Shown in pieces: positions 1-64,000 of a stretch of 64,000 bases of DNA. Both the position numbers and the translations under genes were made by a program. Under the pieces are notes generated by a model. That model ran no database searches and was not told the DNA's origin. It saw only the letters and a program-made list of their open reading frames with translations. The stretch covers positions 51,966,935-52,030,934 of the forward strand of contig CM026395.1 of assembly GCA_014843695.1 (NCBI GenBank). Direction: 5' to 3'. Source of the stretch: Archivesica marissinica (lineage: Eukaryota; Mollusca; Bivalvia; Venerida; Vesicomyidae). How positions within the stretch are numbered: position 1 is the first letter of the stretch; each line of letters opens with the position of its first letter.

Positions 1-752
1 GAAAACCGATTGTTTACTTATTGAGAAAAGTTGACAAAATAGCGGTACCTCATTCTCAGTAATCCGGAATGACGTCACATGTGTTCGCCTAACTGTGGAA
101 ATTGCCTACAGCACGAGCATTATTATGTAAGCAACAGTTTTTTTTAACAAAACAATATAAATAAGGAACACTTACTTTAATAATAGGCTTAATTTATCAT
201 TTTCACTCAAAATTCATTTGTTGGAGAGCATTTTGTCTATATACTGTACCTAAAACACTAATTTAGTTTAACTTAGACAAACACACGGGGCATAAGAAGT
301 CGTCGCCCCTCCTAATTACTCTGACTGGGTGCAGAACCGTAACTGGACCCATCCATCGAACACATCACACGGTGCCTAACAGAGAATAACTAGGTTTACA
401 CAACCATGTATATCAGTTGGAGAACCTCTGTGAAAACACATGGACCTGAAGGCGAAAAACGGTGAAAATCGATATTATGAATAAGGACCCCATGTGTGTA
501 ATAACGGACATAACTCATAAACATGGAGCAGTGAGACTATAATGACATTTTTATTCGTAAATATATTGGCGTGGCAGACGATGCATATGTCATTTTGGAG
601 AGAAAATTGCCAATTTCTTTAAAAAATGATATTTATATGGTGACATAAAACGGATATAGTGAAATTAGTGAAAACTGGGGTAGGTTTAAAGTTTTCACCG
701 CTAATTTACCTTGTCTGATATATTATGATCAGTTAGAAATAGATTGGAAGTG

Positions 753-858
753 CACTGAGCACTTTCTGATCAAGCACTTAACTAACACTTTTTATTACGG
801 CGCCAGCACCTAATCTTCATAAGTCAAGGAGTGCTGTTTAAACAAAGACGAAAGAAGA
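753..858. repeat. Dispersed ~100-bp module inserted in the left foldback arm
   Basis: This stretch interrupts the left arm of the foldback element; in the right arm the flanking sequences are joined directly near 1477-1482. Its reverse complement occurs again at 27189-27290, beside the CR1-like LINE. The two copies share the ggcgccagcacctaatcttc core and the aagcacttaac segment. It is a mobile or duplicated module of unknown class with no coding potential. Confidence 0.6.
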
Positions 859-1098
859 AGGTATGTTTATTTATAATTTCGGTAACTGGAGCGTGAAATA
901 TTGCGTGATCTCTCGCGACTTGCTATTCCCACAGTTAGGCGAAAATCTGTTCTGGGCGAAAACTCGTCACGGCGGGATATATAGTAACAAGATTGTACGG
1001 ATAAAATCACTTTATTCGTCGTCAGAAATGTGTATCATGTTTCGGCCCGCTTATGGGTGGCCATTATCAGATATTTGCCCTTGGAAATAATGCACGTT

Positions 1099-1122
1099 CA
1101 CGTGACGTCAATAATGACGTCA
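1099..1122 (+). promoter_or_regulatory. E-box plus two perfect CRE palindromes in the foldback loop
   Basis: CACGTG at 1099-1104 overlaps a TGACGTCA at 1103-1110, and a second TGACGTCA follows at 1115-1122, 12 bp start to start. TGACGTCA is the CREB/ATF consensus and CACGTG the bHLH consensus. A further TGACGTCA sits near each outer end of the element. The cluster lies about 30-50 bp upstream of a short ORF that ends at a splice-donor-like sequence. The motifs are seen directly; promoter activity is inference. Confidence 0.35.
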
Positions 1123-1149
1123 TTAATATACCATAGAACGTCCAAAGCA

Positions 1150-1227
1150 ATGGCTTCGGGACAGCGCACGCTAGAGAACTTGTGCAATAGACAATTGCAT
1201 TTAGATGGCAACAATAGTAATACACAG
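1150..1227 (+). other. Possible 26-codon first exon ending at a consensus donor
   Basis: An ATG at 1150 opens 26 codons that end exactly at CAG followed by GTATGT at 1228, a strong splice-donor match in phase 0. It sits just downstream of the E-box and CRE cluster, in the single-copy loop of the foldback element. No known domain is recognisable in so short a peptide. It could be a captured host exon, the first exon of a lost transposase, or chance. Confidence 0.25.
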
Positions 1228-1497
1228 GTATGTGGAAAAGCGAGTCACGGACATTTGGCACACAGATAGGCGATGCTGACTTTGGTGCCTAATATTAATA
1301 CAGAGACGTTTTCAATAAATCATTGATCTCGGTACAAAAGGCAAAGTAGGCCTATTCCCGGCGTGAAGAGTTTTCGCCAAGAACAGGTTTTCGCCTAACT
1401 GTGGGAATAGCAAGTCGTGAGAGATCACGCAATATTTCACGCTCCAGTTACCGGAATTATAAATAAACATACCTTGTGCACTTCCAATCTATTTCTA

Positions 1498-1769
1498 GTT
1501 TAAACATAATTTATTGCCAAATATATACAGCAAAAGGTTTGGGCCACACGTGCTATACACATTATAAAACGGCCCTCCCCAATACAATTCATTTACAGAA
1601 ATATATTATGGCTACAAAAGTACAATTAAGAAAAAGATATGTTATTTTAAAGAAAAAATGCCAGCAGAAGTATTCACGTGAATGTGCTCGTGTGATGCTC
1701 GCCCCGGTCCGCGACCTCGAAACCCCCCACGCATAATAAGAAATAGAAATACTATTATTACGCTAATTT
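1498..1769. mobile_element. 272-bp insertion flanked by a 12-bp direct duplication
   Basis: The right foldback arm contains 272 extra bases bounded by aatctatttcta at 1486-1497 and again at 1770-1781. The left arm has this 12-mer once, so it serves as the empty site. A 12-bp duplication suits LINE-mediated retroposition, but no tRNA head or poly-A tail is obvious. A 42-codon ATG frame inside (ending at 1736) matches nothing I recognise. Confidence 0.6.
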
Positions 1770-2682
1770 AATCTATTTCTAACCGATCATAGAGATCAGA
1801 CAGGTAAATTAGCGGTGATAACTTTAAACCTACCCCAGTTTTCACTAATTTCACTATATCCGTTTTATGTCGCCATATAAATATCATTTTTTAAAGAAAT
1901 TAGCGATTTTTTCTCCAAAATGACATATTCATCGTCTGCCACGCCAATATATTTACGAATAAAAATGTCATTATAGTCTCACTGCTCCGTGTTTATGAGA
2001 TTCGTCCGTTTATCATACAAGGGGTCCTTATGAATAATATCGATTTTCACCGTTTTTCGCCTTCAGGTCCATGTGTTGTCACAGAGGTTCTCCAACTGTC
2101 TGATATACATGGTTGTGTAAACCTAGTTATTCTTTGTTGGGCACCGTGTGATGTGTTTGGTGGATGGGTCCATTTATGGTTCTGCACCCAGTCAGAGTAA
2201 TTAGGAGGGATGACGACTTCTTATGCCCCGTGTGTTTGTCTAAGTTAAACTAAATGTTAGTGTTTTAGATACAGTATATAGACAAAATGCTGTCCAACAA
2301 ATGAATTTTGAGTGAAAATGATAAATTAAGCCTGTTATTAAAGTAAGTCTTCCTTAGTTATATTGTTTTGTTAAAAAAGAACTGTTGCTTACATACTAAT
2401 GTTCGCACTGAAGGCAATTTCCACAGTTAGGCGAACACATGACATGTGACGTCATTCCGGATTACTGAGAATGAGGTATCGCTATTTTGTCAACTTTTCT
2501 CAAAAAGTAAACAATCGAGAATTTTGTGAATGAATGGTAAAATATTGTTTATTTGGTGACATAAATTGTTTACAGTGTATGACAATTCTAAACCTATAGG
2601 AGTCCGTTATGTACTACATCGTCGGAAACCAGTAACACCGGGATATATCAGACATCTACGCAATACAGGTGGCGACATTTCA

Positions 2683-3126
2683 CAGGTCATAGTTCACACT
2701 CATGACTCACAGGTCATAGTTCACACTTCATACGTCGCAGTTCACACTTCACAGGTCATAGTTCACACTCATGACTCATAGTTCACACTTCATTAGTCAT
2801 AGTTCACACTCATGACTCACAGTTCACACTTCATAGTTCACAATTCACACTTCATAGTTCACACTTCATACTCCACACTTCACAGATCATAGTTCACACT
2901 CATGACTCACAGTTCACACTTCACAAGCACACTTCATGCTTCACACTTCACAGTTCAGGTTTCACACTTCAAAGATCACACTTCACACACTTCACTGTTC
3001 ACCGTTTATAGTTCACACTTCACAGCTCATGCTTCACATTTCATAGTACACACTTCACAGTTAAGTTTTCACACTTCAAAGATCACACTTCACTATTCTC
3101 AGTTCATAGTTCACACTTCATAGTTC
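2683..3126. repeat. Degenerate ttcacacttca(tag) minisatellite
   Basis: Variants of ttcacacttcatag, with interspersed catgactcacag, are tandemly iterated with irregular spacing. The array is strongly strand-asymmetric, with A, C and T predominating on the plus strand. Short open frames across it are by-products of the repetition. Confidence 0.85.
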
Positions 3127-3143
3127 GAAGGAAATTCAATAGC

Positions 3144-3393
3144 GATGTAAATATTCCAGATAACTAGGGCCTACGCATGGATGTAAATATTCCAGATATA
3201 GGGGCCTACGCATGGATGTAAATATTCCAGATATAGGGGCCTACGCGTGGATGTAAATATTCCAGATATAGGGGCCTACGCATGGATGTAAATATTCCAG
3301 ATATAGGGGCCTACGCGTGGATGTAAATATTCCAGATATAGGGGCCTAAGCATGGATGTAAATATTCCAGATATAGGGGCCTACGCATGGATG
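3144..3393. repeat. 35-bp tandem repeat, about 7 copies
   Basis: The unit starts gatgtaaatattccagatat and ends ggggcctacgcatg, 35 bp in all. The first copy is the most divergent and the rest differ by single bases (cgcatgg or cgcgtgg). Confidence 0.9.
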
Positions 3394-3736
3394 TTGACCA
3401 TATTTATACTATTTCGTATACGACCTCTGTTTATTAGTCGAAATACTCAAATATTTGGAAACAAATTATACAATTATAATAGGAAATTACATTATGTAGA
3501 GTCCGGACCCCAAACCATGAAGTTTGACCTTCTGCGATGCGTTTGTCGATTTCATGACGGCTCCATTGGTGTGTACCCGGCCAGTGGACGGAGCCATCAC
3601 CAACCGACGTAAGGTGCCTCTTGTCTATGTCGTGTATTCTCTGTAATAAAAAACAAAGTAGACATAACAAAGAAATCAGGATAGTTGCTAGACATGGTTG
3701 CTAGACATGGTTGCTAGACAGTTATATTTATATAAC
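3394..3736. other. Intergenic sequence, no gene seen
   Basis: No convincing coding frame is present. The only structure is three tandem copies of gttgctagacatg at about 3683-3720. Confidence 0.6.
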
Positions 3737-3798
3737 CAACTGGCTTATGGAAGAACGATGGTTCTACCCAGGTGCCTGGAATACTGATCGGAGGGACA
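3737..3798 (+). mobile_element. Left remnant of the SINE A copy that hosts the satellite
   Basis: The phrase ggttctacccaggtgcctgg followed by cccgggatc matches the SINE A body at 13560-13600 (minus), 39540-39615 and 47470-47590. The recognisable SINE sequence stops exactly where the 36-bp satellite starts and resumes at its other end (10141-10168). The tRNA-like head is not recognisable here. Confidence 0.65.
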
Positions 3799-6700
3799 CC
3801 CGGGATCGTCCGCCATCTATAATAGTTCCCGGGATCGTCCGCCATCTATAATAGTTGGCGAGTCCCGGGATCGTCCGCCATCTATAATAGTTCCCGAGAT
3901 CGTCCGCCATCTATAATAGTTGTAGAGTCCCGAGATCGTCCGCCATCTATAATAGTTGTAGAGTCCCGGGATCGTCCGCCATCTATAATAGTTGTAGAGT
4001 CCCGGGATCGTCCGCCATCTATAATAGTTGGCGAGTCCCGGGATCGTCCGCCATCTATAATAGTTGGCGAGTCCCGGGATCGTCCGCCATCTATAATAGT
4101 TGGCGAGTCCCGGGATCGTCCGCCATCTATAATAGTTGGCGAGTCCCGGGATCGTCCGCCATCTATAATAGTTGGCGAGTACCGGGATCGTCCGCCATCT
4201 ATAATAGTTGGAGAGTACCGGGATCGTCCGCCATCTATAATAGTTGGAGAGTACCGGGATCGTCCGCCATCTATAATAGTTGGAGAGTACCGGGATCGTC
4301 CGCCATCTATAATAGTTGGCGAGTCCCGGGATCGTCCGCCATCTATAATAGTTGGAGAGTACCGGGATCGTCCGCCATCTATAATAGTTGGCGAGTCCCG
4401 GGATCGTCCGCCATCTATAATAGTTGTAGAGTCCCGGGATCGTCCGCCATCTATAATAGTTGTAGAGTCCCGGGATCGTCCGCCATCTATAATAGTTGGA
4501 GAGTACCGGGATCGTCCGCCATCTATAATAGTTGGAGAGTCCCGGGATAGTCCGCCATCTATAATAGTTGGAGAGTCCCGGGATAGTCCGCCATCTATAA
4601 TAGTTGGAGAGTCCCGGGATAGTCCGCCATCTATAATAGTTGGCGAGTACCGGGATCGTCCGCCATCTATAATAGTTGGCGAGTACCGGGATCGTCCGCC
4701 ATCTATAATAGTTGGCGAGTACCGGGATCGTCCGCCATCTATAATAGTTGGCGAGTACCGAGATCGTCCGCCATCTATAATAGTTGGCGAGTACCGGGAT
4801 CGTCCGCCATCTATAATAGTTGGCGAGTACCGGGATCGTCCGCCATCTATAATAGTTGGCGAGTACCGGGATCGTCCGCCATCTATAATAGTTGGCGAGT
4901 ACCGAGATCGTCCGCCATCTATAATAGTTGGCGAGTACCGGGATCGTCCGCCATCTATAATAGTTGGCGAGTACCGGGATCGTCCGCCATCTATAATAGT
5001 TGGCGAGTACCGGGATCGTCCGCCATCTATAATAGTTGGCGAGTACCGAGATCGTCCGCCATCTATAATAGTTGGCGAGTACCGGGATCGTCCGCCATCT
5101 ATAATAGTTGGCGAGTACCGGGATCGTCCGCCATCTATAATAGTTGGCGAGTACCGGGATCGTCCGCCATCTATAATAGTTGGCGAGTACCGAGATCGTC
5201 CGCCATCTATAATAGTTGGCGAGTACCGGGATCGTCCGCCATCTATAATAGTTGGCGAGTACCGGATCGTCCGCCATCTATAATAGTTGGCGAGTACCGG
5301 GATCGTCCGCCATCTATAATAGTTGGCGAGTACCGGGATCGTCCGCCATCTATAATAGTTGGCGAGTACCGGGATCGTCCGCCATCTATAATAGTTGGCG
5401 AGTACCGGGATCGTCCGCCATCTATAATAGTTGGCGAGTACCGGGATCGTCCGCCATCTATAATAGTTGGCGAGTACCGGATCGTCCGCCATCTATAATA
5501 GTTGGCGAGTACCGGGATCGTCCGCCATCTATAATAGTTGGCGAGTCCCGGGATCGTCCGCCATCTATAATAGTTGGCGAGTCCCGGGATCGTCCGCCAT
5601 CTATAATAGTTGGAGAGTACCGGGATCGTCCGCCATCTATAATAGTTGGCGAGTCCCGGGATCGTCCGCCATCTATAATAGTTGGAGAGTCCCGGGATCG
5701 TCCGCCATCTATAATAGTTGGCGAGTCCCGGGATCGTCCGCCATCTANNNNNNNNNNNNNNNNNNNNNNNNNNNNNNNNNNNNNNNNNNNNNNNNNNNNN
5801 NNNNNNNNNNNNNNNNNNNNNNNNNNNNNNNNNNNNNNNNNNNNNNNNNNNNNNNNNNNNNNNNNNNNNNNNNNNNNNNNNNNNNNNNNNNNNNNNNNNN
5901 NNNNNNNNNNNNNNNNNNNNNNNNNNNNNNNNNNNNNNNNNNNNNNNNNNNNNNNNNNNNNNNNNNNNNNNNNNNNNNNNNNNNNNNNNNNNNNNNNNNN
6001 NNNNNNNNNNNNNNNNNNNNNNNNNNNNNNNNNNNNNNNNNNNNNNNNNNNNNNNNNNNNNNNNNNNNNNNNNNNNNNNNNNNNNNNNNNNNNNNNNNNN
6101 NNNNNNNNNNNNNNNNNNNNNNNNNNNNNNNNNNNNNNNNNNNNNNNNNNNNNNNNNNNNNNNNNNNNNNNNNNNNNNNNNNNNNNNNNNNNNNNNNNNN
6201 NNNNNNNNNNNNNNNNNNNNNNNNNNNNNNNNNNNNNNNNNNNNNNNNNNNNNNNNNNNNNNNNNNNNNNNNNNNNNNNNNNNNNNNNNNNNNNNNNNNN
6301 NNNNNNNNNNNNNNNNNNNNNNNNNNNNNNNNNNNNNNNNNNNNNNNNNNNNNNNNNNNNNNNNNNNNNNNNNNNNNNNNNNNNNNNNNNNNNNNNNNNN
6401 NNNNNNNNNNNNNNNNNNNNNNNNNNNNNNNNNNNNNNNNNNNNNNNNNNNNNNNNNNNNNNNNNNNNNNNNNNNNNNNNNNNNNNNNNNNNNNNNNNNN
6501 NNNNNNNNNNNNNNNNNNNNNNNNNNNNNNNNNNNNNNNNNNNNNNNNNNNNNNNNNNNNNNNNNNNNNNNNNNNNNNNNNNNNNNNNNNNNNNNNNNNN
6601 NNNNNNNNNNNNNNNNNNNNNNNNNNNNNNNNNNNNNNNNNNNNNNNNNNNNNNNNNNNNNNNNNNNNNNNNNNNNNNNNNNNNNNNNNNNNNNNNNNNN

Positions 6701-9700
6701 NNNNNNNNNNNNNNNNNNNNNNNNNNNNNNNNNNNNNNNNNNNNNNNCGGGATAGTCCGCCATCTATAATAGTTCCCGGGATCGTCCGCCATCTATAATA
6801 GTTGGCGAGTACCGGGATCGTCCGCCATCTATAATAGTTCCCGGGATCGTCCGCCATCTATAATAGTTGCGAGTCCCGGGATCGTCCGCCATCTATAATA
6901 GTTGGCGAGTCCCGGGATCGTCCGCCATCTATAATAGTTGGAGAGTCCCGGGATCGTCCGCCACCAATAATAGTTGGAGAGTCCCGGGATCGTCCGCCAC
7001 CAATAATAGTTGGCGAGTCCCGGGATCGTCCGCCACCAATAATAGTTGGCGAGTCCCGGGATCGTCCGCCATCAATAATAGTTGGAGAGTCCCGGGATCG
7101 TCCGCCATCAATAATAGTTGGCGAGTCCCGGGATCGTCCGCCACCAATAATAGTTGGAGAGTCCCGGGATCGTCCGCCACCAATAATAGTTGGAGAGTCC
7201 CGGGATCGTCCGCCACCAATAATAGTTCCCGGGATCGTCCGCCACCAATAATAGTTGGAGAGTCCCGGGATCGTCCGCCACCAATAATAGTTGGAGAGTC
7301 CCGGGATCGTCCGCCACCAATAATAGTTGGCGAGTCCCGGGATCGTCCGCCACCAATAATAGTTCCCGGAATCGTCCGCCACCAATAATAGTTGGAGAGT
7401 CCCGGGATCGTCCGCCACCAATAATAGTTCCCGGGATCGTCCGCCACCAATACTAGATGTAGAGTCCCGGGATCGTCCGCCACCAATACTAGTTGGAGAG
7501 TCCCGGGATCGTCCGCCACCAATAATAGTTGGCGAGTCCCGGGATCGTCCGCCACCAATAATAGTTGGAGAGTCCCGGGATCGTCCGCCACCAATAATAG
7601 TTGGAGAGTCCCGGGATCGTCAGCCACCAATAATAGTTGGCGAGTCCCGGGATCGTCCGCCACCAATAATAGTTCCCGGGATCGTCCGCCACCAATAATA
7701 GTTCCCGGAATCGTCCGCCACCAATAATAGTTGGAGTCCTGGGATCGTCCGCCACCAATAATAGTTGGCGAGTCCCGGGATCGTACGCCACCAATAATAG
7801 TTGGAGAGTCCCGGGATCGTCCGCCACCAATAATAGCTGGAGAGTCCCGGGATCGTCCGCCACCAATAATAGTTCCCGGGATCGTCGGCCACCAATAATA
7901 GTTGGAGAGTCCCGGGATCGTCCGCCATCAATAATAGTTGGCGAGTCCCGAGATCGTCCGCCACCAATAATAGTTCCCGGGATCGTCCGCCACCAATAAT
8001 AGTTGGAGAGTCCCGGGATCGTCGCCACAAAGGATCGTCCGCCACCAATAATAGTTGGAGAGTCCCGGGATCGTCCGCCACCAATAATAGTTGGAGAGTC
8101 CGGGATCGTCCGCCACCAATAATAGTTTCCCGGGATCGTCCGCCACCAATACCCCCCACCATAATAGTTGGAGAGTCCCGGGATCGTCCGCCACCAAATA
8201 GTTCCCGGGATCGTCCGCCACCAATAATAGTTGGAGAGTCCCGGGATCGTCCGCCACCAATAATAGTTGGAGAGTCCCGGGATCGTCCGCCACCAATAAT
8301 AGTTCCCGGGATCGTCCGCCACCAATAATAGTTGGAGTCCCGGGATCGTCCGCCACCAATAATAGTTGGAGAGTCCCGGGATCGTCCGCCACCAATAATA
8401 GTTGGAGAGTCCCGGGATCGTCCGCCACCAATAATAGTTGGCGAGTCCCGGGATCGTCCGCCACCAATAATAGTTGTAGAGTCCCGGGATCGTCCGCCAC
8501 CAATAATAGTTGGCGAGTCCCGGGATCGTCCGCCACCAATAATAGTTGGAGAGTCCCGGGATCGTCTGCCACCAATAATAGTTCCCGGGATCGTCTGCCA
8601 CCAATAATAGTTCCCGGGATCGTCCGCCACCAATAATAGTTGGAGAGTCCCGGGATCGTCCGCCACCAATAATAGTTCCCGGGATCGTCCGCCACCAATA
8701 ATAGTTGGAGAGTCCCGGGATCGTCCGCCACCAATAATAGTTGGAGAGTCCCGGGATCGTCCGCCACCAATAATAGTTGGAGAGTCCCGGGATCGTCCGC
8801 CACCAATAATAGTTCCCGGGATCGTCCGCCACCAATAATAGTTCCCGGGATCGTCCGCCACCAATAATAGTTGGAGAGTCCCGGGATCGTCCGCCACCAA
8901 TAATAGTTCCCGGATCGCCCGCCACCAATAATAGTTGGAGAGTCCCGGGATCGTCCGCCACCAATAATAGTTGGAGAGTCCCGGGATCGTCCGCCACCAA
9001 TAATAGTTGGAGAGTCCCGGGATCGTCCGCCACCAATAATAGTTCCCGGGATCGTCCGCCACCAATAATAGTTGGCGAGTCCCGGGATCGTCCGCCACCA
9101 ATAATAGTTGGCGAGTCCCGGGATCGTCCGCCACCAATAATAGTTCCCGGGATCGTCCGCCACCAATAATAGTTGGCGAGTCCCGGGATCGTCCGCCACC
9201 AATAATAGTTGGCGAGTCCCGGGATCGTCCGCCACCAATAATAGTTGGAGAGTCCCGGGATCGTCCGCCACCAATAATAGTTGGAGAGTCCCGGGATCGT
9301 CCGCCACCAATAATAGTTGGAGAGTCCCGGGATCGTCCGCCACCAATAATAGTTGGAGAGTCCCGGGATCGTCCGCCACCAATAATAGTTGGAGAGTCCC
9401 GGGATCGTCCGCCACCAATAATAGTTGGAGAGTCCCGGGATCGTCCGCCACCAATAATAGTTGGAGAGTCCCGGGATCGTCCGCCACCAATAATAGTTGG
9501 AGAGTCCCGGGATCGTCCGCCACCAATAATAGTTGGAGAGTCGTCCGCCACCAATAATAGTTGGAGAGTCCCGGGATCGTCCGCCACCAATAATAGTTGG
9601 AGAATACCGGGATCGTCCGCCACCAATAATAGTTGGCGAGTCCCGGGAACGTCCGCCATCAATAATAGTTGGATAGTCCCGGGATCTTCCGCGACCAATA

Positions 9701-10146
9701 ATAGTTGGAGAGTCCCGGGATCGTCCGCGACCAATAATAGTTGGAGAGTCCCGGGATCGTCCGCCACAAATAATAGTTGGAGAGTCCCGGGATCGTCCGC
9801 CACCAATAATAGTTGGAGAGTCCCGGGATCGTCCGCCACCAATAATAGTTGGAGAGTCCCGGGATCGTCCGCCACAAATAATAGTTGGAGAGTCCCGGGA
9901 TCGTCCGCGACCAATAATAGTTGGAGAGTCCCGGGATCGTCCGCCACAAATAATAGTTGGAGAGTCCCGGGATCGTCCGCGACCAATAATAGTTGGAGAG
10001 TCTCGGGATCGTCCGCCACAAATAATAGTTGGAGAGTCCCGGGATCGTCCGCCACAAATAATAGTTGGAGAGTCCCGGGATCGTCCGCCACAAATAATAG
10101 TTGGAGAGTCCCGGGATCGTCCGCCACAAATAATAGTTGGAGAGTC
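3799..10146. repeat. 36-bp satellite array derived from a SINE A segment
   Basis: The 36-bp unit runs from ccgggatcgtccgcc through aataatagttgg to agagtc. Roughly 150 units are sequenced on the two sides of the gap. Three zones occur: ccatctataatag units to about 6950, ccaccaataatag units to about 9655, and ccacaaataatag or cgaccaataatag units at the right end. Many units lack 7 bp (ggcgagt) and are 29 bp long. The unit matches the SINE A body ccgggatcttcctccacc plus aataatagctggaaagtc, and SINE A sequence flanks the array. Open frames of up to 905 codons exist only because 36 is divisible by three; they are not genes. Confidence 0.95.
5748..6747. other. Assembly gap, exactly 1000 N
   Basis: The run is exactly 1000 N inside the 36-bp satellite, with satellite units on both sides. 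The round length suggests a placeholder, so the true array length is unknown. Confidence 0.95.
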
Positions 10147-10168
10147 GCCAAATGTCCTAAGTTGTTGA
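10141..10168 (+). mobile_element. Right remnant of the satellite-hosting SINE A
   Basis: The last satellite unit runs into agtcgccaaatgtcctaag and then ttgttgatac. This matches the SINE A continuation agtcgccatatgacctaag and ctgttggtgc at 47620-47650. It restores the other half of the SINE into which the satellite expanded. Confidence 0.65.
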
Positions 10169-10355
10169 TACGACTTTAAACCGCAGTGGTAGCACGTTCG
10201 CTTCATGTGCGAACGGTGCGGAGTTCGAGCCCCGCTGGAGCCATTACGATTGTACCCTTAGGCAAGGCATTTAAATTCCACAAGTCTCGAGAGTGATTAA
10301 TATAAGTTGTAAGAACTTGTTTCGCAAACGAGCTAAAATAAATTTGTATAAACTA
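10169..10355 (+). mobile_element. SINE B copy, tRNA-derived
   Basis: The A-box-like cgcagtggtagc and B-box-like gagttcgagcccc lie about 40 bp apart, as in a tRNA. The body reads ttaggcaaggcatttaaatt and the 3' end aataaatttgtataaacta. Compared with the nested copy at 10755-10987 it lacks about 45 bp of the body. It is a SINE rather than a functional tRNA gene, because the acceptor and anticodon stems are degenerate and it runs on into the shared body. Confidence 0.75.
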
Positions 10356-10637
10356 AACCACAAAAACAAACACAAACTAAACAAAAGCTGACTATATATA
10401 CACACACTTTCACTTTGGGAGCACACACATTATTGTGAATTGGTGAGGCCGAAATCGTGATGTTGACATCTTGAATTTGGTATAGCTGAAATATGAAATC
10501 GTGAATTCGTGAGGTTGAATTCATAAATTGTTATCCTTAATGTGAAAAATGTGTGATAAAATATTATCAAATTAAAATCACTTAATTTTCCGTACAGCGT
10601 ACTAGACAACTCGATCGAGGAGACTCTTTTAAAAGTG
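10356..10637. other. Intergenic sequence, no gene seen
   Basis: This is A-rich sequence, then degenerate repetitions of gtgaattggtgagg-like words at about 10435-10530. No coding frame or transposon end is convincing. Confidence 0.55.
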
Positions 10638-11066
10638 AACCCCGTCCAGCCCAGTGGTAGAGAGTCGGATTTGGAATCGAACAGTCCCGGGTTCGATACT
10701 AGGTCAGACCATGTATGTAGTGTCATTGAGCAAGGCACCTCACACATATTGCTTTAGTTTATACAAATTTATTTTAGCTCGATTGCGAAACAAGTTATTT
10801 CAACTTATATAAATCACTCTCGAGACCTCATTCCTGATGGAATCCATCGCCACGAGGGAGAGAGAAGAGGCAACGTGGAATTTAAATGCCTTGCCTAAGG
10901 GCACAATCGTAACGGCTCCAGTGGGGCTCGAACTCCGGACCTTTCGCACCTGAAGCGAACGCGCATCCACTGTGCTATCACGACTTCCACATATTGCTTA
11001 GTACTGGTTAACCGGTTAGGTCGGCTAAACCTGCCCAGGAAAACATGTCTAGGTCCCCGCAAGGGG
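10638..11066 (+). mobile_element. SINE C copy, split by a nested SINE B
   Basis: A tRNA-like head shows an A box (cagcccagtggtagag) and a B box (cccgggttcgatac). It is followed by tgtagtgtcattgagcaagg, and then, after the interruption, by tagtactggttaaccggtta and ggtcggctaaacctgccc. Sister copies are at 30983-31105 (plus) and 33982-34108 (minus). The copy resumes exactly after the nested SINE B. Confidence 0.75.
10755..10987 (-). mobile_element. SINE B nested in SINE C, with 12-bp TSD
   Basis: This is a 233-bp copy on the minus strand. Its head has the A box tagcacagtgg and the B box gagttcgagcccc. It is flanked by the 12-bp duplication cacatattgctt (10743-10754 and 10988-10999), and removing it restores the SINE C sequence. 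This is the best reference copy of SINE B in the window and the one used to recognise the split copy at 11334 and 42738. Confidence 0.9.
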
Positions 11067-11324
11067 TTTGGCATTAATGGAACATACATATGATACATAC
11101 AGTCAATATCATAAAAGTCTTACCCACGCCATGTATTTCGCAAATCCTATTTTCTCCTGGGGAGACAAGTGTTTCGCCCCATATTCAGACATACTTTTTC
11201 CCGACACCATAGTCTTCTAGTGAAACATTTAATAGCAAAAAAATAGATGTTGTCTTCCAAATGTGTTGTTATGTTTTAGTTTTGGTGTAACAATTGACGT
11301 CACTAACGTCACGCGTCGTTAGCT
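11067..11324. other. Intergenic sequence, no gene seen
   Basis: No coding frame, RNA gene or transposon end is recognisable in this stretch. Confidence 0.5.
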
Positions 11325-11333
11325 GCGCAATTA

Positions 11334-11451
11334 GTTTATACACATTTATTTTGGCTCGATTGCGAAATAAGTTCCTAGGGAGAGACTATAGGCATGTGGA
11401 ACTTAAATTCCTTGCACAGCTGGGCGTGAACTCCGGGCCTTTCGCACCTGG
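11334..11451 (-). mobile_element. 3' part of a SINE B split by the 31-kb insertion
   Basis: The minus-strand SINE B tail (tagtttatacacatttattt, cgattgcgaaataag) and body end at tttcgcacctg. In the reference copy the next bases are aagcgaacgcgc; here they are found at 42741, after the 31-kb insertion. The SINE's own duplication, gcgcaatta, lies at 11325-11333. The body carries internal deletions. Confidence 0.85.
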
Positions 11452-12265
11452 ACCCCGTTTTATCAACAACGTCGGTCGCAAGTCGGTCTTATCTTAAGAC
11501 CGCTACTTGCGACGTTTCCTGTGACACTCGTACGACCGTTTTATCAACACGGTCGTAAGTCTTCGGTCACAGCTAAGATTTTCTTTCGTCGTACGACCTT
11601 AAAAACAGTGACACAGTCCGAAATGTAAACTTCCGGTGCACGCATCTTCGCGCGCAAATGTAACATCGGACATGTTTAAAACACGGCGCCCCTGTATATA
11701 TTATTCATAACTTCTTTATTTCTTGGAATATGTTAATATTTCTTATATCGAATTAAACCTTACGCGCAGGCCTCTCCAGACATGCAATATATATTAAATC
11801 CAATATGACGTAGTTGGTCAAATCCGTAGAAGAGATTTTTTAACACGCCGGTATTGGAAAGGAAAACACGGCCCCACTAAATCTTCCTTGTTACTGTGAA
11901 TGTATAATCTATTTCAGTATAACTGGTATGATTCCATCGTGCAACAATATTTTAAATCTGATACGTTGTTTTCATATATTGAATTGTTAAACATTTCAGA
12001 CTTTTTATTATACTTTAAATAACTTATACATCGTTTTTGCGTAAATGCAAAACAGTGCTCCCACCCCAAAACTTCTTTGCTAATAGGATAATGTTGTTAA
12101 ATATTATTTCATTTTCAAGGGTATGTTCCAGATTTGTGTCTGTAAATAATGTTGAGGCAATTGAATAGGGCCTACGGTATTTACATGTTACCACACTATC
12201 TAGTGACGTAAATACTGAATAGACTCCATTCATTAATACACACTTTTGTATCAGCATGTCTTTTT

Positions 12266-13265
12266 CACAGGGATTCGGCACGTTTGGGAGTACTAGTATA
12301 TATATTTAAGTACAGGGATTCTACTCTGTGGGATGTCAGATTTCGCATCGATCAGTAAAATGGCCATATCTGAAACAATTTTGTACAAAGCTGTCCAAAT
12401 ATAACGCCTATCCCGAGTCTTTATATTGTTCTTCAAATAAAACACAACTTTAAGCTGCATGCATGTATACTTTGCAAACAATTGCCACATACATTGGCCA
12501 TAGCAGGTCACATTTCCATACTAGGACACGGGTTCTGTCAGCAACAAAAAAAAATCTTCGACTGGAGAGTTTTAACTGTGAATAACATTATCAATAAAAT
12601 GTGTTTCCACTAACCTGTATGTTTATTCGGCAAAAATGTACGTCAAAAAGAGATTTCGTAGCATTTTCAATTTGTTTTGAAAATTTCTAAAGCGGCGCAA
12701 TTCGCGTTGAAACCAGCGTTGAAACGAGCGTTCTGATTGGATTATTAGAATGTAACAAGATGTTTTTTTATATATGAAGAACAATCATAATCCAATCAGA
12801 ACGCTCGTTTCAACGCTCGTTTCAACGGGAATTGCGCCGCTTTAGAATTTTTCAAAACAAATTGAAAATGCTACGAAATCTCTTTTTGACGTACATTTTT
12901 GCCGAATAATCATACAGGTTAGTGGAAACACATTTTATTGATAATGTTATTCACAGTTAAAACTCTCCCGTCGAAGATTGTTTTTGTTGCTGACAGAACC
13001 CGTGTCCTAGTATGGAAATACGACCTGCTATGGCCAATGTATGTGGCAATTGTTTGCAAAGTATACATGCATGCAGCTTAAAGTTGTGTTTTATTTGAAG
13101 AACAATATAAAGACTCGGGATAGGCGTTATATTTGGACAGCTTTGTACAAAATTGTTTCAGATATGGCCATTTTACTGATCGATGCGAAATCTGACATCC
13201 CACAGAGTAGAATCCCTGTACTTAAATATATATACTAGTACCCCCAAACGTGCCGAATCCCTGTG
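12266..13265. mobile_element. 1000-bp palindromic DNA transposon, 8-bp TSD
   Basis: The element is almost entirely two inverted arms (12266-12745 and 12787-13265) around a 41-bp centre. The ends read cacagggattcggcacg. It is flanked by gtcttttt at 12258-12265 and 13266-13273, and the sister sequence at 39920 has this 8-mer once, uninterrupted. The 8-bp duplication fits hAT, Mutator-like or P superfamilies; the very long arms favour a foldback Mutator-like element. It has no coding capacity. Confidence 0.85.
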
Positions 13266-13380
13266 GTCTTTTTATAACGGCGATTCTAGCATATATAATA
13301 TACAAATGTACAAGCTGTCATAGACTGGTCATACATTAGTCGTATATATCTGTGTGATGAGATTAATAGATCAAATACAG

Positions 13381-13691
13381 ACGGGTCAATAGTTCAGTGG
13401 TGAACACATTGGTCTGTAGATCCAAGGTTCGATCACCAGTCTTTAAGTCAGTGAATGGGTCTCTGTTTGTTTTTGGGGTTTAATGTATCACCAACAGCTC
13501 AAGTAATATGGTGACCTTCCAGCTATTATTGGTGGAGGAAGATCCTGGGCGCCCCTCCATACAGTATGTCAAGTGTGAAAGGTCACCTGCCTGGGTAGAA
13601 CCACAAACATTCCGAATAGTTTCCTTGCACGAAATAATCCGACACCCCCGGTGAGAGTCTAAACATCAGCTGTGAGGGGCAAGTGATTCGT
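13381..13691. mobile_element. SINE A (minus) joined to an opposing tRNA-like SINE head (plus)
   Basis: On the plus strand, an A box (tagttcagtgg) and a B box (aaggttcgatcacc) at 13390-13440 form a tRNA-like head. On the minus strand from 13691, SINE A reads cagctgatgtttagactctc, the satellite-source segment ccaccaataatagctgg (near 13535), and aaaccccaaaaacaaacag. The pair recurs inverted at 39480-39830, so it was already in the ancestral Harbinger monomer. Confidence 0.65.
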
Positions 13692-13699
13692 TCATATGG

Positions 13700-14569
13700 G
13701 CAACCGACGATAATTAAGCTCAAAAACACAATAGATCAAAGACGATGATAAATGGTCGCTTTAATTACCACATTGTTGTCAAGTTAACTTGGACGGTAAG
13801 TTATATTGAAACTAATTATAACTAGCACAATCGTGGATGTTAGGAAGTAGAAATAAAACAACGGAACTATTCTAAATTTCATTATTTATAATGCCAGTGC
13901 AAATATACACCAATATAATTTTATAATACATATAGAGATACATATTGACACTTGTTACATTACTGATAATATGGGTAATGCAGTTTTTAATCCTCGCATA
14001 TATGGAATAGAATTAGCATAGAATTGACAATATGAATTGGTTCAAACAATATTTATTGCAAACCATAAATCACATATAACATACAACAACATACATAATG
14101 AAAAGGATTAAGCAGGAAGCTAAAAGTAACTTTGAATTTGTGGTACAAAGAATGTGTTTGTTGAAATGTTGGCAGCACGTACGTTTACGGACTCGAGCAA
14201 AGTCATTTAATACGTCTTTTATGACGTCACATATTGTTGTCTAAGTACGATTTAGCCCATGGCACAGTTGCATTATTTTCTATCATAAAAACACTTTTCA
14301 GCCAAAATAAAAAGAATTTTTTTGTTAAGTGAATGATCGAATAATACTTTACTCAAAAACATAGAAAGCTATTAATATCACTCGTGGCTAGCTCCACACT
14401 TGGTAATAATGATTTCATTGTTCATACGGTGAAATATTATTCGATCATACACTGAAACAAGCAAATATCCTCTTATAATTATATCGTAGGAACAAGAAAG
14501 AAAAAACAATAAAAAATTAATCACATGGGCTTTTTACCCCGTTTGAGACCCCGCTATACCATATTAAAA
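13700..14569. repeat. Harbinger arm sequence without recognisable genes
   Basis: This stretch is the inverted counterpart of 36220-36512 plus 38823-39300. No protein frame is recognisable. Position 14235 is the empty-site equivalent for the LINE inserted in the right arm. Confidence 0.7.
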
Positions 14570-14760
14570 TGACTAATATCATAGTCTTTCAGATGAGAAT
14601 TTAAACAGAGGTCTTGTGCCGGTGCTTTACACAATGCAAATAAAAGAACCAGAGGAGACATCATTGCACTATCCTCCAAATCTAATATAACTAATCTCTT
14701 CAGTAGGTGTCGCTATAATGGGCAACTGGTAACTATGATAAATAAACGTAAAACACTCAC
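14570..14760 (+). mobile_element. SINE V body without a tRNA head
   Basis: The sequence ctttcagatgagaatttaaa, then aaaagaaccagaggagac, then cactatcctccaaatctaat and gataaataaacgtaaaacac parallels the complete SINE at 58997-59277. The central cagatgggacgttaaaccga word of that copy resembles the conserved domain of V-superfamily SINEs. The inverted sister copy is at 36010-36215. Confidence 0.65.
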
Positions 14761-15673
14761 AGGTATTCATGTATTATGTATATCAACATATATATTGCAT
14801 CGGATTGCTTTGTGTAATGTTACAGCTTCTGTTACAGTGTAGTGGGAAGTATATTGAAGCAGTTACATTTTCACACCAAAGTCTGTCTGTCACACCCTAT
14901 GCAATCTGATACAACAACTTATATTTACTGTGAATCTATTTTCGTGTTTTGTTGCATCAACATTTCTGATTTCATATTGAAGATTTGTTGCACAAGATAT
15001 AGATTGAAGATCTGTAGTGAACACAGTATGATAGCTAATCTTGTTTGTACACAGGCTTCAATACCATATAATTATCAGGGTGTTTTCATGCACATCTAAT
15101 TTTGCTTGTTTGGCATACATGTGCCTTATTATATAGTTTCAAAGTTTCAAAGTTTTATTTGTTTAAATCCAGAAGGTCTCAGACCCATGTGGCATACATG
15201 TACATATACACAAATATGGCGACAGCAATTCATTATATCAATATATCTAATTAATTATATAATACTAAAGCAAATATTTATATGTGATAATATGTTATAA
15301 TATAGATGAAAAAATCTTTAATAATATAAGTTACGTGGGTACATTGCATCTTAATATATACATTAAAATTAGAACGTACAGAAAATGGTACAAATTGCAG
15401 GAAGATTGACTTGAATAGATTGGAGAAACAATAAATAACACGTAGTACTCTATTAATTTATTCTAACTACCAATTTCAAGCATTTCTGCATTACATAACG
15501 TTCCATGCAAAATATTTGACACTAAAGTATATGTATATTCTTTTATTCTTAACACCAATAACATTTACTTGTACTTACCATGTTTATGAAAGACGTCTAT
15601 TAAGGTACATAAATCAAGTTATATTGGTATTATATTGGACTTATCATATAACATATTATATTCTAACACGTTA

Positions 15674-17972
15674 TTATCTAGTATACAACTCATTTGTCCT
15701 AAGGGTAAATGATTTTTCTATATATATACTTAAATTTTTAATAACCTGTTTATTTTCACTATTAATTAATTCAACAAATTTATGCATATTGGGACGCCTC
15801 CAGTAATATCTCGGAATAAACAGCTTTCTCAAATCACAATACAAGTTACATTCTAATACAAAGTGAAATTCATCTTCTAGACTATTACATGAGTTACATT
15901 TTCTTTCATTTACTGGTGTACTTAATGGTTTTGTCCATCGACCAGTTTCAATAAAAAGTCTGTGTGACGATAAACGTAAACGGGCTAAACATACACGAAA
16001 TTTCTTAACAGTAACAATATCTAAATACGGTTGAAACCTATGATGTGAAACATATCTATAAAATAACGCCCTACTCGATTCGTTCAGTCTACCTGACCAG
16101 TTTTGTAAGAACTGGTCTTTAATTCTTTGTTTTACAGTAATTAAAAATAAGTCAACATTTCCAACATTTTGAGAAAGCCAAGCTTCATAAAACCCAAGAG
16201 TACATAATAAATCTCTAATTAATGAACACAAGTGTGTCCTGTTAGGGTAAGCTGTTGCGTCTTGCATCAACATTAAATACACTTTTTTAGCATATTTATC
16301 TTCATTTGTACTTAAAATCTTACTCCAAAATTTTATAATATTGAAATATCTCATATTCTGTAGTGGCAATCTACCTAAATCACCGTAAATAAAATCATTT
16401 TGTGTGTTTTTCTTTACTCCTAATAAACGTTTGCAAAATTGCATATGTAATCGTTCTATCGACTTACCTTTATGAAAACCCCATATTTCACTGCCATAAT
16501 TAAGAATGGGTAAGATTAGCTTATCAAACAAGTTTAACCTATGTTTAACAGATATATCAGTAAACTTATATAAATATTTTTCCACTTTAAAAATAGCTTT
16601 AAGTGCTTGACCAGCTAATGTACTTTGAGCTTCAGAGAATGAGCCACCTGTAGTGAAAACTATACCAAGGTAAACAAATTTATTGACAATTTCAACAATA
16701 CAACCATCATAATAAAAGTTCATGTTTTCTGGTAAACGACCACCTTTCCTGAATATCATAACCTTGGTTTTGTTGGTATTAACCACCAGTTTCCCTTTAT
16801 TACAATATTCCCGTAATAAATCTAGACTACCTTGTAATTCTGCACTATTAGTTGCAAATATGACTATATCATCAGCATACAGTATTAAAAACACTTTGAA
16901 CATATTAACATCGATACAATCAAACCCATGTTTAATAAACATATCTTCGATGTCATTGATATACATTGCAAAAAGGAAAGGTGATAAACATTCACCCTGT
17001 CTAACGCCTAGCATGACTTCGAAACTGTCACTTAACTGGTTATAATACTTAACTCTTGATTTCACAGCTATATACATCGATTTAATAATGTTTAAAATGT
17101 TTCCTCTGATACCTAGTTGAATTAATTTGGACCATAAATGATCACGATTTACATAATCAAAGGCTTTACTAAAGTCTATAAATGCACAATATAAATGCTT
17201 ACCACTATTAATCACATGATTTATTAAACCATGTAAAACAAAAATATTATCCACCGTACCTAATTTCGAACGAAAGCCTGCCTGTGCCTCTATATACATA
17301 CTATAAATGTCAGCCCATTCTGTTAATCGGTTATTTAAAACACTTCCCTAATGTACTAAGCAATGTTATTCCTCTATAGTTATTTTCATCATTTATACTG
17401 CCCTTTTTATGTAACGGAACTACAAAACCATCTGACCAGGACTCGGGAAAATACCCAATTTCAAAAATCTTATTAAATAATGATAGTAAATATGGCAGTA
17501 AAATACATTTACCATGTACAAAGAACTCATTTAAGTACAAATCAGGACCGCCACTTTTATTTGGGCTTAACTGATTAATTGCTTTTAACACATTTTCTGT
17601 CGTAATTGGTAAATTTAATTCTTCAAACATAATATTAAACTCCTCTCTTTCATATCTATCAACAACATATAAGACATCTTCATCGGGACTAAAGAAATGA
17701 TCATCAGGGTTATTCACTGATTTAAAATATTGTTCAAAAACATCCAATGAAATATTAGATTCCTTAACACCAGCACAGTTCTTAAGCATTTTCCAGTACA
17801 ACTTTGCATTTTTATGTTTGGCCTCTATTAATTTACTAGTTTCACTTTTGTCATACTCATATCTAGCTTTACGTAAACAACTTTTATATTGTGATCTAGT
17901 ATTAACCATGTATATTCTATTTGTTTCCGTTTTGTCTACCCTATTAAATTTAACGCAGCGTTTATAAAACAA
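15674..17972 (-). pseudogene. LINE1 ORF2: reverse transcriptase and C-terminal region
   Basis: Two minus-strand frames (17972-17331 and 17299-15674) together encode the RT half of ORF2. The first ends in the NYRGITLLS motif. A frameshift near 17340 separates it from the second, which has FIDFSKAFD (residues 40-48), a VRQGECLSPFLF stretch (99-110), the catalytic YADD (141-144) and, near the C terminus, a C-x2-C...H-x4-C zinc-knuckle-like motif. The product would copy its own RNA at a nicked target site. The frameshift and the upstream stop at 18140 make this copy inactive. Confidence 0.85.
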
Positions 17973-18139
17973 TCGTCACTTGTCATCACATTCTGATGTA
18001 TACCAGTTCTGTCCGACTCAACTTAAAATAAGGCGCTAGTATTATATAAATTGTTTAAACAAAGGGAGGACAACGCAATCAATAATATCAGATTAGATTA
18101 AAAATACAACTATTAATATCGTCTATTACAATGCTTTGA

Positions 18140-18404
18140 CTATATTGTAGGAAACGCTTCTAACTTAACTTGTAGTAGTATTTGAAGAAAGCTATCAATT
18201 ATTCGTTGAAGTCCTCTGTGCCATGTATACTTATAGTCTATATGCTCGTGTTCTTTATTTTCAGGTTTAATATTCAATCCTGGTACATCAAATACTAATG
18301 TAAAATCAACTAAACAGTGATCAGATAATATACTAGGATCAGCAATATTAAAATAATCAACATACTGAAATAAATTCTGTGTGCTAATAACATAGTCAAC
18401 AACA
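18140..18404 (-). pseudogene. LINE1 endonuclease, C-terminal fragment
   Basis: Minus-strand translation starting at 18404 begins VDYVIS and contains LSDHCLVDF, the conserved SDH block at the end of the APE endonuclease. It continues without a stop to TAG at 18142-18140. It directly continues the endonuclease fragment that breaks off at 22948; the two halves are in frame once the 18405-22947 transposon and one ACA are removed. Confidence 0.8.
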
Positions 18405-21400
18405 TAGTAGGGTTCTTTTAAAAGAAAAATGTCAAATAAAGGAATTAATTCCTACAAAGGCGATTTTTGGTATATGCAATATATAGGGTGTTTTACCTAA
18501 TATAGTAAAAGTCCACCACAGTCTTCCGATGTTAAATGCCCTTTTTTGGGGTAAAAAGTTGAAAATGTAGACGAAATGGTAAATTTCTGGAATCCGCCCA
18601 TAACTTCATCCATATTTGTCTGAGGAAGTTGAAAATTGCCAGGAATGTATAAATGAATATTGCGCAAATACTAGAGACATTATCGTTTTCGAAAAAAAAT
18701 CCAATATGGCTGCAAAATCCAAAATGGCCGCCAAAAATGTCTTTTTTCAAGCTTTACCGACACAGTTTTCATTAGCTAGCTTAATGTTTATTGTAAATAT
18801 TCATGACGCCACATGTTTATATCAACAATTGATGCAGAGAAGCAGATAGAAGAATTCAAAAGAGCGCAAAGTATTTGATTGACACTCTTCACAACCTCGG
18901 TTTCTGCTGTAGTTACAAAGAGGTTCAGAGATATGAACAAAACGCTGCTGTCAGTAACTACTCCGATATACCCGGACATACTTCAGACCAATTTGTGCCG
19001 ACAACGTTGACCACAATATCCAGACTATAGATGGCCATGGAACCTTTCATGGAATGGGTGTCATTGCAGCAGCGACGCCAGGTGGAACATGTAATAAAAC
19101 TATTCCCAGACTGAAGATATCAATGACTGAACTAAATGAGATTGGCAAGATCAATGTGCACTTTTATAGTCCAACGAAAAGCTCCGATATGAGTTATGGA
19201 ACGTTATCTGAACTTCCCAGTACCATGGATGATACATCAAACATAGATATCCTCTGGAAGACGACGTGGTTGTTAAAAGATGATCGAACATCTTGGAGTG
19301 GAAGCATGCAAAGGATTAATACCAATGGTGAATACCCAGGTCAGCCATCAGTAGTATTCATGCCCATGATTGATCTCAACCCAAGCGACGAGACATGTAT
19401 ATATATATTCAACGCTGATCTGGGTCAGCCAGCATGCAAAGCAATATAATGTGACGCCTGTGTTAACATTCGACCAACCTCTGTGGTTCAAGGCAAATAT
19501 GATTGTTAGTACAGAACCATCCAGCAGTGATGTCAGTAAGGTTGTTGTTCGATTAGGAGGATTTCACACGGAAATGAGCTTCCGTGGTGCTGTTGGACAC
19601 ATAATGAATGACTCGGGTCTCCAGGAAGTAATCACAACAGTGTATACGGAAAAGGCAGTGAGTCATATGCTTACCGGAAAAGCTGTAGCTAGAGACTTAA
19701 GAGGTCATGGACTGGTTGACATGGCCCTCCAGTCACTCATAGTGTGTGAAATGTTTAATCTCGACCTGATTGGTAGAGATCTGGATAAAACTGATGGCCA
19801 GGAACACGAAGCAGAAGGAATTTATCTTGAGGACATTGAGAATGTCGCACAGAGCAGTTCACAATCTGTAGAACATGAGGATAGTATTCCACAGCATCAC
19901 AATGATAGTACCTCAACACATGGGAAAAGTAAGAATATCTCTGATGAGATGAGGAATGATACAGTTTCGAAAACTGATAGAGAATCGACAATGGATGGGA
20001 TTTCGCATGAGATTGACGCTGATTTAGAATATGCTCTGGAATTGTTTGACAATGTATTGACAGGAGAAATAGGCATAGAACAGGCATGTAAAGATGAAAT
20101 AGTCACAAAAATTCAAAGCAGAATGGATGCATATTGTGACAAAATACCAGCTAACAGTAGAACAGCACGATTGTGGTTGCAATATATTGAAATGGTGGAA
20201 TTACTGAGAGAATTCATAAAAGCAGAGCGAACAGGAAACTGGCAGTTACACCTGAAGACATTAAGGGCCATGTTACCATATTTCACAGCATCTGGGCATA
20301 ACTTATATGCCAAATCAGCCTATTTGTATCTAGTGAAAATGAATGCCTTGCAGAAAACACACCCACAGCTCTATGAATATTTCATGAAAGGGTTTCATGT
20401 TGTTAGACGGAGTGATAGGTATTGGGCTGGATTGTCGACAGGTCTAATGATTGAGCAGGTGCTTATGCGGAGTTTGAAGAGTGCAGGGGGACTGACTCGA
20501 GGTAGAGGAATGACTGAGATACAAAGAGCCGTGTGGGTACTCTCTCGACCTGCAACATCGTCTATTAATGAAGCAATGCAAACCTTCTCTGGTACGATAT
20601 ATACCTCAAGTGAACAACACAAAGATACATACTTATCAGTGCGAAAGCGATATAAAAATGACATGCAAGTGGTAACCGAGTATCTACTTGAACGAAACCC
20701 ATTCAAAACCGAAAATGATCTCAAAAGCATAACAAGTGGGGTAGTGTCGTATGACAGTACTGCTGATCAGGCAACGCAGATTGGAGAGAATATTGTGACA
20801 AAGATGGCTGGCCAAAAAGTAAACGAGTTCTCGTTCAAGAGGAAAGATGCAGTCGTGCCTATGAATGATAAATCTGCGTTCAAAATTGACGAAGATACAG
20901 TCAAGATCGACCCTCAGTTGTTGTTCCAGAGATTAGTTAGTGTGGCTAACAGAATGACTAATGAACCCGATCTTCCACTTACATATGAGTTATGCACACA
21001 CCCACCGGCATTATTTGAATCATCCATACAAATGAGAGTAGCAGACAAACCTGTATTAGGGAATGCTATGAAGTCAGCCGACAATCCTAGTCCGAGAACA
21101 CATGATCCTGGTGATAGTTATCATGTTGTTGATGGTGGTATGTTGCTGCAGTGGATTCCTTGGGAAAGTGGTCAGATATTTGAAGAAATGTGTTCTACAT
21201 ACGTCCAGTTTGTGCAGTCTAGGTACACCAATTGCATTGTTGCCTTTGATGGTTATGACAATGGGCCAACTACTAAAGACAGCACTCATGGTCGTAGAAC
21301 TGCAGGAATGGTTGGTACAGAAGTAAGATTTACCCAATCCAGCACATTTAGAGTGAAAAAGAAAACATTTCTAGCTAACCCAAACAACAAACAGCTCTTC

Positions 21401-22947
21401 ATAAACATGTTGTCAGGGAAAATGAACAGTGAGGGCATAGAAACATCACACGCCGTTGCCGATGCCGATTTACTCATCGTATTAACAGTTGTACGCCGTT
21501 CACATTCAAAACCAACCATATTGGTCGGAGATGACACTGACCTATTGGTGTTATTGTGTTATCACACATCACATGACTTGCACCCTGTATATATACAGCC
21601 TAGGCCCAAATTCAACCGTAGTATATGATGGGATATACACAAACTACAAGCGTACCTTGGCGACGATGTTTGTAGGAACATATTGTTCTTACATGCTGTG
21701 TTGGGGTGCGATACGACGTCAAAAGTGTATGGCTTAGGAAAAGGGACTGTTCTGAAAGCATTTGAAAAGAGTGAAGTATTCCGTCATGTGGCATCAGTGT
21801 TTCATACACCACCAACAGAGGTGACAAAAGAGAATATTATCAGCAGTGGGGAACAAGCTCTCGTGTATCTATACAAAGGCAGTCGTGGAGAAACATTGGA
21901 CAGCTTACGTGTGAGCAAGTTTGTCGATAAGGTAGCCAAAAGTACCATGTTTGTTGATCCGAAACACAGCTTGCGAGTTTACCTGCAAGTACAGGACTGG
22001 AAATGTGATGATGCACTGAATCCAACGGACTGGGGCTGGGAACTAGTTGGAGACAGGCTATTCCCTGTGACAACTAGGAAAGGTCCAGCTCCAGTACATA
22101 TACTGAAGGTTGTGCGTTGTACTTGTTCTAGTGGCTGTAAAACAAAGGCATGCAGCTGCAAAAAAGTTGGCCTTGAATGTAGTGCTGCATGTAGTTCCTG
22201 CAAAGGATTTAGTTGTGAAAATTCAGTACATCCAGACTTTGAACCTGACTACTAGCAGTTTACATTGTGCATAACTGTCTGCACATAAAATAGATTTGTA
22301 ATCATCTTGGAATGTGAATTTGATAGTACGCTAATTGAGAACCAGTACCAGTTTTAACATTTCCTATGTTTGTTTTCTGCGACCACATTGTCAAATCCAG
22401 ATTATTACAATAATGTATACGCGTAATATTCATTGATGCTAATTTGCATAGTTCTGTGTTTTGATGCCATATTGGATATTCTAAATTGACCAGCAGCAAT
22501 GGACTCTCATGACCTTTTCACATGTTGTATTTCACATTCTATACAATAAATACACCATACAATTGTTTATGTAGGACACCATTACTTTGTATATGTAAAA
22601 ATATTGCTATATCTTGAAAAACGAATTTTCGGCGGCCATTTGGATTTTTGCCACCATATTGGATTGTTTTTGAAAACGGTAATGGCTTTAATCTATGCGC
22701 AATTTATATTTATACTTCCATGGCCAATTTTAACTTCCTAAGACAAATAAAGATGGAGTTATGGGCGGATTCCAGAATTTCGCAGTTTTGTTTATATTTT
22801 CAACGTTTTACCCCCAAAAAAGGCATTTAGCATCAGAAGACTGTGGTGGACTTTTACTATGTTAGTTAAGACACCCTATATATTGCATATACCAAAAATC
22901 GCTTTTGTAGGAATTAATTCCTTTATTTTCATAAAAGAACCCTACTA
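18405..22947 (+). mobile_element. 4.5-kb nuclease-encoding DNA transposon, ACA TSD
   Basis: The terminal inverted repeats start TAGTAGGGTTC and extend imperfectly for about 350 bp; both copies contain ggaattaattcctacaaa and atatgcaatatatagggtgt. The element is flanked by ACA at 18402-18404 and 22948-22950, inside a LINE endonuclease that becomes continuous when the element is removed. It carries one long, damaged gene for a FEN1/XPG-like nuclease. Short 3-4 bp duplications and an XPG-type nuclease recall Academ elements, but I see no DDE transposase domain, so that assignment is tentative. Confidence 0.8.
18860..22255 (+). pseudogene. FEN1/XPG-like nuclease with C-terminal CXC domain
   Basis: Homology is visible in three frames from about 18870: an N-terminal part ending in TSDQF, a frame with HGTFHGMGV (about 19030-19400), and a long frame from about 19410. 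Nuclease signatures follow in order: VVDGG (about 21124), VAFDGYD (21239), VADADLLIV (21458), GDDTDLLVLL (21527) and LGCDTTSKVYGLGKG (21704). The last matches the GCDY...GIG helix-turn-helix region of FEN1/XPG enzymes. A cysteine-rich CXC (tesmin-like) segment lies at 22119-22230. Frameshifts near 19005 and 19400 and an in-frame TGA at 21626 inactivate it. Similar uncharacterised proteins are, from memory, common in marine invertebrates. Confidence 0.75.
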
Positions 22948-23681
22948 ACACTTGACCCTCTATTTCCAACAAATGTATAGCAACCAATATTTTTGTCGTT
23001 ACCAAATCGACCGTTTAAAATACGTAAACCTGTTTGTCTACACAAATCCAACAAAACTAAACCATTATTATTCAAGCGGCCTTTATCTTGTGAATAACGT
23101 TTAATATATCCATCAGTATAATAATCGTCTGGCAAAACATCAACATGAGAGTAATTATCATCAACGACATAGTCTGGACACTCAGAGGTATGCGAGTTCA
23201 TATCGCCGCATAGAATAAAATTAAAACCATTTTCATGTTTTGAATCTAAACTAACAATATGCTGGAATAATATGCCATAGGTACTGGATTCGATCATGGT
23301 TTGTCGGCTGCTCTGTTCAGGTATAATGTAGCATAAACAAACAAATAAGTCATTATGTAGGCCAAGTTTAAAACCGTTTATCTTAATACAAATAATATCA
23401 TCTTCACTATGAAAAATTGCAGTATCACAGGAGACGAACTCATTTCTAACGTATATAATTATACCACCTGAGGAGCGTTTGCTAGAGGCTTTATTTTCTG
23501 ACCTGTTTAGATTAAAATGCTCGAAACATTCAACAGATAAATCCGAAAATTGATTGGCCCAAGTTTCCGTAAATAACACAATGTCATGATTGTTAAATAT
23601 ATTTTTTATTTCTGGAGACAGTAATTTATTTGTCCGTTTTGTTGAAATACCCTGAATGTTCAATAATGCACAACGCAGCAA
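22948..23681 (-). pseudogene. LINE1 endonuclease, N-terminal fragment
   Basis: The minus-strand frame starts with an ATG at 23681, 26 bp after the ORF1 stop, a typical LINE ORF1-ORF2 spacing. It carries the APE blocks LNIQG, LFTETW, FILCGDMNSH and CYTFVG. It breaks off at 22948, where the DNA transposon begins, and resumes at 18404. The enzyme would nick the target DNA to prime reverse transcription. Confidence 0.85.
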
Positions 23682-23707
23682 GACCTTCTCAGTGTTGACC
23701 TATTGTC

Positions 23708-25549
23708 CTAGTACGTGTACGTGTCAATTGCCCCATCACGTGTCAATTGCTCACGATCCGCTTGTTTGTTTTGATTCACTAGAGTACACGGTTTATTTAT
23801 AGCATCAGGTAAAACCCGATCTGTCTTTCTTCGTGTTGTACTTACACTTTCTCTCCTGTAAGGAATGGCGGAGTTTGAACGTTTTTCTGACCTTGATACT
23901 GCACGTGAGTTTCGTGCACGTCCCCTTGCTATGGGTAGTTTTGACGTTTCACCACAGTGTGACTCGGTTGGCTGACTCGCACTATCACTAATGGCCACCA
24001 CGGATTTGAGTTCTGTTTCGTCAGTTTCAACAGTATTTTGTGAATGTGGAAGTGCAGCTATGAATGGGATTTCATTACTTATACGGATATGTGATGTGGG
24101 ATTTACTGACAGAGTATTTTCAGCGGGGGGAAGTGTGATTGTGGTACAGCACGGGACGTCACAAACTGGATTTACCGAAGAAATAGATCCGTTCTGACAT
24201 TGTGCAGTTTGTGGGATGTCAACAGGTGTACCTGGCACGAGTGGATTGTCAACATTTCCGCAGTCTGTCTGACTACAAGTGGCAGGTGTTTGAGTCTCCA
24301 TTGGATATATTCGGGACGCGATATCCTGGGTAATAGGGGAGCTTAACATGCTGTGCGCTGGGACTAAATGAGTCGGTTGGAGTTGCAACTGAGGGTTCGA
24401 TTGCTGGAAACCACCCGGGACTGATAAGTGCATGTGAAAGGGATTCTTAATCTGGCCTGGATTTACTTTACTTTGAGTCACATTCGGGTGAGCAAAAGGG
24501 CTAAAGAATGGAAAAGGGGCCTGTGGGTTATTGTTTACATTCAGTGATCCATGAGCACTGACCTGTGGCACCTGTGGTAAGTTAGTTATACTGTTACTGA
24601 TTTGTTCATTTATATGTATATTGCCACTGTGTTGAGTTGTAGATCTAGTCGTAGGCACTGAATCACAGTATAGTTGTCCCTCCTGTGAGATCATGCTTGG
24701 TGTTGATTGGTCGCATGTTAATTGATCAATCTGTGATAATCTGCTGATGCGTGTATATTTATTCCAATCTGGCATTTCATCTTTTACCAATTTTCCATCT
24801 TGTAAAAGTTTGGCTGGGAACACAATCTGTATTTTTGACTGAGGCGAGTTATTTTTCAACAGTTTGTACTGAGGCCAAATACGGGATCGAGCCTCCTGGA
24901 TTTCACGAGGCAGGTCGAAATCTACAGAAAATGGTGTTCCTTTCAACATAGTAACGCGACTCATAATTGACTCAGTGTCGCAGTAGTCCCTGAAATTCAC
25001 AATAATTGGCCTTCTCTGGTGTTGTTGCCTGGTATTTCGTTGACCTAATCTGTGTGCACGGGCCATGTATATGTCTCTAGGGTCAATATCTAGGTGATTG
25101 TCGAGAAAATCGTGTATTAGTGCAAAACAGTTCTCGCCTTTGTTCTCACTGAAACCCCTGAATATAAGGTTGTTTCTTCTCGATCTGGCTTCTATATCAA
25201 TGGACCGATATGCCAGTAATTTCATGAAGTCAGTTTGTCTGTTAGTTGTGCTAACTACCTGCTTGATCTTTTCATTCATACCTGTTAGGGATTTTTCAAA
25301 CATTTTCATTCCAGAACTGCAACTCATCTGCTCAATTCTAATGTTTCTAAGTTCAACAAACATGTGGTTCAACTTACTGTCAATGGAACTATTCATACAA
25401 TCTTGTTTAGTTATTTCAATGTTCGTTGAATAATTCATGGTGTTCATGGTACTGTTTTCCCGCTCTTGCAAAAGTTCAAAACGATTCTGTATTGGAACAG
25501 CAAAATCCATATTTAAATCAGAAATTTCCACTAAAGCACATCTAGACAC
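23708..25549 (-). CDS. LINE1 ORF1 protein, intact frame
   Basis: An uninterrupted 613-codon minus-strand frame precedes the endonuclease ORF. Residues about 30-110 are rich in heptad-like hydrophobic positions. They are followed by RRNNLIFRGF (about residues 125-134) and an RRM-like region with YMARAHRLG and PIIVNF, typical of L1-type ORF1 proteins that bind LINE RNA. The C-terminal half is low complexity (Pro, Gln, Ser, Thr) and ends in a basic stretch. The frame is intact although ORF2 is broken, so the insertion is probably not very old. Confidence 0.75.
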   Translation of the reverse strand: MSRCALVEISDLNMDFAVPIQNRFELLQERENSTMNTMNYSTNIEITKQDCMNSSIDSKLNHMFVELRNIRIEQMSCSSGMKMFEKSLTGMNEKIKQVVSTTNRQTDFMKLLAYRSIDIEARSRRNNLIFRGFSENKGENCFALIHDFLDNHLDIDPRDIYMARAHRLGQRNTRQQHQRRPIIVNFRDYCDTESIMSRVTMLKGTPFSVDFDLPREIQEARSRIWPQYKLLKNNSPQSKIQIVFPAKLLQDGKLVKDEMPDWNKYTRISRLSQIDQLTCDQSTPSMISQEGQLYCDSVPTTRSTTQHSGNIHINEQISNSITNLPQVPQVSAHGSLNVNNNPQAPFPFFSPFAHPNVTQSKVNPGQIKNPFHMHLSVPGGFQQSNPQLQLQPTHLVPAHSMLSSPITQDIASRIYPMETQTPATCSQTDCGNVDNPLVPGTPVDIPQTAQCQNGSISSVNPVCDVPCCTTITLPPAENTLSVNPTSHIRISNEIPFIAALPHSQNTVETDETELKSVVAISDSASQPTESHCGETSKLPIARGRARNSRAVSRSEKRSNSAIPYRRESVSTTRRKTDRVLPDAINKPCTLVNQNKQADREQLTRDGAIDTYTY

Positions 25550-25868
25550 TATAGATCAACAATAGTATGCCTTTAATCAAAAGTTTATCCACAAAAATTA
25601 TAGGAAACTGTTATTTTATCACTTTTTTCGTCAATAAACAAAGAACGCGACTACGCTGTCCGCCATATTTAATTGCACATATATATATTGTTTGCTTTAT
25701 TTGTGGAAACCTTAAATCACAAAAATTAAGACCGGAAATTTCTTTCATAATTTTTAAAACTGTGCCGCTTGTCTATATGGAATCTTAATAGCTATAAAAG
25801 AAAAGTACCAAACAGTATTCATTTGTATCACTGGATAGTTGCACAGTTTTCATCAGTTTTCAAGATTT

Positions 25869-26099
25869 CTAAACTGTAAATAACACAGCTAAGATTAGTG
25901 TCCTTAAATCAAGTGGTGTTGACAGAGGCATGAACTGATCTGTTGAAATAGTGTTGTCCACTCTTGATTTTCTTGGCCATGCTATCACACAATCATAGAT
26001 CAATAGACCATCAACTGAGCCAACTGTATTCTGTATAATATGGCACTTCCGATAAAAATCCTGCTGTACATCAATTAAAGCCATATCATCAGGGAATCT
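25869..26099 (-). pseudogene. PIF/Harbinger transposase DDE fragment, left arm
   Basis: Downstream of the acceptor-like tatttcttgcag, the minus strand encodes a VQQDFY block followed by NTVGSVDG. This matches the DDE_4 region of Harbinger transposases (VQ-DFY-IA-FPNTIG-IDGTH), where the Asp of VDG is the first catalytic residue. The VIAWPRKSRVDN block follows almost at once and resembles the later RWPGS-HDS block, so about 30-40 intervening residues appear deleted. The right arm has the same structure at 35259-35487. Confidence 0.65.
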
Positions 26100-26499
26100 G
26101 CAAGAAATAATATATAAAAACTCTATTAACATCAAACTTCTACATTTCTATCTGTTAAATTTGAACACTGGAATAATTGTGAACAAAATTTGGACATGCA
26201 TCATTAATATTAAGCATTTGTGAGGGTAGAACAATGTATAAGTGATTAGTACAGTGTATGTACATTAATAAGATGGAAACTATTCCATAAATCTGGGTTG
26301 CTGTGACGAAACTAAATATATTTGGAGTTCGGCCGAATTCTGTTTTTGAAAAACCTATGGTTAACTTTTGTGTTTTTACATCGTTCTTCATTGTTAATCT
26401 TAGAATAATCAACTGTATAAATATTATTTACTTTACAACATTTTCGAAACAAGATTATAATATTAAGCACTCTCGTTGAAAGCGTATAATTATGTAGTC

Positions 26500-26665
26500 A
26501 TTCGTGTGGGACATAACCGGAGAAAACTCACATGTCCAATTTGGGGACCACCGTACCATCTCACACACTTCTCAGTCAGTGGAAGGAACCCGGAATGCAT
26601 TGACTAGAGGCGAGCGTGCTAATCACTACGCTAATCAGACAGCTAATCGAATCAACTTAGCAATT
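26500..26665 (-). mobile_element. SINE E copy, tRNA-derived (left arm)
   Basis: On the minus strand, a tRNA-like head (ttagcgtagtgattagcac, then cattccgggttcc) is followed by gttttctccggttatgtccc. The inverted sister is at 34690-34840. It lies in the Harbinger transposase region, probably in intronic sequence. Confidence 0.55.
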
Positions 26666-27044
26666 AATGATCATGTTGACAAGAGTTCACCTACCTGTTG
26701 ATGCCATGCAAATCTGCAACTTTGGACAATAAATCACCCTTTGATAGTATCTAAATCAATAAGCATCTGAAATGAACAAAACGTTTCAACTATTATTGAT
26801 ACATAACCCAGTCAGTGTTTTCAACACAATATAATTATATTACAATGCAACTGTGTGGTCATTGGTTGTGGTAGTAGTTTGTAACCCAATATACATGTAA
26901 ACACAGAGTTCGATATATTCGGATTGATTTTAAACTGGACAGTGTATCTATATATAATTATGGTCATCCCGACTCATCGTGTCTATCATCGCATTAAGAT
27001 CAATCATGACAACTTGTAATATGGATTACACTTTTTTTGGCTGT

Positions 27045-27188
27045 CCAATTTGCGCAGTAGTTAGCCATGCTCGCTTCTCACCAATTCAACCCCGGTTCGA
27101 TCCTCGGAATGGACAGTATGTGATATGGTACGGTGACAGATTGAACAGGACGATTTCCTCCGGGTATCTGTGGCATGGTGTCGGATTT
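27045..27188 (+). mobile_element. SINE D copy, tRNA-derived (left arm)
   Basis: The head gtagttagccatgctcgctt and B box cccggttcgatcct are followed by gacgatttcctccgggtatc and tggcatggtgtcggattt. The copy ends exactly where the LINE2 insertion begins. The inverted sister is at about 34109-34250, where the sequence continues directly into SINE C. Confidence 0.6.
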
Positions 27189-30100
27189 CTTCTTTGTTTA
27201 AACAGCACTCCTTCACTTATGAAGATTAGGTGCTGGCGCCGTAATAAAAAGTGTTAGTTAAGTGCTTGATCAGAAAGTGCTCATTAGAAAGGATACAGTG
27301 AATAGACATATTTTTAGATATATTTTTAAGTGTTTTTTATAAAACTATGTACATAATTGTGGCAATTTATGCAAAGTATATTGGGGTGAGGACAGACACA
27401 GGGATCAGGGTCTTGAAGGCGTCCACTGTGCCTGCGGCATATATGGTGGGCGGTAGCATGTTCCACTGAGTGACGGCTCTAGGATAGAAAGAGTATTTGT
27501 ACGAGTCTTTAGCTGCGTGAATATGTTTGTAGGTATAGGTGTTACTGTGCCTGGTTCTGGGGTCTGAAGGAATAATTAGATTACAGGGTGGTTGGATGGC
27601 AACTACGTGGTGTATGATCTTATAAAACATGATGAGTCTGGTACGGATTCTTCGAATTTCCAAGGTGGTTACAGAACTTGTATTGTGGTAGCGGTTGGAT
27701 GTATAGCGGGCTGCACGGCGTTGTACTTTTTCAATTTGACTAATTTGGCTTTTGGTATGTGGGTCCCAAACAGAAGAGGAGTATTCTAGCTTGGGTCTGC
27801 GAGGGCTTTATAAGCATGGTCTTTTACTTTGGTAGAGTTGATTTTTAAATTTCTGCGGAGGAATCCTAGTGACTGATTAGCTTTGCTTGTTATAGAGTTT
27901 ATATGCTTATCCCATTTTAAGTTATTCTGTAAAGTGAGGCCTAAATATTTTGCATGTTCGACAATTTCAAGGGGGTGGTTATGAAGTTTGTATGTAAATT
28001 TAACTTGGTTTCTTTTTTGTGTGACATTTAGAACATTACATTTATCAGGGTGAAAATTCATGAGCCAATCCTGCTCCCATCTACCAGCAGCTTCTAGGTC
28101 AGATTGTAAGAGTTTTGCATCAGAAGTGTTGTTAATTTCTTTATATATAATGCTGTCATCTGCGAATAGTCTAAGGGTACTGTGATTGAGGTATTCAGGG
28201 AAGTCATTTATATAGATAAGAAAGAGGATAGGCCCCATGACAGTGCCCTGGGGTACTCCGGATGTGACTGGTACAGTGTCTGATGTTTCCCCTTCCAGGA
28301 CAACTGTCTGGGTCCTATCTCTCAAGAAGTCAGATATCCAATGAAGAGCATTACAATTGATACTGTAGAATTGTAGTTTGTAGAGGAGGTGACGGTGAGA
28401 AACTTTGTCAAATGCTTTCGCAAAATCCATAATGATGACGTCGGTTTGAATATGTTTGTTGTTAGATTCCGTTAGGTTTTGGAGAAATGAAATTAGCTGT
28501 GATTCGCAGGAACGGGAAGATCGAAAGCCATGTTGTAGATCATAGAGGATATTATTGTTTTCTAGGTGTGACATTACATTACTTGAGATAATATGTTCGA
28601 GGAGCTTGCAACAAATACATGTGAGTGAAATTGGTCTGTAATTGATCGCATCATGCTTGTCGCCTTTTTTAAATACAGGACATACATTTGCGTGCTTCCA
28701 GTCTGTAGGGATTTCGCCAAGTGAGAGAGATTTATGAAAAATATTGGTAAGAATTGGTGATATGGAGGCGCTACATTCTTTTAAGATTTTTCTTTGTATT
28801 TTGTCCGGTCCAGCGGCTTTATGTGGTTTGATATTTTTCAGTAACTTTTTAACTCCATTTTCAGTGATTGAGATGTCTTTCATTTGTGGATGAGGGCTTG
28901 GGCCTTTGTCAGGTATATCGTCATTTGTGACAGGGGTAAAAGCTTTTTGGAATTGTTTATTGAGTATGTTGGATTTATCGGTTGCGGTTGATTTGAGAAT
29001 GCCGTTCTCTCGGAGGGGGGGGAGTATAATTTGACTCAGTTTTTTGGGTTTTTATGTACGAGAATAAGTTTTTTGGAGTTTTTGTGAAAGCTGGGCTATC
29101 TTGTTCCGGAATCGGTATGTCGAATATCATGTTTTCAATATATTTCCAATATGCCTGCCTTTGTTCTTTTTGAATTTCGCTTTTTAGGTGCTTCAGTTGA
29201 TTATGGTTGTGGTTTTGTTTGCTTCTTGAGAATTTACGTCTATAGTTTTTCATTTTCTTTCTGAGTTCATTTGTTATCCAGGGAAGTTTGTTGTCAGGTT
29301 TTATTAATTTAGTTGGAATATTTTTCGAGATGGAAGCTTGAAGATCATTTTTAAATGTGTTCCAAATATAGTTGATATCTTGTGTGTTTTGAGTTTCTTG
29401 AATTTTCTGATATGTTTCTTCTAAGTCTAGATTGATTTTGTCCCAATCTGCTTTAGAATACTTTAGTACTTCCCGTGGAGGGGATTTACAGCGACGTAGG
29501 GAGGTATTACTTTCAAGACATAGCATATCATGATCAGCTTCACCGATTGGGGGAATGGTTTCTAAATTATCTATAATGGACGGGTAGTTTGTGAGAATCA
29601 GGTCTAATGTTTTGTCGTTTCGAGTTGGTTTGTCTACAATTTGGTTCAGCGAGTGGTCTGCAATTATGTCTAAGAGTTCTTGATGATGCTTGATGTTAGT
29701 TTTGCCAGGGATTATGCTAGTAGTTTTCCAATCAATATTTCCGAGGTTGAAATCGCCACCAACTAAGATTACAGATCTTGAGTTAGGGGTTAAAGTGAAA
29801 CTTCGTCATTTGGTTGCGGTCTGTAGAAATAGGAGATTAATAATTTTCTTGAGTTTTGGATAGTCAGCTCAACCCATACTATTTCGCAATTGGTCTGTAA
29901 TTCTTTAACCTCAGAGCTTTGGAATTCATTTCTAACAGCAATAAGGACACCCCCATGGCTTTGGCCTTTTTTATTGGGTTGGCGATCCTTCGTGTAGACT
30001 GTGAAGTGATTTGCTGGAAAGAATTCATACGAAGAGACAGATGGGTCAAGCCAAGTTTCTGTTCCAATAAAAAATATCAGGGTTTATCGAGTCTATAAGG

Positions 30101-30982
30101 AAGTCAAGTTCAGGTTTTTTGTTTTTTAGTGATTGAAAATTTAGGCTTATGATTTTTAAGGGTCGTTTGACGCTTTTTGTCTTTTGTTTGGGTTTGTTAG
30201 TATTCTGATTTCTTGGGCTCCTATGGGTATGGTTGTCTGACGTTGTTTTATTTGCATCTGGTTTAGGGGATGAACAGGCAGTAGGTTTTCCGGGACTATC
30301 ACAACTTAGAATTGAGAAGTTATTTGAAGATGTAATTGGATCATTTTGGAAGTATGAGCTTGTGAAATTTGGTAAACCACACTTGAGACAATGCCATGAT
30401 AGGTTACTGTTATCCATTAGAGCATGCATTGTATTAGTCATCTGTCCTTGACAATTGATATGGTACCAGGTTCTGCAAGAGTCACATTCCAATGCTTTGG
30501 ATTTCCAGGTGACTGCTTTGCCACATGTACCACAGGGCCATCTTGGCGTTCTAGGGCCCGGGTTGAGTTCGACTTGGTTTCCAAGTAACAGTTTGATGAG
30601 TAAGTGGTAGTTTTTGTCCGAAGGCGGTAGTATGTGTTTTGTGCAGAAGAATGGTTTTCTGAGATGGATAGCCAGTGGAAGATACTGAGGCATTTGTCTT
30701 TTTGAAGAATGGGCGGGTCCGGGTCTGGGAGTGTGATTTGGTAGTCAAATAGTGGGGAGCAGCTACTTGTTGGACGGTCATATGTTTCCTTGTTGTGATA
30801 AAATGTCCGTGTTTTTGTAACGCAGAATATGAGGATCAAACCTAACAGTTTGTACATGAGTGCCATTTCCGGGTCTGGTACAGGTGGTGCTCGAGTACAG
30901 GAAATGTGAGAATAATTACATACACAAAACACACACACAAATGTTACACACATATGGTGGTTATCTTCAGCCCGAGGAATTT
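27189..30982 (-). mobile_element. CR1-like LINE (LINE2) plus a 100-bp module in the left arm
   Basis: In the right arm, SINE D runs straight into SINE C (gtcggatttggtatcaaac at about 34100). Here the same point is split by about 3.8 kb, with ggattt on one side and ggaattt on the other. The block holds the 100-bp module shared with the foldback element (27189-27290) and a minus-strand LINE whose coding remnant spans 30953-27367. The proteins are of CR1 type: PHD-like finger, APE endonuclease, RT. Confidence 0.75.
27367..30953 (-). pseudogene. LINE2 (CR1-like) polyprotein remnant
   Basis: Order on the minus strand: LNPGPRTPRWPCGTC with a PHD-like zinc finger ending in CDSCRTWYHINC (about 30600-30440), an endonuclease start KIISLNFQSLKNK (about 30150), an intervening region (29526-28975), and RT (28883-27786) with MDFAKAFDKVSH (152-163), PQGTVMGP (211-218) and FADD (240-243). 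A C-terminal KYSFYPRAVTQWN block sits at 27663-27367. At least four frameshifts or stops (near 30560, 30060, 29020 and 27780) make it a pseudogene. Confidence 0.85.
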
Positions 30983-31105
30983 GGAATCAAACTGTCCCAT
31001 GTTCGATACTCAGTCAGTCCACGTATGTAGTGTCATTGAGCAAGTCACCTCACATACATAGTTTAGTACTGGTTAACCGCTTAGGTCGGCTAAGCCTGTC
31101 CAGAA
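30983..31105 (+). mobile_element. SINE C remnant (left arm)
   Basis: The sequence ggaatcaaactgtcccatgt, then tgtagtgtcattgagcaag and ggtcggctaagcctgtcc match SINE C at 10638-11066. The 5' head was cut off by the LINE2 insertion. It is mirrored at 33982-34108. Confidence 0.7.
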
Positions 31106-31459
31106 AAACATTTGGACACGTGGGGACGTTTAATTATGTGTACGAATACTGTAGCAATACACGAGCATTTAAAAAGAAACAGACAACATTATAAACACAA
31201 GCATTTAATTCCCTACCTGCACAATGTATCAATTTACTTAGTTAATGCGTTGCAGAAACATAATACGTATCGTCATTCAGCTCCAAAATCATAATAACAC
31301 TTGTGTGTAGTATCGATATAAATAGCAATAGATTCTTATGGAAGTAGCCTCCCTTGTAATCTTAAAATAGAAATAAGGGCCTACTGTACAGAAATGTGTA
31401 CGCAAATAACACTGATATGCACCTTAATAATGCAAGATATAGAAATATATCAATTTCAC

Positions 31460-31661
31460 TTTACCTAGGTCAAACCGGGTATCGAATGAGAGCGGTTCGT
31501 CCCCTTGTCCAAGTCATTCCCCCACCATATCCTCAAGCAAGACAATCCATAGCCTCGTCCTGCGATATCGGGACAGGATATTGGTGTCACACGTCTCCAA
31601 TGTCTCTACCGGCCCTGAATATTCTTGCATCACGTCTCTGATGCACGGATTCGGCCGCCAT
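31460..31661 (-). pseudogene. Harbinger transposase N-terminal exon, left monomer
   Basis: A minus-strand ATG at 31661 begins MAAESA; after a frame change it continues with an ILSRYRRTRLWIVLLDD-like block, as in the N-terminal region of PIF/Harbinger transposases (RYR-R--I--L-D). Copies occur at 32080 and 33409 on the plus strand with the same frame change, so that defect predates the duplications. Confidence 0.45.
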
Positions 31662-32079
31662 TTTTAAGACTTTTTCCGAAGTTGCGACTGCATCGAACCA
31701 GTCGTAAAGTTAAGACTTTATTTACGATATCTTAGCTGCGACTTTGTTGATAAAACGGACCGTGGTCTTAACTAAGACGTTACGACGGCGTAACTCGGTC
31801 TTAAGCAATTCTTAACTAAGACTGACTTACAACCCACTCAGTTAAGCAATACTCTTAACTAAGACTGACTTACGACCGTTGACCCAGGGCCCCGTTTTAT
31901 CAACGGTCGTAAGTCAGTCTTAGTTAAGATTATTGCTTAAGACCGAGTTACGCCGTCGTAACGTCTAAGTTAAGACCACGGTCCGTTTTATCAACAAAGT
32001 CGCAGCTAAGATATCGTAAATAAAGTCTTAACTTTACGACTGGTTCGATGCAGTCGCAACTTCGGAAAAAGTCTTAAAA

Positions 32080-32290
32080 ATGGCGGCCGAATCAGCAGAA
32101 TCCGTGCATCAGAGACGTGATGCAAGAATATTCAGGGCCGGTAGAGACATTGGAGACGTGTGACACCAATATCCTGTCCCGATATCGCAGGACGAGGCTA
32201 TGGATTGTCTTGCTTGATGATATGGTGGGGGAATGACTTGGACAAGGGGACCAACCACTCTCATTCGATACCCGGTTTGACCTAGGTAAA
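32080..32290 (+). pseudogene. Harbinger transposase N-terminal exon, right outer monomer
   Basis: The plus-strand ATG at 32080 lies about 190 bp inside the 5' terminal repeat and starts MAAESAESVHQRRDARIF. It carries the same frame change after GRDIGDV as its two sister copies. No DDE exon follows in this monomer before the inner insertion. Confidence 0.45.
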
Positions 32291-32599
32291 GTGAAATTGA
32301 TATATTTCTATATCTTGCATTATTAAGGTGCAAATCAGTGTTATTTGCGTACACATTTCTGTACAGTAGGCCCTTATTTCTATTTTAAGATTACAAGGGA
32401 GGCTACTTCCATAAGAATCTATTGCTATTTATACTACACACAAGTCATGACTTATTATGTTTTTGGAACTGAATGACGATACGTATTATGTTTCTGCAAC
32501 GCATTAACTAAGTAAATTGATACAGTTGTGCAGGTAGGGAATTAAATGCTTGTGTTTATAATGTCGTCTGTTTCTTTTTAAATGCTCGTGTATTGCTAC

Positions 32600-32750
32600 A
32601 GTACTGTGTGTTTTGCGTTTATTTATCGTCGCTACCGGTTGCCCATATGAGCGACGCCTCCTGAAGAGATTAGTTATTTTAGATTTTGGAGGATAGTGCA
32701 TAATACAGACAGAGACCAATTCCAGAATCTCCTCTGGTTCTTTTACGTGA
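32600..32750 (-). mobile_element. SINE V fragment
   Basis: The 3' tail (tttatttatcgtcgctaccg) and part of the body (ctcctctggttcttttacgt) are present in minus orientation. It is fused to sequence equivalent to 39020 onward, which marks the internal deletion of the outer monomer. Another tail fragment follows at 33062-33155. Confidence 0.6.
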
Positions 32751-33408
32751 TCTTGGCAATTCTATGATAATTCTATTCCATATATGCGAGGATTAAAAAC
32801 TGCATTACCCATATTATCAGTAATGTTACAAGTGTCAAAACCATATGTATTATAAAATTATATTGGGGTATATTTGCAGTGACATTATAAATAATGAAAT
32901 TTAGAATAGTTCCGTTGTTTTATTTCTACTTCCTAACATCCATGATTGTGCTGGTTATAATTAGTTTCAATATAACTTACCGACCAAGTTAACTTGACAA
33001 CAATTTGGTAGTTAAAGCGACCATTTATCATCGTCTTTGATCTATTGTGTTTTTGAGCTTAATTATCGTCGCTACCGGTTGCCCATATGAGCGACGCCTC
33101 TTGAAGAGATTAGTCATTTTAGATTGTTGAGGATATTGCAGTGATAGAGACAGAGACGGAGTATGTGGTCGATTGGTTAATGTTGTTGACTTCGAATCAC
33201 TTGCCTCTCACAGCTGGGCCCCGTTTTATCAACGGTCGTAAGTCAGTCTTAGTTAAGATTATTGCTTAAGACCGAGTTACGCCGTCGTAACATCTAAGTT
33301 AAGACCACGGTCCGTTTTATCAACAAAGTCGCAGCTAAGATATCGTAAATAAAGTCTTAACTTTACGACTGGTTCGATGCAGTCGCAACTTCGGAAAAAG
33401 TCTTAAAA

Positions 33409-33620
33409 ATGGCGGCAGAATCAGCAAAATCCGTGCAGCAGAGACGTGATGCAAGAATATTCATGGCCGGTAGAGACATTCGAGACGTGTGACACCAATA
33501 TCCTGTCCCGATATCGCAGGACGAGGCTATGGATTGTCTTGCTTGATGATATGGTGGGGGGAATGACTTGGACAAGGGGACCAACCACTCTCATTCGATA
33601 CCCGGTTTGACCTAGGTAAA
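33409..33620 (+). pseudogene. Harbinger transposase N-terminal exon, inner copy
   Basis: The plus-strand ATG at 33409 starts MAAESAKSVQQRRDARIF, about 190 bp after the 5' terminal repeat. It has the same frame change as the other two copies. The DDE fragment of the same copy is at 35259. Confidence 0.45.
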
Positions 33621-33981
33621 GTGAAATTGATATATTTCTATATCTTGCATTATTAAGGTGCATATCAGTGTTATTTGCGTACACATTTCTGTACAGTAGG
33701 CCCTTATTTCTATTTTAAGATTACAAGGGACGCTACTTCCATAAGAATATATCGCTATTTATATCGATACTACACACAAGTCATGACTTATTATGTTTTT
33801 GGAACTGAATAACGATACGTATTCTGTTTCTGCAACGCATTAACTAAGTAAATTGATAGTGTGCAGGTAGGGAATTAAATGCTTGTGTTTATAATGTCGT
33901 CTGTTTCTTTTTAAATGCTCGTGTATTGCTACAGTATTCGTACACATAATTAAACGTCCCCACGTGTCCAAATGCAAATGT

Positions 33982-34108
33982 TTTCTTGGACAGGCTTAGC
34001 CGACCTAAGCGGTTAACCAGTACTAAACTATATCTGTGAGGTGACTTGCTCAATGACACTACATACGTGGACTGACCGAGTATCGAACATGGGACAGTTT
34101 GATACCAA
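33982..34108 (-). mobile_element. SINE C copy (right arm)
   Basis: This is the reverse complement of 30983-31105. It joins directly to SINE D at about 34109, giving the uninterrupted arrangement that shows where LINE2 landed in the left arm. Confidence 0.7.
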
Positions 34109-34250
34109 ATCCGACACCATGCCACGGACGCCCGGAGGAAATCGTCCTGTTCAACCTGTCACCGTACCATATCACATACTGTCCATCGAACCAGGGTTGA
34201 ATTGGTGAGAAGCGAACATGGCTAACTACTGCGCGAATTGGACAGCCAAA
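34109..34250 (-). mobile_element. SINE D copy (right arm)
   Basis: This is the inverted sister of 27045-27188, with the B-box-like ccctggttcgatgg on the minus strand and the ggtgtcggattt junction with SINE C. A small deletion (cctcggaat) distinguishes it from the left copy. Confidence 0.6.
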
Positions 34251-34689
34251 AGAAGTGTAATCCATATTACAAGTTGTCATGATTGATCTTAATGCGATGA
34301 TAGACACGATGAGTCGGGATGACCATAATTATATATAGATACACTGTCCAGTTTGAAATCAATCTTCTTCTTCTTGGTGATTTCGGCACTCCCTCAATAT
34401 AATAATCGGAATATATCGAACTCTGTGTTTACATGTATATTGGGTTACAAACTACTACCACAACCAATGACCACACAGTTGCATTGTAATATAATTATAG
34501 GGTGTTGAAAACACTGACTGTTTTATGTATCAATAATAGTTGAAACGTTTTGTTCATTTCAGATGCTTATTGATTTAGATACCTATCAAAGGGTGATGTA
34601 TTGTCCAAAGTCGCAGATTTTCATGGCATCAACAGGTAGGTGAAGTCTTTTCGACATGATCATTAATTGCTACGTTTATTCGATTAGCT

Positions 34690-34840
34690 GTCTGATTAGC
34701 GTAGTGATTAGCACGCTCGCTTCTAGTCAATGCATTCCGGGTTCCTTACACTGACTGAGAAGTGTGTGAGATGGTATGGTGGTCCCCAAATCGGACATGT
34801 GAGTTTTCTCCGGTTATGTCCCACACGAATGACTACATAA
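34690..34840 (+). mobile_element. SINE E copy (right arm)
   Basis: This is the inverted sister of 26500-26665, with tRNA-like ttagcgtagtgattagcac and the body gttttctccggttatgtccc. Confidence 0.55.
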
Positions 34841-35258
34841 TTATACGCTTTCAACGAGAGTGCTTAATATTATAATCTTGTTTCGAAAATGTTGTAAAGT
34901 AAATAATATTTATACAGTTGATTATTCTAACATTAACAATGAAGAACAATGTAAAAACACAAAAGTTAACCATATTTTGTTCAAAAACAGAATTAGGCCG
35001 AACTCCAAATATATTTAGTTTCGTCACAGCAACCCAGATTTATGGAATAGTTTCCATCTTATTAATGTACATACACTGTACTAATCACTTATATATTGTT
35101 CTTAAAAAATTTAATATCTGTCAGGTCCACCCTCACAAATGCTTAATATTAATGATGCATGTCCAAATTTTGTTCACAATCATTCCAGTGTTCAAATTTA
35201 TCAGATAGAAATGTAGAGCTTTGATGTTAATAGAGTTTTTATATGTTATTTCTTGCAG

Positions 35259-35487
35259 ATTCCCTGGTGATATGGCTTTAATTGATGTACAGCAGGATTT
35301 TTATCGGAAGTGCCATATTATACATAATACAGTTGGCTCAGTTGATGGTCTATTGATCTATGAGTGTGTGATAGCATGGCCAAGAAAATCAAGAGTGGAC
35401 AACACTATTTCAACAGATCAGTTCATGCCTCTGTCAACACCACTTGATTTAAGGACACTAATCTTAGCTGTCATATTTACAGTTTAG
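35259..35487 (+). pseudogene. PIF/Harbinger transposase DDE fragment, right arm
   Basis: The acceptor-like tatttcttgcag at 35247-35258 precedes a frame with FPGDMALIDVQQDFY and NTVGSVDG, matching the region around the first catalytic Asp of Harbinger transposases. The following AWPRKSRVDN block resembles the WPGS-HDS block but is too close, indicating an internal deletion. The left arm shares the deletion, so it predates the palindrome. Confidence 0.65.
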
Positions 35488-35647
35488 AAATCTTGAAAAC
35501 TGATGAAAACTGAGCAACTATCCGGTGATACAAATGCATACTGTTTGGTACTTTTCTTTTATAGACTATTAAGATTTCATTTTGACAAGCGGCACAGTTT
35601 TAAAAATTATGAAAGAAATTTAAGGTTTTCACAAATAAAGCAAACAA

Positions 35648-35672
35648 TTGATATATATATATATATATATGT
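35648..35672. repeat. (TA)n microsatellite at the LINE1 empty site
   Basis: A short run of AT dinucleotides lies between gtatgcc and caattgtttgc. The corresponding site in the left arm received LINE1. Confidence 0.85.
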
Positions 35673-36009
35673 ATGCCAAACAAGCAAAATTAAATGTGCA
35701 TGAAAACACCCTGGTAATTATATGGTATTGAAGCCTGTGTACAAACAAGATTGTCTATCATACTGTGTTCACTACAGATCTTCAATCTATATCTTGTGCA
35801 ACAAATCTTCTTTTACTATGAAATCAGAAATGTTGATGCAACAAAACACGAAAATAGATTCACAGTAAATATAATTTGTTGTATCAGATTGCATAGGGTG
35901 TGACAGACAGACTTTGGTGTGAAAATGTAACTGCTTCAATATACTTCCCACTACACTGTAACAGAAGCTGTAACATTACACAAAGCAATCCGATACAATA
36001 TATATGTTG

Positions 36010-36215
36010 ATATACATAATACATGAATACCTGTGAGTGTTTTACGTTTATTTATCATAGTTACCAGTTGCCCATTTTAGCGACACCTACTGAAGAGATT
36101 AGTTATATTAGATTTGGAGAATAGTGCAATGATGTCTCCTCTGGTTCTTTTATTTGCATTGTGTAAAGCACCGGTACAAGACCTCTGTTTAAATTCTCAT
36201 CTGAAAGACTATGAT
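36010..36215 (-). mobile_element. SINE V body (right arm)
   Basis: This is the reverse complement of 14570-14760: tttatttatcatagttacca, ctcctctggttcttttattt and the cattgtgtaaagcaccggt block. Confidence 0.65.
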
Positions 36216-36512
36216 TTTAGTATGGTATAGCGGGATTTTTCTTTCTTGTTACTACGATATAATTATAAGAGGATATGTGTTTGTTTCAGTGTATGATTGA
36301 ATAATATTTCACCAAATGAACATTGAAAGCATTATTACCAAGTGTGAAGCTAGTCACGAGTGGTATTAATAGCTTTCTATGTTTTTGAGTAAAGTATTAT
36401 TCGATCATTCACTTAACAAACAAATTTTCTTTTTATTTTGGCTGAAAAGTGTTTTTATGATAGAAAATGATGCAACTGTGCCATGGGCTGAATCGTACTT
36501 AGACAACAATAT

Positions 36513-38507
36513 AGAATATACTGAAAACAATAATGTTCCTGGTCTTTTATTCTTTGCCGATTTTGAAAAAGCGTTCGACAGCCTGAACCATAAGTTTATG
36601 CAAACGGTACTAGATATATTTAATTTTGGCCCTTTCCTAAAAGAATGGATCAAACTTTTCTACAATAACCCTTCAAGTTGTGTGTTATATAACGGTTTTT
36701 TGTCAGAGTCATTTAGCATAAAAAGAGGGGTTAGACAAGGTTGTCCTTTATCACCGTATATTTTTATATTAGCTATCGAGTTACTATCCATTGCAATACG
36801 TAATAATAATGATGTGAAAGGTATATCAATGTCCGACAAAGAAGTGAAAAATAGTATGTTTGCAGACGATGCCACTATTATTTTAGATGGCTCTAAGAAG
36901 AGCTATTCAGAAATGTTACAAATGTTTGATGACTTTGCATGTATTTCAGGCCTAAAACTTAATTATGATAAATGTTCAGTTCTCAGAATAGGGTCTATTA
37001 GGAATCAGCATGATCTTATTTACTGTAGAAAGAAGAATGAAAAAATACAATGGACTCCAGAAAGTGCTAAAACGTTGGGTATCATTTTCCATGCAAAACC
37101 AAAACAAATACTTCATTTAAACTATGAACAACGAATACATCAATTCCATACCGATATAAAAAGATGGAAAGCTAGAAGACTAACTACAATAGGTAATATC
37201 TCAGTGTATAAATCATTAATATTACCAAAATTAACATACTTATTCTCTGTCCTCCCAAACCCATCTGATGAAACTTTAAACATGTTAACTCAAAACAGCT
37301 ACGAATTTATATGGAACTCAAAAAGAGATAAAGTAAAACGTAACGTTGTAATACAAGACTTTAAATAAGGAGGGTTAAACATGATTGATATCAAGTTATT
37401 TCTAAACTCCACAAACCAATCAAAAGAATAATCAATGTGTCGAATAAAGGTGCATGGAAATTTATAATAAATAAACAGCTACAAAAAATAGGCGGATGGC
37501 TTTTATTTCGAAGTAATATAACAACAAGAGACACAATGAAATTAAAAATTACAAGTACATTTTTAAAAGAAATTTTGATAGCATGGAGCAAAATCAACTA
37601 TGACAAAGACCCCCAACACATACAAACGCAGATACTTTGGAATAACTCACATATAAAAAATAATAACGATACTATGGTATTCCCTCATTGGATCAACAAA
37701 AACATAATTTATGTCAAAGTCATCTATAACATGGATACCAAAACATTTAAAACTCTAAAAGATTTAAATACGGAATATCAAATATCTAACACTGAATTCC
37801 TCAATTATTATAAATTAATAGCATCAATTCCCAAAGAATGGATAAGGAAGCTGGAGAGTGTTGGTGACTTTGATACTCCTACTGACAAGATAAATGCATA
37901 TGAAATCTTAGATAAGACAAATACAAGCTATATGAATAAAAAACTTACTGAAATACAAAAAATGAAAAACTTACAAGATAAGACAAAATCACAAATAAAA
38001 TGGGAACTGATTTTCCCGCAAAAACAGTTCAGTTGGAAAGATATATATACTAAGGCTTTTGAAATTTGCAAGGATAATATTCTTCAAAACTTTCAGTACA
38101 ACTTCCTACATAGAAATATAGCAACTAACAAATTTTTATTCAAATGTAATTTAATTGAATCTAGCTTGTGTGATTTTTGTAGTATGGAAATAGAAAGTAT
38201 AGATCACCTGTTCTGGAACAGCACAAGATCGCAATGTTTTTGGAATGAATTATTTAAATGGATGGAGGATATTGATATTGATATAAATCAAGACAAATTC
38301 GATGTATATTTTCATACTAACAATAAAACAGTATCGTACATTTTATTATTTGCAAAATATTTTATACATACCTGCAAACAGAATAAGTTGTTACCTAACA
38401 TAATGATTTTTAAGCAAAAAGTAATTGCAAGAATTAAATTAGAAAAATATACAGCATTTCGAAACGATGAAATAGAAAAATTCAATAAGGATTGGAGTAA
38501 TTTTTAA
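36513..38507 (+). pseudogene. LINE3 reverse transcriptase and C-terminal region
   Basis: The frame 36513-37368 has FADFEKAFDSLNH, GVRQGCPLSPYIF and FADD (about 37 codons apart), and ends at a TAA inside QDFK*GGLN. A second frame, 37437-38507, supplies the C-terminal region with a CDFC...H...W zinc-knuckle-like block at about 38170-38220. A frameshift near 37400 separates them. The apparent start at 36379 lies in Harbinger arm DNA, so the first 45 residues of that open frame are not LINE protein. The element lacks its endonuclease and ORF1. Confidence 0.8.
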
Positions 38508-38822
38508 TCAATATATATAACAAGCCGAAGTAGATCTCTCTTCTTCTTTTTTTTCTCTCTCTTGCGATATTTAGACAAGACTATTATTTTTCTATTTTTT
38601 GTGTTAATTTTTCTCTGTTTTTTCACATGCTTTGTCTAAACATAACATTCTTATATATTGAATTATGTAATGTATTGTATACATATGTAAATGTAACTGT
38701 TTTGTACAAATTTCATTACTATGTTCTTTGTAAGGTACAAGTGGGATGGCCTCGACCCGCTTGCTACCTACGACGAGGAAAATAAACGGACCTTAAACGT
38801 GGCTCAAAAAAAAAAAAAAAAA
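36513..38822 (+). mobile_element. 5'-truncated poly-A LINE (LINE3)
   Basis: Absent from the left arm, where gacaacaatatgtgac is continuous (reverse complement of about 14228-14243). The insert starts inside the RT domain and ends with a poly-A run of about 19. It is flanked by aatat on both sides (36508-36512 and about 38823-38827), though the poly-A makes the duplication ambiguous. Poly-A tail and RT sequence suit the L1/Tx1 group. Confidence 0.85.
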
Positions 38823-39436
38823 AATATGTGACATAATAAATGACTTTGCTCGAGTCCTTAAACGTACGTGCTGCCAACATTTCAACAAACACATTCTTTG
38901 TACCACAAATACAAAGCATTGTTACTTTTAGCATCCTACTTAAACCTTTTCATTATGTATGTTGTTGTCTGTTATATGTGTTTTATGGTTTGCAATACAT
39001 ATTGTTTAAACCAATTCATCTTGGCAATTCTATGATAATTCTATTCCATATATGCGAGGATTAAAAACTGCATTACCCATATTATCAGTAATGTTACAAG
39101 TGTCAATATGTATCTCTATATGTATTATAAAATTATATTGGGGTATATTTGCAGTGACATTATAAATAATGAAATTTAGAATAGTTCCGTTGTTTTATTT
39201 CTACTTCCTAACATCCATGGTTGTGCTGGTTATAATTAGTTTCAATATAACTTACCGACCAAGTTACTTGACAACATTTTGGTAGTTAAAGCGACCATTT
39301 ATCATCGTCTTTGATCTATTGTCTTTTTGAGCTTAATTATCGTCGCTACCGGTTGCCCATATGAGCTACGCCTCTTGAAGAGATTAGTCATTTTAGATTT
39401 TTGAGGATATTGCAGTGATAGAGACAGAGACGGAGT

Positions 39437-39700
39437 ATGTGGTCGATTGGTTAATGTTGTTGACTTCGAATCACTTGCCTATCACAGCTGATGTTTAGAC
39501 TCTCACCAGGGGTGTCGGATTATTTCGTGCAAGGAAACTATTCGTAATGTTTGTGGTTCTACCCAGGCAGGTGACCTTTCACACTTGACATACTGTATGG
39601 AGGGGCGCCCGGGATCTTCCTCCACCAATAATAGCTGGAAAGTCACCATATTACTTGAGTTGTTGGTGATACATTAAACCCCAAAAACAAACAGAGACCC
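39437..39700 (+). mobile_element. SINE A with a tRNA-Ser/Leu-like head
   Basis: The head (tggtcgattggttaatg, then gacttcgaatcacttgcc) is followed by the full body: cagctgatgtttagactctc, ggttctacccaggcaggtg, the satellite-source segment ccaccaataatagctgg at about 39622, and the tail aaaccccaaaaacaaacaga. A SINE V tail fragment abuts it at 39340-39430 (minus). Confidence 0.7.
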
Positions 39701-40740
39701 ATGCCAGAGTATTATCTGGTTTTTTTACGTGAACGGTGTTATTCACGGACTTAAAGACTGATGATCGAACCTTGGATCTACAGACCAATATGTTCACCAC
39801 TGAATTATTGACCCCTCTGTATTTGATCCATTAATCTCATCACACAGATATATACGACTAATGTATGACCAGTCTATGACAGCTTGTACATTTGTATATT
39901 ATATATGCTAGAATCGCCGTTATAAAAAGACATGCTTATACAAAAGTGTGTATTAATGAATGGAGTCTATTCAGTATTTACATCACTAGATATTGTGGTA
40001 ACATGTAAATACCGTAGGCCCTATTCAATTGCCTCAACATTATTTACAGACACAAATCTGGAACATACCCTTGAAAATGAAATAATATTTAACAACATAA
40101 TCCTATTAGCAAAGACGTTTTGGGGTGGGAGCACTGTTTTGCATTTACGCAAAAACGATGTATAAGTTATTTAAAGTATAATAAAAAGTCTGAAATGTTT
40201 AACAATTCAATATATGAAAACAACGTATCAGATTTAAAATATTGTTGCACGATGGAATCATACCAGTTATACTGAAATAGATTATACATTCACAGTAACA
40301 CGGAAGATTTAGTGGGGCCGTGTTTTCCTTTCCAATACCGGCGTGTTAAAAAATCTCTTCTACGGATTTGACCAACTACGTCATATTGGATTTAATATAT
40401 ATTGCATGTCTGGAGAGGCCTGCGCGTAAGGTTTAATTCGATATAAGAAATATTAACATATTCCAAGAAATAAAGAAGTTATGAATAATATATACAGGGG
40501 CGCCGTGTTTTAAACATGTCCGATGTTGACATTTGCGCGGGAAGATGTGTGCACCGGAAGTTTACATTTCGGACTGTGTCACTGTTTTTAAGGTCGTACG
40601 ACGAAAGAAAATCTTAGCTGCGACCGAAGACTTACGACCGTGTTGATAAAACGGTCGTACGATTGTCGCAGGAAACGTCGCAAGTAGCGGTCTTAAAGAT
40701 AAGACCGACTTGCGACCGAAGTTGTTGATAAAAAGGGGCC

Positions 40741-42737
40741 CCGATGTTTAGACTCTCACCGGGGGTGTCGGATTATTTCGTGCAAGGAAACTATTCGGAA
40801 TGTTTGTGGTTCTACCCAGGCAAGTAACCTTTCACACTTGACATACTGCATGGAGGGGCGCCCAGGATCTTCCTCCACCAATAATAGCTGGAAAGTCACC
40901 ATATTAATTGAGCTGTTGGTGATACATTAAACCCCAAAAACAAACAGAGACCCATGCCAGAGTATTATCTGGTTTTTTACGTGAACGGTGTTATTCACGG
41001 ACTTAAAGACTGATGATCGAACCTTGGATCTACAGACCAATGTGTTCACCACTGAACTATTGACCCGTCTGTATTTGATCTATTAATCTCATCACACAGA
41101 TATATACGACTAATGTATGACCAGTCTTATGACAGCTTGTACATTTGTATATTATATATGCTAGAATCACCGTTATAAAAAGGCATGCTGATACAAAAGT
41201 GTGTATTAATGAATGGAGTCTATTCAGTATTTACATCACTAGATATTGTGGTAACATGTAAATACCGTAGGCCCTATTCAATTGCCTCAACATTATTTAC
41301 AGACACAAATCTGGAACATACCCTTGAAAATGAAATAATATTTAACAACATATTAATATCCTATTAGCAAAGAAGTTTTGGGGTGGGAGCACTGTTTTGC
41401 ATTTACGCAAAAACGATGTATAAGTTATTTAAAGTTTAATTCGATATAAGAAATATTAACATAATCTAAGAAATAAAGAAGTTATGAATAATATATACAG
41501 GGGCGCCGTGTTTTAAACATGTCCGATGTTGACATTTGCGCGCGAAGATGTGTGCACCGGAAGTTTACATTTCGGACTGTGTCACTGTTTTTAAGGTCGT
41601 ACGACGAAAGAAAATCTTAGCTGCGACCGAAGACTTACGACCGTGTTGATAAAACGGTCGTACGATTGTCGCAGGAAACGTCGCAAGTAGCGGTCTTAAG
41701 ATAAGACCGACTTGCGACCGAAGTTGTTGATAAAACGGGGCCCCGATGTTTAGACTCTCACCAGGGGTGTCGGATTATTTCGTGCAAGGAAACTATTCGG
41801 AATGTTTGTGGTTCTACCCAGGCAAGTAACCTTTCACACTTGACATACTGTATGGAGGGGCGCCCAGGATCTTCCTCCACCAATAATAGCTGGAAAGTCA
41901 CCATATTAATTGAGCTGTTGGTGATACATTAAACCCCAAAAACAAACAGAGACCCATGCCAGAGTATTATCTGGTTTTTTAACGTGAACGGTGTTATTCA
42001 CGGACTTAAAGACTGATGATCGAACCTTGGATCTACAGACCAATGTGTTCACCACTGAACTATTGACCCGTCTGTATTTGATCTATTAATCTCATCACAC
42101 AGATATATACGACTAATGTATGACCAGTCTTATGACAGCTTGTACATGTGTATATTATATATGCTAGAATCACCGTTATAAAAAGGCATGCTGATACAAA
42201 AGTGTGTATTAATGAATGGAGACTATTCAGTATTTACATCACTAGATATTGTGGTAACATGTAAATACCGTAGGCCCTATTCAATTGCCTCAACATTATT
42301 TACAGACACAAATCTGGAACATACCCTTGAAAATGAAATAATATTTAACAACATATTAATATCCTATTAGCAAAGAAGTTTTGGAGTGGGAGCACTGTTT
42401 TGCATTTACGCAAAAACGATGTATAAGTTATTTAAAGTTTAATTCGATATAAGAAATATTAACATAATCTAAGAAATAAAGAAGTTATGAATAATATATA
42501 CAGGGGCGCCGTGTTTTAAACATGTCCGATGTTGACATTTGCGCGCGAAGATGTGTGCACCGGAAGTTTACATTTCGGACTGTGTCACTGTTTTTAAGGT
42601 CGTACGACGAAAGAAAATCTTAGCTGCGACCGAAGACTTACGACCGTGTTGATAAAACGATTGTCGCAGGAAACGTCGCAAGTAGCGGTCTTAAGATAAG
42701 ACCGACTTGCGACCGACGTTGTTGATAAAACGGGGTC
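40741..42737 (+). repeat. Two 1.0-kb tandem units: SINE A body to Harbinger 3' end
   Basis: Each unit begins atgtttagactctcacc and ends gttgataaaacgggg. Unit boundaries are at 40741-41742 (1002 bp) and 41743-42737 (995 bp). The related block at 39490-40740 is about 250 bp longer. Both tandem units share the same internal deletion (tatttaaagtttaattcg junction), so they duplicated after it arose. The second unit ends ggggtc, like the outer left end at 11452; the other two end ggggcc. Confidence 0.85.
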
Positions 42738-42776
42738 CTGAAGCGTACGCCCTACGACTGCGCTATCACGACTTCC
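42738..42776 (-). mobile_element. 5' head of the SINE B split by the 31-kb insertion
   Basis: CTG followed by aagcgtacgccc and tgcgctatcacgacttcc matches the SINE B head at 10955-10987. It continues the SINE that stops at 11451. The SINE's own target duplication, gcgtaatta, follows at 42777-42785 and differs by one base from gcgcaatta at 11325-11333. Confidence 0.85.
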
Positions 42777-42785
42777 GCGTAATTA

Positions 42786-43019
42786 AAGGCATGCATCGTT
42801 TTAAGTAATGCATATCGCCTGTTAATATACTGAAAGGATAAAGAAACGCAGGGTAAACATTTGAGGTGATTTAAAGTAATGTGTTTTATGTAATATACAA
42901 TATTTTTATATGAGCATAAAAAACAATCTTTAATCAACAAAATACCAACATTTCATTAGATTTTGGATTATAATTCATTAGTAATTGTAACACATTTGAC
43001 GGTAACGGTAAAGTGAAAT
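42786..43019. other. Intergenic sequence, no gene seen
   Basis: This is AT-rich sequence with no coding frame or recognisable repeat. Confidence 0.5.
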
Positions 43020-43937
43020 CGATTAACTCGGTCAGTATCTCGTATGCCCCCCTCGCGCATCTGACACAGCCCTGATTCTCCTGTGCATGGAGTTCATAAG
43101 TGCATTTATCCTTCTCATGGGGATATTGTCCCACTCTTGCAAGAAGGCAGTCCTTAGTTGGTCGAGAGTAACGGGGATATTCCGACGCCCCCTTACCACC
43201 TTGTCAAGTTCGTCCCACAGATGTTCGATTGGGAACATATCTGGACTGTATGGCGGCCAGTCGAGTGGGTTAATGTTATGCTGGAAAATTAGGTGACGCT
43301 GTTGCACAATTGGAACTACGACCGGGCGGAGGATTTCATCCCCATATCTTACGGCGTTTAAATTCCCGGCTACCACAATCAACGATGACTTTACCCCGTG
43401 AGATATACCTCCCCAGACCATAACCGAGCCACCCCCAAACCTATCCCTCTCAAGAACGCAAGCGTCGGTGAAGCGTTCCCCACGACGTCGGTATACACGA
43501 CATCGACCGTGTGGACGAAAGAGTGAACAAGGACTCGTCTGTAAAAAAGACCCGTCTCCATTGCCTCATTGGAAATCGTCTGGGAGCAAGTGCCACCAAC
43601 CAAGCCATACGACACGCGCGACGTGCATGCGTGAGAGGCAGACCAACGTATGGACGTGCTCGCACACAACCTCGCACAATCGATTCCTTACAGTTTTTGG
43701 GGTGAATGTGGCGATTATGATTGCATACCGTATTAACAGCGGTTTCAGTGGCAGTAACGTGGCGATTACGCAGGTGGGCATGACGAATAGCCCTGACTTG
43801 ACGTCGCGACGTTACGCTCTGACGTCCCGATCGCGGTCGGTCGGCAACCCTTCCGGTATCTCTAAGACGACGGACAAGACGTTCTATGGTAGAAACATTC
43901 ACACCGAACTGCGTAGCAACCTGTTGTTGCCTTTGAC
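43020..43937 (-). pseudogene. Tc1-like transposase remnant, cut by an assembly gap
   Basis: On the minus strand from the gap edge: a helix-turn-helix region (VATQFGVNVSTIERLVRRL), a second DNA-binding region with RPRSGRQ, then FFTDES with the first catalytic Asp, SVMVWGGIS, and YSPDMFPIEHLWDEL with the third catalytic residue. A frameshift lies near 43520. A deletion near 43280 fuses the FQHDNARPH-type motif to NINPLDWPP, so the second catalytic Asp is missing and the enzyme cannot be active. The element's far end lies in the gap. Confidence 0.9.
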
Positions 43938-44937
43938 NNNNNNNNNNNNNNNNNNNNNNNNNNNNNNNNNNNNNNNNNNNNNNNNNNNNNNNNNNNNNNN
44001 NNNNNNNNNNNNNNNNNNNNNNNNNNNNNNNNNNNNNNNNNNNNNNNNNNNNNNNNNNNNNNNNNNNNNNNNNNNNNNNNNNNNNNNNNNNNNNNNNNNN
44101 NNNNNNNNNNNNNNNNNNNNNNNNNNNNNNNNNNNNNNNNNNNNNNNNNNNNNNNNNNNNNNNNNNNNNNNNNNNNNNNNNNNNNNNNNNNNNNNNNNNN
44201 NNNNNNNNNNNNNNNNNNNNNNNNNNNNNNNNNNNNNNNNNNNNNNNNNNNNNNNNNNNNNNNNNNNNNNNNNNNNNNNNNNNNNNNNNNNNNNNNNNNN
44301 NNNNNNNNNNNNNNNNNNNNNNNNNNNNNNNNNNNNNNNNNNNNNNNNNNNNNNNNNNNNNNNNNNNNNNNNNNNNNNNNNNNNNNNNNNNNNNNNNNNN
44401 NNNNNNNNNNNNNNNNNNNNNNNNNNNNNNNNNNNNNNNNNNNNNNNNNNNNNNNNNNNNNNNNNNNNNNNNNNNNNNNNNNNNNNNNNNNNNNNNNNNN
44501 NNNNNNNNNNNNNNNNNNNNNNNNNNNNNNNNNNNNNNNNNNNNNNNNNNNNNNNNNNNNNNNNNNNNNNNNNNNNNNNNNNNNNNNNNNNNNNNNNNNN
44601 NNNNNNNNNNNNNNNNNNNNNNNNNNNNNNNNNNNNNNNNNNNNNNNNNNNNNNNNNNNNNNNNNNNNNNNNNNNNNNNNNNNNNNNNNNNNNNNNNNNN
44701 NNNNNNNNNNNNNNNNNNNNNNNNNNNNNNNNNNNNNNNNNNNNNNNNNNNNNNNNNNNNNNNNNNNNNNNNNNNNNNNNNNNNNNNNNNNNNNNNNNNN
44801 NNNNNNNNNNNNNNNNNNNNNNNNNNNNNNNNNNNNNNNNNNNNNNNNNNNNNNNNNNNNNNNNNNNNNNNNNNNNNNNNNNNNNNNNNNNNNNNNNNNN
44901 NNNNNNNNNNNNNNNNNNNNNNNNNNNNNNNNNNNNN
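43938..44937. other. Assembly gap, exactly 1000 N
   Basis: A second run of exactly 1000 N, between the Tc1-like remnant and the 47-bp satellite. It is probably a placeholder of unknown true size. Confidence 0.95.
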
Positions 44938-47283
44938 CGACTGTCGCGACCACCATGAAGTTAGGGTTTCATCCAGTTTTTATACGACTGTCGCGACCAC
45001 CATGAAGTTAGGGTTTCATCCAGTTTTTATACGACTGTCGCGACCACCATGAAGTTAGGGTTTCATCCATGAAGTTAGGGTTTCATCCAGTTTTTATACG
45101 ACTGTCACGACCACCATGAAGTTAGGGTTTCATCCAGTTTTTATACGACTGTCACGACCACCATGAAGTTAGGGTTTCATCCAGTTTTTATACGACTGTC
45201 GCGACCACCATGAAGTTAGGGTTTCATCCAGTTTTTATACGACTGTCACGACCACCATGAAGTTAGGGTTTCATCCAGTTTTTATACGACTGTCGCGACC
45301 ACCATGAAGTTAGGGTTTCATCCAGTTTTTATACGACTGTCGCGACCACCATGAAGTTAGGGTTTCATCCAGTTTTTATACGACTGTCGCGACCACCATG
45401 AAGTTAGGGTTTCATCCAGTTTTTATACGACTGTCGCGACCACCATGAAGTTAGGGTTTCATCCAGTTTTTATACGACTGTCACGACCACCATGAAGTTA
45501 GGGTTTCATCCAGTTTTTATACGACTGTCGCGACCACCATGAAGTTAGGGTTTCATCCAGTTTTTATACGACTGTCGCGACCACCATGAAGTTAGGGTTT
45601 CATCCAGTTTTTATACGACTGTCGCGACCACCATGAAGTTAGGGTTTCATCCAGTTTTTATACGACTGTCACGACCACCATGAAGTTAGGGTTTCATCCA
45701 GTTTTTATACGACTGTCGCGACCACCATGAAGTTAGGGTTTCATCCAGTTTTTATACGACTGTCGCGACCACCATGAAGTTAGGGTTTCATCCAGTTTTT
45801 ATACGACTGTCGCGACCACCATGAAGTTAGGGTTTCATCCAGTTTTTATACGACTGTCACGACCACCATGAAGTTAGGGTTTCATCCAGTTTTTATACGA
45901 CTGTCACGACCACCATGAAGTTAGGGTTTTATCCAGTTTTTATACGACTGTCACGACCACCATGAAGTTAGGGTTTTATCCAGTTTTTATACGACTGTCA
46001 CGACCACCATGAAGTTAGGGTTTTATCCAGTTTTTATACGACTGTCGCGACCACCATGAAGTTAGGGTTTTATCCAGTTTTTATACGACTGTCACGACCA
46101 CCATGAAGTTAGGGTTTCATCCAGTTTTTATACGACTGTCACGACCACCCTGGAAGTTAGGGTTTCATCCAGTTTTTATACGACTGTCGCGACCACCATG
46201 AAGTTAGGGTTTCATCCAGTTTTTATACGACTGTCGCGACCACCATGAAGTTAGGGTTTCATCCAGTTTTTATACGACTGTCACGACCACCATGAAGTTA
46301 GGGTTTCATCCAGTTTTTATACGACTGTCACGACCACCATGAAGTTAGGGTTTCATCCAGTTTTTATACGACTGTCACGACCACCATGAAGTTAGGGTTT
46401 TATCCAGTTTTTATACGACTGTCGCGACCACCATGAAGTTAGGGTTTTATCCAGTTTTTATACGACTGTCGCGACCACCATGAAGTTAGGGTTTCATCCA
46501 GTTTTTATACGACTGTCACGACCACCATGAAGTTAGGGTTTCATCCAGTTTTTATACGACTGTCGCGACCACCATGAAGTTAGGGTTTCATCCAGTTTTT
46601 ATACGACTGTCGCGACCACCATGAAGTTAGGGTTTCATCCAGTTTTTATACGACTGTCGCGACCACCATGAAGTTAGGGTTTCATCCAGTTTTTATACGA
46701 CTGTCACGACCACCATGAAGTTAGGGTTTCATCCAGTTTTTATACGACTGTCACGACCACCATGAAGTTAGGGTTTTATCCAGTTTTTATACGACTGTCA
46801 CGACCACCATGAAGTTAGGGTTTTATCCAGTTTTTATACGACTGTCACGACCACCATGAAGTTAGGGTTTTATCCAGTTTTTATACGACTGTCGCGACCA
46901 CCATGAAGTTAGGGTTTTATCCAGTTTTTATACGACTGTCACGACCACCATGAAGTTAGGGTTTCATCCAGTTTTTATACGACTGTCACGACCACCCTGG
47001 AAGTTAGGGTTTCATCCAGTTTTTATACGACTGTCGCGACCACCATGAAGTTAGGGTTTCATCCAGTTTTTATACGACTGTCGCGACCACCCTGGAAGTT
47101 AGGGTTTCATCCAGTTTTTATACGACTGTCGCGACCACCATGAAGTTAGGGTTTCATCCATGAAGTTAGGGTTTCATCCAGTTTTTATACGACTGTCACG
47201 ACCACCCTGGAAGTTTTTATCCCGTTTGTATCAACTGTCACGACCACCGTGGAAGTTTTTATCCAGTTTTTATACAACTGTAC
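44938..47283. repeat. 47-bp satellite with a larger internal duplication
   Basis: The unit starts cgactgtcgcgaccaccatg and continues through aagttagggtttcatcc to agtttttata, 47 bp, about 48 copies. Variants are gtcacgacc for gtcgcgacc, ttttatcc for tttcatcc, and a 48-bp unit with ccaccctgg. The ccaccctgg unit and the preceding run of ttttatcc units recur at a spacing of 847 bp (18 units). The last two units lack the ttagggtttca part and may be ancestral or decayed. Confidence 0.95.
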
Positions 47284-47336
47284 AAGCTTTTATTAGCCAG
47301 GCCTTTCTGCTACGTAGCATAATCATTTGACCATGT

Positions 47337-47740
47337 TGCGAGTTTGTGACTGAGTGGTTAAGGTCGATGACTTCGAATATCCCCCATACCGCTATAGGTT
47401 CGAATCTCACCGATGGTATCAAATTCTTTCAAGTGAGGAAGCTATCCAGCTGGCTTACTGTAGATCAGTGGTTCTACCCGCGTGCCCGTCAGTGCGTGAA
47501 ATAATGCTTGGATGGTCATTCGGTGTCTTCACCAATAATAGCTGGAAAGTCGCCCTATGACCTAAGCTGTTGGTGCTACACTAAGCCCGGGATCTTCCTC
47601 CACCAATAATAGCTGGAAAGTCGCCATATGACCTAAGCTGTTGGTGCTACACTAAGCCCGGGATCTTCCTCCACCAATAATAGCTGGAAAGTCGCCATAT
47701 GACCTAAGCTGTTTGTGCTACGTTAAGCCCCAAACAAACC
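47337..47740 (+). mobile_element. SINE A with a good tRNA-like head and a triplicated body segment
   Basis: The head tgactgagtggttaaggtcg, then gacttcgaat and ataggttcgaatctcacc reads like a type II (Ser/Leu) tRNA with a long variable arm. The body is ggttctacccgcgtgcccgt and so on. The segment gggatcttcctccaccaata to actaagccc is repeated with a 71-bp period (47589, 47660; the first copy is partial at 47528). This is a small tandem expansion of the same segment that gave the 36-bp satellite. Confidence 0.8.
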
Positions 47741-47755
47741 AATTGAAGGGTTTTT

Positions 47756-48056
47756 TTCTAGAGTGGAGTGGCAGGGCATACTGCCCTGCCCTTTTTAGCC
47801 TGCCCTTTTGCCTTTTAAAAAAAGAGTGATTTTAAACCTCAACATTCAACAGCCTCCGGTCGGGCAGACGTATATAACTTAGAACTCGTCCGCCCTTTCA
47901 ATATGTACTGCCGTACTGTCTCTTTGGCCAATCACTGTAATTTGGGCAAACTGTTCTAGGGACTAACCCCAAAATATCCCCTCCTGCACCTCATCTTGGC
48001 TCAAAATGCACCCTGTCTCTTTTCTGACCCACCCTGTCCAGTTTTCCACTCTAGAA
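47756..48056. mobile_element. MITE candidate with TTCTAGAGTGGA ends
   Basis: ttctagagtgga at 47756-47767 is mirrored by tccactctagaa at 48045-48056, enclosing 301 bp with no coding potential. Some similarity continues inwards (a G-rich part against gacagggtgg). No clear target duplication is visible. Confidence 0.4.
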
Positions 48057-48310
48057 TAAAGCCTACAATTGTGAGTATATTCTTGACCGATTGAGACAAG
48101 CATTAGAGATGATGATATTGATTTCTAGTACATCACATTTGTGGTATATAAACGTAAACATGTTTGTTTTGTTATAGCGTCGCCCCTATTAAAACGGGAC
48201 AGCCATTTCTGACTTGTGAGACACCTCTTATGAACATCAGTACTTCCCGAATTATATCCCCACAAGCCAGGCTGATAAGGTAATCAGTATCTATTATTTA
48301 ACTAGCTGGC
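48057..48310. other. Intergenic sequence, no gene seen
   Basis: No recognisable feature, though it may be decayed Gypsy sequence because integrase homology starts just downstream. Confidence 0.4.
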
Positions 48311-48870
48311 GTCTCACCAAGTGGCCATATTAGAATAAACCTTGACGATCAGGTAGTTCATTATGGTGTTCCGGCATTAATCCACAGTGACAAAGGACAG
48401 TCCTTCGAACCACATGTGATAAAGGAACTGTGTAACATAGTCGGTATTGACAAATCTAGGACAACACCATATCATCCTCAATGGAATCCCGTTGAGAGAT
48501 TTCATTCTACTCTTCTCAAAATGTTTGGTACTCGCGAAGATAACCATGCAGAAATCCGACTGGATGTCGTGTGTTCCAACTTTTGGTTCACGCCTATAGT
48601 GCAACAAAGCATGACAGCACTAGCAATTCGCCCTTCTTTTTAATGTTTGATTCACATCTGAGAATAGCAACAGATGCCTTTTTGGGACTATCAACTGAGC
48701 GAGATATTCACTTCTCACTACGAGTTCGTAAGAAAATTGAAAGGATGACTCTTATATGCATATGACACAGCCAGAACATGTTCCAAACTCGTAAGCAAGG
48801 TCAACAAGCAGTTTTATGACAAAGCCAAACATTTTATGTTAGTGCCAGGCGATAAGAGTTCTCGTCAAAA
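48311..48870 (+). pseudogene. Ty3/Gypsy integrase core fragment
   Basis: The frame that includes 48341-48570 reads VVHYGVPALIHSDKG and continues to TPYHPQWNPVERFHSTLLK, matching the Gypsy integrase core (HSD-G-FES...TPYHPQ--G--ER-N). The Asp of HSD and the Glu of VERF are the second and third catalytic positions. A deletion in the PQ-x-D-G segment and a frameshift near 48570 disable it. No reverse transcriptase, LTR or primer-binding site is visible next to it, so it is a solo fragment. Confidence 0.75.
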
Positions 48871-49650
48871 ATGGTTTGGCAACTCCATTGGTAGATAACC
48901 TTATGTCCGACAACTCCTTTGGTAGATGATCTCAGGTTTAGCAACTCCATTGGTAGATAACCTTATGTCCGACAACTCCTTTGGTAGATGATCTCAGGTT
49001 TAGCAACTCCTTTGGTAGATGACCTTAGGTCTGGCAACTCCTTTGGTAGATTACCTAGATCATCTACAAATGAAGTTGTCAGACCTAAGGTCATCCACCC
49101 AAAAGTCATCTTAAAAAGACCTTAGGGAATCTATCAAAGTAGTTGCCAGACCTTAGGTAATCAACTGAAAGGAGTTACCAGACCAAATGTCATCTTCCAG
49201 AACTAACGACACATACCAACGAAGTGCCAGACCTAAGGTTATCAACCAATGAGTTTCCAGACCTAAGTGTATATACCAATGGCGTTACCAGACCTAGGGT
49301 CATCAAGCGAAGGGATTACCAGACCTAGGGTCATCTACCAAAGGATTTACCAGACCTAGGGTCATCTACCAAAGGATTTACCAGACCTACGGCCATCTAC
49401 CAAAGGATTTACCAGACCTAGGGTCATCTACCAAAGGATTTACCAGACCTAGGGTCATCTACCAAAGGATGTACCAGACCTACGGCCATCTACCAAAGGA
49501 TTTACCAGACCTAGGGTCATCTACCAAAGGATTTACCAGACCTAGGGTCATCTACCAAAGGATTTACCAGACCTACGGCCATCTACCAAAGGATTTACCA
49601 GACCTAGGGTCATCAAGCGAAGGGATTACCAGACATATGTTCATCAACCA
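48871..49650. repeat. 31-bp satellite that switches orientation
   Basis: From 48871 to about 49055 the units read aactcctttggtagatgatc then tcaggtttagc. From about 49060 to 49650 the units are the reverse complement: ccagacctagggtcatctac then caaaggattta. The unit is 31 bp in both directions. The central part is the most degenerate and the right part the most homogeneous. The array starts directly after the integrase fragment. Confidence 0.85.
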
Positions 49651-50254
49651 AATAAAAGGGTTACCCAGAGTGAAGGTGGAACAATTTATGTCAAGTAAAT
49701 TACTTGTTGCCACAAGACAAGACATTATGATCTGTCAATACCAGATAACACATGTAAAAACACGAAGAGTTGTTATAGTTTAAATCATTTTAATATATTA
49801 TGTTATGAAATGCATTTAAAAACAATGTAAATGTGTTCATCTGAAACTTGCAATTATGCCTACAGCTGGTCGTAATGTTTTATCTCACAGACTATATATT
49901 AATACGCAATGCTTATAGAAACCTTCACCAGCATATATATTGTACATGTATGAATGTATTGAACTTGTCTTGCCATTTTCCTCTTCTATGCAACCTCATG
50001 TGCCTTATTGGCTTGATGTAATATTGAAAATAAACTTGTCCACCTTATATTAAACATAGGTACTATTATATTGTTTTATAATAATCTTATATAATGAGTT
50101 GATAGAATATTTTATTTCATTGAATACAAACAAAAAATATAACATTTGAAGTAGGCCAAAAATGACATGCGGGGCCCAGACTGTCGAACACATCCGATAT
50201 AAATGCTAGGGTTATGATGGAGAACCAGGATGTGATTAATAGCCATTATAATAA
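49651..50254. other. Intergenic sequence, no gene seen
   Basis: No gene is recognisable. It could include decayed 3' Gypsy sequence after the array, but nothing supports that directly. Confidence 0.4.
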
Positions 50255-50530
50255 TATATTAATTGAAACAGACAATAGAAGATGCTGGGTCATTATTAAT
50301 TGAAACAGACTAGAATATTCTGGGTCATTATTAATTGAAACAGACTATAGAAGATTCTAGGTTTATTATTAATTGAAACAACTATAGAAGATTCTGGGTT
50401 ATTATTAATTGAAACAGACTATAGGATATTCTGGGTTATTATTAATTGAAACAGACTATAGAAGATTCTGGGTTATTATTAATTGAAACAGACTATAGAA
50501 GATTCTGGGTTATTATTAATTGAAACAATA
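50255..50530. repeat. 37-bp tandem repeat, about 7-8 copies
   Basis: The unit is attattaattgaaacagact then atagaagattctgggtt, with small indels. A separate two-copy repeat (gtagaattctgtgtgaaaac) follows at about 50677-50720. Confidence 0.85.
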
Positions 50531-50839
50531 ATTATGGTATGGATGTATTTCCTAGTCAGTTGAATGCTTAGTAAATATATTAAAATCATAAATGTGTTAA
50601 AGTTAGTAAATTGGGGACGAGTGATTACATTTTTAATTGTTAAGCTTTAAATTAAATGGTAGTTTATGTAAACATTGTAGAATTCTGTGTGAAAACATTG
50701 TAGAATTCTGTGTGAAAAAATTGAAGGATGGACTCGATGTGTAGAACGCTTGGAGCATTATTATTAATTTAAAAAGTCATTTGTCTGTCAATTGTTGGAA
50801 GTAAATCATATAAATTGATGTGTAATATTATTGTCACCC

Positions 50840-50940
50840 ACACATCCAGAAGAAAAGACATTTGAGGAACTTAAAAAACTTGTTCAAGGCCATCTCAACC
50901 GGTAAACATCAGAAGTTGGAGCCAAAACTAAGAGCCATAT
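50840..50940 (+). pseudogene. Possible Gypsy Gag fragment
   Basis: The short frame PEEKTFEELKKLVQGHLNR resembles the conserved Gypsy Gag segment (P--KT-EEL---L--HL-PKP). A stop follows at once and a degenerate SEVGAKTKSH segment comes after. Being short and stop-interrupted, it could be chance, but Gypsy integrase sequence lies 2 kb upstream. Confidence 0.35.
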
Positions 50941-51424
50941 AGTTCAGAGATAACTATTTGAAGTCATGTGCATTTTGCTAGTGTTGTATATTTTCGTGAT
51001 AGCAGCACAAATTACATATAATTTCACTCTTCAATTAGAACCACTCAAAGGGGAGAGCACTCCCCCTCTCGAATATCAATGTTCCATATAGCATGTGCTT
51101 TTAAGGAAATCAGTAAAACGACAGGTTTTCTCTTTAAAATGGATGCTACCTTTATTTGAAGAATGGGGGCGGGTGGTGTAAAAGTACTGTGCTGACACGG
51201 GTTCACAAGTACGTAGTCTGATTATGGTCCATAGCGACTCTGGTTGGTTTTGAACCTGAAACCCCTTGTCCAGACCCCAAGCATATGCGAGTCTGGTTCC
51301 CGTTCTTTACCTTTTACAATCCGTATTTATATAATCCCACCAGATGTTGCCCAATTACATATATATGAATAGTTTATTGGCGTTCACTTAGAGACTTTTA
51401 ATTGAGTCAGATGTTATCATAATT
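50941..51424. other. Intergenic sequence, no gene seen
   Basis: No coding frame or repeat is recognised up to the start of the 31-bp array. Confidence 0.5.
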
Positions 51425-53266
51425 ATGACTGATTTATTGACTTAGATGACAGTGCAGGATTGATTTATTGACTTAGATGACAGTGCAGGATTGATTTATT
51501 GACTTAGATGACAGTGCAGGATTGATTTATTGACTTAGATGACAGTGCAGGATTGATTTATTGACTTAGATGACAGTGCAGGATTGATGTATTGACTTAG
51601 ATGACAGTGCAGGACTGATTTATTGACTTAGATGACAGTGCAGGATTGATTTATTGACTTAGATGACAGTGCAGGATTGATTTATTGACTTAGATGACAG
51701 TGCAGGATTGATTTATTGACTTAGATGACAGTGCATGATTGATTTATTGACTTAGATGACAGTGCAGGATTGATTTATTGACTTAGATGACAGTGCACGA
51801 TTGATTTATTGACTTAGATGACAGTGCACGATTGATTTATTGACTTAGATGACAGTGCAGGATTGATTTATTGACTTAGATGACAGTGCATGATTGATTT
51901 ATTGACTTAGATGACAGTGCATGATTGATTTATTGACTTAGATGACAGTGCACGATTGATTTATTGACTTAGATGACAGTGCAGGACTGATTTATTGACT
52001 TAGATGACAGTGCATGATTGATTTATTGACTTAGATGACAGTGCAGGATTGATTTATTGACTTAGATGACAGTGCAGGATTGATTTATTGACTTAGATGA
52101 CAGTGCAGGATTGATTTATTGACTTAGATGACAGTGCAGGATTGATTTATTGACTTAGATGACAGTGCATGATTGATTTATTGACTTAGATGACAGTGCA
52201 GGATTGATTTATTGACTTAGATGACAGTGCAGGATTGATTTATTGACTTAGATGACAGTGCAGGATTGATGTATTGACTTAGATGACAGTGCAGGACTGA
52301 TTTATTGACTTAGATGACAGTGCAGGATTGATTTATTGACTTATATGACAGTGCAGGATTGATTTATTGAATTAGATGACAGTGCAGGATTGATTTATTG
52401 ACTTAGATGACAGTGCAGGATTGATTTATTGACTTAGATGACAGTGCAGGATTGATTTATTGACTTAGATGACAGTGCACGATTGATTTATTGACTTAGA
52501 TGACAGTGCACGATTGATTTATTGACTTAGATGACAGTGCAGGATTGATTTATTGACTTAGATGACAGTGCATGATTGATTTATTGACTTAGATGACAGT
52601 GCATGATTGATTTATTAACTTAGATGACAGTGCACGATTGATTTATTGACTTAGATGACAGTGCAGGACTGATTTATTGACTTAGATGACAGTGCAGGAT
52701 TGATTTATTGACTTAGATGACAGTGCAGGATTGATTTATTGACTTAGATGACAGTGCAGGATTGATTTATTGACTTAGATGACAGTGCAGGATTGATTTA
52801 TTGACTTAGATGACAGTGCAGGATTGATTTATTGACTTAGATGACAGTGCAGGATTGATTTATTGACTTAGATGACAGTGCAGGATTGATTTATTGACTT
52901 AGATGACAGTGCAGGATTGATTTATTGACTTAGATGACAGTGCAGGATTGATTTATTGACTTAGATGACAGTGCAGGATTGATTTATTGACTTAGATGAC
53001 AGTGCAGGATTGATTTATTGACTTAGATGACAGTGCAGGACTGATTTATTGACTTAGATGACAGTGCATGATTGATTTATTGACTTAGATGACAGTGCAG
53101 ATTGATTTATTGACTTAGATGACAGTGCATGATTGATTTATTGACTTAGATGACAGTGCAGGATTGATTTATTGACTTAGATGACAGTGCAGGATTGATT
53201 TATTGACTTAGATGACAGTGCAGGATTGATTTATTGACTTAGATGACAGTGCAGGATTGATTTATC
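51425..53266. repeat. 31-bp satellite with a 22-unit higher-order repeat
   Basis: The unit is gattgatttattgacttag then atgacagtgcag, 31 bp, about 59 copies. Variant units (gatgtatt, ggactg, catgatt, cacgatt) occur in an ordered series. The single gatgtatt variant at 51586 recurs at 52268, exactly 682 bp (22 units) later, and the next 13 unit types repeat in nearly the same order. This shows a block duplication of at least 13 units with a 22-unit period. Confidence 0.95.
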
Positions 53267-53560
53267 GATTGGTATTAACTTTCACATGGCGCAAAAGGGT
53301 TGCCTAAATTACAATTTATTGAATTTTTTTTAAATGATTGATTTGGTAAATTGTATTAACTTACGGACTTTCACATCACGCCAGAGGTTACCTAAATTAC
53401 AATTTGTGATTGATTTATTGAATGATAATAACTTAGGACCTTCTCATCACGCCAGAGGTTACCAACATTAAAAGTTATGATAGATTTATTGAATGATATT
53501 ATGCTTATGGACTATCTCATCACGCCAGAAGTTATAAAATTACAATTTATCATTGAGAGC
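53267..53560. repeat. Degenerate ~70-bp repeat, possible source of the 31-bp array
   Basis: Three or four diverged copies carry gatttattgaatgata, then cttatggactatctcat and cacgccagaggttacc. The gattgatttattgaatgat segment resembles the 31-bp unit's gattgatttattgacttag, so the satellite may have grown from one of these copies. Confidence 0.55.
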
Positions 53561-53741
53561 ATTATAGATACAATACAATTATTTTATGAACTCGGTTCAT
53601 GTTTACATGATAATATGAGTGACAAATGAAAGAAAACACATACATGCATATATATATATATATATATGAACTATACATAAATACGAGGTTATTGTTGTGT
53701 TGAAAGTTATTTTCAAAAATAAATATGATTTTGATAATGCA

Positions 53742-54130
53742 TTACGTAACATGTTCTACTATTTCTTTCATGAACAGACATAGTTTTCTATAACAAGGTA
53801 TATTTTTCAACTTTGGATTTATAATGGCATCAAAATAAAATATGTTTGGTCTATTACAATACTTGGAGTCCAAAAAACGTTTTCTACTATTTGTAAAGTG
53901 ATTACATTCTAATAAATAGTGATACTCGTCGCCAATAGACACATTGCACAAATTGCACTTTCTCCGTTCAAGTTTTATATTGTTCCACTGGTAATTTATG
54001 GTTATGTGTTCTAAATTTTAAAAGTGGCATAGGTGTCGAAATAAGATATTTCTCAAATTCAAAGGTATGTTTAAACAGTCTGTAATTATAGAGGATTGAC
54101 ATTATCAAATTAGATTTCCACGTTGAATAA
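53742..54130 (-). pseudogene. LINE ORF2 C-terminal remnant
   Basis: Minus-strand translation shows a zinc-knuckle-like CNVSIGDEYHYLLEC block followed by RKRFLDSKYCNRPN, which parallels the C terminus of LINE1 (CNSCNSLEDEFHFVLEC and so on). Upstream, between 53951 and 54130, further residues are visible with frameshifts. It is a short truncated copy of a LINE1-related element. Confidence 0.7.
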
Positions 54131-54278
54131 TTTATTTTATTATTAGTAGTAGTAGTCTATTTTATTATTGTTATCCGAAAATTTGTGTTGTGGTTGTATC
54201 AATTGTTCACAGCAAAGATGAAGTTTTGTATAAGGTTGCATAGAGAGGTAAATGGCATACAATATATTTACAAAATCA

Positions 54279-54392
54279 TTATTCATGTCGTTTTCCCAGC
54301 CTCTTCTTCTCGGTGTACAGTTTCTCGAGCTGTTTGCCGGCGATCTGGCTCTTGTGCGGTGGGCACTGGTCAACACTTATCTTCTGGGACAT
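54279..54392 (-). other. Possible host coding exon, 37 codons
   Basis: The minus-strand ATG at 54392 follows a splice-acceptor-like ggactacag by 2 nt. It opens 37 codons that are much more GC-rich than the surroundings and rich in Lys, Glu and Gln (for example QLEKLYTEKKRLGK), then stops at TAA. The composition contrast and acceptor suggest a host exon. No family is recognised and no donor is seen in frame. Confidence 0.3.
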
Positions 54393-54579
54393 TTCTGTAG
54401 TCCGGTGCTTTGTTGATGGTGTCTATATAAATAAAATATGCATGCATAAAGCCTTTCACAATATTTCAAAGAAAATAATATTTCAAAGAAATCGAAGTTA
54501 AATTTTCATATTGCATTATAATATGTATTCATACATATGCACTAATAAATGCATTGTTTAATGTGTATTTTATCAAATG

Positions 54580-54790
54580 TGTACCGCTGTAACCTATTAC
54601 CGCTGTAACCTATTATCACTGATGGTCACGGGTTTGAGTCCCGCCCAGACTGTGTCTCTTTATATGAAAATGTTTGCAATTTCTTACGGAGGTTTATGCG
54701 CAAATTACTGGATAACCGCTGGAGCCTGCCCAGGAAAGGTGTTGTTAGGTAAACTGTCTGCTGCTCATATGGGCAACCTGCAAATCATAC
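54580..54790 (+). mobile_element. SINE remnant with a B box and SINE C-like tail
   Basis: A perfect B-box-like cacgggtttgagtcccgcc at about 54628 is preceded by a duplicated taccgctgtaacctatta word in place of an A box. Downstream, ggataaccgctggagcctgc and ccaggaaaggtg resemble the SINE C tail, and gctcatatgggcaacctg resembles the SINE V tail. It is a degraded or chimeric SINE. Confidence 0.5.
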
Positions 54791-54849
54791 ACGTTCTTAG
54801 TTTTAGAAGATTTGCAAGCGAACCAATAGTGAACATAACTTACGACGTT

Positions 54850-55904
54850 GTCAGTCTGTGACAATGACCCATGATCTATTTTTTACAGGACAAACAAGCC
54901 TCCGACATAGCAGTCAAACAACACATTATGTGTTTATAAAGTAATATATGCGCAGTTGCAAATACATCCATAGCCATCTTGCTAGTAACAAATCTACACA
55001 CTCCATACACATTCATCTAAGTTGACAGAGAACAAATATTTACCTTTTTGTTCCTACAAGTTTGTTGCTTTTCTTCGCCAGATCTTACCGACGCAATATT
55101 CTTTGCAACTGAAATATACCAGACATCGTTATAACTGGATCAAAGTCAGCACTAAGATTAAATTAAACACGATTGAAAGTTTGTTTACAATTTAAACAAT
55201 ATAATAAACTCTTTATTCTATAAATACGTATTTTATTAGCATCTTGCTGATTAACAATAAATAGTTCACAAACAAGTAACGTATGGAATAGGACGATTGT
55301 TTTCAATCTTTTATCAATGGGGGATGACTTTAGGTTATTATAGATATTGACATAAACACATACGGTACTATGGAAATAAACAACTACTCTATATCAATGT
55401 CACGCCAGTCTATTTTCCCACAGACACTGGTTGGTTCCAAAAACTAATATGGCAAAGATGATAATGGACCATTCACAAAGTGTCCTGTGGTTTTTTCCTC
55501 CAAATTAATAATTGACCAAACCACGATGTATGTACACGTATGATTAATTAATGAAGGCACAGAACAAATCATTTTTCAAACAACCCAATTTACAATAATT
55601 ACCCAACAATATATTTAATTAAACATGTTTTAGCAAATATATACTGTGCAAAAAACCCAAATATTTGCAGGGAAATGTTTATCATTGTCATAAATAAATA
55701 AATAGTAATGTATTATATAAATACATTAATCTATTTCTAAATATGGCCATTTGTTTGCCATGTTATATATATAAATGTTATATTATGCCTAATACATATG
55801 CTATCATTTTTGTACCTAAATTATCAGTTCTCCTTTCGCGCGTAAATGACTAAATATTGTGTGCCTGGTTTAAATTTATCGGGACAGAGTTTGCAGGTGG
55901 CCAG
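54850..55904. other. Mostly unannotated AT-rich sequence
   Basis: No gene or repeat is recognised. On the minus strand at 55089-55108, an acceptor-like tatatttcag, 20 nt and a donor-like GTAAGAT could form a micro-exon upstream of the 54392 ORF; this is speculative. Confidence 0.4.
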
Positions 55905-58900
55905 TTAATTAATTTTAATCTTTATTAAAGTCTCATCCTATGTACATACATGTAATACAAATACAAATATAAATAATCAGATTAAAAGTACATAGCCATT
56001 CTGAATAGAATTATAAGAGACATATTGCAACAAAACATATCACATTATAAAATCCCACACTACTATTAGTTAATGCTTATTTACATTCTAAAGCCAAGAA
56101 ACAGTTGCTAATTTATATTTAAATACGAAATAAAACAAAATGGTATAAAACACTAAATCGAAAAACAAGCACTAGTGCGCTTTTAAGAAATATTTTACAA
56201 AATCAGTTATCACCCAGGATCAGATCGAGAATGACCTAATTAGCAGTTGCTTCTTGTAGTCTGTAAAAATCATAGATATATAGTAATTAACACAAAAAAA
56301 GGGCATTATTTACAAAGGTAAAAGTAACGACGCTGTAGTATATTAAAACAGGTTTTGGCACAAAGTCTTATCACTGATTGATTACTGAATAGAAATAGAA
56401 ATTGATCACGTTTTGTCATATTACAGAAATTATGGTCAGCTAATATTGCCATCTGCAATAGTAAAGTTCTTAGATCATTATATATGGCACATTCCAATAA
56501 AACGTGATGTTCATCTTCTATCACATTACAAAAGGGACATTTACGATCGTCTAATCTTAAATTCTCATACCTTCCGGTTTCTATACGGATTGGTGCAACA
56601 CCGCATCTAAATTTACTAAATGCCGACCTGTGTCGTGTAGGTAAAATCATTTTACAATATTCCTCAGGTTCAAATACATGCTTAAACTTACAATACGTTC
56701 TTAATTTGTTACGACCTCGTCCAGTAGTACCATGAATGCTATTTATAGAGGCATACCAATCTGTTATATATTTGTTCATACCAAATTTTCCCACACATTC
56801 GACACACTGAGGCTTAGAAATTGGAGCATATAAGTTACAAAATTCTGCAAAATCAATATCCGTAAAATGTTTCTTAACAAAATAGAACCAGTTTTTACAG
56901 GAAGCAGAGTTCTCGTTTGCCCAAAGTGCAATTCGTTTGTTCAATCTCGAGTTATTTGTATTGGAAATTCGTACCCAAAACGTAGAAACTGTTTTCCATT
57001 GACGGACAATGGGAGGTTGCCAACCCATTTCACCGGAAACGGCTGCAGTGGGTGTATACTTGCCGACACCAAGATAAAACCGCATAGCACGGTTTTGGAC
57101 AGCATTTATACAAGGAAAGGATTTATACCCCCATATTGAGGCACCATAAGCAATTACAGTCCAAACAACAGTGTCGTATAGCTTGGTGAATACATTATAC
57201 GGTACCCCTCCCGAAATTTTACATTTAGCTATCAATAATCCTAACGCACGACTTGCACTCTGAGCAACCATCTTAGCTGTAACATTAAAATCTAGGTGTT
57301 CCTGAAGAACAACACCGAGGTCTGTATATCTGTCAACAACGGATAACTGTTCATTTCCACATTTAAATATATGCTCACACCTCGCCCGGCTATCTGGACG
57401 GAAATGCACTATCTTACTCTTATCGGCATTAATTGACATGTCCTTAAGACAACACCAATCGTTCAGAGAATTTAGCAAAATTTGTAAGTCATATTCATCT
57501 TTAGCTAGTAAAACAATGTCATCAGCATATAGGAGTATGCAAACCTTTTCATTATCTATATTAATACCAATATCAAAGGACTTAAGATATACAGCTAGGT
57601 CATTGATATATAAATTAAACAACAAAGGTGATAACACACAGCCTTGTCTCAATCCACAATGAACATTAAACCAGTCTGTTTTAAATGAGTTAATTCTAAC
57701 ACAAGAGGCGACAGATGAATAGAGTGACTTTATGGCTAGAACCATTTTACCAGAAATACCTATATCATTTAATCTTGTCCATAATTTAGAACGATTAATG
57801 AAATCGTAAGCTTTACGGAAGTCTATGAAAGCTGCATAAGTACATTGCTTAAGTTTCTTTCGTGTTTCAACTAAATTAACTAAAGACGAAATTTGATCGG
57901 AAGTGCTTCTCTTCTTACGGAAACCAGTCTGTTCATCTGCCAAAATGCCATTGTCTTCAACCCAAGAACTCAATCTATCATTCAATATATTACAGTATAT
58001 CTTGTATGTTGTACAAGCTAGAGAAATGCCTCTATAAGACATGGGGTCTGTAGGATCAGCTGTTGTAGACTTTGGAATTGGATTAATAATACATCTATTC
58101 CATAATGATGGAGTAATACCATTCTCAAAGCATATATTATATAAGGCATGCAGAAACAATATAGTGACATCATTTTTTAATACTTCCGATGGAAGTTCGT
58201 CTACTCCACAAGCTTTACCACGTTTGACCTTATCTACGGCCTTCTTGACCTCTAACAAAGAAATATGTTCATTAAATGGTACACCATCAATATTATTACT
58301 ATTTTCAGTAGCCACGGGCTCACTTACACTGTCTTTGTTAAATAAAGAACTGAAATCATTCTTCCACTTAAATAGAACATCATCGACACAAGTAGAAGTA
58401 GACCCATCTTCTAATGTAACTTTCATCGGTATTTGCTTACTTTTACAATTACCTACGCCAATTTTCCCAATCGACTTCCAGAACTTAGTCTGGTCCACAT
58501 TACAGTCTGTTAGAAATTCGTTTTGCATGGAATACCAATAAAATCGTTTAGCCTTTTGTACTTCCCGATCAAAAAATTTACGTGCTTGAACATATTCAGT
58601 TTTGAATTTTAATTTAGCATTACGATGGGAACAATTTAACCATTTACCTTCCAAAATGCATAGATTAGACCATAAGTTAGTTAAATTTTCACTCCACCAA
58701 GATTTACCAGGTTTACGCTTTTTATTCCTGCACCCACTCTTTATAGTTTTGAAAGGAATATCTTTATACATGTTTTGTTTCACTACATTACACCAGTCCT
58801 CATATACGAGATCAATATCATTCTGCGAACGAAAACCTTGTTCTATTATGTAATATACATTTTTAAAAGCCGAACTGAATTGATGCATGGGTAACAACTT

Positions 58901-58996
58901 AGTAATATTAGATAACACCACATGTTTAGGCGCCATTATGTCCGAGTCTTCGGTTCGATCAAATATATAAGAAACAGAATTATTTACTAAATCAGA
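55905..58996 (-). mobile_element. 5'-truncated LINE (LINE4) with intact RT frame
   Basis: The 3' end is near 55905 (minus strand: gatgagactttaataaagat followed by AT-rich sequence). The open frame continues upstream of its first ATG to about 58996, where a SINE V with a 13-bp duplication interrupts it. Past the SINE an in-frame TAA appears, so the 5' endonuclease part is missing. Confidence 0.75.
56306..58936 (-). CDS. LINE4 reverse transcriptase, 876-aa intact frame
   Basis: An uninterrupted minus-strand frame of 876 codons. Order: a linker with KSWWSENL (78-85), FWKSIGKIG (152-160), the RT domain with IDFRKAYDFINR (371-382), GLRQGCVLSPLLFNLYINDL (428-447) and the catalytic YADD (470-473), then the C-terminal region with IAYGASIWG and a zinc-knuckle-like CPFCNVIEDEHHVLLEC (about 800-816). 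The open frame extends about 20 codons upstream of the ATG. No endonuclease or ORF1 is present, so it cannot transpose alone. An intact frame suggests a recent insertion. Related to but distinct from LINE1. Confidence 0.85.
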   Translation of the reverse strand: MAPKHVVLSNITKLLPMHQFSSAFKNVYYIIEQGFRSQNDIDLVYEDWCNVVKQNMYKDIPFKTIKSGCRNKKRKPGKSWWSENLTNLWSNLCILEGKWLNCSHRNAKLKFKTEYVQARKFFDREVQKAKRFYWYSMQNEFLTDCNVDQTKFWKSIGKIGVGNCKSKQIPMKVTLEDGSTSTCVDDVLFKWKNDFSSLFNKDSVSEPVATENSNNIDGVPFNEHISLLEVKKAVDKVKRGKACGVDELPSEVLKNDVTILFLHALYNICFENGITPSLWNRCIINPIPKSTTADPTDPMSYRGISLACTTYKIYCNILNDRLSSWVEDNGILADEQTGFRKKRSTSDQISSLVNLVETRKKLKQCTYAAFIDFRKAYDFINRSKLWTRLNDIGISGKMVLAIKSLYSSVASCVRINSFKTDWFNVHCGLRQGCVLSPLLFNLYINDLAVYLKSFDIGINIDNEKVCILLYADDIVLLAKDEYDLQILLNSLNDWCCLKDMSINADKSKIVHFRPDSRARCEHIFKCGNEQLSVVDRYTDLGVVLQEHLDFNVTAKMVAQSASRALGLLIAKCKISGGVPYNVFTKLYDTVVWTVIAYGASIWGYKSFPCINAVQNRAMRFYLGVGKYTPTAAVSGEMGWQPPIVRQWKTVSTFWVRISNTNNSRLNKRIALWANENSASCKNWFYFVKKHFTDIDFAEFCNLYAPISKPQCVECVGKFGMNKYITDWYASINSIHGTTGRGRNKLRTYCKFKHVFEPEEYCKMILPTRHRSAFSKFRCGVAPIRIETGRYENLRLDDRKCPFCNVIEDEHHVLLECAIYNDLRTLLLQMAILADHNFCNMTKRDQFLFLFSNQSVIRLCAKTCFNILQRRYFYLCK

Positions 58997-59277
58997 CAGA
59001 TATGTAGTCCAGTGGTAACACGCTGTACTGGTAATCCAGGGATCGCAGGTTCGATCCCCCGTCTGACCCTAATAAAATTAACAGTCTTTCAGATGGGACG
59101 TTAAACCGAGGTCTCGTGTTGGTGCTTTACACCGTGCACGTAAAAGAACCAGAGGAGATTCTGGAATTTGTCTCTGTCTGTATCATGCACTATCCTCCAA
59201 AATCTAAAATAACTCTTCAGGAAGCGTCGCTCATATGGGCAACCGGTAGCGACGATAAATAAACGTAAAAACACACA
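58997..59277 (+). mobile_element. Complete SINE V with 13-bp TSD
   Basis: The tRNA-like head has A box tagtccagtggtaac and B box gcaggttcgatccccc. The central domain cagatgggacgttaaaccga, then cacgtaaaagaaccagagg resembles the V-SINE core. The tail is ctcatatgggcaaccggtag then gataaataaacgtaaaa. The duplication ttactaaatcaga lies at 58984-58996 and 59278-59290. It is the reference copy for the fragments in the Harbinger arms. Confidence 0.85.
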
Positions 59278-59290
59278 TTACTAAATCAGA

Positions 59291-59799
59291 ACACAATTAG
59301 GTTACCACCTGGTGAGTAGTGTGTATCTCAATTTGATTATATAGAACATTTAAACTGTCTTGATGATACTTGGAGATTCTGGACATTCTGAGAATCGTAA
59401 CTTATAAAGATTAGTTGTGTATTTAAATAAATACATTTAACAAAGATAGTTCAGCCATAAGAAGGAACAGATAGTGTCGGTGAACAATATCTATTTGTTT
59501 ATTGACGAAAGTGAATGGAAATGATTAAATCAGAATCATTGATGAGATTACGGATTAAAGAGACTGGAGTTTGTGACAATACTAGCACTACTATCATGAG
59601 CCAAATATAAAACAATAAATTATGTCGGCGTACGGTATGAATATGATGTCCGAAATTGAACAGTTACGCTTTTCCAAGCCTAAACAATTTGGAAATATTT
59701 TAAGAAATGTAGAACTAATACTGGTACCGATGTTCAACCTAATATAGTTTTTAAAACTATTGTGCCGTCCTAGGAGGCGATACTTTAAACTGTACACAC
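59291..59799. other. Intergenic sequence, no gene seen
   Basis: No convincing frame. It could contain more decayed LINE sequence upstream of the next remnant. Confidence 0.5.
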
Positions 59800-60160
59800 G
59801 ATGCGGCAGATTTCTTTTGTAACTACCATGATTTTAATGATAATGCAAATGGGTGTGAAGAATTGAATGTACCTATAACAGTTACAGAAATTTTATCGGC
59901 AATCAAAGTAATTTATTAATTATAATAATGCAAATGGGTGTGAAGAATTGAATGTACCTATAACAATTACAGAGATTTTATCGGCAATCAAAGCACTGAA
60001 GGCAGGTAAAACAACTGGTAGTGATTTCCTGTTAAACGAATATTTTATCGAAACTTGATATTCTAGGTTCTCATTTATGTGATATATTTAATGCCATTTT
60101 AACGTCACGATATTTTCCTGATAAGTGGACCGAAGGGGTTATACAGCACCCACCACCTCA
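59800..60160 (+). pseudogene. LINE RT N-terminal remnant with an 85-bp duplication
   Basis: Plus-strand translation shows CEELNVPIT, EILSAIKALKAGKTTGSDF, LLNEYFIE and, in a shifted frame, a SRYFPDKWTEGVI-like block. These resemble the start of the LINE1 RT domain (NLPITTENVLKAINQLSPNKSGG). The segment starting aatgcaaatgggtgtgaag occurs at 59842 and again at 59927, an 85-bp tandem duplication. Stops and frameshifts are frequent. Confidence 0.65.
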
Positions 60161-60602
60161 TTATCAACTTTAGAAACTGATAGAGACAAATTATCTGCAT
60201 ACTTTTTTTCCCCAGATTCAATATATTTATGTTATTCTGTACATCATTGGATCAAATATATGTTGTTAGGCCTTAAACAGTGCTAATTAACATTTAATTA
60301 TAATAAATTCAATATTTTCCCACTATATATTGTTATTTGCATGGGGGTAATTTTTCCGCAAGGGAGGGGGGGCTAATATTCTATGGTCGATTAATGTCCC
60401 GCGGGTCATTATTTTGAAGGGGGTCAATATTCTATATGACACCGGAACTAGACTTTAGCGTGAGAGTCTCATTCTTCGCATGGCATGGATCCCGTTGGAA
60501 ATAAGCCTCTTCATCTAATATTAAAGCTTTACCGAATATCCTGTGCATATGTCAGTATTAATTGATACTTTAAAGATAAGTTGTAACATCATGCTAGTAA
60601 AT
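60161..60602. other. Intergenic sequence, no gene seen
   Basis: No gene; a G-rich stretch (gggaggggggg) lies near 60362. Confidence 0.5.
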
Positions 60603-61949
60603 TGTTTCATCATACCATCAGGATGTGTATTTATAAACAGTTTCATCATACCATCAGGATGTGTATTTATAAACAGTTACATCATACCATCAGGATGTGT
60701 ATTTATAAACAGTTACATCATACCATCAGGATGTGCATTTATAAACAGTTACATCATACCATCAGGATGTGTATTTATAAACAGTTACATCATACCATCA
60801 GGATGTGTATTTATAAACAGTTTCATCATACCATCAGGATGTGTATTTATAAACAGTACATCATACCATCAGGATGTGTATTTATAAACAGTTTCATCAT
60901 ACCATCAGGATGTGTATTTATAAACAGTTTCATCATACCATCAGGATGTGTATTTATAAACAGTTTTGGTATTTATAAACAGTTACATCATACCATCAGG
61001 ATATTTATAAACAGTTTCATCATACCATCAGGATGTGTATTTATAAACAGTTACATCATACCATCAGGATGTGTATTTATAAACAGTTTCATCATACCAT
61101 CAGGATGTGTATTTATAAACAGTTTCATCATACCATCAGGATGTGTATTTATAAACAGTTTCATCATACCATCAGGATGTGTATTTATAAACAGTTACAT
61201 CATACCATCAGGATGTGTATTTATAAACAGTTTCATCATACCATCAGGATGTGTATTTATAAACAGTTACATCATACCATCAGGATGTGTATTTATAAAC
61301 AGTTTCATCATACCATCAGGATGTGTATTTATAAACAGTTACATCATACCATCAGGATGTGTATTTATAAACAGTTACATCATACCATCAGGATGTGTAT
61401 TTATAAACAGTTTCATCATACCATCAGGATGTGTATTTATAAACAGTTACATCATACCATCAGGATGTGTATTTATAAACAGTTTCATCATACCATCAGG
61501 ATGTGTATTTATAAACAGTTACATCATACCATCAGGATGTGTATTTATAAACAGTTTCATCATACCATCAGGATGTGTATTTATAAACAGTTTCATCATA
61601 CCATCAGGATGTGTATTTATAAACAGTTTCATCATACCATCAGGATGTGTATTTATAAACAGTTTCATCATACCATCAGGATGTGTATTTATAAACAGTT
61701 TCATCATACCATCAGGATGTGTATTTATAAACAGTTTCATCATACCATCAGGATGTGTATTTATAAACAGTTTCATCATACCATCAGGATGTGTATTTAT
61801 AAACAGTTTCATCATACCATCAGGATGTGTATTTATAAACAGTTTCATCATACCATCAGGATGTGTATTTATAAACAGTTTCATCATACCATCAGGATGT
61901 GTATTTATAAACAGTTTCATCATACCATCAGGATGTGTATTTATAAACA
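60603..61949. repeat. Second 36-bp satellite, about 37 copies
   Basis: The unit is tttcatcataccatcaggat then gtgtatttataaacag, 36 bp, highly homogeneous. The main variant is ttacatcat for tttcatcat. Two short irregular units occur at 60961-61010. From about 61560 to the end all units are of one type, which suggests recent amplification at the right side. Frames of 452 and 307 codons on the plus strand and 134 on the minus strand are products of the 36-bp period. Confidence 0.95.
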
Positions 61950-61955
61950 GTATTA

Positions 61956-62134
61956 GTTAAAAGTATGTGAGATATGAAAATAACTGTTGGTGCAACTAAG
62001 TTTTCTGTGATAATCATTGATGATATTGTGATATTTGTAATTGTTTTGTCATGCAAAATTGAATGTACCGGTATGTATTATGACATGATGCACAAATCAA
62101 ACTACACTATACTATACTATGACTAATTTTACCT
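61956..62134. other. Short unannotated spacer
   Basis: No feature beyond a small actatactatactatg repeat near 62105. Confidence 0.5.
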
Positions 62135-63405
62135 GGAATTGGGTTGGCTCGGTGAACTGCGTTGCTAAAGCGACTGTCTTGGTTAACATGGTTGTCGGCG
62201 GTGATCTTGCGGTCTATTTGTACTGCAGCCTGGTTTGGCACTGCGGGGTAGCATGGCATTGTGGATAGATTTGGTACAACTGTGTGGTCTGGCGTGATGG
62301 GCTGGGTTTACAATGGTTGGAAAGGTAGCCTCGTTTTGCACTGGTTTGGCACTGCGGGGTGGCATAGCACTGTTTGGCGCTGTGTTATTTGTTGGCGTAG
62401 GTGCTTGATTTGGCACGCTGGTCTGGTAGTGCACAGTGGTTTTGGTTCACAGGGTGGTCTAGGTTGGCACCGGTTGTCTGGACTGGCAAGTTGCTCGGGT
62501 TTGGCATGCTGTGCCTGGCTGACACGGGCTGGCACCTTGATCTGGTTTAACACTGATTCAGCCCTGTTGTCTGGTTTGGCATTGTGGACAGATTTGGTAC
62601 GACTGTTTGGTCTGGCGTGATGGGCTTGGTTTACAATGGTTGGAAAGGTAGCCTCGTATTGCACTGGTTTGGCACTGCGGGGTGGCATAGCACTGTTTGG
62701 CGCTGTGTTATTTGTTGGCGTGGGTTGGTGTAGTTGTTTTATTTGGCACGCTGGTCTCATTGTGCACAGTGGTTTTGGTGCACACGGCGGTCTAGGTTGG
62801 CACCGGTTGTCCGGATTGGCAAGTTGCTCGGGTTTGGAACACTGCTTGGCTGACACGGGCTGGCACCTTGATCTGGTTTAACACTGATTCAGCACTGTTG
62901 TCTGGTTTGGCATTGTGGACAGATTTGGTACGACTGTTTGGTCTGGCATGATGGGCTGGGTTTACACTGGTTGGAAAGGTGGCCTGGATTTGCACTGGTT
63001 TGGCACCTGTACGACTGTGTGGTCTGGCGTGATATGCTTGGTTTACAATGGTTGTAAAGGTAGCCTCGTTTTGCACTGGTTTGGCACTGCGGGGTGGCAT
63101 AGCACTGTTTGGCGCTGTGTTATTTGTTGGCGTAGGTTGGCGTAGTTGTTTCATTTGGCACGCTGGTCTGATTGTGCACAGTGGTTTTGGTTCACACTGT
63201 GGTCTAGGTTGGCACCAGTTGTCTTCTGGACTGGCAAGTTGCACTGGTTTGGCACCTGTACGACTGTGTGGTCTGGCGTGATGTGCTTGGTTTACAATGG
63301 TTGGAAAGGTGGCCTGGTTTTGCACTGGTTTGTCACCGTGGTTTGGTTGTGTACTGTTGTCAGGTTTGGCAAGGGGTGACATGGTGGCCTGGCATGGGTC
63401 CTGGA
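62135..63405. repeat. G/T-rich compound minisatellite with 323- and 412-bp periods
   Basis: A ctggtttggcac-like word is repeated irregularly. At a larger scale, blocks containing aaaggtagcctcg, gcactgcggggtggcatagc and actgtttggcgctgtgttat recur at 62324, 62647 and about 63059 (spacings 323 and 412 bp). One strand is strongly G+T-biased. Open frames on the minus strand (182 and 231 codons) change frame between blocks because neither period is a multiple of three, so coding is unlikely. Confidence 0.85.
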
Positions 63406-64000
63406 ATATAATGACACTCTTATTATACACGTTGTTAGTAATAGAATAATGTTTTATATAAGTTTTATATCTGATTAAGGTATCCAAGAATTCGCTTACA
63501 GAATTTAATGCGAAATTCAGCTATGCCATTAATATTGTATTGATTAAAATTGTAGACACCCCAGACTTTAGCACAATACAATAATAATCATAACACTACT
63601 ACAGTCGACGTTTGTTGCCTTTAAATCAGTTAGTGATTAATGGTTCGTGTCATGTTTGGTTCGGGTCAAGGTTAGTCAGTGTGGAGTGACCCATGATATT
63701 TAGAACTGTATATATTTAGTAGATTACTGTTGTATATGGGCCTATGCAATACACATATATCCTACTCTCGTGGTTGATACGAATCCGTGTTTATACGACG
63801 GCATTTCATAATCTTGTAACGAAGATCGAATGTCTGTAGGCAGTAATAAATGAATGAATGAATGGTGTTTTATGGCGCATCGACATCTAAGGTCATGTAG
63901 CGCACATTAAAGTTATGTTTATTGTCGAGTGTATGAAATAAAATTCTATATAAGTATATGCATTACGTAAAAATTAATACTAAGAAGTTATAAAGACGTA
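63406..64000. other. Unannotated sequence at the window end
   Basis: No gene is recognised. A short (aatg)n run is at 63849-63863, followed by atggcgcatcgacatctaag, which may be the start of another repeat cut by the window end. Confidence 0.45.

Follow-up and report, generated by a model that had tools for sequence, protein, structure and literature searches.

A 31-kb block that splits a SINE in Archivesica marissinica is probably a stepwise pile-up of Harbinger-related transposon copies

The window, by which we mean the whole 64,000-nucleotide stretch of contig CM026395.1 that was analysed, carries a tRNA-type SINE on the minus strand that is interrupted precisely by a block of 31,287 bp (11451-42737). 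Self-comparison of this block, a check proposed in an earlier note on the sequence, resolved it into three copies of one element family, which we call E_L, E' and E, with E nested in E', and a right end that is duplicated in tandem. The features are as follows:

11325..11450, minus strand: body and tail of the split SINE (B-box side), ending with the target duplication CTG (11448-11450)
11451..31884, minus strand: E_L, an inverted family copy with a right-type end at 11451 and a left-type end at 31884, the latter 10 bp short compared with the other left ends
12266..13265, no strand: foldback of 1 kb in E_L, with arms 2.1% diverged, flanked by 8-bp duplications (GTCTTTTT)
15121..25678, minus strand: LINE with endonuclease and reverse transcriptase, in E_L
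18405-22947: 4.5-kb element with ~340-bp terminal inverted repeats, inside the LINE block 15121-25678
27189..30978, minus strand: LINE with endonuclease and reverse transcriptase, in E_L; PHD and C1 matches fall slightly under the Pfam cut-offs
31885..31887, no strand: 3-bp spacer CAG, a CWG triplet between two left-type ends and the centre of the palindrome
31888..33216, plus strand: left part of E', with a left-type end of ~715 bp, a deletion or rearrangement near 32603-32750, and a stretch resembling 39018-39490 that reaches a CTG (33214-33216)
33217..40740, plus strand: E, a full copy nested in E' at that CTG and flanked by CTG (33214-33216) and CCG (40741-40743)
35209..35484, plus strand: candidate transposase relic, an open frame with a HARBI1-like first-D motif (FYRKCHIIHNTVGSVDG) seen by eye
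36513..38829, plus strand: LINE in E, with reverse transcriptase, a zf-RVT match under the Pfam cut-off, and an A-rich tail
40741..42737, plus strand: two tandem units of the right part of E' (~40741-41742 and 41743-42737)
42738..42785, minus strand: head of the split SINE (A-box side), beginning with the target duplication CTG (42738-42740)

The left portion of the SINE reaches 11450 and the element continues from 42741. CTG occurs at both 11448-11450 and 42738-42740, and removal of one CTG makes the SINE continuous. What we take to be the A-box and B-box sides lie in the right and left portions, respectively. Two further SINE copies in the window, within 10140-10375 (plus strand) and 10735-11010 (minus strand), are uninterrupted across the insertion point; one reads GCTTCAGGTGCG, identical to the predicted empty site, and the other reads GCTTCATGTGCG, one base off it. 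Internal gaps distinguish both from the split SINE, so they represent a paralogous, not an allelic, empty site. The earlier note had claimed that one SINE copy is split by the block, with CTG duplicated on the near sides and the SINE's own duplication on the far sides, and each of these claims is borne out. The SINE's own flanking duplication (GCGCAATTA and GCGTAATTA) is alike at eight of nine bases; since an equally good match, with offsets of ±4 allowed, occurs in 310 of 20,000 random pairs of places, it is supportive and not decisive alone. An Rfam tRNA match at the SINE copy at 10172-10243 (23.7 bits against a gathering cut-off of 29) agrees with a tRNA-type SINE. All 13 Rfam matches in the whole window lie below their gathering cut-offs, and three of them fall in the foldback, as expected from its hairpin.

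The outer ends of the block are perfect inverted repeats over 71 bp, in keeping with the more than 60 bp reported before. The earlier note had described the block as one 31.3-kb palindromic Harbinger insertion, with two monomers facing away from a centre near 31886. Its palindromic character is upheld by the inverted ends and the centre, but is heavily interrupted by unrelated insertions, namely three LINE blocks and the 1-kb foldback; non-family insertions amount to ~17,665 of the 31,287 bp, and the family's own DNA to ~13.6 kb. Similarly, the pair facing away from the centre is found in the head-to-head E_L and E', but the family is represented by three copies, one nested in another, with a tandem end duplication in addition. 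Given three copies, this duplication and four unrelated insertions, there are simpler readings than a single insertion.

The nesting of E in E' is the most clearly documented of these relationships. Sequence preceding E (32750-33216) and sequence following it (40744 onward) have counterparts that adjoin inside E itself (39018-39490 and 39490-40182), where the uninterrupted target of the nested insertion, CACAGCTGATG, is present at 39483-39493. Contiguity of the two flanks around an intact target is what proves the nesting. The triplets flanking E, CTG and CCG, would be a perfect duplication but for one base, and the corresponding internal site of E has an intact CTG.

Three right ends of the family are present, one belonging to E and finishing at 40740, the others finishing at 41742 and 42737. 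The two tandem units of the E' right end are distinguished by 6 of 992 sites, and both lack 245 bp that E and E_L possess; the junction between them (41743-41745) is CCG, repeating the triplet to the right of E. The inner of the two tandem ends, which is the middle one of the three, has E-type variants at two sites and no 8-bp deletion in its outermost part, and E'-type variants at three sites further in. We infer from this variant pattern, which such an event would be expected to leave, that the tandem duplication arose by unequal exchange between the E and E' ends. With ~0.3% change in each unit, the duplication would appear to be young. The two outermost ends of the block share two variants that are absent from the inner ends.

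E_L and E' abut head to head at the junction GTTGACC-CAG-GGCCCCG. Had one copy inserted into the target that flanks another, a 3-bp CWG spacer would be expected at this position, yet the central triplet is CAG and sequential insertion predicts CTG on the strand shown. The difference could be due to a single base change, to the palindrome centre having flipped, or to the pair having moved as a unit with its CAG spacer already in place. The 10-bp deletion in the left-type end of E_L indicates that the centre has been reworked. Across the block, the junction triplets are CTG and CTG at the outer ends, CTG and CCG flanking E, and CAG at the centre, and four of the five fit CWG.

These target sites support a Harbinger-related identity, and fit NuwaI, a group within the PHIS (PIF/Harbinger-related) superfamily. 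The group is marked, in the description of Han et al. (2015), by CWG target duplications and by ends usually beginning GGG, and occurs in animals, including one mollusc (PMC4482050). Here, the target duplication is 3 bp of CWG type (CTG and CTG, with the paralogous empty site in another SINE copy), and the sequence following CTG is GACCCCG at the outer ends and GGCCCCG at the inner left ends, so that the ends are GG(R)CCCC counting the last G of the target, and the inner ones begin GGG only when that G is counted. PIF/Harbinger sensu stricto, which requires a TWA target, was rejected since the site is CTG/CTG. E measures 7.5 kb with its LINE and ~5.2 kb without it, and the candidate autonomous NuwaI elements as described average ~4.5 kb; the CCG to the right of E departs from the CWG of that group, and no DDE transposase or Myb/SANT protein like those of NuwaI was recognised in the frames searched (PMC4482050).

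The case for a transposase is a suspected relic. The motif FYRKCHIIHNTVGSVDG in the open frame of E, which has a counterpart in E_L at ~26036 on the minus strand, was likened by eye to what we take to be the first catalytic D region of HARBI1. The frame has one database homologue, 97% identical and without a name, and a PDB search with it returned three weak unrelated matches and no transposase. Among the five short frames of E searched with Pfam, no transposase family and no Myb/SANT domain was found, the best match being an unrelated one to bMG1 (E 0.17), and no second-D or E motif was recognised by eye among loose motif matches. The putative transposase thus went unrecognised in the Pfam and PDB searches of the pieces tried, and the Harbinger identity given in the earlier note stands on the CWG targets and not on a transposase domain. 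A 17-base end pattern occurred in no stretch of viral_contigs and in 25 stretches of the bacterial and archaeal genome_contigs (257 Gb), a number of the order of the approximately 60 that we estimate for chance at equal base frequencies. The few named records among the 120 best hits listed per search include Mytilus, Pinctada, Mercenaria, Argopecten, a sponge, echinoderms, a sea spider, an anthozoan and Branchiostoma.

The three copies are mutually 1-5% diverged, with E_L and E differing by 1.7-5.1% (K2P, six segments). The left part offers 1001 sites for three-way comparison (667 near the left end and 334 before the nested site), at which E_L has 21 private changes, E' has 3 and E has 14; within the internal stretch of 334 sites, E' differs from E at 5 and from E_L at 14. 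The right part (963 sites) has 9 private changes in E_L, 9 in E' (common to both tandem units) and 12 in E, besides three sites of mixed pattern and four changes private to one tandem unit. Over all sites, E_L and E' have 30 versus 12 private changes (p=0.008), a contrast carried by the left part (p=0.0003 alone) and absent from the right (9 versus 9); this disagreement between the two parts may reflect gene conversion. Unequal private changes fit sequential insertion of distinct copies.

We therefore favour, with reasonable though by no means full confidence, a block that grew stepwise at one spot over a single giant mobile element. A NuwaI-type PHIS element and a second, shortened copy would have inserted side by side at the same CWG site in the SINE, coming to lie head to head with one 3-bp target copy between them. 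The third, full copy, E, would then have entered the second, E', at an internal CTG, and unequal exchange between like ends would have duplicated the right end; the LINEs and the foldback inserted into the copies either before or after these were brought together. As the copies showed no intact transposase, their movement would have been in trans. The CWG triplets at four of five junctions, the intact target of E inside E, and the distinctness of the copies speak for this history. It requires a base change or a flip at the centre to account for the CAG, and does not predict the CCG to the right of E and again at 41743-41745; the two variants confined to the outermost ends, which a move of the whole block would explain too, and the equal private changes in the right part also count against it.

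Movement as a unit, which we regard as unlikely, would have started from a head-to-head pair with its CAG spacer that pre-existed elsewhere, the two outermost right-type ends then carrying the whole block into the CTG of the SINE. A centre of CAG unlike the flanking CTG/CTG would follow directly, as would outermost ends that are identical over 71 bp and have two variants in common against the inner ends, but those two terminal variants are all that backs the pairing of the ends, and two right-type ends would have to pair. In this case the pair would be a trans-mobilised PHIS element exceeding 10 kb whose boundaries are two like ends instead of a left and a right one. Large composites of this kind have a parallel in maize Ac, a hAT member. 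Its macrotransposons and composite insertions likewise hold long spans between transposon ends, up to 28 kb in maize and movable as a unit, and a 28-kb macrotransposon was observed excising; Ac makes an 8-bp target duplication and its movement was observed, as described in PMC9910405, whereas the block here has a 3-bp target copy and its movement as a unit is hypothetical. Against such a move, the mobility of PIF/Pong/Harbinger elements in yeast is described as dropping with element size, and self-insertion was proposed for the larger elements (PMC10288884), which also speaks for stepwise growth.

An inverted duplication of one inserted element in place, by breakage-fusion or aberrant transposition and followed by divergence and deletions, would suit the near-perfect central palindrome with its 3-bp loop and small central deletion, as well as the equal private changes in the right part. 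If E_L and E' had arisen from each other in this way, similar private counts would be expected throughout; gene conversion aside, the excess in E_L over all sites, and most strongly in the left part, disfavours it, as does the 334-site stretch in which E' is nearer to E than to E_L. E' is also internally rearranged and lacks the 245 bp, although these may be later losses. The argument against duplication in place is moderate, and we give this origin a rather small chance, somewhat below that of a unit move. The lowest probability falls to an assembly artefact, with unrelated copies linked through chimeric or palindromic reads: the surroundings are repeat-rich and two 1000-N gaps lie nearby, outside the block (5748-6747 and 43938-44937), but the block itself is gap-free, its arms differ by 1-5% and carry different insertions, and the two parts of the SINE match as a single copy that has a flanking duplication of its own.

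Stepwise growth has a close precedent in the Medicago element MtPH-M-2-IIa, described as a 21,696-bp PIF/Harbinger mosaic between TIRs and TSDs and explained by nested insertions (PMC2213677). Both are long TIR- and TSD-bounded blocks that hold a related element, family fragments and a retrotransposon; unlike the Medicago mosaic as described there, the block in Archivesica marissinica has a head-to-head pair with a 3-bp spacer and a tandem end duplication. A literature search with thin coverage of subscription journals found no report of this arrangement. The block clearly exemplifies insertion of a DNA transposon family both within and next to its own copies, and the target sites can be read at each level. 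Were a move as a unit demonstrated, PIF/Harbinger-type elements would be known to move at a larger size than before; for now, the main lesson is that long blocks bounded by TIRs and TSDs can be pile-ups.

Five further kinds of feature accompany the split SINE and the PIF/Harbinger-related element copies inserted in it:

18405-22947, 4.5-kb element with terminal inverted repeats, nested in a LINE
12266-13265, foldback element, a near-perfect palindrome of 1 kb
32600-32750, 33043-33157, 39320-39431 and 59137-59282, short repeat of roughly 100-150 bp
3799-10146, 44938-47281, 51427-53556 and 60587-61960, long tandem arrays
43032-43565, frame that matches DDE_3 weakly, a short way to the right of the split SINE

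The 4.5-kb element has terminal inverted repeats of ~340 bp each that are 83% alike, and, as judged by eye, its ends read TAGTAGGG and its flanks ACA/ACA. It encodes two frames of 752 aa and 208 aa, neither of which had a match in a Pfam search. Of 7991 candidates scored against the 752-aa frame, 643 are homologues at E<=0.001, and some of the best 120 of these are named Tesmin/TSO1-like CXC domain proteins (mussels, sea cucumber). The element possibly represents an undescribed candidate DNA transposon family.

The foldback element is bounded by 8-bp duplications (GTCTTTTT), its arms diverge by 2.1%, and all of its miRNA matches are sub-threshold. The short repeat is found within the element copies and at other places in the window, and its site coincides with the internal deletion of E', the shortened element copy. 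Both 1000-N assembly gaps in the window (5748-6747 and 43938-44937) adjoin a tandem array each. The DDE_3 match of the frame beside the SINE (E 7.6e-06) falls slightly under Pfam's cut-off, and this frame is perhaps a Tc1/mariner-like relic.
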